Source: Rhea pennata (lineage: Eukaryota; Chordata; Aves; Rheiformes; Rheidae). Taken from it: DNA of 64,000 nt. Position 1 is the stretch's first letter; the number at the start of each line of letters is the position of its first letter. Of the stretch, positions 1 through 64,000 are shown one piece after another. The position numbers and the translations under genes were made by a program. The stretch covers positions 215,970,876 to 216,034,875 of the forward strand of contig NC_084663.1 of NCBI RefSeq assembly GCF_028389875.1. The letters run 5' to 3'. The notes under the pieces were generated by a model. It was not told the origin of the DNA and did not search any database. It saw only the letters and a list, made by a program, of their open reading frames with translations.

Positions 1-3000
1 CGGTCAGTGCACCGCGCGTGGGAGAGCGGTCAGTGCCCAGTGCGTGGGAGAGCGGTCAGTGCACCGTGCGTGGGAGAGCGGTCAGTGCCCCGTGCGTGGG
101 AGAGCGGTCAGTGCACGGTGCATGGGAGAGCGGTCAGTGCACCATGCGTGGGAGAGCGGTCAGTGCACCGTGTGTGGGAGAGCGGTCAGTGCCCCGTGCG
201 TGGGAGAGCGGTCAGTGCACTGTGCGTGGGAGAGCGGTCAGTGCCCCGTGTGTGGGAGAGCGGTCAGTGCCCCGTGCGTGGGAGAGCGGTCAGTGCCCCG
301 TGCGTGGGAGAGCGGTCAGTGCCCCGTGCGTGGGAGAGCGGTCAGTGCACGGTGCGTGGGAGAGCGGTCAGTGCACCGTGCGTGGGAGAGCGGTCACTGC
401 ACCATGCGTGGGAGAGCGGTCAGTGCACGGTGCGTGGGAGAGCGGTCACTGCACCATGCGTGGGAGAGCGGTCAGTGCACGGTGCGTGGGAGAGCGGTCA
501 GTGCACCGTGCGTGGGAGAGCGGTCAGTGCACCGCGCGTGGGAGAGCGGTCAGTGCACGGTGCGTGGGAGAGCGGTCAGTGCACCATGCGTGGGAGAGCG
601 GTCAGTGCACGGTGCGTGGGAGAGCGGTCAGTGCCCCGTGCGTGGGAGAGCGGTCAGTGCACCGTGCGTGGGAGAGCGGTCAGTGCCCCGTGCGTGGGAG
701 AGCGGTCAGTGCCCCGTGCGTGGGAGAGCGGTCAGTGCACCGTGCGTGGGAGAGCGGTCAGTGCCCCGTGCGTGGGAGAGCGGTCACTGCACCGCGCGTG
801 GGAGAGCGGTCACTGCACCATGCGTGGGAGAGCGGTCAGTGCCCCGTGCGTGGGAGAGTGGTCAGTGCACCGCGCGTGGGAGAGTGGTCAGTGCACCGTG
901 CGTGGGAGAGCGGTCAGTGCCCCGTGCGTGGGAGAGTGGTCAGTGCACCGTGCGTGGGAGAGCGGTCAGTGCCCCGTGCGTGGGAGAGCGGTCAGTGCAC
1001 GGTGCCTGGGAGAGCGGTCAGTGCACCATGCGTGGGAGAGCGGTCAGTGCTCCGTGCGTGGGAGAGCGGTCACTGCACCATGCGTGGGAGAGCGGTCAGT
1101 GCTCCGTGCGTGGGAGAGCGGTCAGTGCACCATGCGTGGGAGAGCGGTCAGTGCACGGTGCGTGGGAGAGCGGTCAGTGCACCGCGCGTGGGAGAGCGGT
1201 CACTGCACCGCGCGTGGGAGAGCGGTCAGTGCACCGTGCGTGGGAGAGCGGTCAGTGCACCGTGCGTGGGAGAGCGGTCAGTGCACTGTGCGTGGGAGAG
1301 CGGTCAGTGCTCCGTGCGTGGGAGAGCGGTCACTGCACCATGCGTGGGAGAGCGGTCAGTGCTCCGTGCGTGGGAGAGCGGTCACTGCACCATGCGTGGG
1401 AGAGCGGTCAGTGCACCGTGCGTGGGAGAGCGGTCACTGCACCATGCGTGGGAGAGCGGTCACTGCACGGTGCGTGGGAGAGCGGTCAGTGCCCCGTGCG
1501 TGGGAGAGCGGTCAATGCACCGTGCGTGGGAGAGCGGTCACTGCACCATGCGTGGGAGAGCGGTCAGTGCTCCGTGCGTGGGAGAGCGGTCACTGCACCA
1601 TGCGTGGGAGAGCGGTCAGTGCACCGCGCGTGGGAGAGCGGTCAGTGCACCGCGCGTGGGAGAGCGGTCAGTGCCCCGTGTGTGGGAGAGCGGTCAGTGC
1701 ACCGTGTGTGGGAGAGCGGTCAGTGCCCCGTGCGTGGGAGAGCGGTCACTGCACCGTGCGTGGGAGAGCGGTCAGTGCCCCGTGCGTGGGAGAGCGGTCA
1801 GTGCACGGTGCGTGGGAGAGCGGTCAGTGCACCGTGCGTGGGAGAGCGGTCAGTGCCCCGTGTGTGGGAGAGCGGTCAGTGCACGGTGCGTGGGAGAGCG
1901 GTCAGTGCACGGTGCGTGGGAGAGCGGTCAGTGCACCGCGCGTGGGAGAGCGGTCAGTGCCCCGTGCGTGGGAGAGCGGTCACTGCACCGCGCGTGGGAG
2001 AGCGGTCAGTGCACGGTGCGTGGGAGAGCGGTCACTGCACCGTGCGTGGGAGAGCGGTCAGTGCCCCGTGCGTGGGAGAGCGGTCAGTGCACTGTGCGTG
2101 GGAGAGCGGTCACTGCACCGTGCGTGGGAGAGCGGTCAGTGCCCCGTGCGTGGGAGAGCGGTCAGTGCACTGTGCGTGGGAGAGCGGTCACTGCACCATG
2201 CGTGGGAGAGCGGTCAGTGCTCCGTGCGTGGGAGAGCGGTCACTGCACCGTGCGTGGGAGAGCGGTCAGTGCCCCGTGCGTGGGAGAGCGGTCAGTGCAC
2301 TGTGCGTGGGAGAGCGGTCAGTGCCCCGTGCGTGGGAGAGCGGTCAGTGCACGGTGCCTGGGAGAGCAGTCAGTGCCCCGTGCGTGGGAGAGCGGTCAGT
2401 GCCCCGTGCGTGGGAGAGCGGTCAGTGCACCGTGCGTGGGAGAGCGGTCAGTGCACGGTGCCTGGGAGAGCAGTCAGTGCCCCGTGCGTGGGAGAGCGGT
2501 CACTGCACCGTGCGTGGGAGAGCGGTCAGTGCACGGTGCGTGGGAGAGCGGTCAGTGCACCGTGCGTGGGAGAGCGGTCAGTGCACCGTGCGTGGGAGAG
2601 CGGTCAGTGCTCCGTGCGTGGGAGAGCGGTCACTGCACGGTGCGTGGGAGAGCGGTCAGTGCCCCGTGCGTGGGAGAGCGGTCAGTGCCCCGTGCGTGGG
2701 CGAGCGGTCAGTGCACGGTGCGTGGGAGAGCGGTCAGTGCACGGTGCGTGGGAGAGCGGTCAGTGCCCCGTGCGTGGGAGAGCGGTCAGTGCACTGTGCG
2801 TGGGAGAGCGGTCAGTGCACCGTGCGTGGGAGAGCGGTCAGTGCACGGTGCGTGGGAGAGCGGTCACTGCACCGTGCGTGGGAGAGCGGTCAGTGCACTG
2901 CGCGTGGGAGAGCGGTCTGTGCCCAGTGCGTGGGAGAGCGGTCAGTGCACCGTGCGTGGGAGAGCGGTCACTGCACCGTGCGTGGGAGAGCGGTCAGTGC

Positions 3001-6000
3001 CCCGTGCGTGGGAGAGCGGTCAGTGCACCGCGCGTGGGAGAGCGGTCAGTGCACCGTGCGTGGGAGAGCGGTCAGTGCACCGTGCGTGGGAGAGCGGTCA
3101 GTGCACCGTGCGTGGGAGAGCGGTCAGTGCACTGTGCGTGGGAGAGCGGTCAGTGCCCCGTGCGTGGGAGAGCGGTCAGTGCCCCGTGCGTGGGAGAGCG
3201 GTCACTGCACGGTGCGTAGGAGAGCGGTCAGTGCCCCGTGCGTGGGAGAGCGGTCACTGCACGGTGCGTGGGAGAGCGGTCAGTGCACCATGCGTGGGAG
3301 AGCGGTCACTGCACCATGCGTGGGAGAGCGGTCAGTGCCCCGTGCGTGGGAGAGCGGTCAGTGCACCGTGCGTGGGAGAGCGGTCAGTGCACTGTGCGTG
3401 GGAGAGCGGTCAGTGCCCCGTGCGTGGGAGAGCGGTCACTGCACCGTGCGTGGGAGAGCGGTCAGTGCACCGTGCGTGGGAGAGCGGTCAGTGCACGGTG
3501 CGTGGGAGAGCGGTCAGTGCACCGTGCGTGGGAGAGCGGTCAGTGCCCCGTGCGTGGGAGAGCGGTCAGTGCCCCGCGCGTGGGAGAGCGGTCAGTGCAC
3601 TGTGCGTGGGAGAGCGGTCAGTGCACTGCGCGTGGGAGAGCGGTCAGTGCACCGTGCGTGGGAGAGCGGTCAGTGCACTGTGCGTGGGAGAGCGGTCACT
3701 GCACCGTGCGTGGGAGAGCGGTCAGTGCACTGTGCGTGGGAGAGCGGTCAGTGCACGGTGCGTGGGAGAGCGGTCAGTGCCCCGTGCGTGGGAGAGCGGT
3801 CAGTGCCCCGTGCGTGGGAGAGCGGTCAGTGCACTGTGCGTTGGAGAGCGGTCAGTGCCCCGTGCGTGGGAGAGCGGTCACTGCACCGTGCGTGGGAGAG
3901 CGGTCAGTGCCCCGTGCGTGGGAGAGCGGTCACTGCACCGTGCGTGGGAGAGCGGTCAGTGCCCCGCGCGTGGGAGAGCGGTCAGTGCCCCGTGCCTGGG
4001 AGAGCGGTCAGTGCCCCGTGCGTGGGAGAGCGGTCAGTGCCCCGTGCGTGGGAGAGCGGTCAGTGCACTGTGCGTGGGAGAGCGGTCAGTGCCCCGTGCG
4101 TGGGAGAGCGGTCAGTGCACCGTGTGTGGGAGAGCGGTCAGTGCCCCGTGCGTGGGAGAGCGGTCAGTGCATCGCGCGTGGGAGAGCGGTCAGTGCACTG
4201 TGCGTGGGAGAGCGGTCAGTGCCCCGTGCGTGGGAGAGCGGTCAGTGCACCGCGCGTGGGAGAGCGGTCAGTGCACTGTGCGTGGGAGAGCGGTCAGTGC
4301 CCCGTGCGTGGGAGAGCGGTCAGTGCCCCGTGCGTGGGAGAGCGGTCAGTGCCCCGTGCGTGGGAGAGCGGTCAGTGCACCGCGCGTGGGAGAGCGGTCA
4401 GTGCACTGTGCGTGGGAGAGCGGTCAGTGCCCCGTGCGTGGGAGAGCGGTCAGTGCACTGCGCGTGGGAGAGCGGTCAGTGCACTGTGCGTGGGAGAGCG
4501 GTCAGTGCACCGTGCGTGGGAGAGCGGTCAGTGCACTGCGCGTGGGAGAGCGGTCAGTGCACTGTGCGTGGGAGAGCGGTCAGTGCCCCGTGCGTGGGAG
4601 AGCGGTCAGTGCACCGTGCGTGGGAGAGCGGTCACTGCACTGTGCGTGGGAGAGCGGTCAGTGCCCCGAGCGTGGGAGAGCGGTCAGTGCCCCGTGCGTG
4701 GGAGAGCGGTCAGTGCACTGCGCGTGGGAGAGCGGTCAGTGCACTGTGCGTGGGAGAGCGGTCAGTGCACCGTGCGTGGGAGAGCGGTCAGTGCACTGCG
4801 CGTGGGAGAGCGGTCAGTGCCCCGTGCGTGGGAGAGCGGTCAGTGCACTGTGCGTGGGAGAGCGGTCAGTGCCCCGTGCGTGGGAGAGCGGTCAGTGCCC
4901 CGTGCGTGGGAGAGCGGTCACTGCACCGTGCGTGGGAGAGCGGTCACTGCACCGTGCGTGGGAGAGCGGTCAGTGCACTGCGCGTGGGAGAGCGGTCAGT
5001 GCACTGTGCGTGGGAGAGCGGTCAGTGCCCCGTGCGTGGGAGAGCGGTCAGTGCACTGTGCGTGGGAGAGCGGTCAGTGCACTGCGCGTGGGAGAGCGGT
5101 CAGTGCACTGCGCGTGGGAGAGCGGTCAGTGCCCCGTGCGTGGGAGAGCGGTCAGTGCACCGTGCGTGGGAGAGCGGTCACTGCACCGTGCGTGGGAGAG
5201 CGGTCAGTGCCCCGTGCGTGGGAGAGCGGTCAGTGCTCCGTGCGTGGGAGAGCGGTCAGTGCCCAGTGCGTGGGAGAGCGGTCACTGCACCGTGCGTGGG
5301 AGAGCGGTCAGTGCCCCGTGCGTGGGAGAGCGGTCAGTGCATTGTGCGTGGGAGAGCTGTCAGTGCCCCGTGCGTGGGAGAGCGGTCAGTGCACCGTGCG
5401 TGGGAGAGCGGTCAGTGCACGGTGCGTGGGAGAGCGGTCAGTGCTCCGTGCGTGGGAGAGCGGTCAGTGCATTGTGCGTGGGAGAGTGGTCAGTGCACGG
5501 TGCGTTGGAGAGCGGTCAGTGCACCGTGCGTGGGAGAGCGGTCAGTGCACGGTGCGTGGGAGAGCGGTCAGTGCACTGTGCGTGGGAGAGCGGTCAGTGC
5601 ACCGTGCGTGGGAGAGCGGTCAGTGCCCCGTGCGTGGGAGAGCGGTCAGTGCCCCGTGCGTGGGAGAGCGGTCAGTGCACTGTGCGTGGGAGAGCGGTCC
5701 CTGCACCGTGCGTGGGAGAGCGGTCACTGCACCGTGCGTGGGAGAGCGGTCAGTGCACCGTGCGTGGGAGAGCGGTCACTGCACCGTGCGTGGGAGAGCG
5801 GTCAGTGCCCCGTGCGTGGGAGAGCGGTCAGTGCCCCGTGCGTGGGAGAGCGGTCAGTGCACCGTGCGTGGGAGAGCGGTCAGTGCCCCGTGCGTGGGAG
5901 AGCGGTCAGTGCACCGCGCGTGGGAGAGTGGTCAGTGCCCCGTGCGTGGGAGAGCGGTCAGTGCACCGTGCGTGGGAGAGCGGTCAGTGCCCCGTGCGTG

Positions 6001-9000
6001 GGAGAGCGGTCAGTGCACTGTGCGTGGGAGAGCGCTCAGTGCCCCGTGCGTGGGAGAGCGGTCAGTGCACGGTGCGTGGGAGAGCGGTCAGTGCACTGTG
6101 CGTGGGAGAGCGGTCAGTGCACCGCGCGTGGGAGAGCGGTCAGTGCACTGTGCGTGGGAGAGCGGTCACTGCACCGTGCGTGGCAGAGCGGTCAGTGCCC
6201 CGCGCGTGGGAGAGCGGTCAGTGCACCGTGCGTGGGAGAGCGGTCAGTGCACCGTGCGTGGGAGAGCGGTCAGTGCACTGTGCGTGGGAGAGCGGTCAGT
6301 GCACCGCGCGTGGGAGAGCGGTCAGTGCACCGTGCGTGGGAGTGCGGTCAGTGCACCGCGCGTGGGAGAGCGGTCAGTGCACCGTGCGTGGGAGAGCAGT
6401 CACTGCACCGTGCGTGGGAGAGCGGTCAGTGCACTGTGCGTGGGAGAGCGGTCAGTGCACTGTGCGTGGGAGAGCGGTCAGTGCACCATGCGTGGGAGAG
6501 CGGTCAGTGCACGGTGCGTGGGAGAGCGGTCAGTGCACGGTGCGTGGGAGAGCGGTCAGTGCACCATGCGTGGGAGAGCGGTCAGTGCCCCGTGCGTGGG
6601 AGAGCGGTCAGTGCCCCGTGCGTGGGAGAGCGGTCAGTGCACTGTGCGTGGGAGAGCGGTCAGTGCACCGTGCGTGGCAGAGCGGTCAGTGCACCATGCG
6701 TGGGAGAGCGGTCAGTGCACCGTGCGTGGGAGAGCGGTCAGTGCACCGTGCGTGGGAGAGCGGTCAGTGCACGGTGCGTGGGAGAGCGGTCAGTGCACGG
6801 TGCGTGGGAGAGCGGTCAGTGCACCGTGCGTGGGAGAGCGGTCAGTGCACCGTGCGTGGGAGAGCGGTCAGTGCACTGTGCGTGGGAGAGCGGTCAGTGC
6901 ACGGTGCGTGGGAGAGCGGTCAGTGCACCATGCGTGGGAGAGCGGTCAGTGCACCGTGCGTGGGAGAGCGGTCAGTGCACTGTGCGTGGGAGAGCGGTCA
7001 GTGCACCGTGCGTGGGAGAGCGGTCAGTGCACCGTGCGTGGGAGAGCGGTCAGTGCACTGTGCGTGGGAGAGCGGTCAGTGCACCATGCGTGGGAGAGCG
7101 GTCAGTGCACCGTGCGTGGGAGAGCGGTCAGTGCACTGTGCGTGGGAGAGCGGTCAGTGCACCGTGCGTGGGAGAGCGGTCAGTGCACCATGCGTGGGAG
7201 AGCGGTCAGTGCACGGTGCGTGGGAGAGCGGTCAGTGCACCGTGCGTGGGAGAGCGGTCAGTGCACTGTGCGTGGGAGAGCGGTCAGTGCACCGTGCGTG
7301 GCAGAGCGGTCAGTGCACCGTGCGTGGGAGAGCGGTCAGTGCACCGTGCGTGGGAGAGCGGTCAGTGCACCGTGCGTGGGAGAGCGGTCAGTGCACTGCG
7401 CGTGGGAGAGCGGTCAGTGCACCGTGTGTGGCAGAGCGGTCAGTGCCCCGTGCGTGGGAGAGCGGTCAGTGCCCCGTGTGTGGGAGAGCGGTCAGTGCCC
7501 CGTGCGTGGGAGAGCGGTCAGTGCACTGTGCGTGGGAGAGCGGTCAGTGCACCGTGCGTGGGAGAGCGGTCAGTGCACTGTGCGTGGGAGAGCGGTCAGT
7601 GCACCGTGCGTGGCAGAGCGGTCAGTGCACCGCGCGTGGGAGAGCGGTCAGTGCACTGTGCGTGGGAGAGCGGTCAGTGCACCGTGCGTGGGAGAGCGGT
7701 CAGTGCACCGTGCGTGGCAGAGCGGTCAGTGCACCGCGCGTGGGAGAGCGGTCAGTGCCCCGTGCGTGGGAGAGCGGTCAGTGCACCGTGCGTGGGAGAG
7801 CGGTCAGTGCACGGTGCCTGGGAGAGCAGTCAGTGCCCCGTGCGTGGGAGAGCGGTCACTGCACTGTGCGTGGGAGAGCGGTCAGTGCACCGTGCGTGGG
7901 AGAGCGGTCAGTGCACGGTGTGTGGGAGAGCGGTCACTGCACCGTGCGTGGGAGAGCGGTCAGTGCACTGTGCGTGGGAGAGCGGTCAGTGCACGGTGCG
8001 TGGGAGAGCGGTCAGTGCACGGTGCGTGGGAGAGCGGTCAGTGCCCCATGCGTGGGAGAGCGGTCAGTGCACTGTGCGTGGGAGAGCGGTCAATGCACCG
8101 TGCGTGGGAGAGCGGTCAGTGCACGGTGTGTGGGAGAGCGGTCAGTGCACGGTGCGTGGGAGAGCGGTCACTGCACCGTGCGTGGGAGAGCGGTCAGTGC
8201 ACTGCGCGTGGGAGAGCGGTCAGTGCCCAGTGCGTGGGAGAGCGGTCACTGCACCGTGCGTGGGAGAGCGGTCACTGCACCGTGCGTGGGAGAGCGGTCA
8301 GTGCCCCGTGCGTGGGAGAGCGGTCAGTGCACCGCGCGTGGGAGAGCGGTCAGTGCTCCGTGCGTGGGAGAGCGGTCACTGCACCGTGCGTGGGAGAGCG
8401 GTCAGTGCCCCGTGCGTGGGAGAGCGGTCAGTGCTCCGTGCGTGGGAGAGCGGTCAGTGCACCGTGCGTGGGAGAGCGGTCACTGCACCGTGCGTGGGAG
8501 AGCGGTCAGTGCCCCGTGCGTGGGAGAGCGGTCAGTGCACCGCGCGTGGGAGAGCGGTCAGTGCTCCGTGCGTGGGAGAGCGGTCAGTGCACCGTGCGTG
8601 GGAGAGCGGTCAGTGCACCGCGCGTGGGAGAGCGGTCAGTGCACCGTGCGTGGGAGAGCGGTCAGTGCACTGTGCGTGGGAGAGCGGTCAGTGCACTGTG
8701 CGTGGGAGAGCTGTCAGTGCACGGTGCGTGGGAGAGCGGTCAGTGCCCCGTGCGTGGGAGAGCGGTCAGTGCACCGTGCGTGGGAGAGCGGTCAGTGCAC
8801 TGTGCGTGGGAGAGCGGTCAGTGCCCCGTGCGTGGGAGAGCGGTCAGTGCCCCGTGCGTGGGAGAGCGGTCAGTGCCCCGCGCGTGGGAGAGCGGTCAGT
8901 GCACCGTGCCTGGGAGAGCGGTCAGTGCACCGTGCGTGGGAGAGCGGTCAGTGCCCCGTGCGTGGGAGAGCGGTCAGTGCACTGTGCGTGGGAGAGCGGT

Positions 9001-12000
9001 CAGTGCACTGCGCGTGGGAGAGCGGTCAGTGCACCGTGCGTGGGAGAGCGGTCAGTGCACTGTGCGTGGGAGAGCGGTCAGTGCCCCGTGCGTGGGAGAG
9101 CGGTCACTGCACGGTGTGTGGGAGAGCGGTCAGTGCACTGCGCGTGGGAGAGCGGTCAGTGCACCGTGCGTGGGAGAGCGGTCAGTGCACTGTGCGTGGG
9201 AGAGCGGTCAGTGCACTGCGCGTGGGAGAGCGGTCAGTGCACCGTGCGTGGGAGAGCGGTCAGTGCCCCGCGCGTGGGAGAGCGGTCAGTGCACTGCGCG
9301 TGGGAGAGCGGTCAGTGCCCCGTGCGTGGGAGAGCGGTCAGTGCACCGTGCGTGGGAGAGCGGTCAGTGCACTGTGCGTGGGAGAGCGGTCAGTGCCCCG
9401 TGCGTGGGAGAGCGGTCAGTGCCCCGTGCGTGGGAGAGCGGTCACTGCACCGTGCGTGGGAGAGCGGTCACTGCACCGTGCGTGGGAGAGCGGTCAGTGC
9501 ACTGCGCGTGGGAGAGCGGTCAGTGCACTGTGCGTGGGAGAGCGGTCAGTGCCCCGTGCGTGGGAGAGCGGTCAGTGCACTGCGCGTGGGAGAGCGGTCA
9601 GTGCACTGCGCGTGGGAGAGCGGTCAGTGCCCCGTGCGTGGGAGAGCGGTCAGTGCACCGTGCGTGGGAGAGCGGTCACTGCACCGTGCGTGGGAGAGCG
9701 GTCAGTGCCCCGTGCGTGGGAGAGCGGTCAGTGCACTGTGCGTGGGAGAGCGGTCAGTGCCCCGTGCGTGGGAGAGCGGTCAGTGCTCCGTGCGTGGGAG
9801 AGCGGTCAGTGCCCAGTGCGTGGGAGAGCGGTCACTGCACCGTGCGTGGGAGAGCGGTCAGTGCCCAGTGCGTGGGAGAGCGGTCACTGCACCGTGCGTG
9901 GGAGAGCGGTCAGTGCACGGTGCGTGGGAGAGCGGTCAGTGCTCCGTGCGTGGGAGAGCGGTCAGTGCCCCGTGCGTGGGAGAGCGGTCACTGCACCGTG
10001 CGTGGGAGAGCGGTCAGTGCACGGTGCGTGGGAGAGCGGTCAGTGCTCCGTGCGTGGGAGAGCGGTCAGTGCCCCGTGCGTGGGAGAGCGGTCACTGCAC
10101 CATGCGTGGGAGAGCGGTCAGTGCCCCGTGCGTGGGAGAGCGGTCAGTGCCCCGTGCGTGGGAGAGCGGTCAGTGCACCGTGCGTGGGAGAGCGGTCAGT
10201 GCCCCGTGCGTGGGAGAGCGGTCAGTGCATTGTGCGTGGGAGAGCTGTCAGTGCCCCGTGCGTGGGAGAGCGGTCAGTGCACCGTGCGTGGGAGAGCGGT
10301 CAGTGCACGGTGCGTGGGAGAGCGGTCAGTGCACCGTGCGTGGGAGAGCGGTCAGTGCATTGTGCGTGGGAGAGTGGTCAGTGCACGGTGCGTTGGAGAG
10401 CGGTCAGTGCACCGTGCGTGGGAGAGCGGTCAGTGCACGGTGCGTGGGAGAGCGGTCAGTGCACTGTGCGTGGGAGAGCGGTCAGTGCCCCGTGCGTGGG
10501 AGAGCGGTCAGTGCACTGTGCGTGGGAGAGCGGTCCCTGCACCGTGCGTGGGAGAGCGGTCACTGCACCGTGCGTGGGAGAGTGGTCAGTGCCCCGTGCG
10601 TGGGAGAGCGGTCAGTGCACCGTGCGTGGGAGAGCGGTCACTGCACCGTGCGTGGGAGAGCGGTCAGTGCACCGTGCGTGGGAGTGCGGTCAGTGCACTG
10701 TGCGTGGGAGAGCGGTCAGTGCCCCGTGCGTGGGAGAGCGGTCAGTGCACCGTGCGTGGGAGAGCGGTCAGTGCACTGTGCGTGGGAGAGCGGTCAGTGC
10801 CCAGTGCGTGGGAGAGCGGTCAGTGCACCGCGCGTGGGAGAGTGGTCAGTGCCCCGTGCATGGGAGAGCGGTCAGTGCACCGCGCGTGGGAGAGTGGTCA
10901 GTGCCCCGTGCGTGGGAGAGCGGTCCCTGCACCGTGCGTGGGAGTGCGGTCAGTGCACTGTGCGTGGGAGAGCGGTCAGTGCCCCGTGCGTGGGAGAGCG
11001 GTCAGTGCACCGCGCGTGGGAGAGTGGTCAGTGCCCCGTGCGTGGGAGAGCGGTCAGTGCACCGTGCGTGGGAGAGCGCTCAGTGCCCCGTGCGTGGGAG
11101 AGCGGTCAGTGCACTGTGCGTGGGAGAGCGCTCAGTGCCCCGTGCGTGGGAGAGCGGTCAGTGCACTGTGCGTGGGAGAGCGGTCAGTGCACCGCGCGTG
11201 GGAGAGCGGTCAGTGCACCGTGCGTGGGAGTGCGGTCAGTGCACCGCGCGTGGGAGAGCGGTCAGTGCACCGTGCGTGGGAGAGCAGTCACTGCACCGTG
11301 CGTGGGAGAGCGGTCAGTGCACTGTGCGTGGGAGAGCGGTCAGTGCACCATGCGTGGGAGAGCGGTCAGTGCCCCGTGCGTGGGAGAGCGGTCAGTGCAC
11401 CATGCGTGGGAGAGCGGTCAGTGCACTGTGCGTGGGAGAGCGGTCAGTGCCCCGTGCATGGGAGAGCGGTCAGTGCACCGTGCGTGGGAGAGCGGTCAGT
11501 GCACTGTGCATGGGAGAGCGGTCAGTGCACCGTGCGTGGGAGAGCGGTCAGTGCACTGTGCGTGGGAGAGCGGTCAGTGCACCGTGCGTGGCAGAGCGGT
11601 CAGTGCACCATGCGTGGGAGAGCGGTCAGTGCACCGTGCGTGGGAGAGCGGTCAGTGCACCGTGCGTGGGAGAGCGGTCAGTGCACGGTGCGTGGGAGAG
11701 CGGTCAGTGCACGGTGCGTGGGAGAGCGGTCAGTGCACCGTGCGTGGGAGAGCGGTCAGTGCCCCGTGCGTGGGAGAGCGGTCAGTGCACCGTGCGTGGG
11801 AGAGCGGTCAGTGCACCGTGCGTGGGAGAGCGGTCAGTGCACCGTGCGTGGGAGAGCGGTCAGTGCACCGTGCGTGGGAGAGCGGTCAGTGCACCGTGCG
11901 TGGGAGAGCGGTCAGTGCACTGTGCGTGGGAGAGCGGTCAGTGCACGGTGCGTGGGAGAGCGGTCAGTGCACCGTGCGTGGGAGAGCGGTCAGTGCACCA

Positions 12001-15000
12001 TGCGTGGGAGAGCGGTCAGTGCACCGTGCGTGGGAGAGCGGTCAGTGCACCGTGCGTGGGAGAGCGGTCAGTGCACTGTGCGTGGGAGAGCGGTCAGTGC
12101 ACCGTGCGTGGGAGAGCGGTCACTGCACCGTGCGTGGGAGAGCGGTCAGTGCACCGTGCGTGGCAGAGCGGTCAGTGCACCGTGCGTGGGAGAGCGGTCA
12201 GTGCACCGTGCGTGGGAGAGCGGTCAGTGCACTGTGCGTGGGAGAGCGGTCAGTGCACCGTGCGTGGGAGAGCGGTCAGTGCACTGTGCGTGGGAGAGCG
12301 GTCAGTGCACCGTGCGTGGGAGAGCGGTCAGTGCACTGCGCGTGGGAGAGCGGTCAGTGCCCCGTGTGTGGGAGAGCGGTCAGTGCCCCGTGCGTGGGAG
12401 AGCGGTCAGTGCACTGTGCGTGGGAGAGCGGTCAGTGCCCAGTGCGTGGGAGAGCGGTCAGTGCTCCGTGCGTGGGAGAGCGGTCAGTGCCCAGTGCGTG
12501 GGAGAGCGGTCAGTGCTCCGTGCGTGGGAGTGCGGTCAGTGCACCGTGCGTGGGAGAGCGGTCAGTGCACGGTGCCTGGGAGAGCGGTCAGTGCCCCGTG
12601 CGTGGGAGAGCGGTCACTGCACCGTGCGTGGGAGAGCGGTCAGTGCTCCGTGCGTGGGAGAGCGGTCAGTGCCCCGTGCGTGGGAGAGCAGTCACTGCAC
12701 TGTGCGTGGGAGAGCGGTCAGTGCCCCGTGCGTGGGAGAGCGGTCAGTGCCCCGTGCGTGGGAGAGCGGTCAGTGCATTGTGCGTGGGAGAGCGGTCAGT
12801 GCACCGTGCGTGGGAGAGCGGTCAGTGCACGGTGCGTGGGAGAGCGGTCAGTGCCCCGTGCGTGGGAGAGCGGTCAGTGCACCGTGCGTGGGAGAGCGGT
12901 CAGTGCACCACGCGTGGGAGAGCGGTCAGTGGCCCGTGCGTGGGAGAGCGGTCAGTGCCCCGTGCGTGGGCGAGCAGTCAGTGGCCCGTGCGTGGGAGAG
13001 CGGTCAGTGCACCGTGCGTGGGAGAGCGGTCAGTGCACGGTGCGTGGGAGAGCGGTCAGTGCCCCGTGCGTGGGAGAGCGGTCAGTGCACTGTGCGTGGG
13101 AGAGCGGTCAGTGCCCCGTGCGTGGGAGAGCGGTCAGTGCACCATGCGTGGGAGAGCGGTCAGTGCACCGTGCGTGGGAGAGCGGTCAGTGCCCCGTGCG
13201 TGGGAGAGCGGTCAGTGCACCGTGCGTGGGAGTGCGGTCAGTGCACTGTGCGTGGGAGAGTGGTCAGTGCACGGTGCATGGGAGAGCGGTCAGTGCACCG
13301 TGCGTGGGAGTGCGGTCAGTGCATTGTGCGTGGGAGAGCGGTCAGTGCACCGTGCGTGGGAGAGCGGTCAGTGCACGGTGCGTGGGAGAGCTGTCAGTGC
13401 CCCGTGCGTGGGAGAGCGGTCAGTGCCCCGTGCGTGGGAGAGCGGTCAGTGCACTGTGCGTGGGAGAGCGGTCAGTGCCCCGCGCGTGGGAGAGCGGTCA
13501 GTGCATTGTGCGTGGGAGAGCGGTCAGTGCACTGTGCGTGGGAGAGCGGTCAGTGCCCCGTGCGTGGGAGAGCGGTCAGTGCACCGTGCGTGGGAGAGCG
13601 GTCACTGCACCGTGCGTGGGAGAGCGGTCAGTGCCCCGTGCGTGGGAGAGCGGTCAGTGCACCGTGCGTGGGAGAGCGGTCAGTGCACTGTGCGTGGGAG
13701 AGCGGTCAGTGCCCCGTGCGTGGGAGAGCGGTCAGTGCACTGTGCGTGGGAGAGCGGTCAGTGCCCCGTGCGTGGGAGAGCGGTCAGTGCACCATGCGTG
13801 GGAGAGCGGTCAGTGCACCGTGCGTGGGAGAGCGGTCACTGCACCGTGCGTGGGAGAGCGGTCAGTGCCCCGTGCGTGGGAGAGCGGTCAGTGCACCGCG
13901 CGTGGGAGAGCGGTCAGTGCTCCGTGCGTGGGAGAGCGGTCAGTGCACCGTGCGTGGGAGAGCGGTCAGTGCACCGCGCGTGGGAGAGCGGTCAGTGCAC
14001 CGTGCGTGGGAGAGCGGTCAGTGCACTGTGCGTGGGAGAGCGGTCAGTGCACTGTGCGTGGGAGAGCTGTCAGTGCACGGTGCGTGGGAGAGCGGTCAGT
14101 GCCCCGTGCGTGGGAGAGCGGTCAGTGCCCCGTGCGTGGGAGAGCGGTCAGTGCACCGTGCGTGGGAGAGCGGTCAGTGCACTGTGCGTGGGAGAGCGGT
14201 CAGTGCCCCGCGCGTGGGAGAGCGGTCAGTGCCCCGCGCGTGGGAGAGCGGTCAGTGCACCGTGCGTGGGAGAGCGGTCAGTGCCCCGTGCGTGGGAGAG
14301 CGGTCAGTGCCCCGTGCGTGGGAGAGCGGTCAGTGCACTGTGCGTGGGAGAGCGGTCAGTGCACTGCGCGTGGGAGAGCGGTCAGTGCACCGTGCGTGGG
14401 AGAGCGGTCAGTGCACTGTGCGTGGGAGAGCGGTCAGTGCCCCGTGCGTGGGAGAGCGGTCACTGCACGGTGTGTGGGAGAGCGGTCAGTGCACTGCGCG
14501 TGGGAGAGCGGTCAGTGCACCGTGCGTGGGAGAGCGGTCAGTGCACTGTGCGTGGGAGAGCGGTCAGTGCACTGCGCGTGGGAGAGCGGTCAGTGCCCCG
14601 TGCGTGGGAGAGCGGTCAGTGCCCCGCGCGTGGGAGAGCGGTCAGTGCACTGTGCGTGGGAGAGCGGTCAGTGCACGGTGCGTGGGAGAGCGGTCAGTGC
14701 ACCGTGCGTGGGAGAGCGGTCAGTGCACTGCGCGTGGGAGAGCGGTCAGTGCACCGTGCGTGGGAGAGCGGTCACTGCACGGTGCGTGGGAGAGCGGTCA
14801 GTGCACTGTGCGTGGGAGAGCGGTCAGTGCACGGTGCGTGGGAGAGCGGTCAGTGCATTGTGCGTGGGAGAGCTGTCAGTGCACTGTGCGTGGGAGAGCG
14901 GTCACTGCACCGTGCGTGGGAGAGCGGTCAGTGCACGGTGCGTGGGAGAGCGGTCAGTGCCCCGTGCGTGGGAGAGCGGTCAGTGCACCGCGCGTGGGAG

Positions 15001-18000
15001 AGCGGTCAGTGCTCCGTGCGTGGGAGAGCGGTCACTGCACCGTGCGTGGGAGAGCGGTCAGTGCACGGTGCGTGGGAGAGCGGTCAGTGCCCCGTGCGTG
15101 GGAGAGCGGTCAGTGCACCGCGCGTGGGAGAGCGGTCAGTGCCCCGTGCGTGGGAGAGCGGTCACTGCACCGTGCGTTGGAGAGCGGTCAGTGCCCCGTG
15201 CGTGGGAGAGCGGTCAGTGCACCGTGCGTGGGAGAGCGGTCAGTGCCCCGTGCGTGGGAGAGCGGTCAGTGCACTGTGCGTGGGAGAGCGGTCAGTGCCC
15301 CGTGCGTGGGAGAGCGGTCACTGCACCGCGCGTGGGAGAGCGGTCAGTGCCCCGTGCGTGGGAGAGCGGTCAGTGCACCGTGCGTGGGAGAGCGGTCAGT
15401 GCCCCGTGCGTGGGAGAGTGGTCAGTGCCCCGTGCGTGGGAGAGCGGTCAGTGCCCCGTGCGTGGGAGAGTGGTCAGTGCCCCGTGCGTGGGAGAGCGGT
15501 CACTGCACCATGCGTGGGAGAGCGGTCAGTGCCCCGCGCGTGGGAGAGTGGTCAGTGCCCCGTGCCTGGGAGAGCGGTCAGTGCCCCGTGCGTGGGAGAG
15601 CGGTCAGTGCACTGTGCGTGGGAGAGCGGTCAGTGCCCAGTGCGTGGGAGAGCGGTCAGTGCACCGTGCGTGGGAGAGCGGTCAGTGCACCGCGCGTGGG
15701 AGAGCGGTCAGTGCCCCGTGCGTGGGAGAGCGGTCAGTGCCCCATGCGTGGGAGAGCGGTCACTGCACCGTGCGTGGGAGAGCGGTCCGTGCACCATGCG
15801 TGGGAGAGCGGTCAGTGCCCCGTGCGTGGGAGAGCGGTCAGTGCACTGTGCGTGGGAGAGCGGTCAGTGCCCCGTGCGTGGGAGAGCGGTCAGTGCACTG
15901 CGCGTGGGAGAGCGGTCAGTGCCCCGTGCGTGGGAGAGCGGTCAGTGCACCGTGCGTGGGAGAGCGGTCACTGCACCGTGCGTGGGAGAGCGGTCAGTGC
16001 CCCGTGCGTGGGAGAGCGGTCAGTGCACTGTGCGTGGGAGAGCGGTCACTGCACCGTGCGTGGGAGAGCGGTCAGTGCCCCGTGCGTGGGAGAGCGGTCA
16101 GTGCCCAGTGCGTGGGAGAGCGGTCACTGCACCGTGCGTGGGAGAGCGGTCAGTGCCCAGTGCGAGGGAGAGCGGTCACTGCACCGTGCGTGGGAGAGCG
16201 GTCAGTGCACCGTGCGTGGGAGTGCGGTCAGTGCACTGTGCGTGGGAGAGTGGTCAGTGCACGGTGCGTGGGAGAGCGGTCAGTGCACCGTGCGTGGGAG
16301 TGCGGTCAGTGCATTGTGCGTGGGAGAGCGGTCAGTGCACCGTGCGTGGGAGAGCGGTCAGTGCACGGTGCGTGGGAGAGCTGTCAGTGCCCCGTGCGTG
16401 GGAGAGCGGTCAGTGCCCCGTGCGTGGGAGAGCGGTCAGTGCACTGTGCGTGGGAGAGCGGTCAGTGCCCCGCGCGTGGGAGAGCGGTCAGTGCATTGTG
16501 CGTGGGAGAGCGGTCACTGCACCGTGCGTGGGAGAGCGGTCAGTGCACTGTGCGTGGGAGAGCGGTCAGTGCCCCGTGCGTGGGAGAGCGGTCAGTGCAC
16601 CGTGCGTGGGAGAGCGGTCACTGCACCGTGCGTGGGAGAGCGGTCAGTGCCCAGTGCGAGGGAGAGCGGTCACTGCACCGTGCGTGGGAGAGCGGTCAGT
16701 GCACCGTGCGTGGGAGTGCGGTCAGTGCACTGTGCGTGGGAGAGTGGTCAGTGCACGGTGCGTGGGAGAGCGGTCAGTGCACCGTGCGTGGGAGTGCGGT
16801 CAGTGCATTGTGCGTGGGAGAGCGGTCAGTGCACCGTGCGTGGGAGAGCGGTCAGTGCACGGTGCGTGGGAGAGCTGTCAGTGCCCCGTGCGTGGGAGAG
16901 CGGTCAGTGCCCCGTGCGTGGGAGAGCGGTCAGTGCACTGTGCGTGGGAGAGCGGTCAGTGCCCCGCGCGTGGGAGAGCGGTCAGTGCATTGTGCGTGGG
17001 AGAGCGGTCACTGCACCGTGCGTGGGAGAGCGGTCAGTGCACTGTGCGTGGGAGAGCGGTCAGTGCCCCGTGCGTGGGAGAGCGGTCAGTGCACCGTGCG
17101 TGGGAGAGCGGTCACTGCACCGTGCGTGGGAGAGCGGTCAGTGCCCCGTGCGTGGGAGAGCGGTCAGTGCACCGTGCGTGGGAGAGCGGTCAGTGCACTG
17201 TGCGTGGGAGAGCGGTCAGTGCCCCGTGCGTGGGAGAGCGGTCAGTGCACTGTGCGTGGGAGAGCGGTCAGTGCCCCGTGCGTGGGAGAGCGGTCAGTGC
17301 ACCATGCGTGGGAGAGCGGTCAGTGCACCGTGCGTGGGAGAGCGGTCACTGCACCGTGCGTGGGAGAGCGGTCAGTGCCCCGTGCGTGGGAGAGCGGTCA
17401 GTGCCCAGTGCGTGGGAGAGCGGTCACTGCACCGTGCGTGGGAGAGCGGTCAGTGCCCAGTGCGAGGGAGAGCGGTCAGTGCCCCGTGCGTGGGAGAGCG
17501 GTCAGTGCACCGTGCGTGGGAGTGCGGTCAGTGCACTGTGCGTGGGAGAGTGGTCAGTGCACGGTGCGTGGGAGAGCGGTCAGTGCACCGTGCGTGGGAG
17601 TGCGGTCAGTGCATTGTGCGTGGGAGAGCGGTCAGTGCACCGTGCGTGGGAGAGCGGTCAGTGCACGGTGCGTGGGAGAGCTGTCAGTGCCCCGTGCGTG
17701 GGAGAGCGGTCAGTGCCCCGTGCGTGGGAGAGCGGTCAGTGCACTGTGCGTGGGAGAGCGGTCAGTGCCCCGCGCGTGGGAGAGCGGTCAGTGCATTGTG
17801 CGTGGGAGAGCGGTCAGTGCACTGTGCGTGGGAGAGCGGTCAGTGCCCCGTGCGTGGGAGAGCGGTCAGTGCACCGTGCGTGGGAGAGCGGTCACTGCAC
17901 CGTGCGTGGGAGAGCGGTCAGTGCCCCGTGCGTGGGAGAGCGGTCAGTGCACCGTGCGTGGGAGAGCGGTCAGTGCACTGTGCGTGGGAGAGCGGTCAGT

Positions 18001-21000
18001 GCCCCGTGCGTGGGAGAGCGGTCAGTGCACTGTGCGTGGGAGAGCGGTCAGTGCCCCGTGCGTGGGAGAGCGGTCAGTGCACCATGCGTGGGAGAGCGGT
18101 CACTGCACCGTGCGTGGGAGAGCGGTCAGTGCCCCGTGCGTGGGAGAGCGGTCAGTGCACCGCGCGTGGGAGAGCGGTCAGTGCTCCGTGCGTGGGAGAG
18201 CGGTCAGTGCACCGTGCGTGGGAGAGCGGTCAGTGCACCGCGCGTGGGAGAGCGGTCAGTGCACCGTGCGTGGGAGAGCGGTCAGTGCACTGTGCGTGGG
18301 AGAGCTGTCAGTGCACGGTGCGTGGGAGAGCGGTCAGTGCCCCGTGCGTGGGAGAGCGGTCAGTGCCCCGTGCGTGGGAGAGCGGTCAGTGCACCGTGCG
18401 TGGGAGAGCGGTCAGTGCACTGTGCGTGGGAGAGCGGTCAGTGCCCCGTGCGTGGGAGAGCGGTCAGTGCCCCGCGCGTGGGAGAGCGGTCAGTGCACCG
18501 TGCGTGGGAGAGCGGTCAGTGCCCCGTGCGTGGGAGAGCGGTCAGTGCCCCGTGCGTGGGAGAGCGGTCAGTGCACTGTGCGTGGGAGAGCGGTCAGTGC
18601 ACTGCGCGTGGGAGAGCGGTCAGTGCACCGTGCGTGGGAGAGCGGTCAGTGCACTGTGCGTGGGAGAGCGGTCAGTGCCCCGTGCGTGGGAGAGCGGTCA
18701 CTGCACGGTGTGTGGGAGAGCGGTCAGTGCACTGCGCGTGGGAGAGCGGTCAGTGCACCGTGCGTGGGAGAGCGGTCAGTGCACTGTGCGTGGGAGAGCG
18801 GTCAGTGCACTGCGCGTGGGAGAGCGGTCAGTGCCCCGTGCGTGGGAGAGCGGTCAGTGCCCCGCGCGTGGGAGAGCGGTCAGTGCACTGTGCGTGGGAG
18901 AGCGGTCAGTGCACGGTGCGTGGGAGAGCGGTCAGTGCACCGTGCGTGGGAGAGCGGTCAGTGCACTGCGCGTGGGAGAGCGGTCAGTGCACCGTGCGTG
19001 GGAGAGCGGTCACTGCACGGTGCGTGGGAGAGCGGTCAGTGCACTGTGCGTGGGAGAGCGGTCAGTGCACGGTGCGTGGGAGAGCGGTCAGTGCATTGTG
19101 CGTGGGAGAGCTGTCAGTGCACTGTGCGTGGGAGAGCGGTCACTGCACCGTGCGTGGGAGAGCGGTCAGTGCACGGTGCGTGGGAGAGCGGTCAGTGCCC
19201 CGTGCGTGGGAGAGCGGTCAGTGCACCGCGCGTGGGAGAGCGGTCACTGCACCGTGCGTGGGAGAGCGGTCAGTGCCCCGTGCGTGGGAGAGCGGTCAGT
19301 GCACTGTGCGTGGGAGAGCGGTCAGTGCACCGTGCGTGGGAGAGCGGTCAGTGCCCCGTGCGTGGGAGAGCGGTCAGTGCACTGTGCGTGGGAGAGCGGT
19401 CAGTGCCCCGTGCGTGGGAGAGCGGTCACTGCACCATGCGTGGGAGAGCGGTCAGTGCCCCGCGCGTGGGAGAGTGGTCAGTGCCCCGTGCCTGGGAGAG
19501 CGGTCAGTGCACCGCGCGTGGGAGAGCGGTCAGTGCCCCGTGCGTGGGAGAGCGGTCAGTGCCCCGTGCGTGGGAGAGCGGTCACTGCACCGTGCGTGGG
19601 AGAGCGGTCCGTGCACCATGCGTGGGAGAGCGGTCAGTGCCCCGTGCGTGGGAGAGCGGTCAGTGCACTGTGCGTGGGAGAGCGGTCAGTGCCCCGTGCG
19701 TGGGAGAGCGGTCAGTGCACTGCGCGTGGGAGAGCGGTCAGTGCCCCGTGCGTGGGAGAGCGGTCAGTGCACCGTGCGTGGGAGAGCGGTCACTGCACCG
19801 TGCGTGGGAGAGCGGTCAGTGCCCCGTGCGTGGGAGAGCGGTCAGTGCACTGTGCGTGGGAGAGCGGTCACTGCACCGTGCGTGGGAGAGCGGTCAGTGC
19901 CCCGTGCGTGGGAGAGCGGTCAGTGCCCAGTGCGTGGGAGAGCGGTCACTGCACCGTGCGTGGGAGAGCGGTCAGTGCCCAGTGCGAGGGAGAGCGGTCA
20001 CTGCACCGTGCGTGGGAGAGCGGTCAGTGCCCCGTGCGTGGGAGAGCGGTCAGTGCACCATGCGTGGGAGAGCGGTCAGTGCACGGTGCGTGGGAGAGCG
20101 GTCAGTGCACTGTGCGTGGGAGAGCGGTCAGTGCACGGTGCGTGGGAGAGCGGTCAGTGCCCCGTGCGTGGGAGAGCGGTCAGTGCACCGTGCGTGGGAG
20201 AGCGGTCAGTGCCCCGTGCGTGGGAGAGCGGTCAGTGCATTGTGCGTGGGAGAGCTGTCAGTGCCCCGTGCGTGGGAGAGCGGTCAGTGCCCCGTGCGTG
20301 GGAGAGCGGTCAGTGCATTGTGCGTGGGAGAGCTGTCAGTGCCCCGTGCGTGGGAGAGCGGTCAGTGCCCCGTGCGTGGGAGAGCGGTCAGTGCACGGTG
20401 CGTGGGAGAGCGGTCAGTGCCCCGTGCGTGGGAGAGCGGTCAGTGCACCGCGCGTGGGAGAGCGGTCACTGCACCGTGCGTGGGAGAGCGGTCAGTGCCC
20501 CGTGCGTGGGAGAGCGGTCAGTGCCCCGTGCGTGGGAGAGCGGTCAGTGCACTGTGCGTGGGAGAGCGGTCAGTGCCCCGTGCGTGGGAGAGCGGTCAGT
20601 GCCCCGTGCGTGGGAGAGCGGTCACTGCACCGTGCGTGGGAGAGCGGTCAGTGCCCCGTGCGTGGGAGAGCGGTCAGTGCACCGTGCGTGGGAGAGCGGT
20701 CAGTGCACCATGCGTGGGAGTGCGGTCAGTGCACTGTGCGTGGGAGAGCGGTCAGTGCCCCGTGCGTGGGAGAGCGGTCAGTGCACGGTGCGTGGCAGAG
20801 CGGTCAGTGCCCCGTGCGTGGGAGAGCGGTCAGTGCACTGTGCGTGGGAGAGCGGTCAGTGCCCCGTGCGTGGGAGAGCGGTCAGTGCACCGTGCGTGGG
20901 AGAGCGGTCAGTGCATCGCGCGTGGGAGAGCGGTCAGTGCACTGTGCGTGGGAGAGCGGTCAGTGCACTGCGCGTGGGAGAGCGGTCAGTGCACTGTGCG

Positions 21001-24000
21001 TGGGAGAGCGGTCAGTGCCCCGTGCGTGGGAGAGCGGTCAGTGCACCGTGCGTGGGAGAGCGGTCAGTGCACTGTGCGTGGGAGAGCGGTCAGTGCCCCG
21101 TGCGTGGGAGAGCGGTCACTGCACCGTGCGTGGGAGAGCGGTCAGTGCACTGCGCGTGGGAGAGCGGTCAGTGCACTGTGCGTGGGAGAGCGGTCACTGC
21201 ACCGTGCGTGGGAGAGCGGTCAGTGCACCGTGCGTGGGAGAGCGGTCAGTGCACCATGCGTGGGAGAGCGGTCAGTGCACTGCGCGTGGGAGAGTGGTCA
21301 GTGCCCCGTGCGTGGGAGAGCGGTCAGTGCACCGTGCGTGGGAGAGCGGTCAGTGCCCCGTGCGTGGGAGAGCGGTCAGTGCACCATGCGTGGGAGAGCG
21401 GTCAGTGCACTGCGCGTGGGAGAGTGGTCAGTGCCCCGTGCGTGGGAGAGCGGTCAGTGCACCGTGCGTGGGAGAGCGGTCACTGCACCGTGCGTGGGAG
21501 AGCGGTCAGTGCCCCGTGCGTGGGAGAGCGGTCAGTGCACTGTGCGTGGGAGAGCGGTCAGTGCCCCGTGCGTGGGAGAGCGGTCAGTGCCCAGTGCGTG
21601 GGAGAGCGGTCACTGCACCGTGCGTGGGAGAGCGGTCAGTGCACTGTGCGTGGGAGAGCTGTCAGTGCCCCGTGCGTGGGAGAGCGGTCAGTGCACCGTG
21701 CGTGGGAGAGCGGTCAGTGCCCAGTGCGTGGGAGAGCGGTCACTGCACCGTGCGTGGGAGAGCGGTCAGTGCACGGTGCGTGGGAGAGCGGTCAGTGCCC
21801 CGTGCGTGGGAGAGCGGTCAGTGCCCCGTGCGTGGGAGAGCGGTCAGTGCATTGTGCGTGGGAGAGCTGTCAGTGCCCCGTGCGTGGGAGAGCGGTCACT
21901 GCACCGTGCGTGGGAGAGCGGTCAGTGCCCCGTGCGTGGGAGAGCGGTCAGTGCCCCGTGCGTGGGAGAGCGGTCAGTGCACCGTGCGTGGGAGAGCGGT
22001 CAGTGCACCGTGCGTGGGAGAGCGGTCAGTGCCCCGTGCGTGGGAGAGCGGTCAGTGCACGGTGCGTGGGAGAGCGGTCAGTGCACCGTGCGTGGGAGAG
22101 CGGTCAGTGCCCCGTGCGTGGGAGAGCGGTCAGTGCACGGTGCGTGGGAGAGCGGTCAGTGCACCGTGCGTGGGAGAGCGGTCACTGCACCGTGCGTGGG
22201 AGAGCGGTCAGTGCACCGTGCGTGGGAGAGCGGTCAGTGCCCCGTGCGTGGGAGAGCGGTCAGTGCACGGTGCGTTGGAGAGCGGTCAGTGCACCGTGCG
22301 TGGGAGAGCGGTCAGTGCCCCGTGTGTGGGAGAGCGGTCACTGCACCGTGCGTGGGAGAGCGGTCAGTGCCCCGTGCGTGGGAGAGCGGTCAGTGCCCCG
22401 TGCGTGGGAGAGCGGTCAGTGCACGGTGCGTGGGAGAGCGGTCAGTGCCCCGTGCGTGGGAGAGCGGTCAGTGCACGGTGCGTGGGAGAGCGGTCAGTGC
22501 ACCGTGCGTGGGAGAGCGGTCAGTGCCCCGTGCGTGGGAGAGCGGTCAGTGCACGGTGCGTGGGAGAGCGGTCAGTGCACTGTGCGTGGGAGAGCGGTCA
22601 CTGCACCGCGCGTGGGAGAGCGGTCAGTGCACCGTGCGTGGGAGAGCGGTCAGTGCCCCGTGTGTGGGAGAGCGGTCACTGCACCGTGCGTGGGAGAGCG
22701 GTCACTGCACCGTGCGTGGGAGAGCGGTCAGTGCACGGTGTGTGGGAGAGCGGTCACTGCACCATGCGTGGGAGAGCGGTCAGTGCCCCGTGCGTGGGAG
22801 AGCGGTCAGTGCACCGCGCGTGGGAGAGCGGTCAGTGCACTGTGCGTGGGAGAGCGGTCAGTGCACGGTGCGTGGGAGAGCGGTCAGTGCACGGTGTGTG
22901 GGAGAGCGGTCACTGCACCATGCGTGGGAGAGCGGTCAGTGCCCCGTGCGTGGGAGAGCGGTCAGTGCCCCGTGCGTGGGAGAGCGGTCAGTGCACGGTG
23001 CGTGGGAGAGCGGTCAGTGCACTGTGCGTGGCAGAGCGGTCAGTGCCCCGTGCGTGGGAGAGCGGTCACTGCACCGTGCGTGGGAGAGCGGTCAGTGCCC
23101 CGCGCGTGGGAGAGCGGTCAGTGCCCCGTGCGTGGGAGAGCGGTCAGTGCACCGCGCGTGGGAGAGCGGTCAGTGCACCATGCATGGGAGAGCGGTCAGT
23201 GCCCCGTGCGTGGGAGAGCGGTCAGTGCCCCGTGCGTGGGAGAGCGGTCAGTGCACTGTGCGTGGGAGAGCAGTCAGTGCACCGTGCGTGGGAGAGCGGT
23301 CAGTGCACTGTGCGTGGGAGAGCAGTCAGTGCACCGTGCGTGGGAGAGCGGTCAGTGCACCATGCATGGGAGAGCGGTCAGTGCCCCGTGCGTGGGAGAG
23401 CGGTCAGTGCACTGTGCGTGGGAGAGCGGTCAGTGCCCCGTGCGTGGGAGAGCGGTCAGTGCACTGTGCGTGGGAGAGCAGTCAGTGCACCGTGCGTGGG
23501 AGAGCGGTCAGTGCACTGTGCGTGGGAGAGTGGTCAGTGCACTGTGCGTGGGAGAGCGGTCAGTGCCCCGTGCGTGGGAGAGCGGTCAGTGCCCCGCGCG
23601 TGGGAGAGCGGTCAGTGCCCCGTGCATGGGAGAGCGGTCAGTGCACTGTGCGTGGGAGAGCGGTCAGTGCACCGTGCGTGGGAGAGCGGTCAGTGCACTG
23701 TGCGTGGGAGAGCGGTCAGTGCACTGTGCGTGGGAGAGCGGTCAGTGCCCCGTGCGTGGGAGAGCGGTCAGTGCACCATGCGTGGGAGAGCGGTCAGTGC
23801 ACCGTGCGTGGGAGAGCGGTCAGTGCACTGTGCGTGGGAGAGTGGTCAGTGCACTGTGCGTGGGAGAGCGGTCAGTGCACCGCGCGTGGGAGAGCGGTCA
23901 GTGCCCCGTGCGTGGGAGAGCGGTCAGTGCCCCGTGCATGGGAGAGCGGTCAGTGCCCCGTGCGTGGGAGAGCGGTCAGTGCCCCGTGCGTGGGAGAGCG

Positions 24001-25350
24001 GTCAGTGCCCCGTGCGTGGGAGAGCGGTCAGTGCCCCGTGCGTGGGAGAGCGGTCAGTGCCCCGTGCGTGGGAGAGCGGTCAGTGCACCGTGCGTGGGAG
24101 AGCGGTCAGTGCACTGTGCGTGGGAGAGCGGTCAGTGCACGGTGCGTGGGAGAGCGGTCAGTGCCCCGTGCGTGGGAGAGCGGTCAGTGCACCGTGCGTG
24201 GGAGAGCGGTCAGTGCACGGTGCGTGGGAGAGCGGTCAGTGCCCCGTGCGTGGGAGAGCAGTCAGTGCACCGTGCGTGGGAGAGCGGTCAGTGCACTGCG
24301 CGTGGGAGAGCGGTCAGTGCTCCGTGCGTGGGAGAGCGGTCAGTGCCCCGTGCGTGGGAGAGCGGTCAGTGCACCATGCGTGGGAGTGCGGTCAGTGCAC
24401 GGTGCGTGGGAGAGCGGTCAGTGCACTGTGCGTGGGAGAGCGGTCAGTGCCCCGTGCGTGGGAGAGCGGTCACTGCACGGTGCGTGGGAGAGCGGTCAGT
24501 GCCCCATGCGTGGGAGTGCGGTCAGTGCACGGTGCGTGGGAGAGTGGTCAGTGCACGGTGCATGGGAGAGTGGTCACTGCTCCGTGCGTGGGAGAGCGGT
24601 CAGTGCCCCGTGCGTGGGAGAGCGGTCAGTGCACCGTGCGTGGGAGAGCGGTCAGTGTCCCGTGCGTGGGAGAGCGGTCAGTGCACCGCGCGTGGGAGAG
24701 CGGTCAGTGCCCCGTGTGTGGGAGAGCGGTCAGTGCACCATGCGTGGGAGAGCGGTCAGTGCACCGTGCGTGGGAGAGCGGTCAGTGCCCCGTGCGTGGG
24801 AGAGCGGTCAGTGCACCGTGCGTGGGAGAGCGGTCAGTGCCCCGTGCGTGGGAGAGCGGTCAGTGCCCCGTGCGTGGGAGAGCGGTCAGTGCACCGTGCG
24901 TGGGAGAGCGGTCAGTGCCCCGTGTGTGGGAGAGCGGTCAGTGCACCATGCGTGGGAGAGCGGTCAGTGCACCGTGTGTGGGAGAGCGGTCAGTGCACCG
25001 TGCGTGGGAGAGCGGTCAGTGCACCGTGCGTGGGAGAGCGGTCAGTGCCCCGTGCGTGGGAGAGCGGTCAGTGCACCGTGCGTGGGAGAGCGGTCAGTGC
25101 CCCGTGTGTGGGAGAGCGGTCAGTGCACCATGCGTGGGAGAGCGGTCAGTGCACCGTGTGTGGGAGAGCGGTCAGTGCACCGTGCGTGGGAGAGCGGTCA
25201 CTGCACTGTGCGTGGGAGAGCGGTCAGTGCACCATGCGTGGGAGAGCGGTCAGTGCACCGTGCGTGGGAGAGCGGTCAGTGCACCGTGCGTGGGAGAGCG
25301 GTCAGTGCCCCGTGCGTGGGAGAGCGGTCAGTGCACCGTGCACGTGAGAG
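1..25350 (+). repeat. Giant 26-bp tandem (minisatellite/satellite) array, ~974 units
   Basis: The whole stretch is a head-to-tail array of a 26-bp unit. Each unit has a nearly invariant 17-nt core, GGGAGAGCGGTCAGTGC, followed by a variable 9-nt linker (typically ACCGTGCGT or CCCGTGCGT). The core-internal tetramer CGGT falls at position 1, at 27, and still at 25325; 25324 = 974 x 26, so there is no net insertion or deletion across the array. The unit is about 69% GC, G-rich on the + strand and has about three CpGs. Variation is mostly substitution at a few linker positions (A/C/T after the core; C/T/G/A two bases later; CG to CA or TG) plus G to C inside CAGTGC. The array begins mid-unit at base 1, so it continues to the left. 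The last units decay at 25340-25350 (CACGTGAGAGAGG). It contains no unique sequence. I do not recognise it as a named avian satellite. Confidence 0.98.
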
Positions 25351-26000
25351 AGGTTTTTGTACCACGGATCCGTTGCACAACCGTCGGGCTCGCGCAGATT
25401 CGTGCTATTTCTAGCTCTGCTCCAGTTCCTGCTCTCTGCACCGCTTTCCAGCTTTGCTGTACTTGTGAGTCGTTCAGCGCCAGCAGTTCAGGGCTGCCCG
25501 GCGTCTGTCGTGTGTCACGCGTGTCGTGTGCGTAGAGCTGCTCAGCGCTGACTGGTTCTCACCCTGGACACGTGTTGATCACTGGGGCTGGGACCAAGGA
25601 GCCCGTGGTCCCAGCGGATCCCGGACAGCCCCCCCCAGCGCTGGCTCCAGCCTCCCCATCCCCGCGGGCTCTGCGCCGGGGCTGCCTCCCGCAGGGCCCC
25701 CCCGCTGCCAGCATGAGCTCGGACCGCTGCTGACACTGGTGTCACGCCGTGCCCGTGCTCAGCGGCGTGACGGACCCGAGGCGGCGGTGCCGGACGTGCA
25801 GAGCCGCCGCGTCCCCGCTCCGAGGCCGGGAGCGTTTGCACGAGGGCGAGGGCCGTTTCTCGGCGGGGGGATCGGGCGCGAGGCCGCAGGGCAGCGGGAG
25901 CTGTTCCCGGCGGTCGTGGGGGCCGGGGTATTAATAGCGTGGGAGGAACAGGCCCGGGCCGGGGGTGGGTCTGGGGCTGAGCAAAGCCTGCGCGAGGCTG
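25351..26000. other. Unique GC-rich spacer / 5' flank of the ART gene
   Basis: This is about 650 bp of non-repetitive sequence between the 26-bp array and the TATA box of the ART gene. It becomes increasingly GC- and CpG-rich towards the gene. Short open frames on both strands here are typical of GC-rich DNA and resemble no family I know. An AT-rich decamer near 25928-25938 (TATTAATAG within a GC-rich context) is one mismatch from a MEF2 consensus. That would fit muscle expression of ART1 in mammals, but it is only suggestive. A far-upstream 5' UTR exon could be hidden here and cannot be seen from sequence alone. Confidence 0.5.
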
Positions 26001-26010
26001 CTATAAAAAG
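26001..26010 (+). promoter_or_regulatory. TATA box of the ART gene
   Basis: CTATAAAAAG lies 79 bases upstream of the start codon in otherwise GC-rich DNA. A start site about 30 bp downstream (around 26030) would give a 5' leader of roughly 50 nt. An ATG at 26031 opens another frame but sits about where transcription should begin, so it is probably not in the mRNA or is too close to the cap to be used. Confidence 0.75.
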
Positions 26011-26079
26011 AAAGCGCAGGCGCTTCTCACATGTCCCGCCGGCCCGGCGCCGCGCCGGGAGCCGGGAGCCCCCCAGGCG

Positions 26080-27618
26080 ATGGGGCGCCCGGTGCCGCTG
26101 CTGCTGCTGCTGCTGCTGCTGCCGCTGCTGCCACCGCCGCCGGGGCTCCCGGGGGCCGGCGCAGCCCCGCGCCGCCGGCACCTCTTCCCCGTGAAGGAGG
26201 TGCCGCTGGACATGGCCCCCGACGCCTTCGACGACGAGTACCGGGGCTGCGCCGGCGCCATGGAGGCCGAGCTGGCGGAGCTGAACCGCTCCGAGATGGC
26301 CGTCAACCCCGTGTACGCGGCGGCGTGGGCCAGCGCCGCGGGGCGGTGGGGCGAGCGGCGGCACGCGGCGCCCCGGCCGCGGGGCCTCACGCCGGAGCAG
26401 GAGACGGCCATCCTGGCGTACACCATGCAGAGCCCGCTGCACGGCGCCTTCAACGCGGCCGTGCGGGAGGCCGGCCGCTCCGGCCGCCACTACCTCGACC
26501 GCTTCCACTTCAAGACCCTGCACTTCCTCCTGAGCAGGGGGGTGCAGGCGCTGCGCGGCGCCCAGCCCCGGCGCTGCCGCAGGGTCTACCGCGGCGTCAG
26601 CGGCGTCCGCTTCGCCGCCACGCCGCGCCGCGCCGTCCGCTTCGGCCACTTCGCCTCCTCGTCGCTGAAGAACGCCAGCGCCTGGCGCTTCGGCCACGAC
26701 ACCTTCTTCTCCGTGGAGACCTGCTACGGCGTCGCCATCAGGAACTTCTCCTTCTTCCCCGACGAGGACGAGGTCCTCATCCCGCCCTCCGAGAGATTCG
26801 AGGTCGCCAGCGTGGCCCGCGCCGGCAGCCAGGTGCTCATCGAGCTCCGCTCCAAGGGCTTGCACAGCTCCTACAACTGCGAGTTCGTGCAAGGTGAGGT
26901 GTCTGCGGGGCCTGGCTGGTGCGGTGCAGCGCGGTGCAGCACTGCACAGCGTGGCACAACACAGTGCATTGCAGCGCATCTCAGTGCAGTGCAGTGAAGC
27001 ACAGTGCAGCGGGGTGCAATGTGGTGCAGCATGGTACATCGCAGTGCAGCGCGGTACAGCGCAGCACAGCATGATGCAGCATGGTGTAGCATGATGCAGA
27101 ACAGTGCAGTGTGGTGCATCATGATGCAGCACGATGCAGTGCAATGCAGTGCAGTGCAGCATGATGCAGAGCAGCACAGCATGGTGCAGCACGAGGTAGT
27201 GCAGTGCAGCACGGCGCAGCGTGGTGCAGCATTTTGCAGCACGGTGCAGCATGATGCAGTGCAACGCAGTGCAGTGCAGCGTGCTGCAGCGCAGTACAGC
27301 ATGGTGCAGCGCGGTGCAGCTTCCCTGCCATGTGCAGCTGCACGAGGGCAGAGCACAGGGCCCGTTGCACCACAGCTCCATGCACATTGCTGCTTTCCTT
27401 GGCAGAGAAAAGATGCAAGACGCGGCCGTGCGTGTTCAGCGCAGGTAAGGGAGCGGCTGCTGGCCCGACTTCCCTGGGAATTCCCCCTCGGTGCCCTCCC
27501 GGCAGTCACTAACCCCCCTGCTCTGGTGTCCCCAGGCAGGAGCAGCCCGGGGGCCCCCCCCAGCCTCTGGGGGCTGCTCCTGGCAGCCGGTGCCCTGATG
27601 GCAGCAGGAGGCCCCTGA
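26080..27618 (+). CDS. ART1: GPI-anchored arginine-specific mono-ADP-ribosyltransferase (ART1-type), 3 exons
   Basis: Predicted coding exons are 26080-26893, 27406-27444 and 27536-27618, all with GT-AG introns (AAG|GTGAGG, GCAG|GTAAGG), giving 311 aa. Residues 1-~27 are a leucine-rich signal peptide. The R-S-E catalytic triad of ecto-ARTs is present: R171 in VYRGV, the serine cluster at 193-195 in FASSSL, and E229-D-E231 before VLIPP. The E-x-E form is the one linked to arginine specificity. Cysteines at 57, 166, 215, 267, 275 and 280 fit the family's disulfides. Sites for N-glycosylation are at N69, N198 and N222. Exon 3 ends in a hydrophobic tail (SLWGLLLAAGALMAAGG), the usual GPI-attachment signal. 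Known family role: NAD+-dependent ADP-ribosylation of extracellular protein arginines. It lies tail-to-tail with CHRNA10 as mammalian ART1 does, hence the symbol; ART5 or a bird-specific paralogue is the alternative. The start has good context (GCGATGG). Confidence 0.9.
26921..27320 (+). repeat. 10-bp tandem array in ART intron 1 (40 units)
   Basis: Forty consecutive 10-mers close to ATGGTGCAGC (variants ACGATGCAGT, GCAGTGCAGC, GTGGTGCATC) run in perfect register from 26921 to 27320, starting 27 bp after the donor and ending 85 bp before the next acceptor. The unit has no stop codon in most phases of either strand, so long spurious open frames appear in both directions over it. It fills most of the 512-bp intron. 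Confidence 0.95.
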
Positions 27619-27871
27619 TGCTTCCCGCAAACCCCTGTGTGCTACTCCGGGAAGCTCTCGGAAATGCCAAAAACGTGTCCAGAGAAACCTGGCGGGGCCT
27701 GGCCTCGTGCCGGCACCTCCGACCCTGTGGCTCCAGCAGCGGCGCTTGGAGGCAAGGCCGGCTCTGGCCCCCAGCCCCTTGGAGAAGCTCGGGGGGGGGG
27801 GCCCGGGGCCCGGCGGGAGGCTGTGCCCGCTGCTTTCGCTGCATGCATTTCCCTGGCAAATACAGTAGGGT

Positions 27872-27877
27872 AATAAA
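27872..27877 (+). terminator. Polyadenylation signal of the ART gene
   Basis: AATAAA (within GGTAATAAAAATATTG) lies 254 bases after the ART stop codon, in the first AT-rich patch downstream. It predicts a 3' UTR of about 27619-27895. A GT/TG-rich element after it is not obvious, so the exact cleavage point is uncertain. Confidence 0.7.
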
Positions 27878-28139
27878 AATATTGCTCAGGGACGGGGAGG
27901 CATCCGGAGGGTTTCCTGCGGCTCCCAGCAGAGCGGGGCAGGGAGGAGCCAGCTGTCTGCCAGCCCGGCCTGGCGCTGCAGCCAGCCTGCACCACCTGCC
28001 CAGGCTCCTGTGCCCAGGGCAGCAGAAATGCCCGAAAGTCACTGGCCGAGCACTCTTGTGTCCGGCACCCTCTGCCCTGGCAGGCAGTGAGAACCGCATC
28101 TGTCCCGTAGCCATACAGCAGCCCTGAGTGCCCTGCAGG

Positions 28140-30945
28140 CACCTGGAGTGAGCAGAGACCAGGGGGATGAGCAGGGACCAGGGGTGAGCAGAGACCAGGG
28201 GGATGAACAGGGACTGGAGGATGAGCAAGGACTGGGGGATGAGCAGGGACTGGGCAATGAGCAGGGACTGGGGGGATGAGCAGGGACCAGGGGGATGAAC
28301 AGGGACTGGGGGATGAGCAGGGACTGGGGGATGAGCAGGGACTGGGGGGATGAGCAGGGACCAGGGGTGAGCAGAGACCAGGGGGGTGAACAGGGACTGG
28401 AGGGATGAGCAGGGACTGGGGGATGAGCAGGGACTGGAGGGATGAGCAGGGACTGGGGAGATGAGCAGGGACTGGGGGGATGAGCAGGGACTGGGGGATG
28501 AGCAGGGACTGGGGGGATGAGCAGGGACCGGGGGGATGAGCAGGGACTGGGGAGATGAGCAGGGACAAGGGATGAGCAAGGACTGGGGGATGAGCAGGGA
28601 CTGGAGGGATGAGCAGGGACCGGGGGGATGAGCAGGGACTGGGGAGATGAGCAGGGACAAGGGATGAGCAGAGACCAGGGGGATGAACAGGGACTGGAGG
28701 GATGAGCAGGGACTGGGGAGATGAGCAGGGACAAGGGATGAGCAAGGACTGGGGGGTGAACAGGGACTGGAGGATGAGCAGGGACTGGGGGATGAGCAGG
28801 GACTGGGGGATGAGCAGGGACTGGGGTGATGAGCAGGGACCAGGGGTGAGCAGAGACCAGGGGGATGAACAGGGACTGGAGGGATGAGCAGGGACTGGGG
28901 GATGAGCAGGGACTGGAGGAATGAGCAGGGACTGGGGGATGAGCAGGGACTGGAGGGATGAGCATGGACTGGGGGATGAGCAGGGACTGGAGGGATGAAC
29001 AGGGACTGGGGGATGAGCAGGGACTGGGGGATGAGCAGGGACTGGGGGGATGAGCAGGGACCAGGGGTGAGCAGAGACCAGGGGGATGAACAGGGACTGG
29101 AGGGATGAGCAGGGACTGGGGGATGAGCAGGGACTGGAGGGATGAGCAGGGACTGGGGGATGAACAGGGACTGGAGGGATGAGCAGGGACCGGGGGGATG
29201 AGCAGGGACTGGGGGATGAGCAGGGACTGGAGGATGAGCAGGGACTGGGGGATGAACAGGGACTGGAGGAATGAGCAGGGACCGGGGGGATGAGCAGAGA
29301 CCACGGGGATGAACAGGGACTGGAGGGATGAGCATGGACTGGGGGATGAGCAGGGACTGGAGGGATGAACAGGGACTGGGGGATGAGCAGGGACTGGGGG
29401 ATGAGCATGGACTGGGGGATGAGCAGGGACTGGAGGAATGAGCAGGGACCAGGGGTGAGCAGAGACCAGGGGGATGAACAGGGACTGGAGGGATGAGCAT
29501 GGACTGGAGGGATGAGCAGGGACTGGAGGGATGAACAGGGACTGGGGGATGAGCAGGGACTGGGGGATGAGCATGGACTGGGGGATGAGCAGGGACTGGG
29601 GGGATGAGCAGGGACCAGGGGTGAGCAGAGACCAGGGGGATGAACAGGGACTGGAGGGATGAACAGGGACTGGAGGGATGAGCAGGGACTGGGGGATGAG
29701 CAGGGACTGGAGGAATGAGCAGGGACCGGGGGGATGAGCAGGGACCGGGGGGATGAGCAGAGACCAGGGGGATGAACAGGGACTGGAGGGATGAGCAGGG
29801 ACTGGGGAGATGAGCAGGGACAAGGGATGAGCAGGGACTGGAGGATGAGCAGGGACTGGGGGATGAGCAGGGACTGGAGGGATGAGCAGGGACTGGGGAG
29901 ATGAGCAGGGACAAGGGATGAGCAGGGACTGGGGGATGAGCAGGGACTGGGGGATGAGCAGGGACTGGAGGGATGAGCAGGGACCGGGGGGATGAGCAGG
30001 GACTGGAGGAATGAGCAGGGACCGGGGGGATGAGCAGAGACCACGGGGATGAGCAGGGACTGGAGGGATGAGCAGGGACTGGGGAGATGAGCAGGGACAA
30101 GGGATGAGCAGGGACTGGGGGATGAGCAGGGACTGGGGGATGAGCAGGGACAAGGGATGAGCAGGGACAAGGGATGAGCAGGGACTGGGGGATGAGCAGG
30201 GACTGGGGAGATGAGCAGGGACAAGGGATGAGCAGGGACTGGGGGATGAGCAGGGACTGGGGGATGAGCAGGGACTGGGGAGATGAGCAGGGACAAGGGA
30301 TGAGCAGGGACTGGGGGATGAGCAGGGACTGGGGAGATGAGCAGGGACAAGGGATGAGCAGGGACTGGGGGGATGAGCAGGGACCGGGGGGATGAGCAGG
30401 GACTGGGGAGATGAGCAGGGACAAGGGATGAGCAAGGACTGGGGGATGAGCAGGGACTGGGGGATGAGCAGGGACTGGGGGGATGAGCAGGGACTGGGGA
30501 GATGAGCAGGGACAAGGGATGAGCAGGGACTGGGGGATGAGCAGGGACTGGGGGATGAGCAGGGACAAGGGATGAGCAGGGACAAGGGATGAGCAGGGAC
30601 TGGGGGATGAGCAGGGACTGGGGAGATGAGCAGGGACAAGGGATGAGCAGGGACAAGGGATGAGCAGGGACTGGGGGATGAGCAGGGACAAGGGATGAGC
30701 AGGGACAAGGGATGAGCAGGGACTGGGGGATGAGCAGGGACAAGGGATGAGCAGGGACAAGGGATGAGCAGGGACTGGGGGATGAGCAGGGACTGGAGGG
30801 ATGAGCAGGGACTGGGGAGATGAGCAGGGACAAGGGATGAGCAGGGACTGGGGGATGAGCAGGGACTGGGGGATGAGCAAGAACTGGGCGATGAGCAGGG
30901 ACCAGGGATGAGCAGGGACTAGGGATGAGCAGGGACCGGGGGTGA
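28140..30945 (+). repeat. 17-20 bp G-rich minisatellite (GATGAGCAGGGACTGGGG family)
   Basis: About 2.8 kb of tandem units, each built on GATGAGCAGGGACTGGGG, with a shorter form ending GACAAGG and forms with CCAGG, TGGAGG or ACAGGG. Unit length varies from 17 to 20 bp through the G run, unlike the fixed-length 26-bp array. Early copies (28.1-29.8 kb) are mixed types. Later ones (29.8-30.9 kb) alternate 'ctggg' and 'caagg' types in a recurring pattern, a sign of recent local amplification. The minus strand is free of stops, which produces open frames of up to 1294 codons rich in Pro, Ser and Leu. These are not considered genes. Confidence 0.95.
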
Positions 30946-31069
30946 TCGCGGTGGTGACCCCGTCGGCGCTGGCCGTCGGCTCTCCCCGGTTGCCGTCGGG
31001 GCCCGGTGCTGGCCTCGCCGCGCCGCGGTAGGAGCGACGGCGCCGCCGCAGCCGCTGCGCTGCCCCGCC

Positions 31070-31153
31070 GGGGCCGGGGCCGGGGCCGGAACCGGGGCCG
31101 GGGCCGGAGCCGGAGCCGGGGCCGGAGCCGGAGCCGGAGCCGGGGCCGGGTCC
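31070..31153 (+). repeat. Hexanucleotide tract (GGGGCC / GGAGCC), 14 units
   Basis: Fourteen uninterrupted hexamers in register: seven GGGGCC, five GGAGCC, one GGAACC and one GGGTCC. It lies in extremely GC-rich intergenic DNA between the ART and CHRNA10 3' ends. G-runs of four on the + strand are spaced so that a G-quadruplex could form. Confidence 0.95.
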
Positions 31154-31382
31154 ACGGCAGGGGCTGCCCACGGGGTCGGTCGCAGCGACCTGGCCGCCGC
31201 GGGGCCGGGGCCCGGAGGCCGGGGGCCGGGGCGGGGTTGGGGGCGAGGCCCGGGCCGGGGGGCGCCGCCGGGGACGTGGCCGGGGCAGGGCTGGGGGGCG
31301 GCGCTGGCAGGGGAGGGGGCAGCTCCGGGCTGAGCCCGCTGCCCGGGGCTTCGCTCTGGGGCCGCGGCACCCGCCCCGCGGC

Positions 31383-31950
31383 ACCCGCCCCACATATCAC
31401 CCGCCCCGCGGCACCCGCCCCACATATCACCCACCCCACGCCACCCGCCCCGCGGCACCCACTGCATGTCACCCGCCCTGTGTCACCCACCCTGTTTCAC
31501 TTTCCCCATGTCACCCACACCATGACACCACCCCACGTCATCCGTGCCTATCACCCAGCCCATGTCACCCCCCATGTCACTCACCTCGAGCCACCCCCCT
31601 GAGTCACTCCCCCGTGTCACCCCCCTGCCATGCCCCTCTGTGTCAGCCCCCCACCATCCCCCCGTGTCACTCCCCCCTGTGTCACTCACCCCGAGTCACC
31701 CCCCTGTGTCACCCCCCACCATCCCCCCGTGTCACTCCCCCCATGTTACTCCCCCCGTGTCACCCCCCTGCCATCCCCCCCCGTTTCACCCTCCCCGCCA
31801 TCCCCCAGTGTCACTCCCCCTGTGTCACTCCTCCCGTGTCACCCGCCCCCGTGTCACTCCCCCCGTGTCACTCACCCCGTGTCACACCCCTGCCATCCCC
31901 CCGTTTCACCCCCCCCCCCCCGTGTCACTCCCCCCGTGTCTTTCCCCCCT
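31383..31950. repeat. C-rich ~15-bp minisatellite (CGTGTCACTCCCCC family)
   Basis: Begins with two copies of a ~31-bp unit containing CACATATCACCCGCCCCGCG, then passes into irregular ~13-16 bp units of the type CCCCCGTGTCACTC and CCATGTCACCC with C-runs of variable length. The G-rich strand is the minus strand here, opposite to the arrays to the left. No gene is seen; the open frames on the + strand are low-complexity Pro/Ser/His peptides. Confidence 0.85.
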
Positions 31951-32108
31951 CGCTTTCCCGGAGCGCTGCAGCCGCCCGGCCGAGGCCGAGGCCGAGGCCG
32001 GTCCCGGCTCCCGGCGCAGCCCCGGGCCGCGCTGCGAGGGCCGCGGTGGTCGCGGCGGCGGAGACCCGGCGGCAGGCGGAGCGCGGGGCGACGGCGACGG
32101 CCTCGGCC

Positions 32109-32114
32109 TTTATT
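32109..32114 (-). terminator. Polyadenylation signal of CHRNA10
   Basis: The plus strand reads TTTATT, so the minus strand carries AATAAA. It is the only such hexamer in this GC-rich stretch and lies 377 bases beyond the CHRNA10 stop codon. This predicts a 3' UTR from 32490 down to about 32090, almost all of it tandem repeat. Confidence 0.7.
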
Positions 32115-32129
32115 GCCCGCGCGGCCCCG

Positions 32130-32486
32130 CGGCCCGGCCCGGCCCGGCCCGGCCCGGCCCGCTCGGCCGCCCCGTCCCCTCCCTCCCCGTCCCTCCCCGT
32201 CCCTCCCCGTCTAGCCCCGTCCCGCCCCGCTTGTCCGCCCCGTCCCGTTCTGTCCCGCCCAGTCCCCTACCACCCCGTCCCTCCCCGTCCCTCCCCGTCC
32301 AGCCCCGTCCAGCCCCGTCCCGCCCCGCTCGGCCGCCCCGTCCCGTTCTGTCCCGCCCAGTCCCCTACCACCCCGTCCCTCCCCGTCCCTCCCCGTCCCG
32401 CCCCGTCCAGCCCCGTCCCGCCCCGCTCGGCCGCCCCGTCCCTCCCCGTCCCTCCCCGTCCCGCCCCGTCCCCCCCGTCCCGCCGG
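32130..32486 (-). repeat. G-rich tandem repeats within the predicted CHRNA10 3' UTR
   Basis: The plus strand is made of CCCGTCCCTC, CCCGTCCCGC and CCCGTCCAGC decamers, preceded by a CCCGG pentamer run at about 32130-32160. A larger unit (CGCCCCGTCCCGTTCTGTCC followed by a constant tail) occurs twice, near 32237 and 32335. On the transcribed strand this is GGGAGGGACGGGG repeated. The tract stops within a few bases of the CHRNA10 stop codon. Confidence 0.9.
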
Positions 32487-32490
32487 GCCC

Positions 32491-35407
32491 TCAGGCGGCT
32501 TTGCCCGCGGTCAGCGCGCTCATGAGGACGACCATGGCGAAGAAGACCCACATGAAGCAGCGGTCCATCACCTTGGCCACCTTCTTCCACTCGCCGGCGC
32601 GGCGCTGGGCCGCCCGCTGGGCCCGGAAGCACCCGGCGATGTAGCCGACGTCCCTCAGGAGGCCGCCGAGGCCGCACGGCCGCCGGCCCCCCGCCAGCCC
32701 CCCGCCCGCCCCGGGGCTCCCCGCCGCCCGGCCCGCCGCCGGCCCGCGGCGCTCCTCCTCGCCGGGCCTCCCGCCCGCCGCGCGGCGCGGCCGGGGGCTC
32801 CTGCAGCTCTCGCCCACCTCGCGGACGAGCAGGACCCGGGCCATGTGGTGCAGGATGAGCTTCCTGGCCCAGGCGGGCACGGGCTGGGCCCCCGGGCCGC
32901 AGTGGTGGATGTTCATGATGAAGATGGTGAGTGCGGTGGAGGCCGTGATCATGGTCATGGTGGCGATGTAGTACTTCCCTGCAAGGCAGGCGTGAGCCGT
33001 GACGCGCCGGCGGAGCCGGGGCACCGGGGTCCACCCCCCGCCCACCCCCCAGCAGCCACCAACGCGCAGCCCCTCTGCAGGGCCAGCTGCCCCGACAGCC
33101 TTGCGCCCCCGGCCGAGCCCTCCACCATGCCGGGACGCGGACGAGCGCCCGGGGCCCCGCTCAGCACCGGGGCGCCGAGACGGGGCCGGCGGTGCTCACC
33201 GATGAGCGGCACGCTCTCCGACGGCGGCATGCTCTCCGCCACCAGCAGCTGGAAGACAGTGAGGGCCAGCAGCACCGTCACCCCCAGCGAGACCTTCTCG
33301 CCCGAGTCGGCCGGGAGGTAGAAGCCGAGCGGGGCGAGGAAGGAGATCATGATGCAGGGCAGGAGCAGGTTGAAGATGTAGAAGGAGGCGCGTCTCTTGA
33401 GGAGCAGCGTGTAGGTGACGTCGGGGTAGGGCTCCGAGCAGCAGCCGTAGGTGATGACGTTCCTCGTGGCCGGCATGCCCAGCACCTCCCACTCCACGTT
33501 CTCCACGAAGTCCGTCAGGTCGCCCGTGTCCAGCCGGTTGTGGAGGTCGATCTGGTTCCCGTTGTAGGTCCAGGACCCGAAGGTCAGGCGGCACTGCTGC
33601 CCGTCGAAGGGGAAGAAGGAGACGTCCACCTTGCAGGAGCTCTTGGTGATGGCCGGCGAGTCCCACATGATCTGCCCGTCGGAGCGGAGCACCACGTTGG
33701 TCTCCATGGAGCCGCTGAGCTGGTCGTCCGCTCTGGGGGAGCAGGAAAGCAGCAGTGGGGCAGGAGCGGCCGTGCACGGAGAGCAGGGCACAGCCCCACC
33801 ACCCGGCACCCCGCCGGCAGCGGCACCCCGGCGCCGGCGCCGCTTCCTGCACCCACTTGTTGTAGAGGACGATGTCCGGCCGCCAGACGTAGCTGCTGGG
33901 GATGCGGATGCTGTCGATGCCGTCGTAGGCGTCCTTGTCCCAGGTGAGGAAGGCGTCGAGCCAGGCCTGGCGCACCCACAGGTAGGCGGTGAGCACCTGG
34001 TTCCTCTCGTCCTGGCGTGCCGGGGGAGCGGGTGGGCGCCGGGCACGCGGCACGGCGCCGGCCCCCGCCCCGGGGCCGCTCGGCCCCGGCTGCGGGGGAC
34101 TGAGCGGGTTGGGGGGGTTGCGTTGGCTTCACGGGGGCGAGCGGGGCTCAGCTGGTTGCACGGCGCTGAGCTGCTTCTGGGGGGTCTGAACTGGTTCAGA
34201 GGGTCTGAGTTGGTTTCCAGAGGTTGGAAGTGTCTGAGCTGGTTTCAGGGGTCTGAGCTGGTTGGGGGCGGTGGGGGGGGATCTGAGCTGCTTTTGGGGA
34301 GTCTGAGCTGGTTTCAGGGCTCTGAGCTGGTTTTGGGGGAGTCTGAGCTGGTTTTCAGGGGTCTAGGATGCTTTTGGGGGGTCTGAGCTCATTTTGGGGA
34401 GTCTGAGCTGCTTTGGGGGGGGGGATCAGAGCTGATTTCCAAGGGGTCTGAGCTGGTTGGGGGCGGCGGGGGAGGGGGGGGATCTGAGCTGCTTTTGGGG
34501 AGTCTGAGCTGGTTTCAGGGCTCTGAGCTGGTTTCAGGGGGTCTGAGCTGGTTTTGGGGGAGTCTGAGCTGGTTTCCAGGGGTCTAGGATGCTTTTGGGG
34601 GGTCTGAACTCATTTTGGGCAGTCTGAGCTGCTTTGGGGGGGGGATCAAAGCTGATTTCCAAGGGGTCTGAGCTGGTTTCCGGGGGTCTAGGATGTTTTC
34701 AGGAGTCTGAGCTCATTTTGGGGAGTCTGAGCTGGTTTTGGGGGGTCTGAGCTGGTTCCAGGGGTCTGAGCCGGTTCAGGGTGGGGGGCGAGCTGCCGTC
34801 CGGGGGACGGTGCTGGCTCTGCGGGCCGGAGCCCGGCATTGCCCCGGGCCGAGCGGCACCGACCGCCGGGGCGGAGACGCGGCCGGTGCGGGGATTCGGG
34901 TCGCACCGGGCGGCCGCTCACCATGTCGATGATCTGCGAGAGGGTGACCTGCAGGGTGACGTTCAGCGCCCGGTCCGTGTCCTCCACGGGGCGCAGGGCG
35001 CTGGAGTAGTTGGCGAAGAGGTCGCGGAGCAGCTTGTAGGCGAGCTTGCCCTGGGCGCCCCGGCAGCCTGGGGGGGCACGTGCACCGGGCAGCGCCGGGC
35101 AGCGCCGGGCGGCAGCAGGGCCCCGTCCCCGTCCCCGTCCCCGTCCCCGCGCCGCAGTTTTCATGAGACGCATCGCGTTTCCCCGGCGTCTTGCAAGATT
35201 CCCTTACCGCGGAGGCAGCGGCTTGCCGCCCCCGGCAGCGCGGCACACCCGGGCGAATTGCAAACCGCCCCCGGGGGCAGCGGGGCCCCTTTTCCGCGGC
35301 GAAGCCACGCGGGGAAGTCCCGGCGGCGGGCGCTTACCTGGGGCCAGGAGGGCGCCCGCGGCGCAGAGCGCCAGCAGCCAGCCGGGCAGCCGGGCGCCGG
35401 GCGCCAT
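32491..35407 (-). CDS. CHRNA10: Neuronal acetylcholine receptor subunit alpha-10, 5 coding exons
   Basis: Exons in transcript order: 35338-35407, 34922-35067, 33857-34011, 33200-33732 and 32491-32978, all GT-AG with matching phases, giving 463 aa (human about 450). Residues 1-~24 are a signal peptide. The ligand-binding domain has the 13-residue Cys-loop (C157-C171, [13 protein letters not shown] between). The vicinal pair C221-C222 in [11 protein letters not shown] marks an alpha subunit. Four membrane segments follow: M1 around [20 protein letters not shown]2 in [21 protein letters not shown]3 after [10 protein letters not shown], and M4 near the C-terminus ([15 protein letters not shown]). 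The M3-M4 loop is Arg/Gly/Ala-rich with little similarity. Known role: assembles with alpha-9 into the calcium-permeable efferent receptor of hair cells. The fused 155-bp exon 3 matches the mammalian CHRNA10 layout. The start has good context (GGGATGG). It is read convergently with the ART gene and in the same direction as NUP98. Confidence 0.95.
34160..34780 (+). repeat. ~20-bp minisatellite in CHRNA10 intron 2
   Basis: Tandem units of the type GTCTGAGCTGGTTTTGGGGG, with CTGCTTTTGGGGA and GGTTTCAGG variants, fill about 620 of the 910 bp of intron 2. A block of about 240 bp, beginning GGTTGGGGGCGG near 34260 and again near 34458, occurs twice with few differences, so part of the array has duplicated as a unit. 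The G-rich strand is the non-transcribed strand's complement, that is, the template for CHRNA10. Confidence 0.9.
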
Positions 35408-35562
35408 CCCCGCCCGGCCGGGCGCCCCGCGGGCGCTCAGGGCGCCGGGCGCATCGCTGGGCTCAGCCCCCGCGGAGAGCCGGGGCGCGCCGCCGCGCGC
35501 AGGCGAAGCCCTCCCCGCCCGGCATCTCCCGCGGGACGGGGACGGCCGGGGAGCCCGTGCCG

Positions 35563-35600
35563 CCTTTAAGGGCTCGGCCGCGGCCGGCGGGGTGACGTCA
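35563..35600 (-). promoter_or_regulatory. Candidate CHRNA10 core promoter with full CRE
   Basis: A perfect palindromic cAMP-response element, TGACGTCA, lies at 35593-35600, 186 bases upstream of the CHRNA10 start codon. About 25 bases closer to the gene is CCTTAAAGG (35563-35571 on the minus strand), the only TATA-like run in this CpG island. The order CRE, then TTAAA, then ATG suits a minus-strand promoter. Function is inferred from position only. Confidence 0.5.
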
Positions 35601-35607
35601 GGGCCGG

Positions 35608-36089
35608 GGACGGTGGTGGTGGCCGTGGGGGTGTCGCGCCGGCGGAGCCCGTCCCGGCGCGGTGCAGCAGGAACGCCGAAGCGGAGCCCCCGGGAGCCCC
35701 CGGGACGTGACCCTGCTCTGCCGCCCCGAGGCTGGAGCACCGGGGCTGGGGCCCCGCAGCCGGCGGCAGGGAGGGGACGCGGCCACCGCCAGCCCCGTTT
35801 AGCACACTTCTCCCTGCACGGACTTTTCCACCGGCTCTGAGCGCTGGAAACGTGGCTGGAGCAGCCTCTGCCTGCAGGGGGGAGATGTTTTATCTTCCAG
35901 CTTCGGCTGCTTGCTTGCATCACCCCTTGCAGCGTCCTGCATGCGGCCAGAGTCGCTGCAGGCCTGGAGCGCGGGTCCAGCGCCGGCAGCCCGGGGCTGC
36001 GGCAAAGGCGTCGGCGAGGGAAGGAGGAGGCGAGCAGGGTCGTGTGGCGCCCAGCCGAGATGCAAGGGGCAGGGATCGCCGATGCCGGA
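35608..36089. other. GC-rich spacer upstream of CHRNA10
   Basis: About 480 bp of CpG-rich, mostly unique DNA between the CHRNA10 promoter area and the next tandem repeat. Open frames on both strands have the biased Pro/Arg/Gly/Ala composition of GC-rich DNA. No exon signals or known protein family were recognised. Confidence 0.4.
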
Positions 36090-36722
36090 GGGGCGCGGGA
36101 AGCTCTGCCCCGGCTCCCGGGGCACGGACAGGCCTGGAGGGGCCCGGGAAGCTTTGCCCCGGCTCCGGGGCACGGACAGGCCTGGAGGGGCCCGGGAAGC
36201 TTTGCCCCGGCTCCCGGGGCGCAGACGGGCCCGGGAAGCTCTGTCCCGGCTCCTGGGGCACAGACAGGCCTGGAGGGGCCCGGGAAGCTCTGCCCCGGCT
36301 CCCGGGCACAGACAGGCCTGGAGGGGCCCGGGAAGCTTTGCCCCGGCTCCCGGGGCACGGACAGGCCTGGAGGGGCCCGGGAAGCTTTGCCCCAGCTCCC
36401 GGGGCGCAGACGGGCCCGGGAAGCTCTGTCCCGGCTCCCGGGGCACAGACAGGCCTGGAGGGGCCCGGGAAGCTCTGCCCCGGCTCCCGGGGCGCAGACA
36501 GGCCCGGGAAGCTCTGCCCCGGCTCCTGGGGCACGGACAGGCCTGGAGGGGCCCGGGAAGCTCTGCCCCGGCTCCTGGGGCACGGACAGGCCTGGAGGGG
36601 CCCGGGAAGCTCTGCCCCAGCTCCCGGGGCACAGACGGGCCCAGAGGGGCCCGGGAAGCTTTGCCCCGGCTCCCAGGGCCCAGAGGGGCGCGGGAAGCTC
36701 TGCCCTGGCTCCAAGGGTGCAG
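36090..36722 (+). repeat. 39/48/49-bp tandem repeat upstream of CHRNA10
   Basis: About 13 copies of a unit starting GGGAAGCTYTGCCCCGGCTC. Two length classes alternate: 48-49 bp (with GGCCTGGAGGGGCCC) and 39 bp (in which GCAGACGGGCCC replaces the longer middle). GGGA anchors at 36097, 36146, 36194 and 36233 show the spacings 49, 48 and 39. The last copies (36650-36722) decay. The repeats are open in several frames, producing Pro/Gly/Ser-rich peptides that are not considered real. Confidence 0.9.
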
Positions 36723-37337
36723 ACAGGCTGGTTGTTAAGTGGTGCCTCCTAGGGCACTTCCTTGGCACCTTTCATATGCTAATGCCAGGGAGCAGATGCA
36801 AGGCAGCGTGCTGATAAGTTTTAAGACTAGAGACAGGTTTTGTTTCCAGGCAGTGAATTATTCATCCCCCAGTCCCAGCCCCTTGGCTCCTTCGGGCCGG
36901 CTGTGAGTGCCAGGGCAGCAGGTGGGTTCGCAGAGACACAATTACAGTAATGGAACGGGAGCAAAGCCTGAGCAACCCGACTTCCTCGGGTCCCGCGGCA
37001 CCGCTACGGGTGTCACGTTTAACACGCGGTCACAGCGACACGGCGCTCCCCTCCCGGAGGAGAGGGCCACAGCAGCACAGACGGCCACAGCAGCGCAGAG
37101 GCAACAGCGCAGCTTGGCTGCGAAGAGGCAACTCAAAAGCGCCGTTTCTTTGGCACTTTCTGCCAGAGAGCTGGTACCCAGGAGCAAAGCCCCTGCCAGG
37201 ACAAGCAACCGCTCAGCCCCGGCCTCACCCTGCTGTAGGGAGCAGCTGCCCAGGGCCGGAGCTATTTTTTCCAGAAACTATGAACAAGACTCCAAGATCT
37301 CATTGCTGCCCAGCTGTACTTCGGTGGAAGCCACCAT
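36723..37337. other. Intergenic transition from GC-rich to AT-rich DNA
   Basis: Unique sequence between the 48-bp repeats and a CR1 fragment. Base composition drops from the roughly 70% GC of the left side to the lower GC typical of the NUP98 region. Between 37060 and 37110 there is a short CAGCAGCACAGACGGCCACA-type repetitive patch. No convincing exon was found. Confidence 0.4.
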
Positions 37338-37558
37338 TACAGAATCACAGAACAGCTGGGGTTCAAAGGTACCTCTGGAGGCCACCTGGTCCAGCCCTCT
37401 ACTCAGGCAGAGGCTGCCCAGGACCACGTCCAGTCAGGTCTGGAGCATCTCCATGGAAGACGCTCTCTGGGCAACTTGTTCCAGTGTTCACCTCCCTGCG
37501 CACCCAAGCCTAAGACAACACTTCTGCACGAAGAAGTGTTTTCTATGAAACAGAAGTC
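37338..37558 (-). mobile_element. CR1 LINE fragment (3' end)
   Basis: Starts ACAGAATCACAGAACAGCTGG and continues with the well-known reversed CR1 3' end (GGTTCAAAGGTACCTCTGGA; TCTCTGGGCAACTTGTTCCA; then AGAAGTGTTTTCT). The element's 3' end is on the left, so it lies on the minus strand. It is about 220 bp, heavily 5' truncated, and sits just beyond the NUP98 3' UTR. Confidence 0.85.
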
Positions 37559-37597
37559 TTTAAAAAGCAAGGAAAACTGTGGGAATACTATAAACAT

Positions 37598-37646
37598 TTT
37601 ATTTATTGTTTTCAAAAAGACAGGAAAATAATCTAGATCATTTATT
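37598..37646 (-). terminator. Distal polyadenylation signals of NUP98
   Basis: The minus strand has overlapping AATAAA hexamers at 37598-37607 and another at 37641-37646, in AT-rich DNA just before a CR1 fragment. They would give a 3' UTR of about 1.4 kb. Which signal is used cannot be told from the sequence. Confidence 0.5.
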
Positions 37647-38826
37647 TATATTTTTTTAATAAAAACCTTTACATAATCCTCATGCATAAAGACCTTCAAT
37701 GAGCCAATGTTAAGCAGCACCAAACAGGCCCAAAGCCGCTGGGTGCTGCACTCAGTGGCTGGCTGGCTGTGGCAGGAGGGGCTACTGCAGTAACCCTGAA
37801 ATCAGAGCTGACCAGTAGACAGATTTATTTTTCTTCCAAAAATAGTCAAGTTTCTAAACACAGTAAAAGTAAAGACTGTACAAACTAGAGCAAATCAACG
37901 TTGCCAGCTGTTCACTTGCAGGATGTTCTTATGCTTGATGGCAGCTCCACTTGATGTGACCCAGCTACACAGCAAATACAAAGACGACAGCATGTTCTAG
38001 GCTACAGACATTCGTCAGAGGGACTGTGCCCAAGCACTGGGCCCCTTTCAGGCAGCCAGGTCCCCAGCAGGTACTGCACTTGCGCACACCGCAAAGAAGC
38101 TGCACATAACATGTATCTACACGGGAACCTGCCTTACATGCAGCTGTGTAGGAGTCAGCCTGGAGCGCCTCAAGCAGCCAGGCTGTTTGCTCCTTTGGCA
38201 GGCTACTACTTTCAGCAGTTTTGCTCCCAGCACAGATTTTGCTCCCTCTAATCAGAAGCATCTGGCCTGGAGTTCTGAAACATAGCAAATATTAGAGAAA
38301 GCTCCTGTGTTTTACTGCATGGTGACAACACACTGCATGGAGATTCACGGGACCCAGGAGACATCTGTCTTCAGAGGCCTGGACAGTGCAGAGCACACTC
38401 TAAGGCACACACTTAGGTGTCAACTCCCTTTGGCCTGACTCAGTGAAGTAGCTTTCTTGCTTTTTCAAGATGAAAGAGAAATGTGAGAAACAACGCATTT
38501 GCACATTTTCAACTTATCTAGAAAATGCAGGAAAAGACACTGTTTTAAAGTTAGTTTCTTTTCCTCCTCCACCCACAGAACAAAGTTGTAAAACCAAGTT
38601 TCATTTAAATCTTTCCCTGGGTTAGTTCAGGTACCAAAGGCTCATTGGTTTAACAGGCACAGTGCCACCAAAATGAGTCTGTCTATGGCCAGCTGTCCTA
38701 GAACTTACTTTACCATCATCTGTGCTGCAACTAAAGAGTAAAAAGGATCTGCCTAGGAGACCAAGCCCACACCGCTCCCCCTCCACAGGTACAATCTCAC
38801 CTGCAGACAGATTCTGCAAGAGATGC

Positions 38827-38832
38827 TTTATT
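38827..38832 (-). terminator. Proximal polyadenylation signal of NUP98
   Basis: AATAAA on the minus strand 231 bases after the NUP98 stop codon. A further copy is at 37824-37829. Either could give shorter 3' UTR forms. Confidence 0.45.
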
Positions 38833-39062
38833 GATTCTAGGAAAGTGTTGTGTAGTTGAGGGTGCCAGCCAGAAAGGTCCAAGTCTTACCGCTCCCCCAG
38901 GTTACAAAAATTCCTGCATTAGCCAACATACTAAAGCCACTTTACACCTCTATGGAAAAAGCTGTGTGGCTAAAGAGGTTGCTGCCAAGGGAACGCTTAC
39001 CCCTAAAACAAGGGTAAAGGTTAACAAACGGTAAAAAGTGTCTGTCCGTAAAAGTGATTGTC

Positions 39063-42000
39063 TCACTGAGTCACTACTGTCAATTCTCGTAGGTAAGACT
39101 GGGTGAGACTACGGAGCTCCTCCAAGGCATAGTCCTCTGGCATGGGCAGCCGTCCAATGTGGGGAGCAAGGAGGCGGAGAGGAACTCGCTGCACGTCAGG
39201 CGCGGCATCGGAGATGGGCTCTGGGGAGTGCTGCAGGCTGAGAACCACCCTGAGCAGGTTAGCAATGCGCTTGGCCATATCTGGAAAGAGCAGAAACAGT
39301 GTTTCTTTCCTTCATGTTCCACACTATACCCTAGGGTAGGGAGTAGCATTCGAGCATGTACAAGCTCAGTCCCTGCTGAGGAGTCAACCTGCACAACGGT
39401 TCATCGGGAGAGTTTTGAGCAGACAAGCCAAATGCCTTTCTGTGCCCCTGCTGTGGCTTGGTCTTTTCTCATCTCTGCATACAAACTTGTGCCATCAACA
39501 TTTGGGCTTATTCCTTGGTCCAGGTGTCTTTCTGCAGGTATGCTCACACCTTATTTGGTGCTAGGAAACTAAATATGGACAAGGCACTTTACTATTTAGC
39601 AAAAAAACAGTTATAAGAGACCAGTCACTGGATGCCAAATTAATGAGGCAACAAAACTGTCTGAAATGAAGACCAGTAGCTGCATGTACAATAGTCATTA
39701 TAGCAATATACAGTTCACCTCATCAACCACAGCCTTCCTTTTTGGCTAAACATGAAAAGCAGTATCAGCCATCACCTAGGCTGCCAGTGTATGTTAGCTG
39801 GGTTAGGTTGTAAGACTGCCTTTCCCAGTGCGTTGCTAGACATTCATGTCACCCTACCTGACTGAGCCAAACGGTCCTTGGCATTGTGACACTGTATCTG
39901 CTCTATCCTGTTGCACAGCGATGTCACTTTGGTATGTAACCGCTCCAGCTCATACGTAGAACAATCCAGCTGAAAGTAAAGGGAAGACAAGACAGACAGC
40001 CTCAACGTTAATGAAAGCCTTTCTGCTGGAATCACTCATGGACTGCCCAAGTTCACTCTAAGCCAAGTCTATGCAACAGAAGACAATGCACGTTGAAAGT
40101 CTGTTTGAAGTTAACATCTGATGTGTGGAACGGCGAAAGTCTAGTACTCTCACGTTTTTAATTCACAAACTGAATTTAAAGAGACTGAAAACGAGCAGAA
40201 ATGCAGGCTCCCTGCTAACTAGCTTACTGCTTGTCTTGTTCCTCCTCTTTCACTTATCTCACTGTCATACTAGATTGAGCATATCTAGATCGCATCTTAT
40301 TTTGACACATCTACCAAATCGCTACATATTTGGAGAGATGCATGATACTCTGTTTGCTAGCATCTGCAAAAAGAGAAGCATTACAATTAGCACTGAACAC
40401 TGAATAAAAGGTTATTCTAAAAATAAGTGAGACTAAGTTTCCAAACTGTAGTAAAGAAAATAGTCATTTTAGTTTGTTACCTGTTGAATCCTATCGAGCA
40501 TCTCAGTAACACGGATGTAGTCCAGATAGACCAGACCAGCCATCTCCCAGTCCTGAATGAGTGTACTACGTTCTGGAGGGGAGAGATCTTCCAGGAATCC
40601 TTTTAGGTATTTGTAGTTTTCATTAATAATGGCATCTAAAGAGAAAAAACAGGTTAAAAAAAAAAGATCCTTTTGTTCTTATTTGTTAAGAAGTCAGCTA
40701 TACTGATTGTTAAAGACAATAGCAGCTGATGGTCTATGCCCTCAGTCACATTTTAACTCCTTCACTCTATTAGAAATGCTAGCTGATTTATGACCTAGTA
40801 GTTGTCTAAGGCCATCCCACTTCCTACAGCAGGGATAGCAACAGGATCAGGACTCTGGGAATGCTAGTGCTATCCCTGTCCCATGAGGCAACGCTGGCAC
40901 AGGAAGGCGGGTGTGCAGAAGGTTAAGCACAACTCTTCTCACATATTTACAGTGAAGAATTCTCAAATTGGATATCACACGAGCCAATTTGAAACATTTG
41001 TCACTCTGTACTAACCCCCTTCCTAGCAACACAGCTTTAGACCTCCACATTATTGAAAACCCAGTTACTTTTGTTCCCTTTATATTTATGGATGTTGTTC
41101 AAAAGATAGAACAGACGCAGGGGAGTAGGAAAGACCAGTAGTCTCACCTGAGGCTAAGTGCCTGACAACCAGCTTGTGACACTGGTTCCAGTGCCCAGCC
41201 TTGAACAAGAAGAGGGCTTCCTTATGCTTGTCTCCCTCCATCCTTGCTCGAACTGCCTTTGCTTCATGAATCCATTCTGGGGGGACGCACAGCCTTTGCG
41301 TCAGAAAAGCCTCTTTTGTCCAGGACTCCGGCGTCTCAGACAGAACACAATGTCGACTTAAGAGTTCACGTACTGCCTTCTCCCGTATGCTAGTGGAAAT
41401 ATGGGACAACATATTACTGCAACAGTTAATCTTTCATATCACACCATCAGAAGACACATTTCAATATAAGTAACTGAAAATTATATGAAAAAGCAGTGAG
41501 CTGCATTATACTTAGTCTATGGCAGAGGTAGAGGTGTAACAGGACAATCTGACCTCGCCTGGTCTTAAACAGTCTCCTGTGGAATATTAAAAAAAGTTCT
41601 GGAATAAATTGAACTACTTCAGCAAACACTAAACTCTAAGGAAGAAGTCACCACTAAAAGTTTGAATATCTTAAGCATTACAGTGAAAAGGCACCTTTCC
41701 ACAACTGATGGTATTATACAAGTTTAAGACAAGTATTCTTGTTAAATACGTATTTCACAAAAGCAGCAAAACATGCATTTTGAAGATTCCCAAGTTTTCC
41801 TTTCAAACATCTCTCATTTCTGTTAGTTCTGACTCAAAGGAACAGTTGCAATATTTTGTTTTCATGATATTATCAGTATGTCTTCTTGAATGTACTAACC
41901 TTGCTGAGCCAGAGACAAGATAAGCAGCATTAGGATGTCAAAACGAGGAAGATATCTCCTTCTATAGTACTGTTCAGGAGTTAAGAATTAATACAATGCT

Positions 42001-43053
42001 ATTGCATTGCATGCAACAGAGCTAATTAACTAAGCAGAATCATTCATGCCACTTCAATGCTGGCATATAATTTTTTAAAAGGGGCATGAATTTTTCCGAC
42101 TGTGCAGTTCCAATTCAACATGAGAGAAGCCATGATAGAGTATACACAGCAAGTCTATAAACCATAAAGAAATATAGTATTTTCAAGGCAAAAAGAAAGA
42201 AAAATCTGCCTTGTACTCACTGTGCATCAGGCTCATGCAACAGAACAAAAACAGCCCATTCCCAAAGGCCTTCACTTTCAAGTTGGGCAGCATAGCTTGC
42301 ATTCAGAACTCCTTGACTCTGTTTGAATAGATGAGTATAATTCAGGGCTCTGAGCACTTCCCATAAGTGCCAACTGAGACGGTAGTCCAGAGGGTCAGAT
42401 GTTATACTCCTGGGATCAAGTAGCTGGTTGAGATCATAGTGCCTGCAGAGAAAAATATTTGCAATCTAAACAGCTAATTGTGTCCACGTAATGAAATCAG
42501 AAATTGGTGCTAATTTAATTCCTTTCCTTCCCCTCTCCAGCTATCCATACAATTGCTTTACAAAGCTTTTTAAAGATGGGAACAACTTAATCCTTCTGCT
42601 CTTCCTTTGAATTTACATCTAGACTGTCACATTTTTTCTTTCATGTATGCACCTCCTGCAGAAGCACCTCCTGCAGAATTCTCAATGCCTTCAAAAAAGG
42701 TAACTGTGGGAAAACACCCTTCAGACACAGAAATTGTGCACAAAGAAACAGAACTCATGCTGGACAGTTTAACTTAAAGATAACATCTAAATTGGGCTCT
42801 TACGGAGTTTGACTAGGATTTAAAATAGCCACAAAGATCTCTATGCACCTTGCTAGCCTTCAGACACACTGTGCAGCTCATTTCCCATTCTCAAATAAAT
42901 TCCCTCCAAAGACGCATCTAAACTGCATCCCTTCCCTAAGAATCAGCTGCTTTAGCAATCAGACAGATTTAGGGAATCACTCCGGGGACTTTTACCTGGT
43001 TCTTCTTCTAAAAGTCTCTAACATTAGGACTGTAACAGGCCACAGAAGTCCTG

Positions 43054-43112
<59 letters not shown>

Positions 43113-46100
43113 TGCACAAAGATGTTGGCATGTGAAGCCAGGCCTGGAAGCATCAAAGTTCTTTCACCATCTTTTGCCTAAATTCACACGTGGATAACAT
43201 AGGAAGGGGGGGTGGGGGGTGTGGATGGGAAATAGGAAGCATTCCACAGGTGTTCCTGAACTTAGGTTTAATCATCTACAGCACACAACAGCAATGACTG
43301 TAGCTCCACATTCTGTAAGGCTGTGCGCCTGGAAGAGATTTTTGACTACTGTAAATGGCTCTGTAAATGAACACTGAGGCTGATTTCATACCACTGGTTT
43401 GGGAATCCTATCTGCAAGATACTCCACAGTTGCAGCATAACTTATCAAAGTTTTCCTAAATTGTTCAAATCCCATTTACCTGTCACTGTAGAGTTTTAAC
43501 AAGTGGAAACAGACATCTCTCAGAGGTCTTCCTGTGTTATCATCTTCTTCAATTACACAGCCAGAATCTTCTAGGTAGGGAGGCAGTGGACAGCAGGCAT
43601 ATTTTTCATATTCTGGAGTGTTCTAAAGAAATAATTTTATTAGCAAGTTTAAACACAACATCCTGAACAAAACTGAATTGCTGCTACAAAGCACATTTTG
43701 AATCCACAGAGCTCAGACTTAAGGGCATGCTTTCTGCTTCTGAGTAGTGCACTTGCATTTAAAACTTACACAGCATTTGCATACCAACATGATGGTAAAA
43801 AGAAAAAATCCCAAACCCAAAATGCTTTGGCAGGGTTAACTTTATTGCACACTGAGCTCTTAAAAGCCTGAGTGGAAATACAGCCAGTTCTCATATAAAG
43901 CCTGTGTTTCTGAATCGTTTTACGGCTGGAAAACACACACATAAATTGATCAAATAAAAGATACACTATCCCTGCACATCTCCCCTCCCTCTGTAGCTGG
44001 CCACTGAAATCCTTGTGACATTTTCATTGCTGGTAAGGTCACTAGATTGGGACTCTGAAGAGCATTCCACCTCCTAGTGGTTTCCAGTTATTAGGCTTCC
44101 TACATGAAGTCTGGAAATCAGCTGCATCCACTTTTTCTCCAAATCAGGCTGCAGTAAAACCACCCCAACATTCTAGCCTAAGGGAGCAGCAATATTTTAA
44201 CTTTACCTCATGATAAAACTGAAACTCGGTCTTTTAAAACAATGAACGCATTATACTGACAAAGAGTATGACAAAAATACTCTTGTAGTGTTAAATGCTC
44301 ATAGATGAGAGCTTCCTAGAATCATGGCTGTGCTCAGGTTATCTCCAGACATATAGATGAAGAGTTATTTTTAGTTAAGTGGGTAAATACTGTATTTTTC
44401 CAACAGAACTCTGTCTTTCATTATATAAGGACGGCCTGTTCTACTGCAGCAAACAAGGCTTGCATAATGCACCCATCCACTTGCTGCCTGTAAGACAGAT
44501 GTATTTGCTGTAGAAATGGTAAACAGAACAGAGGGTAGATGGTTAAGAGGAGAAAAGACTATTTTAGAATTCAGGCAGCTGAACATTAGTCACATGGAGA
44601 AAACAGACACCATCCCTCAGTTGTCTTATTTGGCACTGGTTAACTCAGTCAAACTGAGTTTCTGTAGCTGGCCACTAGCCATCTCCCTAATTTGGGCTAC
44701 CTACCAAACATCTGGATACACTCAATCAGTGGAAAGTGTTCTGTTAATGGCTTATTTGAAGCACAAGTCAAGAAGTGGGCCTTAAGCTTCAAGAGAGAGT
44801 GTGCCTAGAATTACCAACAGGTTCAACCTCAGTGCTTTATTCCCATTACACAGAAGGGGAAAGGAATAGCCCTATCAAAACGAACAGCTGCAAAATCTCA
44901 TCAATACTGGTGAAAGAATCTGATGCAGTGACAACTGAAATAATTATATATACAGGTATAAACAATTCCATACTCAGCACCTCAGTAGCAACTCTTGACA
45001 CTTCACATAAGGCTGTGTAGCAACTGTCAGTGGGTCTGAGTAACATCTTCTCTCACGCAGGCATGATGGACCTACCTGAAATGCTGACTCATACATGGCA
45101 AGTGCTTTGGAAATCGAAGCTGTTGGTGGAAGCAGGTACCAGAGATGGACAGCCATGCAACGCTTCCAGTCCAGCTGTGAGCACACATTGATACTTCTTC
45201 TCTCAGATAACTGCCACACCTAAAGAAATAAAGTCAAACTTACAACCATCACACTAAGAACAGCAGTCAATACAGACTGACATAAGAGAGCAACACACAA
45301 CACTGACAGGTTCCATTAGTAAAAGACTAGGTCAACATCTTGTGCTTGTCTCCAGCGTACCACATGCTGAAATTTCCTATTACAGCTTGAAAATTTACTG
45401 CTTTCAGAAAAAGCAGAAGTCAAATCAATGACAAAATAATGGAGCAGCAGAACATACAGGTTTTCCTGCAAGCAGGGCAAAGATGCGCAATCTCTCTTCC
45501 TGGATGAAGCAGTCTGCCTGCAACCTGTGCCAGTCCACTAGCTGCATGGTGAGGAGGTCTCGAATGGGCTGGCTACCCGCCAGCTGGGAGAGGAGCAGAG
45601 CAAGCCTGTGATCACCTGAAACAGGAGACAACAGCCCATCAGGCAAATGGCCAAGTGAAATGTTTAAAGAATTAAACATTAAATTTAATTTTAGCTCAAA
45701 AATAAAGAATTGAGCTAATATAGAAAAACAGAAAGAAACTAATGATTAGGCTCTGAAAAAAGATGTACAAATGTAACCAACTTAACAGTACCTTACTTAA
45801 AATCAACATTCAAGGGAGATATTATGCAAAAAGCAAGTTTCAAATGCTTCACATCATAACTCTAAAGAATCGACAAGTAAGTCAGAGGCAAATATGACCA
45901 GATATTGAGCAAAAGTGGACAAGCTGTCCCTCCTGTTACTCTGTCTCACATGGAAAAAACAGTATTTCGAGTGGCTAATTACACAGTATCAGACCTCTCA
46001 AAGTTTAAGTCTTCTGTATTGCCTCCCACCCACTTTCCGCCCCGAAAAAGGTGGTGGTGGGGGGAAAGATGTAAGCTTCTTGCCTGACTGCTGTGCCAAT

Positions 46101-49100
46101 CTGCAAGCCTCACTGATTCTCTTTCCAGTTAGGCAGCTGAAAACAGCCTCTACGTGATTATCATGTCGGGACAATGAAACTTCCTCCTCAATTCGTCCTG
46201 CAGCAGTCTGTGACAGCCAGCGGGAGAAGGCTTTCCTTCGCTCCAGGGCTAGGATGTATTCACTGGGTTCCTCCAAGCTGGCCTCTAACTCCTTCAGGTT
46301 CCCCCAAATTGCTTCACATAATGTCCACGTCAAACACCAGTGCTTTACAACAGCTGTCGGTATATGGAATTAGTCAGTCATGAGGAGTACAAATACAGAA
46401 CAGACAGAAGAATAGAGGACAGATGTATGAGTATACCAGCCCCATATTTAGAGGATATCCTATTGCTACAATAAATGCAGAAAATCTGTTAGCACATCCA
46501 ATGTGATCAATCACGTTCATGTTTTCAAAAGGACCGCTATGAAGAACAGTCAATTCCTGTTTTATTCATATTTCACCATCCTGATGCAACCTGAAGTTAA
46601 TTTGAACTGGACAGTTCTACAGCTTCACTATTATCATTATGAAAAGAATCATTCAATACTCACTTTCTGTTTCAGCAGGGTCATCAGATGCCTTTCTAAC
46701 CCAATCAGCATAATCATGAATAACAGAAACTCCTGGATTGGGTGCTAGAAGAGGACAGTGTTCATCCATATGGACAGTGCTGTGTTTCAGCTTTATCTCG
46801 AGGGGGATGAGATACAATTGTTTGTCTCTATCCATCTTCCTTTGTTCTAAGCTCAACTTCTCCACATGAACCTTGAAAGAAGATTCTGAGAGTCTGAAGA
46901 TGAAAAAACAAGCAATCAATAAAAGCAAAATTCTGAATTATTTTCCATGCAAGTGAACTGCACCTACAATGGTGTGGCTGTATTATGCAGCTTGTCCTAG
47001 ATTTTAACAAAATGACAGTAAGACATATGATCCAAAGATCAACAGCTGGGTCTGAAGGATCTGGTTACCTAGTCTGGATTCAGAACCAGACTTTAGCAAA
47101 CAAACCTCCTAGAATTGGGTGCTTCCAGCACTCAAAAGGTACTAGCATACCTTACCACATCCTAACACATTTTGTAAGCACACCTCATTCTTGTCCACAA
47201 ATTAGATATCCTGGGGAACATCTACTGAACAGACATTTTAGAAGAAGATTTAAATGGTGAAACACCTAACTAAATTTCAGTCCAGTTTTATATACCACTG
47301 CAGCAGAATTGAAGGAATCTGAGAATTCAGAAGTTAAACAAAAAGTTTCCTAGGTAGGGAAGATATCCCCAAGAAGAAGCAACATGTGAGTACAAGCTTC
47401 CACGATAAAAATTTTTTAACTTTCTCTTTAACCTTTTGTTGGATAACATGGCTATCTCCTTATTCAATAAAATTGCTTAGTGTATACAGGATATTCCAGT
47501 TCTGAGATAGATTTTTTTGTAAAACAGCAACCTGAAAGAAATCCCCATGGTTAATTTAATCTTATACCCTGCACCACTTCTACGTATCTGCAAAAATAGT
47601 AAGGTGACTTTCCAAAAGAAAACAAAAGTCATCCCTGGCCTGTAATTAGAATTCTTTCAAATGTAAATAGAGTAATGCATATCAGAGCTATCCTGAAGGA
47701 AAATATTACTCACGATTTGGGAGCAACAGGAGTTGGCAAGAATCCATATTCCACAGACTCACAGTGAAGATCTTCTGCTTCACTCGATCCACTTAACTGA
47801 TCTCCACTATTAACAAGCGTCCAGTTGGGTCCCCAACCAACACGAAATGAGCGCCCCATGAAGAGCGCCATATCCATTAGCAGCTTCCCCTTTCCATAGG
47901 TGATGGATTTTTCTAGAGGTACTAGCCCCTGCTGTCTGCGAACACCAACTGTTTTCACCTGTACCTCAGGAGCTGATGAAGGTACAGAGAACGCAGATGC
48001 CAGTGGAGAAGTCACTGACCATGGGGCAACAGAAGGTGAACTGCTCGAAGTCCATGGTCCTCTGAAATCTTGAAGAGAAGGACTTGGTTGCTGGAGAAGT
48101 ACACTAGCAAATTTTGACTGCAGCAGACCACCAACTAAAAGGAAAAAAAAAATAATAAGTAGTATTTAACTGAACAGGGCACTCAATTTTCAGCAATATA
48201 CTTCTGATATTCTAAAGGTATTTCAGTAGTTCCCAAGCAGCCAGTGAAAATATTTGCTATGATCCATGATGGTAATGCATAGCTAAGCATGATTATCTGC
48301 AGTACTGAAAAATCACAAAATCCATCATGTACTTTGCATTATACAAAACTAAGCACATAGTATTACACCAAGAACAGTACATATATGATCTCACCCTAAA
48401 TCTGAAGTTTCTAAAGTCCTCACTAATTTAACTGATGTCATCATAAGTAGACTGTTAGAACTGAGACATCTTGAGGAGAAAATAGACTTTACTATCAGCA
48501 GGGACAGGGCTAAAACTGTTCCTATAGAAATATCTAAATTCCTGAACTAAATGGGCAGATATAACCCCTATACTTGTTATCAGAGATAAGTATTATTCCA
48601 GATGAAATCACCAGTTAGCACACAATTGCTCTGTCAAGTATTCAGCCAGAGACAGGATTTTGCCTATTAACTTTAGAATTAAATTCTCTTTCTTCACAAT
48701 ATACATGGTTTCCCACAATACCTGAGTGTTTTTTCTGCCCTTGCAATGTTGAAATAGGGAGCCTCGGAGAGCAAATCTCTTGAGAAGCATCCATTTTTGT
48801 TAGCTGCTTCCCAGGGTAATGATCCAGGATCAAGTCAATATCATCTTCATCAGCAAGCAAGGAAGCTTTCATGATCTAAAAAGTTGATAAATCAATCCTG
48901 CTCATTAACATTCTCTCTACTGGCAGCAGCTACTTGACCTACTCAGCTCTTTTCCCAACAAAAATAACTTCCAAATGTTGCACACGACTAAATCATGCCT
49001 CAGATATCCCGAACAACAGTTAAGGCACATAATTCAGGAGAACTGAAAGCAAGCTTATCAGCTGATGATAATCTTTTACATACTGACAGTTACGTCAGGG

Positions 49101-52100
49101 TCAAGATGAGTATGAAGTAGTCCTATGATAATCATGTTTTTTTTTTTCAGATCTTACTTAGTTCTGTCTACCTAATTTTCTGTTTAAGAAATGGTTGAGA
49201 ACTACAGGTTTGTCTTTTCTTACAAATTAGAAATATAAGTAAAAGCATACAAGTGTTCTAAGTACTATTTTTTCACCTGGAAAAAGAAACCCAAAGAAAC
49301 CTAAATCAAAACCAGTCATGCTGCTACTACCTGGAGTTCCACAAACTGGGCCCTAGAAAGCTCTGGCTAGCCATTAGTTTAATTTATCACATTTTCTATA
49401 CTTCACAGAATTTTAAAATCTGAATTCTAGTTTTCAGAAGTGTTTTATTTTTGTATTAAGCTTTTATGACTATAAAGGTTTCCCATAGAAACATAGGTGT
49501 CTTACTTAAGTCTTAATCACACCGTAGCTGTAATACATAGTTTAGCAGAAGTTGGTATAGAAATACACTTGTGAAAGCAAACCGAGAAATCAGTGATAGG
49601 AATTACCAAGTCCTTCCATTCAGAAAGGGGAAACTGCAAGACACTCACCTGTAAGACATGGGGGTTAATACCCAGCGTTGATGCTATGTGAGTTGAAGCC
49701 GGCACTGCCTCCTGCTCTTCTATCATGTTGTCTTCTAGAATGGACTCCTGCAGAGGCTCCTGAGTGATATCTGCCATATCGCTGTCCAGTTCCACAACCC
49801 TACCCAGTTGTTCCACTTCTGGGGTCTGCAGACACACGCAGAAGCCATGTCAGAGTTTAACAGTTTGCTGACAAAGGATATTTAGTAGCTTCAACAATCA
49901 CCTGCAAATGAAGCTCAATACTCCCTTGTTCATGTCAATATTCCAAATTAAGTTTAGGGATGAATACATAATCTACTCCCATTTTCTCCACAGTTGTAAC
50001 ATAACAAAGCAAGTTAAAGTCAAGAAGAAGTCAGAATTATTTAGTTGTGCCCTCTTAAAATTTGCCAATTCCTGCTACTCAAAGAGGCTATCCATTTTGA
50101 TGCGACCAATACAGAGAGTTTGTGTATGCTACCTTCCTCCCCTCCTTCTTCAAAATGTTATCATGTAACAAAAAAAAATTTTTCCTGTGCCCAAGCTTAC
50201 CTTGGGACATTTCAGATGACTGAACATCCAGCTTAAAAACAGTCATTCCCCAAAAACAGTTTGTGGTACCACTGGTAGCCAACAAGATGAATCGCACAGT
50301 ACTGCCTACCGTCCCCAGCTATGACATAGCAGAAGTTAAATATTTTTAACATATATTTCACAAAGAAATTAGTAGCAGTTTTAAGTTGACAGGGTGCCCT
50401 TCACAATTAGGTAAGACTAGGTGCATACAAGCATGTACAAGTAACTTTTAAATCAGGACACAACTGCTATACTGGAAAGTTGTGGGTTTTCTAATGATAT
50501 TCTGCTGATCACTAGTACATGAGCAGTTAGAAAGTTAGATACAGCAGTTTTCTTTCAATTTGTGACTAAGTTTCTCATCTGTACTGCTAACCTAAGGCAT
50601 GAGGAAAAGTTTGTTTTATGATTTTTCTGAAGGTAGACACATAGCAATAAAACAAGCCACTAAGGGGGGAAGCTTCTTTCTTTTATTAGAATTCATATCA
50701 GCTGGATCATCTTTATGGTGAACCCGAGATGACTTCTATGTACCTTCAGAAACTCAAGACTGCAACTTGGATTCAAACTCCAAGCAGGGCCAGAAAATGT
50801 TAAGCTAACCTTGGATCTCTAGTTCAAATGCACTTCTGCTACGAGCTTGCTTGGGTGACAGCAAGGTCTCCTGGTAGCATATCACAGTGAGCCTCTGAGC
50901 CAGGCCACAGACTTCTGTATCAAACCATGAAGTCCTTTAACTATCTGTTAGCTCTGCTACCAGAAACCACTTCATAGAACAAAAGAAACTGGGGAATGCC
51001 ATTCATTCCATGTATTGCATGACTAACAGGTCAAACAGCAAAGAAGCACCTGACCCAGAAGTAATTGGTCTGCACAATCTTAGCTGCATGTGTTTCATGC
51101 TCTAACCAGGCAACCCTGAGCTCAGTGTGGTGTTGCAACCCTTAGGTTATTGATGTGCTCTCTAACCCCAGGCTTGGGCTCCAGTTTACTGGGTTTGCTC
51201 CGGCCTGTAACAACGGTGTTGCTTAGATACAAGCATCCTGTGAAAGATTCATGTCTACAGCTTACTTGGTTTCCAGTGGCAATCATTTAAATGACTACTC
51301 TAGAGTGATTGCAGAATCACAGGACAGTTGGGGTTCAAAGTACTGCTTACTTCAGCAGATTGTCTGGTCCCATCCCCTGATCAAGCAGGTGGCCCAGGAT
51401 GGTGTCTAGTCAGGTGTTAACAACAATAGAGACTACAACCTCTCTTAGCAATCTGCTCATGTTTGGCCACTCTCACAGTAAAGAAGTGTTTTCTTACGTT
51501 CAGAAGGAACTGTCTGGATTCCAATTTGTGCATGTTGCCTCTGATCTTGTCACTGGCCATCACTGAGAAGAGCCTGGCTCTGTCTTCTTTACACCCTCTC
51601 ATTGAGTATTTATGCACATTGATAGGATTCCCCTCCCAATCCTTCTCTTCTCTAGGCAAACACACCCAGTTCTCTCAGCCTCTCCTCATGAGACATGCTC
51701 CCTATCATCTTCACATCCCTTTGCTAGACTCACTCCAGTATGTTCATATGTCTCTTGTACTGGGGAGCCCAGCACCGAACCCAGCACTTCAGGTGTAGCC
51801 TCACCAGGGCTGAGCAGAGGGGAAGGACCACTTTCCTTGACATGTTAGCAACACTCTTCCCAATGTGGCCCAGGACACCATTTGCCTTCTTTGCCACAAG
51901 GGCACATTGCTGGCTTATAGTTAACTTGTCCACCAGAATCCAAAGCTGCTCTTCAGCTGGTCAGCCCCCAGCTGTATTGGTGCACAGGGCTACTTCTCTG
52001 CAGGGGCAGGACTCTGCATTCCCCTATGCTGAATTTCATGAGGTCCTGCTCTACTTATTTCCCCAAACTGCTGGGATCCCTCTGAATGGCAATGCAGCTA

Positions 52101-55100
52101 CCTAGTGTATCAGCCACTCCTCGCAGTTTTGTATCTTCTGCATCCTTGCTGAGGGTACATTCAGCCTAGGTCATCAATGGACGTGTTGAACAGTATTGAC
52201 TCCTGAGGGACACCACTAGTGACTGGTCTCCAACTGGACTGTGTCACTAACCACAACCCTTTCCATCCAGCAGTTCAGCTACTTTTCAGTCCACCTTACT
52301 GACCACTTATCTAGCCTGCAGTTCCTTTATTTGTCTACGACTATGTTATAGGAGACAGTGTCAAAAGCCTTGCTAAAATCAAGATAAACAACATCTATTG
52401 CTCTTCAAGAACCCCTCAGCCTGCTTGTGTCTTGCTGTGTTATCCCTTCAGCAGATATGTGGGTGGCTGAAGTCCCGCCATGAGGACCATGGCCTGTGAA
52501 TGTGAAGCTTCTTCCAATTCTCTGAAGGCCTTGTCTACTACCTCTTCCTGAGCAGGTCTACAACAGACATCCACTACAAGGTCACCCACATTGATCAGAT
52601 ATATGGCGATATATATGTCTGAGCAAGGAAATTATAGCAGACAGTCCACTGGAAATCATGCTAAGGAGGTTAAAAGCACCATCAAATTTCTCCATAGCTC
52701 ATCAGAATCAGCCAAGAAACATGATAAAAGATATCAGATTAGACAGATAAAATTAAAGCAGGAGATCTGAAAAGACAGAACTTACTGGCTGGCCTGCAAG
52801 TAAAATTAACTAGTGGTATCTCAATGTGTTTACACCACACAAAACAAATTTACAAGTCAAAACAGGGTTACACACAAGTTTCACTACCTCCTTCACTGTG
52901 CTTTAATGCAGCAAGGTCCCTGGTGTAATTCGCTCCTGCACACCTTGCAACACCAACAAATTCATTAGTACTTCAGATAGGGAGGGAAAAAAAAAGATCT
53001 AGATCCTAAATGCTTACCTCAGACACAAGAATACTGTTTCCAGATGTTTCACAGTCCAAGATTTTAGCAAGTTTTCAAGCCATACTATGTTGTTTCTCAA
53101 TTTTTTGGAAATTGAGCTAGATACTTTATGTATTTTCATAATCACAAACCTTAACTAAATGGCATTCAAGTTAAACGTGTTATTTAACAAAAATGTGTCC
53201 AGGCTGTTAAGTAAATTATCTAGGTCTTTTTTGTAGATTCAAATTCATGCATGTTCCCAGTATTTTTCACTGCTTAAAACACAAGCTCTAGTCTCCATTA
53301 ATTTCAGCAAGAAGTAAGGAGACAACTGAGAGGAGGTACATAAACAAGTCTGTTAGACTTGTTCCACTCTAATATAATGCAAATACTTAAGGATTCTAGT
53401 TTATCAGAGCAGGTGGAAACAGCAAGCTGCAATTAACCAGTGAAAAATGATAATGTAGTAGCTGTGCACATCTATTTACTATTTCTAGATTCCAATACAG
53501 AATTCATAGAAAAGGTGGAAATTCATTAAACTGTCACTAGCCAGCAGAGTAGTATGTTCTGCTAAAACAGCAGACTGTTGTTACTGGCTTCCTGCTGATA
53601 CGGTGATCAGGATCCCTATCATTTGGCTCCTGTAACGTATCAGCAATGGCTGTACTGAAAAACATTCTGGGAAGCTGCTGCCACCAGATCTTTTCTCCCT
53701 GGGCCCTACCACAGAATTACTTAATGCTTCAGCACAGTTTGCTTATAAGAATAACGATTCATTGTTTCTCATGACACAATGAGCATCCCTGTTCAAAGCT
53801 GCTGTAAGCGATACAAAGCCACTGGACAGCACAGAGAAATACTGCTGCAATGTCTCTTAGGGAAGGACTAGTCTGAGTAGAGAAGACGAGTGTGCAATCT
53901 ATTCAACAATACTGCCTCTGAAGCTGTTTTTCCTGCTTTGACTTTGGAGATCCAGAAATAGAACTGTCCTCCTCTGCTTCCCTGCAATACTGAGCATCAC
54001 GAACACTGGCCATATGCCAAGCAGCACCTTAGCATATGATCTATGCCTCAGTGAACTGCAAGCTTAGAGATCTTCTTTCACTGCAGTCACAGATTACTGA
54101 AGGATAGAATAGAAAGCCTGCTTAGAAACAGAAACAAAAGCTTATCAGCAAATACTATCCAGCTGTTAAATACTCTTCTGTTCAGCCTTCCTGCATACAG
54201 TAACTGTCGAAGGCCTACTTTTGCACCCGGACAATCAATAAACCAGTTTTGGAAAACATCTTCTGCCTTCTGTACTTGCATACTATTTTATAACAAGTTA
54301 TTCAAAAAAACCTATAGGTAGTTTGAAAAATATTTACTGTTAACACTGTCATAAAGAATATGTTCTCTCCAATCAGTGCCAGGACACCTTCCAAATAGAC
54401 TATTTTCCCATCCACAGCAAAGCAGGTCCTGATTTAACTTGACAGTACCCACACTAAGTACATCTGGAAAATGAGAATGTATCAGCTGCAATTAGATTAC
54501 CCTTTAAATCCATATGAAAAAAAAAATGTTTGAATGAAATTAAGTACTAGACATTAAGAGGTTACCAGTGAACTGGATAAAATGGTATCTTCCCTCTAAG
54601 GCATACAGACATACCCACTGAGAATGTTTTCCAAAGCTTTAGAAGCAATCATATTCAATTCCAATACGCTTAAAAATCCAGCATATAGCCAGCCTTAAAA
54701 GAGTTGTTTTTAATTAAAATAGAGCATATTCTTAAAATATAAAGCATACAGTCTTACATACTAAATGTTCGAGTCATATTATTGCACAAAGTCATTTTCA
54801 ATGCAGGCAGCGCAAGAGGTTATTATATAGCATATAATCAATATTCACAGAAACAAGTTTTCTTCCACAGGTGATGCAAATATGCCAAATTCTATCTAGA
54901 CCACAATCTAAACAAGAAACAAGGATTTAAGACCTTCCCCTTCCCACCCTTATATTCTCAGGATGAAATTTCAAGTGTATTAATGAAAGAGAACATGCAA
55001 ACACTTATCAAGAGTTGGAAGAGCTACCAAGTTTGTTCAAGTTTACATATGGTTTTGCTCTTCTGTTTCCAGGCTACTTGCTACATTAACAATCTTGCCC

Positions 55101-58100
55101 TAGGCAATCAGCTATTCTTCAAACTTCATATTATGAATTCGCTTTTAGTCATCATCCTCCTTCTACCTGAGACGGAGGTGCTGGCTTGCCATTTAAGGTC
55201 ATTTGTTGTGGCGGCAGATACCCTGGGGGTGGCACAGGTGCAGTTTTTAACTTCTTTGTGTCCACTTTTGAAGAATGCTCTTCCTCTTCTTCATCTGAAT
55301 CTTGCAAACCATACTTTGAAAAGTGTGCCACCTGCGTAGTAAGAAGGACAAGTATGTCACCCCTTGGCAACAAGATTTCAGGCATTTATTTCCAAAATGC
55401 CTGAACAATGAGCTGGCATAACTGCCAACTTCACATAGCAGTCATGACACTTGGAACAAATAAATTCAGCCTTAGTATAGACCAAGAATATCTGCTGTAT
55501 GCAGGTTTTAAGAGCCAAAGAAGTTTGTACTACGTTTAGTATAATCTGCGCCGCAGCTGAAAGACTTGAAAAGAGTTTATACAGTAGTACATTTTTTGGA
55601 ACTGTAAGTTCTCAGGAGAGTCCAACTTCAGATACTTCTGATATTTTTGCAAGTAATTTCATAACTAGGAGAACACAAACATTACCTTAAATACCCAAGA
55701 TCCAGTCTCTGGGCGGTATTCCTTGAATCGAGCTCCCTGTTTCCGAGATACCGACTCTAGTCTGCCTTCATAATTCATCTCTGCTAATCGTTCAGGGCTT
55801 TTTATCAAGCATCGAGAAGTTTTATCTGTAGGCCAAACTCCGTCTAACGTAACTTCAGCTCGTCTATGAAAGACAGAAGTGTAAGACAAAGTTTTAAGGT
55901 AGAGCTATTACAGTATAGATACAGGAGCTGAGAATTCAATGTGTGCTCAAACAATTTTTGTACCAAATTTTGGTTCAGAACCTGTTACTGATAAGTAACT
56001 GTACAATACTGTAATCTGAAAGCAGACCTATAAAATTTACATTTATTGATACCTTTCTGGAAAGGCAGTAGATTTTATCAATATTAGTAAAATATCCTTA
56101 CTCTGTCCAGGTAGAACTTTTTGAAAAAAGGCCCACAAAAAACAGTCCTATATTACCTATTTAATCCTTCACCAACAGGTGGTTTTCTTTCATCATCAGG
56201 GTAAACAATAACTTCTTTCCTACGGATATGCACGATGTCATCCAAATTTAAGTTAGTTAGGTTTACTTCTCCTTCAAAGTAAATCGATCCATAACCTGGA
56301 AGAAAAACAAGAGGTGGCCCAACATCACAATCTGCATATGAAATCTCACACTAGAGAACCTAAAGTTCCTGCTATACTCTTCTTTTCCTCAACTTATTAC
56401 TTAACTTTGTCATGTCTCCAGAGTAGGGTAAAAGTGACTCCTCCTTCTCAGTATGAAAGTATTGAAAATATTATAAACTATTCTATAGTCTTTTTTTTTT
56501 TTTTTTTTTTTTTTTTTGCACAGAAAGCTTTTTGTCACCCTTTGGCTATTCATATTGCTGACATAACTACTAAGCAGTACCCTCTGCTTTACAGCACATT
56601 TAGAAAACATGGTAAAAAAAAATCAGTATACATAATACAATTAAAAAATCCCAATAAAATAAAACCAGTAAATTTTGAGGGCTCTTCACTAAAGCTCAGT
56701 TAGCTTGAATATAGGTAGCAACTGAGATGGAAATAACGAAGATCAGTTTAGCACCCATGCTCCAGTAAGTTTCAGTTCTACAATTTTTGCATTTAAGGAT
56801 AGCAAGCACCTTAAAAGATAGAGAAGCTTCTGAAAAGTTCAAACGTGAAAGGAATACGTGCTAGGGTGATCAATCTGTAAGATTCTAAGTCTTTGATACA
56901 AGTCAATCACAATACAAGGAAACTGTTTACAGTCTTACTGAAGGTAAGAAACTCGGACAGTTTCCATTGCTTTAAAATCACTGGTGAACTTCAAGTGACT
57001 AGAAAAGCTGTATGTGCTTACCTTTACGGCCTATGGTGAAGTCAGTCACAATACATTCATTCCTGTCATTGGTAAATCTAGCCAGCTCCTCCATAGATGG
57101 GATGGTATAGTAGCCAGCTCTTGTTAGAACAATTCCTACAACAGAAGAATCACCGAGAACGTGATGACAAGATTATCAACTTCAGCCTTTCAAGAATTTC
57201 ATTCCATTTCTATTGCACACCTGGACAGCCAAAGACCCCAAATAAACTGAGAATGCAACAAAAGCAGAGTCAAAGTCTGTTTGACTTAGCAAATTTAAAA
57301 CAGAAGTGTGATGTCAGGCTATTTCAGACTAGCATTCTGTCAAGACCAGAGATCAGCAGATGTGTAGGGAAAAAAACACACATAAAGCAACACTTGACAC
57401 AACTATTCTCCTGGTTTTAACAGTTTGAAAGCCCAGGCACCTGCTGACCAAGATGTAGCATCTTTTCCATTTAACAAGCTCCAAGGCTTTTTCATTTGTT
57501 GATTTGTCAAATGATCTAATGATTTCATTAATAATTTAAACTCAATTAAGCTTTTTACATCCACAACTTCTTGTCATTGGGTATCTAGGTTAACTGACAT
57601 TTGGGAAGACAGATGTCTTTTGAAAATGTCACTTGATAACTTCATCTGATGCCTCACGTTACCTGAGAGCAAACAATTCTATTCTTCACCTTCTCCAGGC
57701 CACTCACAAGTTTAAAATCCTCTAACATAGTCCCCAAGTCTTCTCTAGTTACAAAAAAGGGTATTAGTTAAATAAAAACTATTCAAGACTTTTAATCACA
57801 TTTTCACACTTCTCCATCTATTTCAGCTTCACTATACCCTGAAACTAGAATTGAGAGAAGACTGAAATTTAGAGAAAGTACTGTGGCACAGAGTGGCATA
57901 ACCATGTCCTATGTTCTATTCCTCTCCTAGAAATTTCTAACATGCTATTTGCATGTTGATAACTATCAAGCACTAAACTAAAATTTTAATAGATTTATAA
58001 CCCCAAGATTGTGTTCCTGGCTGGTAATCAGTTCAGTCCACTACTGCAGAACAGGTGCATATTGGTTCCCTCTGCCTTCTTCCTATCTCTCATGCATTGC

Positions 58101-61100
58101 ACAACATAAATAAAATATAACATTAGCTGATGAAATCTGATTGCTCAGTGATTCAAAGAGATTTTCTGCATTAGATAAGAGACAGGAAAGCAAGAAGTAG
58201 ATTCTGAAGAAAAAGTGAAAGGAGGGAAAGGGAAAAGAAAAGGCTGAGGGTCAAAAACAGTAAAAAGACCTTTTAAAAAAAGCATACATGAAGTGCCAGC
58301 AGAAATTATACACCTACAAAGAATTACTACTACCTCCATCCAAAATCTAACCTGCAGGATGCAGCTGATGCATGGTTTCAGTCTCTTCTTCACGCTCATC
58401 CTGAAGGGAATCATCATGAAATGAGGCATCCTCACTGCTGCCTTCCAGACCATTTCGCAAGGCTGCCCGCATATTCAGAGCCACAATGGTGTCATCCATA
58501 TTGTTCTGGTGTCTGTGCACACTGTTCTCTGGGGTCTGCGGGATGGGCTTGGCAATGGGGTTAGTGTAAAACCTAGTCACTTCATGATGATCTTCCTCCT
58601 CCTCTCGTTCACCATCTTGTCTGTGGTTTTCATCAGGAGGTACTGACAAAAAGAACCTAAAGAAATGAAGAACAAAGCTTAACTAGTTAGGACGTGAAGA
58701 GGCTCATTAAGTCTAAGTCTTGTGTCAATATTAAAACTCCAGTTTCTTTTCATATAAAAAGCAGACCGCACCACCACATAAGGCAGAGTGCCAGCAGGTT
58801 GAAGGAAGCATTTATTCCCCATTACTCTGCACTTGTCAAACCACCTCTGGAATTTTGCATCTAATCTAGGACTCCCAATGAAAAGAAAGATATTGAAAAA
58901 TCCAGTGGAGGGCCATGAAGATGGTCAGCAGGGAAGAACATGTGCTTGTGAGGAGAGATTGAGGGAAATGGGTTGTTTAGCCTGGAGAAAAGGCTTGCAG
59001 GGGGACAACAGCCTTCCAACACCAAAGACAAGAGTCAGGCTTTTCATATATGCATGGCAAGAGGATGGGAAGCACGGTCAAATAAAACAGGGGAGGTTTC
59101 CACTTGACCATGAGGACTGTCAAGCATTACAACATATATTCGGAGCAGTTGCAGAATCTTGACCCATGGAGGATTTAAAGACCCGACTGGACAAACTCAT
59201 GAACAATCTGGTCTTAACACAGCATTGACCGTGCTTGAGGAAGACTGACCTCCCAAGGTCATTCCATCCTGATGGATTCTTTGTTCTATTAAGAGATTAA
59301 CCATGCTATAATATTGTGTCCAAAATGCACGCTGTTTTAGAAGAAAGGGATGATTAAGCCTTGAGGGCATCATGATGAGGTCAAACTTGAGAACATTACT
59401 GTGACAATCGCTCCAAAACAGCAGCTTTGAAGAGCTGTCTGTTGTGCCTGACTACTGACAATACAGCTACTGCATCTTCCTGTCTCATTAAGAAGAGACC
59501 AGGTCAGGACTAAGGTGGTGCTTTACTGCCATAATCAGTTCTTATTTCTAGTAGTTTTGAATTAAATCAAAATGTTGAGTTGGTCAGGATTTTGTCCTAT
59601 TTTTGATTAAAAAGAGGAGTTCAGATGAAACAAGACCAGATTTATAGAAGGAAACAAGTGTTTTGGCTTGCGGGGGGGGAGGGGCCAGAGAGAGAGAAGG
59701 GGAGAAGGCAGTGCTGGAAAGATATAGCCTTAGGAATCCCTCATTTTATTATATAGAAAATACACTACTATAAGACAACCGGATTAGCAAAGCTTCCTTG
59801 GAATTCGCACTGAGGGAACAAAACACAAGGAGAGCTTGTTCTCACCTCAGGGTTAAGTTTAGTATTTCCCTCAAGTAATCACTTAGATTTTCTCTACACG
59901 GAATGAAAAGAGATGCATCCAGAAAGTCTTCCCTCTGAATTCCTGATTTTGGATGAAAAAGGGAATTGCCTTCTGACCACTCAGGAAGAACAGATAGCTG
60001 GTTTAAAAGGAAGTGAATCTCCACAATAGGTGAACTCATTTTTAATAAGCAACTAGAATGACGTTCCTTAGAACAAAATATCTACCTGCTTTATTCATAT
60101 TAATTTAGAAACAAGCATAACTAGCTTGCATTTCTCAAGCATGAACACTTGCATCATGAATCAACATACCGATCTCCATTCTCTGGATATTCTGATGGAG
60201 AAGCCAGATCTTCATTTTCACGACTTACAGGTGAAAATAGATTGCTACCGTTGAGGTTTTTCAAAACCAACTTTTTGATGCTCTTCCTAAAAAAACAGAA
60301 AAGAAATTTGAAGAGATCCACTGCATAAGTACATACTTCATGCTTAATTTGAGCATTCCAGGGACTGGGAGCTATAAAAGATCTGTTCCCACAATTGCAA
60401 TACATGAAGTCTATTAGAGCATTGCAATAGCTGCCTTATTAAAAAAGGTATTTTTAAGATTTTTTTTTTAAATATTCTTCTATATATTCTTTTATATGAT
60501 TCTTCTATAAAAGAATCAGTGTTAGGCTATGAAAATACCAGAAATTGCCTTTCATACTAAACCTCATTAGCAAACCTAATGAAACTTCAGTTTCAGAAAC
60601 TGAAAGTGTTATACTGTATCTCCATTCCTTGCAATAATTCATAGTTGACCTTATAGGCAGCTTCATTCCATTCATGGGATGATCTCAATTAACAGTTTAA
60701 TTAAAGTCAAAGCTAACCATTTTCATCCTCTCAAACATTTTTCTCTAAGCTACACATAAATTGTTTTTGCTGTTTGCATTTGAACCAGGTTACAAAATCC
60801 CCTGAAGTCAGCGAATGTAGCACACAAAGGAGTTTACTTAAGCTGATTAGGAGCATTAGAATAAACAGGATGTCCAATCTGACCAAATATTTTGGGTGAA
60901 GCTATAATTTTTTTTACCCATACCAGCACAGTGAGGTTTTCAAATAAAATAACCAGGAGTCCAAGCTGTGTAACATATCAAGAGTACCAAATAATCAAAA
61001 CAAAAGGACAGAAGTTTACATAAAACCATTTTTCTGTACATCATTTATTACATAGCTTTTCATCTCATACCACCTTCTCCCTCCAAGATACACAAAAGCA

Positions 61101-63539
61101 ACTAACTTGGGCATGAATGCACCATTGGATAAGGATGGTTCATCATCATCAAGACCATCAAAAAGATGAGATTTGGCAGAGCCAGTAGTCTGCAAAGCTT
61201 TAGGTCGCACTCTGGTTGCTGGACGTGGTGTCAGTTTGTAGTGGGTGGGTGTTGTTAAGGCCTTCTGAGCTGCCGGATTGGTTGGTTTCAGTCTCTGAAA
61301 GAGTAAGATGTAGAATTGGAATTTTCACACCATTTGAAGTTTGAAAAAGGATTTATTTTGTTGTCTTTCAAAACAAACTGGCAGGTCAAAAGTGTCTTTG
61401 TCATAAGCAAAGCTCAAATTAAATACTGAAAAATTTCAAGTTAAGTATACACAATTACCCATCTTTATTCTCAGCTAGCAGCAGTAAAGGCACAAGAACT
61501 CCAAAGCACAGGCTCTAAAATGCCCCAAAGCAGTAGAGAAAGCCACAGTATACGCAGTTTTAGGGTCCTGTATAGCATAAAAAGTCACCGCACTAGTATG
61601 AATGTATGAATGGCAAGTCATCGAGTTGCTCACTGCTGCTTAAGTGAAGATACGATAGTGAACACAATACATAATTTCAAATCTTATGCATGAGTTAAAT
61701 ACCTATATGCACTCACCTCTTCTTTCTTCTTTGGGTCTGACATGGGGTTTCTGAAGAGTGGAGAATCTCCAAAGGGTGAGTAAGTCAAGCTATTGAGATG
61801 CTGCTGAAGGACTGCTTGCTGGGCAGCTGATGCATTTGGGTCTGTCAGTGCTGCATAAAAACATCAGTTTTTGTACAAACTTCAGCATTAAATAGTTTTA
61901 TTAATGAAACCAAGGTAGGCTCTATTAGGAAAACAGTCATTTTCCCCCAAATATTGCCTTAGTGAATTCAATTTATATACAAACTTCAGGATTCTTTTCC
62001 CCTGCTCTTCAGTCATCATTTCTACAGTACTTGTGAGGAAAAAGAAATCATTCTCTTCCCTTTTGTGCATTTGAATTTACAGTCATGCTCAGTAAGTTTT
62101 TAATCTGTGAAGAGCTGAGGGAGAGGAGAGCTACACAACAGCAGAGTAAGTCTGGTCTGTCACACCTTTAATTAATACATTTGACTTGTAAAGCGTTAAC
62201 CTCTTTTGTTCCAAGAACAAAATCTTTGATTCAAAGCTTTAATATTTCTGCTACACAGACTAGATTAGAAATTGATCTAAAGTCTCCCCTGTAATAGTAG
62301 TCTTAGTTTTGTCTCTCCATCTGCTAGTGTCTCATTTTAATTCCCAAAAAATACTATGAAGTGTTCAAGCAACCTAAAGGAGGTTTACTTTTAATTCCAA
62401 GAAAGCCAGGCTCTGTATTCCCCAAGAAAAAGAACATTTTCATAAGCAACAGCATACTGTCAAACAAAGTCTGCAAGGAAGTTGAAAGGAAAGTTTGAGA
62501 CAGCTAGTTCTTATTAGATGAAACACTGGCTTAAATGAACAGATGTTAATCAGTGAAACCCTTCCCTATGCTGCCCCATTGCAGGCATTGCCTACAGCAC
62601 TGGCTGCTTGGAACATCTGCAGATTTACATTCAGGGAGGTCCAAGATTAAGGAAAAGTGTAAGCAAGACAGTAATTTATAAAATCTGACTGCAATACCCT
62701 GAAGAAACAGAGTTACTTTATTCTGAAGAGAAAGTAGCTTCCCCCAACTCAAATCTTTCCTAATCGTAACACCAGATCCTCTAATAGGTGAAGTTACTTT
62801 AAGAGGAAGGTGACGGTATTCCTCCTCATCTTTTAAAATTGTTTCTCTGAAATAACAGCCTCAGAAAAGCTAGAGCAACAAGGTCTATTCACACCATTCA
62901 AAGTGCTCAGATCTGCCAAAGATGAAGGCAGCTGGAAAAGGTACATATTTCAATTTACAAAATTATAACAGAAGAGCCTGAATCTAAAGAGCATTCCTTT
63001 GGCCAACAGGACAGCACACTTACTAATCAAATCCCTACAGCTCTCATAACTGGAACTATTTAAGCAGCTAATAATACAGTGCCCTTACTTTTTTTGGCAA
63101 GGGTTTACTCTTGCTGCCTTGCACTCAGCGATGGGAAATATCTCAGTAATTTTGAAGATGCAGCTCTAAAATAGCTGCAGCTATTAATGTTAGACAGGTA
63201 CCACTGAACTACTTAAAATATAACTAGCATGAAAAAGTTGTCATGAACATGGTCTAACATTGCTACCGAAGCCTCAGAGAGTTGCTCAAACATTTTGTTT
63301 TCCCCTCTAAAGGATTTGGGTGGGATTTGTTCCAATGTTTAGACACATCTCAATCAAGGCAGGAAGCAACAATTAAACTTGGGTTAACACACACTTACCT
63401 ACAGCAGGCTGAGGGGCTCCAAACCCCAGAGTAGCTGCTGAGGTATTGAATCCTGGTGCTCCAAATGCTCCTGTTCCTAGCGTTCCACCTAGTTTAGGCT
63501 GAGTATTTCCAAATAAAGAAGTCTGTCCTGCCCCAAGAG
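39063..63539 (-). CDS. NUP98: NUP98-NUP96 nucleoporin precursor (3' 22 coding exons; 5' end outside the window)
   Basis: Exons in transcript order: 63399-63539, 61717-61850, 61107-61294, 60170-60286, 58352-58656, 57022-57135, 56157-56295, 55686-55863, 55167-55331, 49649-49825, 48722-48875, 47714-48134, 46664-46893, 46084-46353, 45458-45615, 45076-45219, 43480-43622, 42221-42442, 41148-41389, 40481-40635, 39858-39969 and 39063-39280. All phases join, giving 1374 complete codons before TGA (human about 1817 aa in total). The first exon carries FG motifs (SLFGN, GAFGAP, LGFGAP). Next come a linker with DGLDDDEPS and NLFSPV, the autoproteolytic domain ([14 protein letters not shown] to the HF|S site), then NUP96 ([52 protein letters not shown]). 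Known role: NUP98 forms the FG transport barrier and binds mRNA export factors; NUP96 is a scaffold of the Y (NUP107-160) complex. All introns are GT-AG except one GC-AG. No frame damage was seen. Confidence 0.97.
43056..43113 (+). repeat. (CT)n microsatellite with T run
   Basis: About 24 perfect TC dinucleotides followed by ten T residues, inside the NUP98 intron between exons 42221-42442 and 43480-43622. It lies some 370 bp upstream (in transcript sense, downstream) of the nearer exon and is unlikely to affect splicing directly. Confidence 0.97.
49826..55166 (-). other. Longest NUP98 intron in the window (5.3 kb), splits NUP98/NUP96 junction exon from NUP96
   Basis: Intron between the exon encoding the HF|S site and the next NUP96 exon ([10 protein letters not shown]). 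It begins GTAGAAGG and ends CTGCAG. Apart from one CR1 fragment (51313-52605), the sequence at 49826-51312 and 52606-55166 is AT-rich with no exon, RNA gene or recognisable repeat that I can support. The flanking exons join in phase 0 as in the mammalian protein, so no exon appears to be missing. Confidence 0.8.
51313..52605 (-). mobile_element. CR1 LINE fragment, 5' truncated, with remains of ORF2
   Basis: Begins (element 3' end, on the left) with GCAGAATCACAGGACAGTTG and runs to about 52605. The minus strand at 51730-51933 still encodes the typical CR1 reverse-transcriptase C-terminal stretch ([32 protein letters not shown]). The reversed text farther right (GACTCCTGAGGGACACCACT; GACAGTGTCAAAAGCCTTGC) is also standard CR1. 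Frames are broken by stops and shifts, so the copy is a fossil. It lies in sense with NUP98 in its longest intron and shares its 3' end sequence with the fragment at 37338. Confidence 0.9.
55317..55322 (-). other. NUP98: NUP98 | NUP96 autoproteolytic cleavage site (HF|SKYG)
   Basis: The first codons of the exon at 55167-55331 read V-A-H-F-S-K-Y-G-L. The Phe codon is 55320-55322 and the Ser codon 55317-55319. In the known mechanism, the serine attacks the preceding peptide bond to release NUP98 (ending HF) and NUP96 (starting SKYG). About 442 complete residues of NUP98 lie upstream in the window. The NUP96 part is about 932 residues, close to the human length. The intact HFS triad predicts normal self-cleavage. 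Confidence 0.93.
56491..56517 (+). repeat. T27 homopolymer
   Basis: Twenty-seven T residues in the NUP98 intron between exons 56157-56295 and 57022-57135. On the transcribed strand this is an A run, not a polypyrimidine tract. No retrotransposed sequence was recognised beside it. Confidence 0.97.
58800..59290 (+). mobile_element. CR1 LINE fragment (3' end), sense on + strand
   Basis: Contains a diverged copy of the CR1 3' region: GGAGGGCCATGAAGATGGTC, GAGGAGAGATTGAGGGAAAT, GTTTAGCCTGGAGAAAAGGC, then GGAGGTTTCCACTTGACCAT and CTCCCAAGGTCATTCCATCC near the 3' end. It is antisense to NUP98, in the intron between exons 58352-58656 and 60170-60286. No intact reading frame remains. Confidence 0.85.
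59846..60052 (-). other. NUP98: Possible cassette exon inside a NUP98 intron
   Basis: Between the exons at 60170-60286 and 58352-58656 lies a 207-nt stretch open in the frame of the gene. It could be bounded by an acceptor TTCTAG (60053-60058) and a strong donor GAG|GTGAGA. Both neighbouring junctions are phase 2, so a 69-codon insert would keep the frame. The encoded segment (including [14 protein letters not shown] and [10 protein letters not shown]) resembles no family I know, and the human protein I compare with joins the flanking exons directly. It may be a chance open frame. Confidence 0.25.
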
Positions 63540-64000
63540 CTAAGGGGAGAAATATAACTTTTTACTATCAAACTGTAAAAAAGCTTACAAGTCGATTTAT
63601 CTCACAAAAAATCATTTGTTAGACTGTAAGAAAGATTCAACATGTTCATGAATGCTACAGACATTCAGAGGTCAAAGAACAGATTCACATAATCAGATCA
63701 TCAGGTAGTCTCCAGACAGCATACAGAGGATACCATCAGATCATTGAACCATTAGCCACCACTGTCAGCAATGTTGTTCCTGTCACTTCAGCACTTGAGG
63801 ACAGGAAGACCTGTTTCCAGTGAATCTAGTTTAAGATTGCCAACCTTCTGCTCCAAGGCAGTAAATGCCATAACACAAGGTATTTCCTACCAAACATGCA
63901 GATGGCTAACAACTTCAAGTTCCATGACAACATCTTAACTCTCATCTACTGAGCAAGGTTGTATGCAAGCCTAGGGGCAGATATCAGTCTTTCTAAAAGG
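63540..64000 (-). other. NUP98: NUP98 intron at the window edge
   Basis: AT-rich intron upstream of the first exon in the window, whose acceptor is CCCCTTAG. No further exon is visible up to base 64000. The rest of the FG-repeat region and the GLEBS (RAE1-binding) segment must lie beyond the right edge. Confidence 0.8.

Follow-up and report, generated by a model that had tools for sequence, protein, structure and literature searches.

A very large GC-rich minisatellite of constant 26-bp unit length in Rhea pennata, probably evolving by exchange in register

The left part of the window (the whole stretch of Rhea pennata DNA analysed here, 64,000 nucleotides long) is occupied by an array of 974 full 26-bp units that differ from one another by substitution only, and we consider it very likely to be a GC-rich minisatellite of very large size, evolving by homologous exchange in a 26-bp register. 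Unequal crossing-over and gene conversion, if kept in register with the repeat, would add, delete or overwrite blocks of units and would preserve the unit length even where a breakpoint falls in the middle of a unit. Point mutations, often at CpG sites, would start in single units and then spread via block copying. The constant length would then stem from the small number of independent mutations behind the present units, together with a 26-mer that offers no run of more than 4 bases to provoke slippage, and no function of the array would be needed. The sequence-only reading of this DNA had offered two causes for the regularity, namely selection on spacing and exchange that moves whole units; the latter agrees with the duplicated blocks of up to 30 units, the whole-unit gaps and the mixed alleles described below, while for the former no support was found.

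The regularity itself is confirmed. The consensus unit obtained by fixed 26-bp slicing is CGGTCAGTGCACCGTGCGTGGGAGAG, from which no unit departs at more than 3 positions (157 units carry no substitution, 594 carry one, 202 carry two and 21 carry three; n = 974). Tandem Repeats Finder, one of the checks proposed along with the original claim of substitution-only divergence without net indel, returns a single array at 1-25341 with 93% matches and 0% indels, and the periods 52, 78 and 130 that it gives are multiples of 26. Wraparound alignment with indels permitted yields 1061 mismatches, 0 insertions and 0 deletions over 1-25324, so the compensating insertions and deletions that might have lain behind a zero net change do not occur there, and the claim holds for the 974 full units, the edge unit 975 being ambiguous. 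Self-identity is 0.928 at a shift of 26, compared with 0.167 at 25 and 0.168 at 27. The GC content of the array is about 69%, its 72 unit types are interspersed along its length, pi is 1.76, and 8 of the 26 columns are invariant while several unit positions vary freely. Since base 1 is already repeat, the array likely runs on leftward past it. On the right, no further copy of the unit is found on the + strand of the window beyond 25330 at 9 or fewer mismatches, and one unit-like match at 9 mismatches on the - strand is taken as chance. No array-wide lag stands out as a higher-order period among lags 1-399, where the best whole-unit identity is 0.155 vs. 0.108 by chance. The coordinates of the array and of the features around it are collected in Table 1.

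Table 1. Positions of the array, its largest internal duplication and the neighbouring features in the window.
Feature	Position	Strand	Remarks
974 head-to-tail 26-bp units	1..25324	.	0 indels; 72 unit types; 28 substitution alleles
Largest block duplication, copy 1	13183..16198	.	units 507-622 (counted from 0)
Largest block duplication, copy 2	17473..20020	.	units 672-769; the pair includes the 797-bp exact repeat
Unit 975, degenerate, right end of array	25325..25350	.	3 substitutions, or 2-bp insertion and 1 substitution if read to 25352
TATA-like CTATAAAAAG	26001		about 650 bp right of array end
Arginine ADP-ribosyltransferase (ART family) ORF	26080..26994	+	Pfam PF01129, E 8e-81
Comparison minisatellite	28135..30942	.	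152 parsed units of 17-19 bp
Neurotransmitter-gated channel exons	32494-34244	-	Pfam; extra piece below cutoff at 34691-35203
Nup96-matching stretches (n = 3)	between 41089 and 45745	-	Pfam

Unit 975 is the sole unit that may hold a change of length. Aligned without gaps it shows 3 mismatches in 26 bases, and taken as 28 bases it shows a 2-bp insertion and 1 mismatch. Two linear gap scorings rank these readings equally, and an affine scoring prefers the insertion. Agreement in register drops to 8 of the next 13 bases and then to 3 of 13. The degeneracy of the edge unit, together with the location of the only candidate indel within it, fits an exchange that renews the inner units and, as far as one unit can suggest, fails at the array edge.

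Within the array, the variant units map an internal structure of duplicated blocks, and whole-unit gain, loss or conversion is visible as its footprint in this one sequence. Exact shared runs of at least 5 units number 42, where 20 shuffles of the unit order gave 5.75 on average, and the longest run observed spans 30 units, compared with at most 6 in the same shuffles. Of the 974 units, 272 belong to exactly duplicated blocks 7 or more units long; 203 of these units fall within 485-775, and none within 0-96 or 776-973. The best unit-level self-alignment, for which at most eight pairs were requested, scores 159.2 vs. 11.8 in one shuffled control. In the largest pair (units 507-622 vs. 672-769), 98 units are aligned and 94 of them are identical, with 6 base differences and 18 whole-unit gaps, while in an older-looking pair (units 204-289 vs. 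392-477) 51 of the 80 aligned units are identical, with 49 base differences and 12 gaps. An alignment of whole units is blind to partial-unit changes, which the base-level alignment of 1-25324 excludes separately. Adjacent units are identical less often than in shuffled order (0.073, z -3.7), and units at lags of 3, 5 and 8 more often (z 4.1, 5.5 and 4.9; 20 lags examined, 500 shuffles), which points to the copying of multi-unit blocks rather than of single units.

The same duplications put the landmark spacings of the sequence-only reading in a different light. The distances of 494, 806, 2990, 4238 and 5356 bases that it had noted are exact multiples of 26 (19, 31, 115, 163 and 206 units), but they are not independent of one another, as they are the lags of duplications, with longest exact matches of 545, 333, 248, 797 and 334 bases, respectively, and they come out as multiples of 26 because the copies were made in register. 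The 797-bp match at a lag of 163 units, at 14212 and 18450, is the longest exact repeat among the ten lags examined.

The data require at least 28 substitution alleles. All four combinations are present in 18 of the 224 allele pairs that are free of CpG transitions (within 26 bases), and such pairs can come from exchange inside units or from repeated mutation. CpG transitions are seen at all 6 of the possible sites, compared with 5 of 20 for other transitions (Fisher P 0.002), a pattern suggestive of methylation of the array in the germline.

As the units are copies of one another, the array offers fewer independent chances for an indel than its 25 kb would suggest, and the missing indels would reflect few independent mutations. 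To put numbers on this, we ran a simulation in which blocks were copied in register while substitutions and a class of indels arose, using 15 settings of 12 replicates each with parameters of our own choosing and fixed-length copying only. In the five of the 15 settings judged nearest to the data after the results were known, the simulated probability of finding no indel was 0.43-0.66 at an indel:substitution ratio of 0.02, 0.12-0.36 at 0.05 and 0.016-0.13 at 0.1; no setting reproduced every observed statistic (pi 1.76, 28 alleles, 72 types and 8 invariant columns). Under this model, zero indels would need no comment if the ratio were low but would be unlikely at 0.1 or more. Two features favour a low ratio here, namely CpG-inflated substitutions and the absence of long runs. 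The longest single-base run is 3 in the consensus unit and 4 in its variants; the array holds 280 C4 runs of which none carries an indel, which counts against short runs being the whole account. For chicken, an indel density of 0.78 per kb is given in PMC4563830, in passages that state it without an indel:SNP ratio.

A second minisatellite in the same window, at 28.1 kb, had been set against the 26-bp array as one that varies in unit length, and this contrast is real. Its units parse 2777 of the 2808 bases without internal gap, 71 of them being 19, 51 being 18 and 30 being 17 bases long (n = 152). The 10-bp first half of the unit is constant and the length variation is restricted to the G-rich half, under a parsing pattern that demands the 10-base first half; no inner base was left unparsed, so no unit was lost. 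This array contains 54 G5 and 19 G6 runs, compared with no run above 4 in the 26-bp array, and the difference between the two fits their sequence composition.

The variation retained in both arrays also bears on the possibility that the regularity or copy number is partly a product of the assembly, through the polishing away of indels or the false duplication of blocks inside the array. Assemblers are prone to error in long exact repeats such as those seen within it, which reach 797 bp. The duplicated blocks, however, differ from each other, have whole-unit gaps and occur at several lags rather than as one clean duplicate, the 72 unit types show that variation was not flattened, and the 28.1-kb array in the same sequence keeps its variation in length. 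An assembly contribution thus seems unlikely.

Eight of the ten translated stretches submitted to a Pfam scan matched at E 0.01 or better, and the stretches 51420-51674 and 61019-61324 had no Pfam match. The neighbouring genes are presumably ART1, CHRNA10 and NUP98, in what we take to be the same order as in human. At gathering score, no Rfam family was found in 25-64 kb, and no tRNA was found within the window (bacterial settings). The ART start codon lies about 730 bp to the right of the array. A spacing of 26 bp corresponds to about two and a half helical turns. It could be proposed that the 26-bp spacing is selected, e.g., by a protein on each unit that needs a fixed period and perhaps regulates the adjacent ADP-ribosyltransferase gene. 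Both the 0 indels in 974 units and the short distance from the array end to the TATA-like box (about 650 bp) and to the ART start (730 bp) would be in keeping with this. Yet block turnover accounts for the spacing on its own, several unit positions are free to vary, and the 8 invariant columns of 26 compare with about 6.7 if the 28 alleles fell at random among the 78 possible ones (rough arithmetic), which indicates no clear constraint, so that we regard selection on spacing as very improbable. A more specific version, in which the array serves as a long regulatory or structural platform upstream of the gene with one putative protein-bound site per 26 bp and a selected period, has in our estimate a slimmer chance again; if it were true, species should have the unit length in common but differ in sequence and copy number.

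A structural cause of the constant length has been put forward for the human minisatellite MSY1, where a single-strand hairpin in the unit would fix its length via structure-dependent mutation, and the available text of PMC2599865 argues in this way for a 25-bp unit. In the present array neighbouring units can pair, with minimum energies of -7.9 and -7.0 kcal/mol for two dimers, and all 6 of the array sequences folded are slightly more stable than their shuffles on average; for four 130-base pieces, 8 to 32 of 200 shuffles were as stable, while a piece of the 28.1-kb array folded worse than the shuffle mean on both strands (z 0.64 and 1.47). The excess is small, however, with z values of -1.04, -1.63, -1.09 and -1.63 when two regions of 130 bases are folded on each strand, and the dimers are close to their shuffles (z -0.14 and -0.18; 79 and 80 of 200 shuffles as stable). 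Control of unit length by a hairpin therefore seems to us a faint prospect here.

It is scarcely credible that the array belongs to a giant protein-coding exon. The second and third + frames are open across it for 8,470 and 8,510 codons, and stops in the one remaining + frame fall within the array only at 3217 and 25345; these frames are open because the consensus unit lacks a stop codon. Stop-making alleles account for 1 of the 28 observed compared with 11 of the 78 possible (P 0.042, uncorrected), a weak sign of coding at most. As 26 is not a multiple of three, every frame reads one and the same 26-residue repeat with the phase alone differing, and a 1-bp indel would merely shift the phase, so selection for coding would have no hold on the 26-bp length. 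The sole Pfam match above cutoff in a sample of one frame (3-6000), with a phage anti-CRISPR family, includes no stretch that passes by itself and is evidently compositional. A coding array was accordingly rejected as a candidate, with the same repeat in all frames and a reading frame that cannot hold a 26-bp period.

With 72 unit types that can be told apart and an unbroken register, the 25-kb array is a good natural record of the turnover of tandem DNA, from which the size of blocks, their distances and the gain or loss of whole units can be read off directly. For the neighbouring gene, a long CpG-dense array just before it might affect how that gene is methylated and might be a source of error in short-read work on it.

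In the literature searched, no printed occurrence of GTGCGTGGGAGAG, no paper on a 26-bp avian minisatellite and none treating chicken ART1, NUP98 and CHRNA10 together was found, and a search for a 26-bp tandem repeat on chicken microchromosomes matched only a general satellite review. The matches listed, as far as their available text goes, give no account of this particular array. A 26-bp repeat is likewise not mentioned in the available main text of the chicken repeat survey (PMC4992247) or of the complete chicken genome paper (PMC9974502), and "26 bp" is absent from that of a study of avian dot-chromosome local repeat expansions, termed sequence stuttering (PMC12954441). As far as the latter text describes them, those expansions are, like this array, GC-rich tandem repeats in or near genes; they are, however, imperfect, less organised than microsatellites, intronic and mostly on dot chromosomes. 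The array described here keeps a perfect register, and from 37 kb onward the window has a GC content of 33-50% in 1-kb steps.

Other known tandem repeats come closer in some respects. Chicken CNM and PO41 are likewise large tandem repeats in a bird genome, a likeness drawn from their available descriptions alone, and the CNM unit in those descriptions is 41 bp, compared with 26 bp here. The PO41 unit is also 41 bp, and that of MS32, which occurs in substitution variants, is 29 bp. GC-rich autosomal hypervariable minisatellites of the MS32 type share with this array, according to the text available on them, the GC-richness, the interspersion of variants and a unit within 9-100 bp, which is the minisatellite range given in the accessible part of PMC2599865, where many autosomal loci are also described as highly interspersed.

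The closest likeness is to MSY1 (DYF155S1) on the human Y, as presented in the available part of PMC2599865, which reports a 25-bp unit with base-substitution variants, states that variant-length units were never observed, and ties the constant unit length to a hairpin. This makes the premise of the sequence-only reading, that ordinary minisatellites vary in unit length, too general. The two arrays share a near-equal unit (25 vs. 26 bp), substitution variants, changes by whole units and, with no variant-length unit in 1-25324 and unit 975 perhaps of 28 bp, a constant unit length. They differ in that MSY1, in the same source (PMC2599865), is 75% A+T and sits on the non-recombining Y, its 48-118 units being arranged in blocks and its unit having a predicted hairpin. 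The Rhea pennata array, with a GC content of about 69%, comprises 974 full units within the window, shows interspersed variants and is only slightly more stable when folded than its shuffles. By the features tested, the array is a minisatellite of unusual size and cleanliness, and its constant unit length has a direct precedent.

The 26-bp minisatellite array (1-25324) is CpG-dense, with 2668 CpG dinucleotides and an observed/expected ratio of 0.97, and each of the six CpG sites in the unit shows transitions; together these features suggest germline methylation with ongoing renewal of the array. When a sample of its conceptual translation (one plus-strand frame, 3-6000) was compared with Pfam, the phage anti-CRISPR family AcrF3 was returned at 41.8 bits against a cutoff of 27; no single stretch passes individually, and the match is evidently a false family call from repetitive translation.

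To the right of the array, ~12 kb of GC-rich DNA (25350-37000, GC 64-79% in 1-kb steps) separates it from lower-GC DNA and contains at least five more tandem arrays. At 37 kb the GC fraction drops from 0.71 to 0.50, reaching ~0.40 by 40 kb. The ADP-ribosyltransferase reading frame runs at its 3' end into a TGCAG/GTGCAGC-rich tandem stretch, and its C-terminal end may therefore be repeat-derived.

Features to the right of the 26-bp array
Feature	Position	Strand	Remark
Tandem stretch rich in TGCAG/GTGCAGC	26921-27320		Overlaps 3' end of ADP-ribosyltransferase reading frame
49-bp tandem array	36087-36679		Indels 11%
Reading frame	51420-51674	minus	No Pfam match

The protein of the minus-strand frame is presumably similar to the end of a CR1-type retroelement. 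The 49-bp array, with its indels, provides a second contrast to the 26-bp array, which has none.
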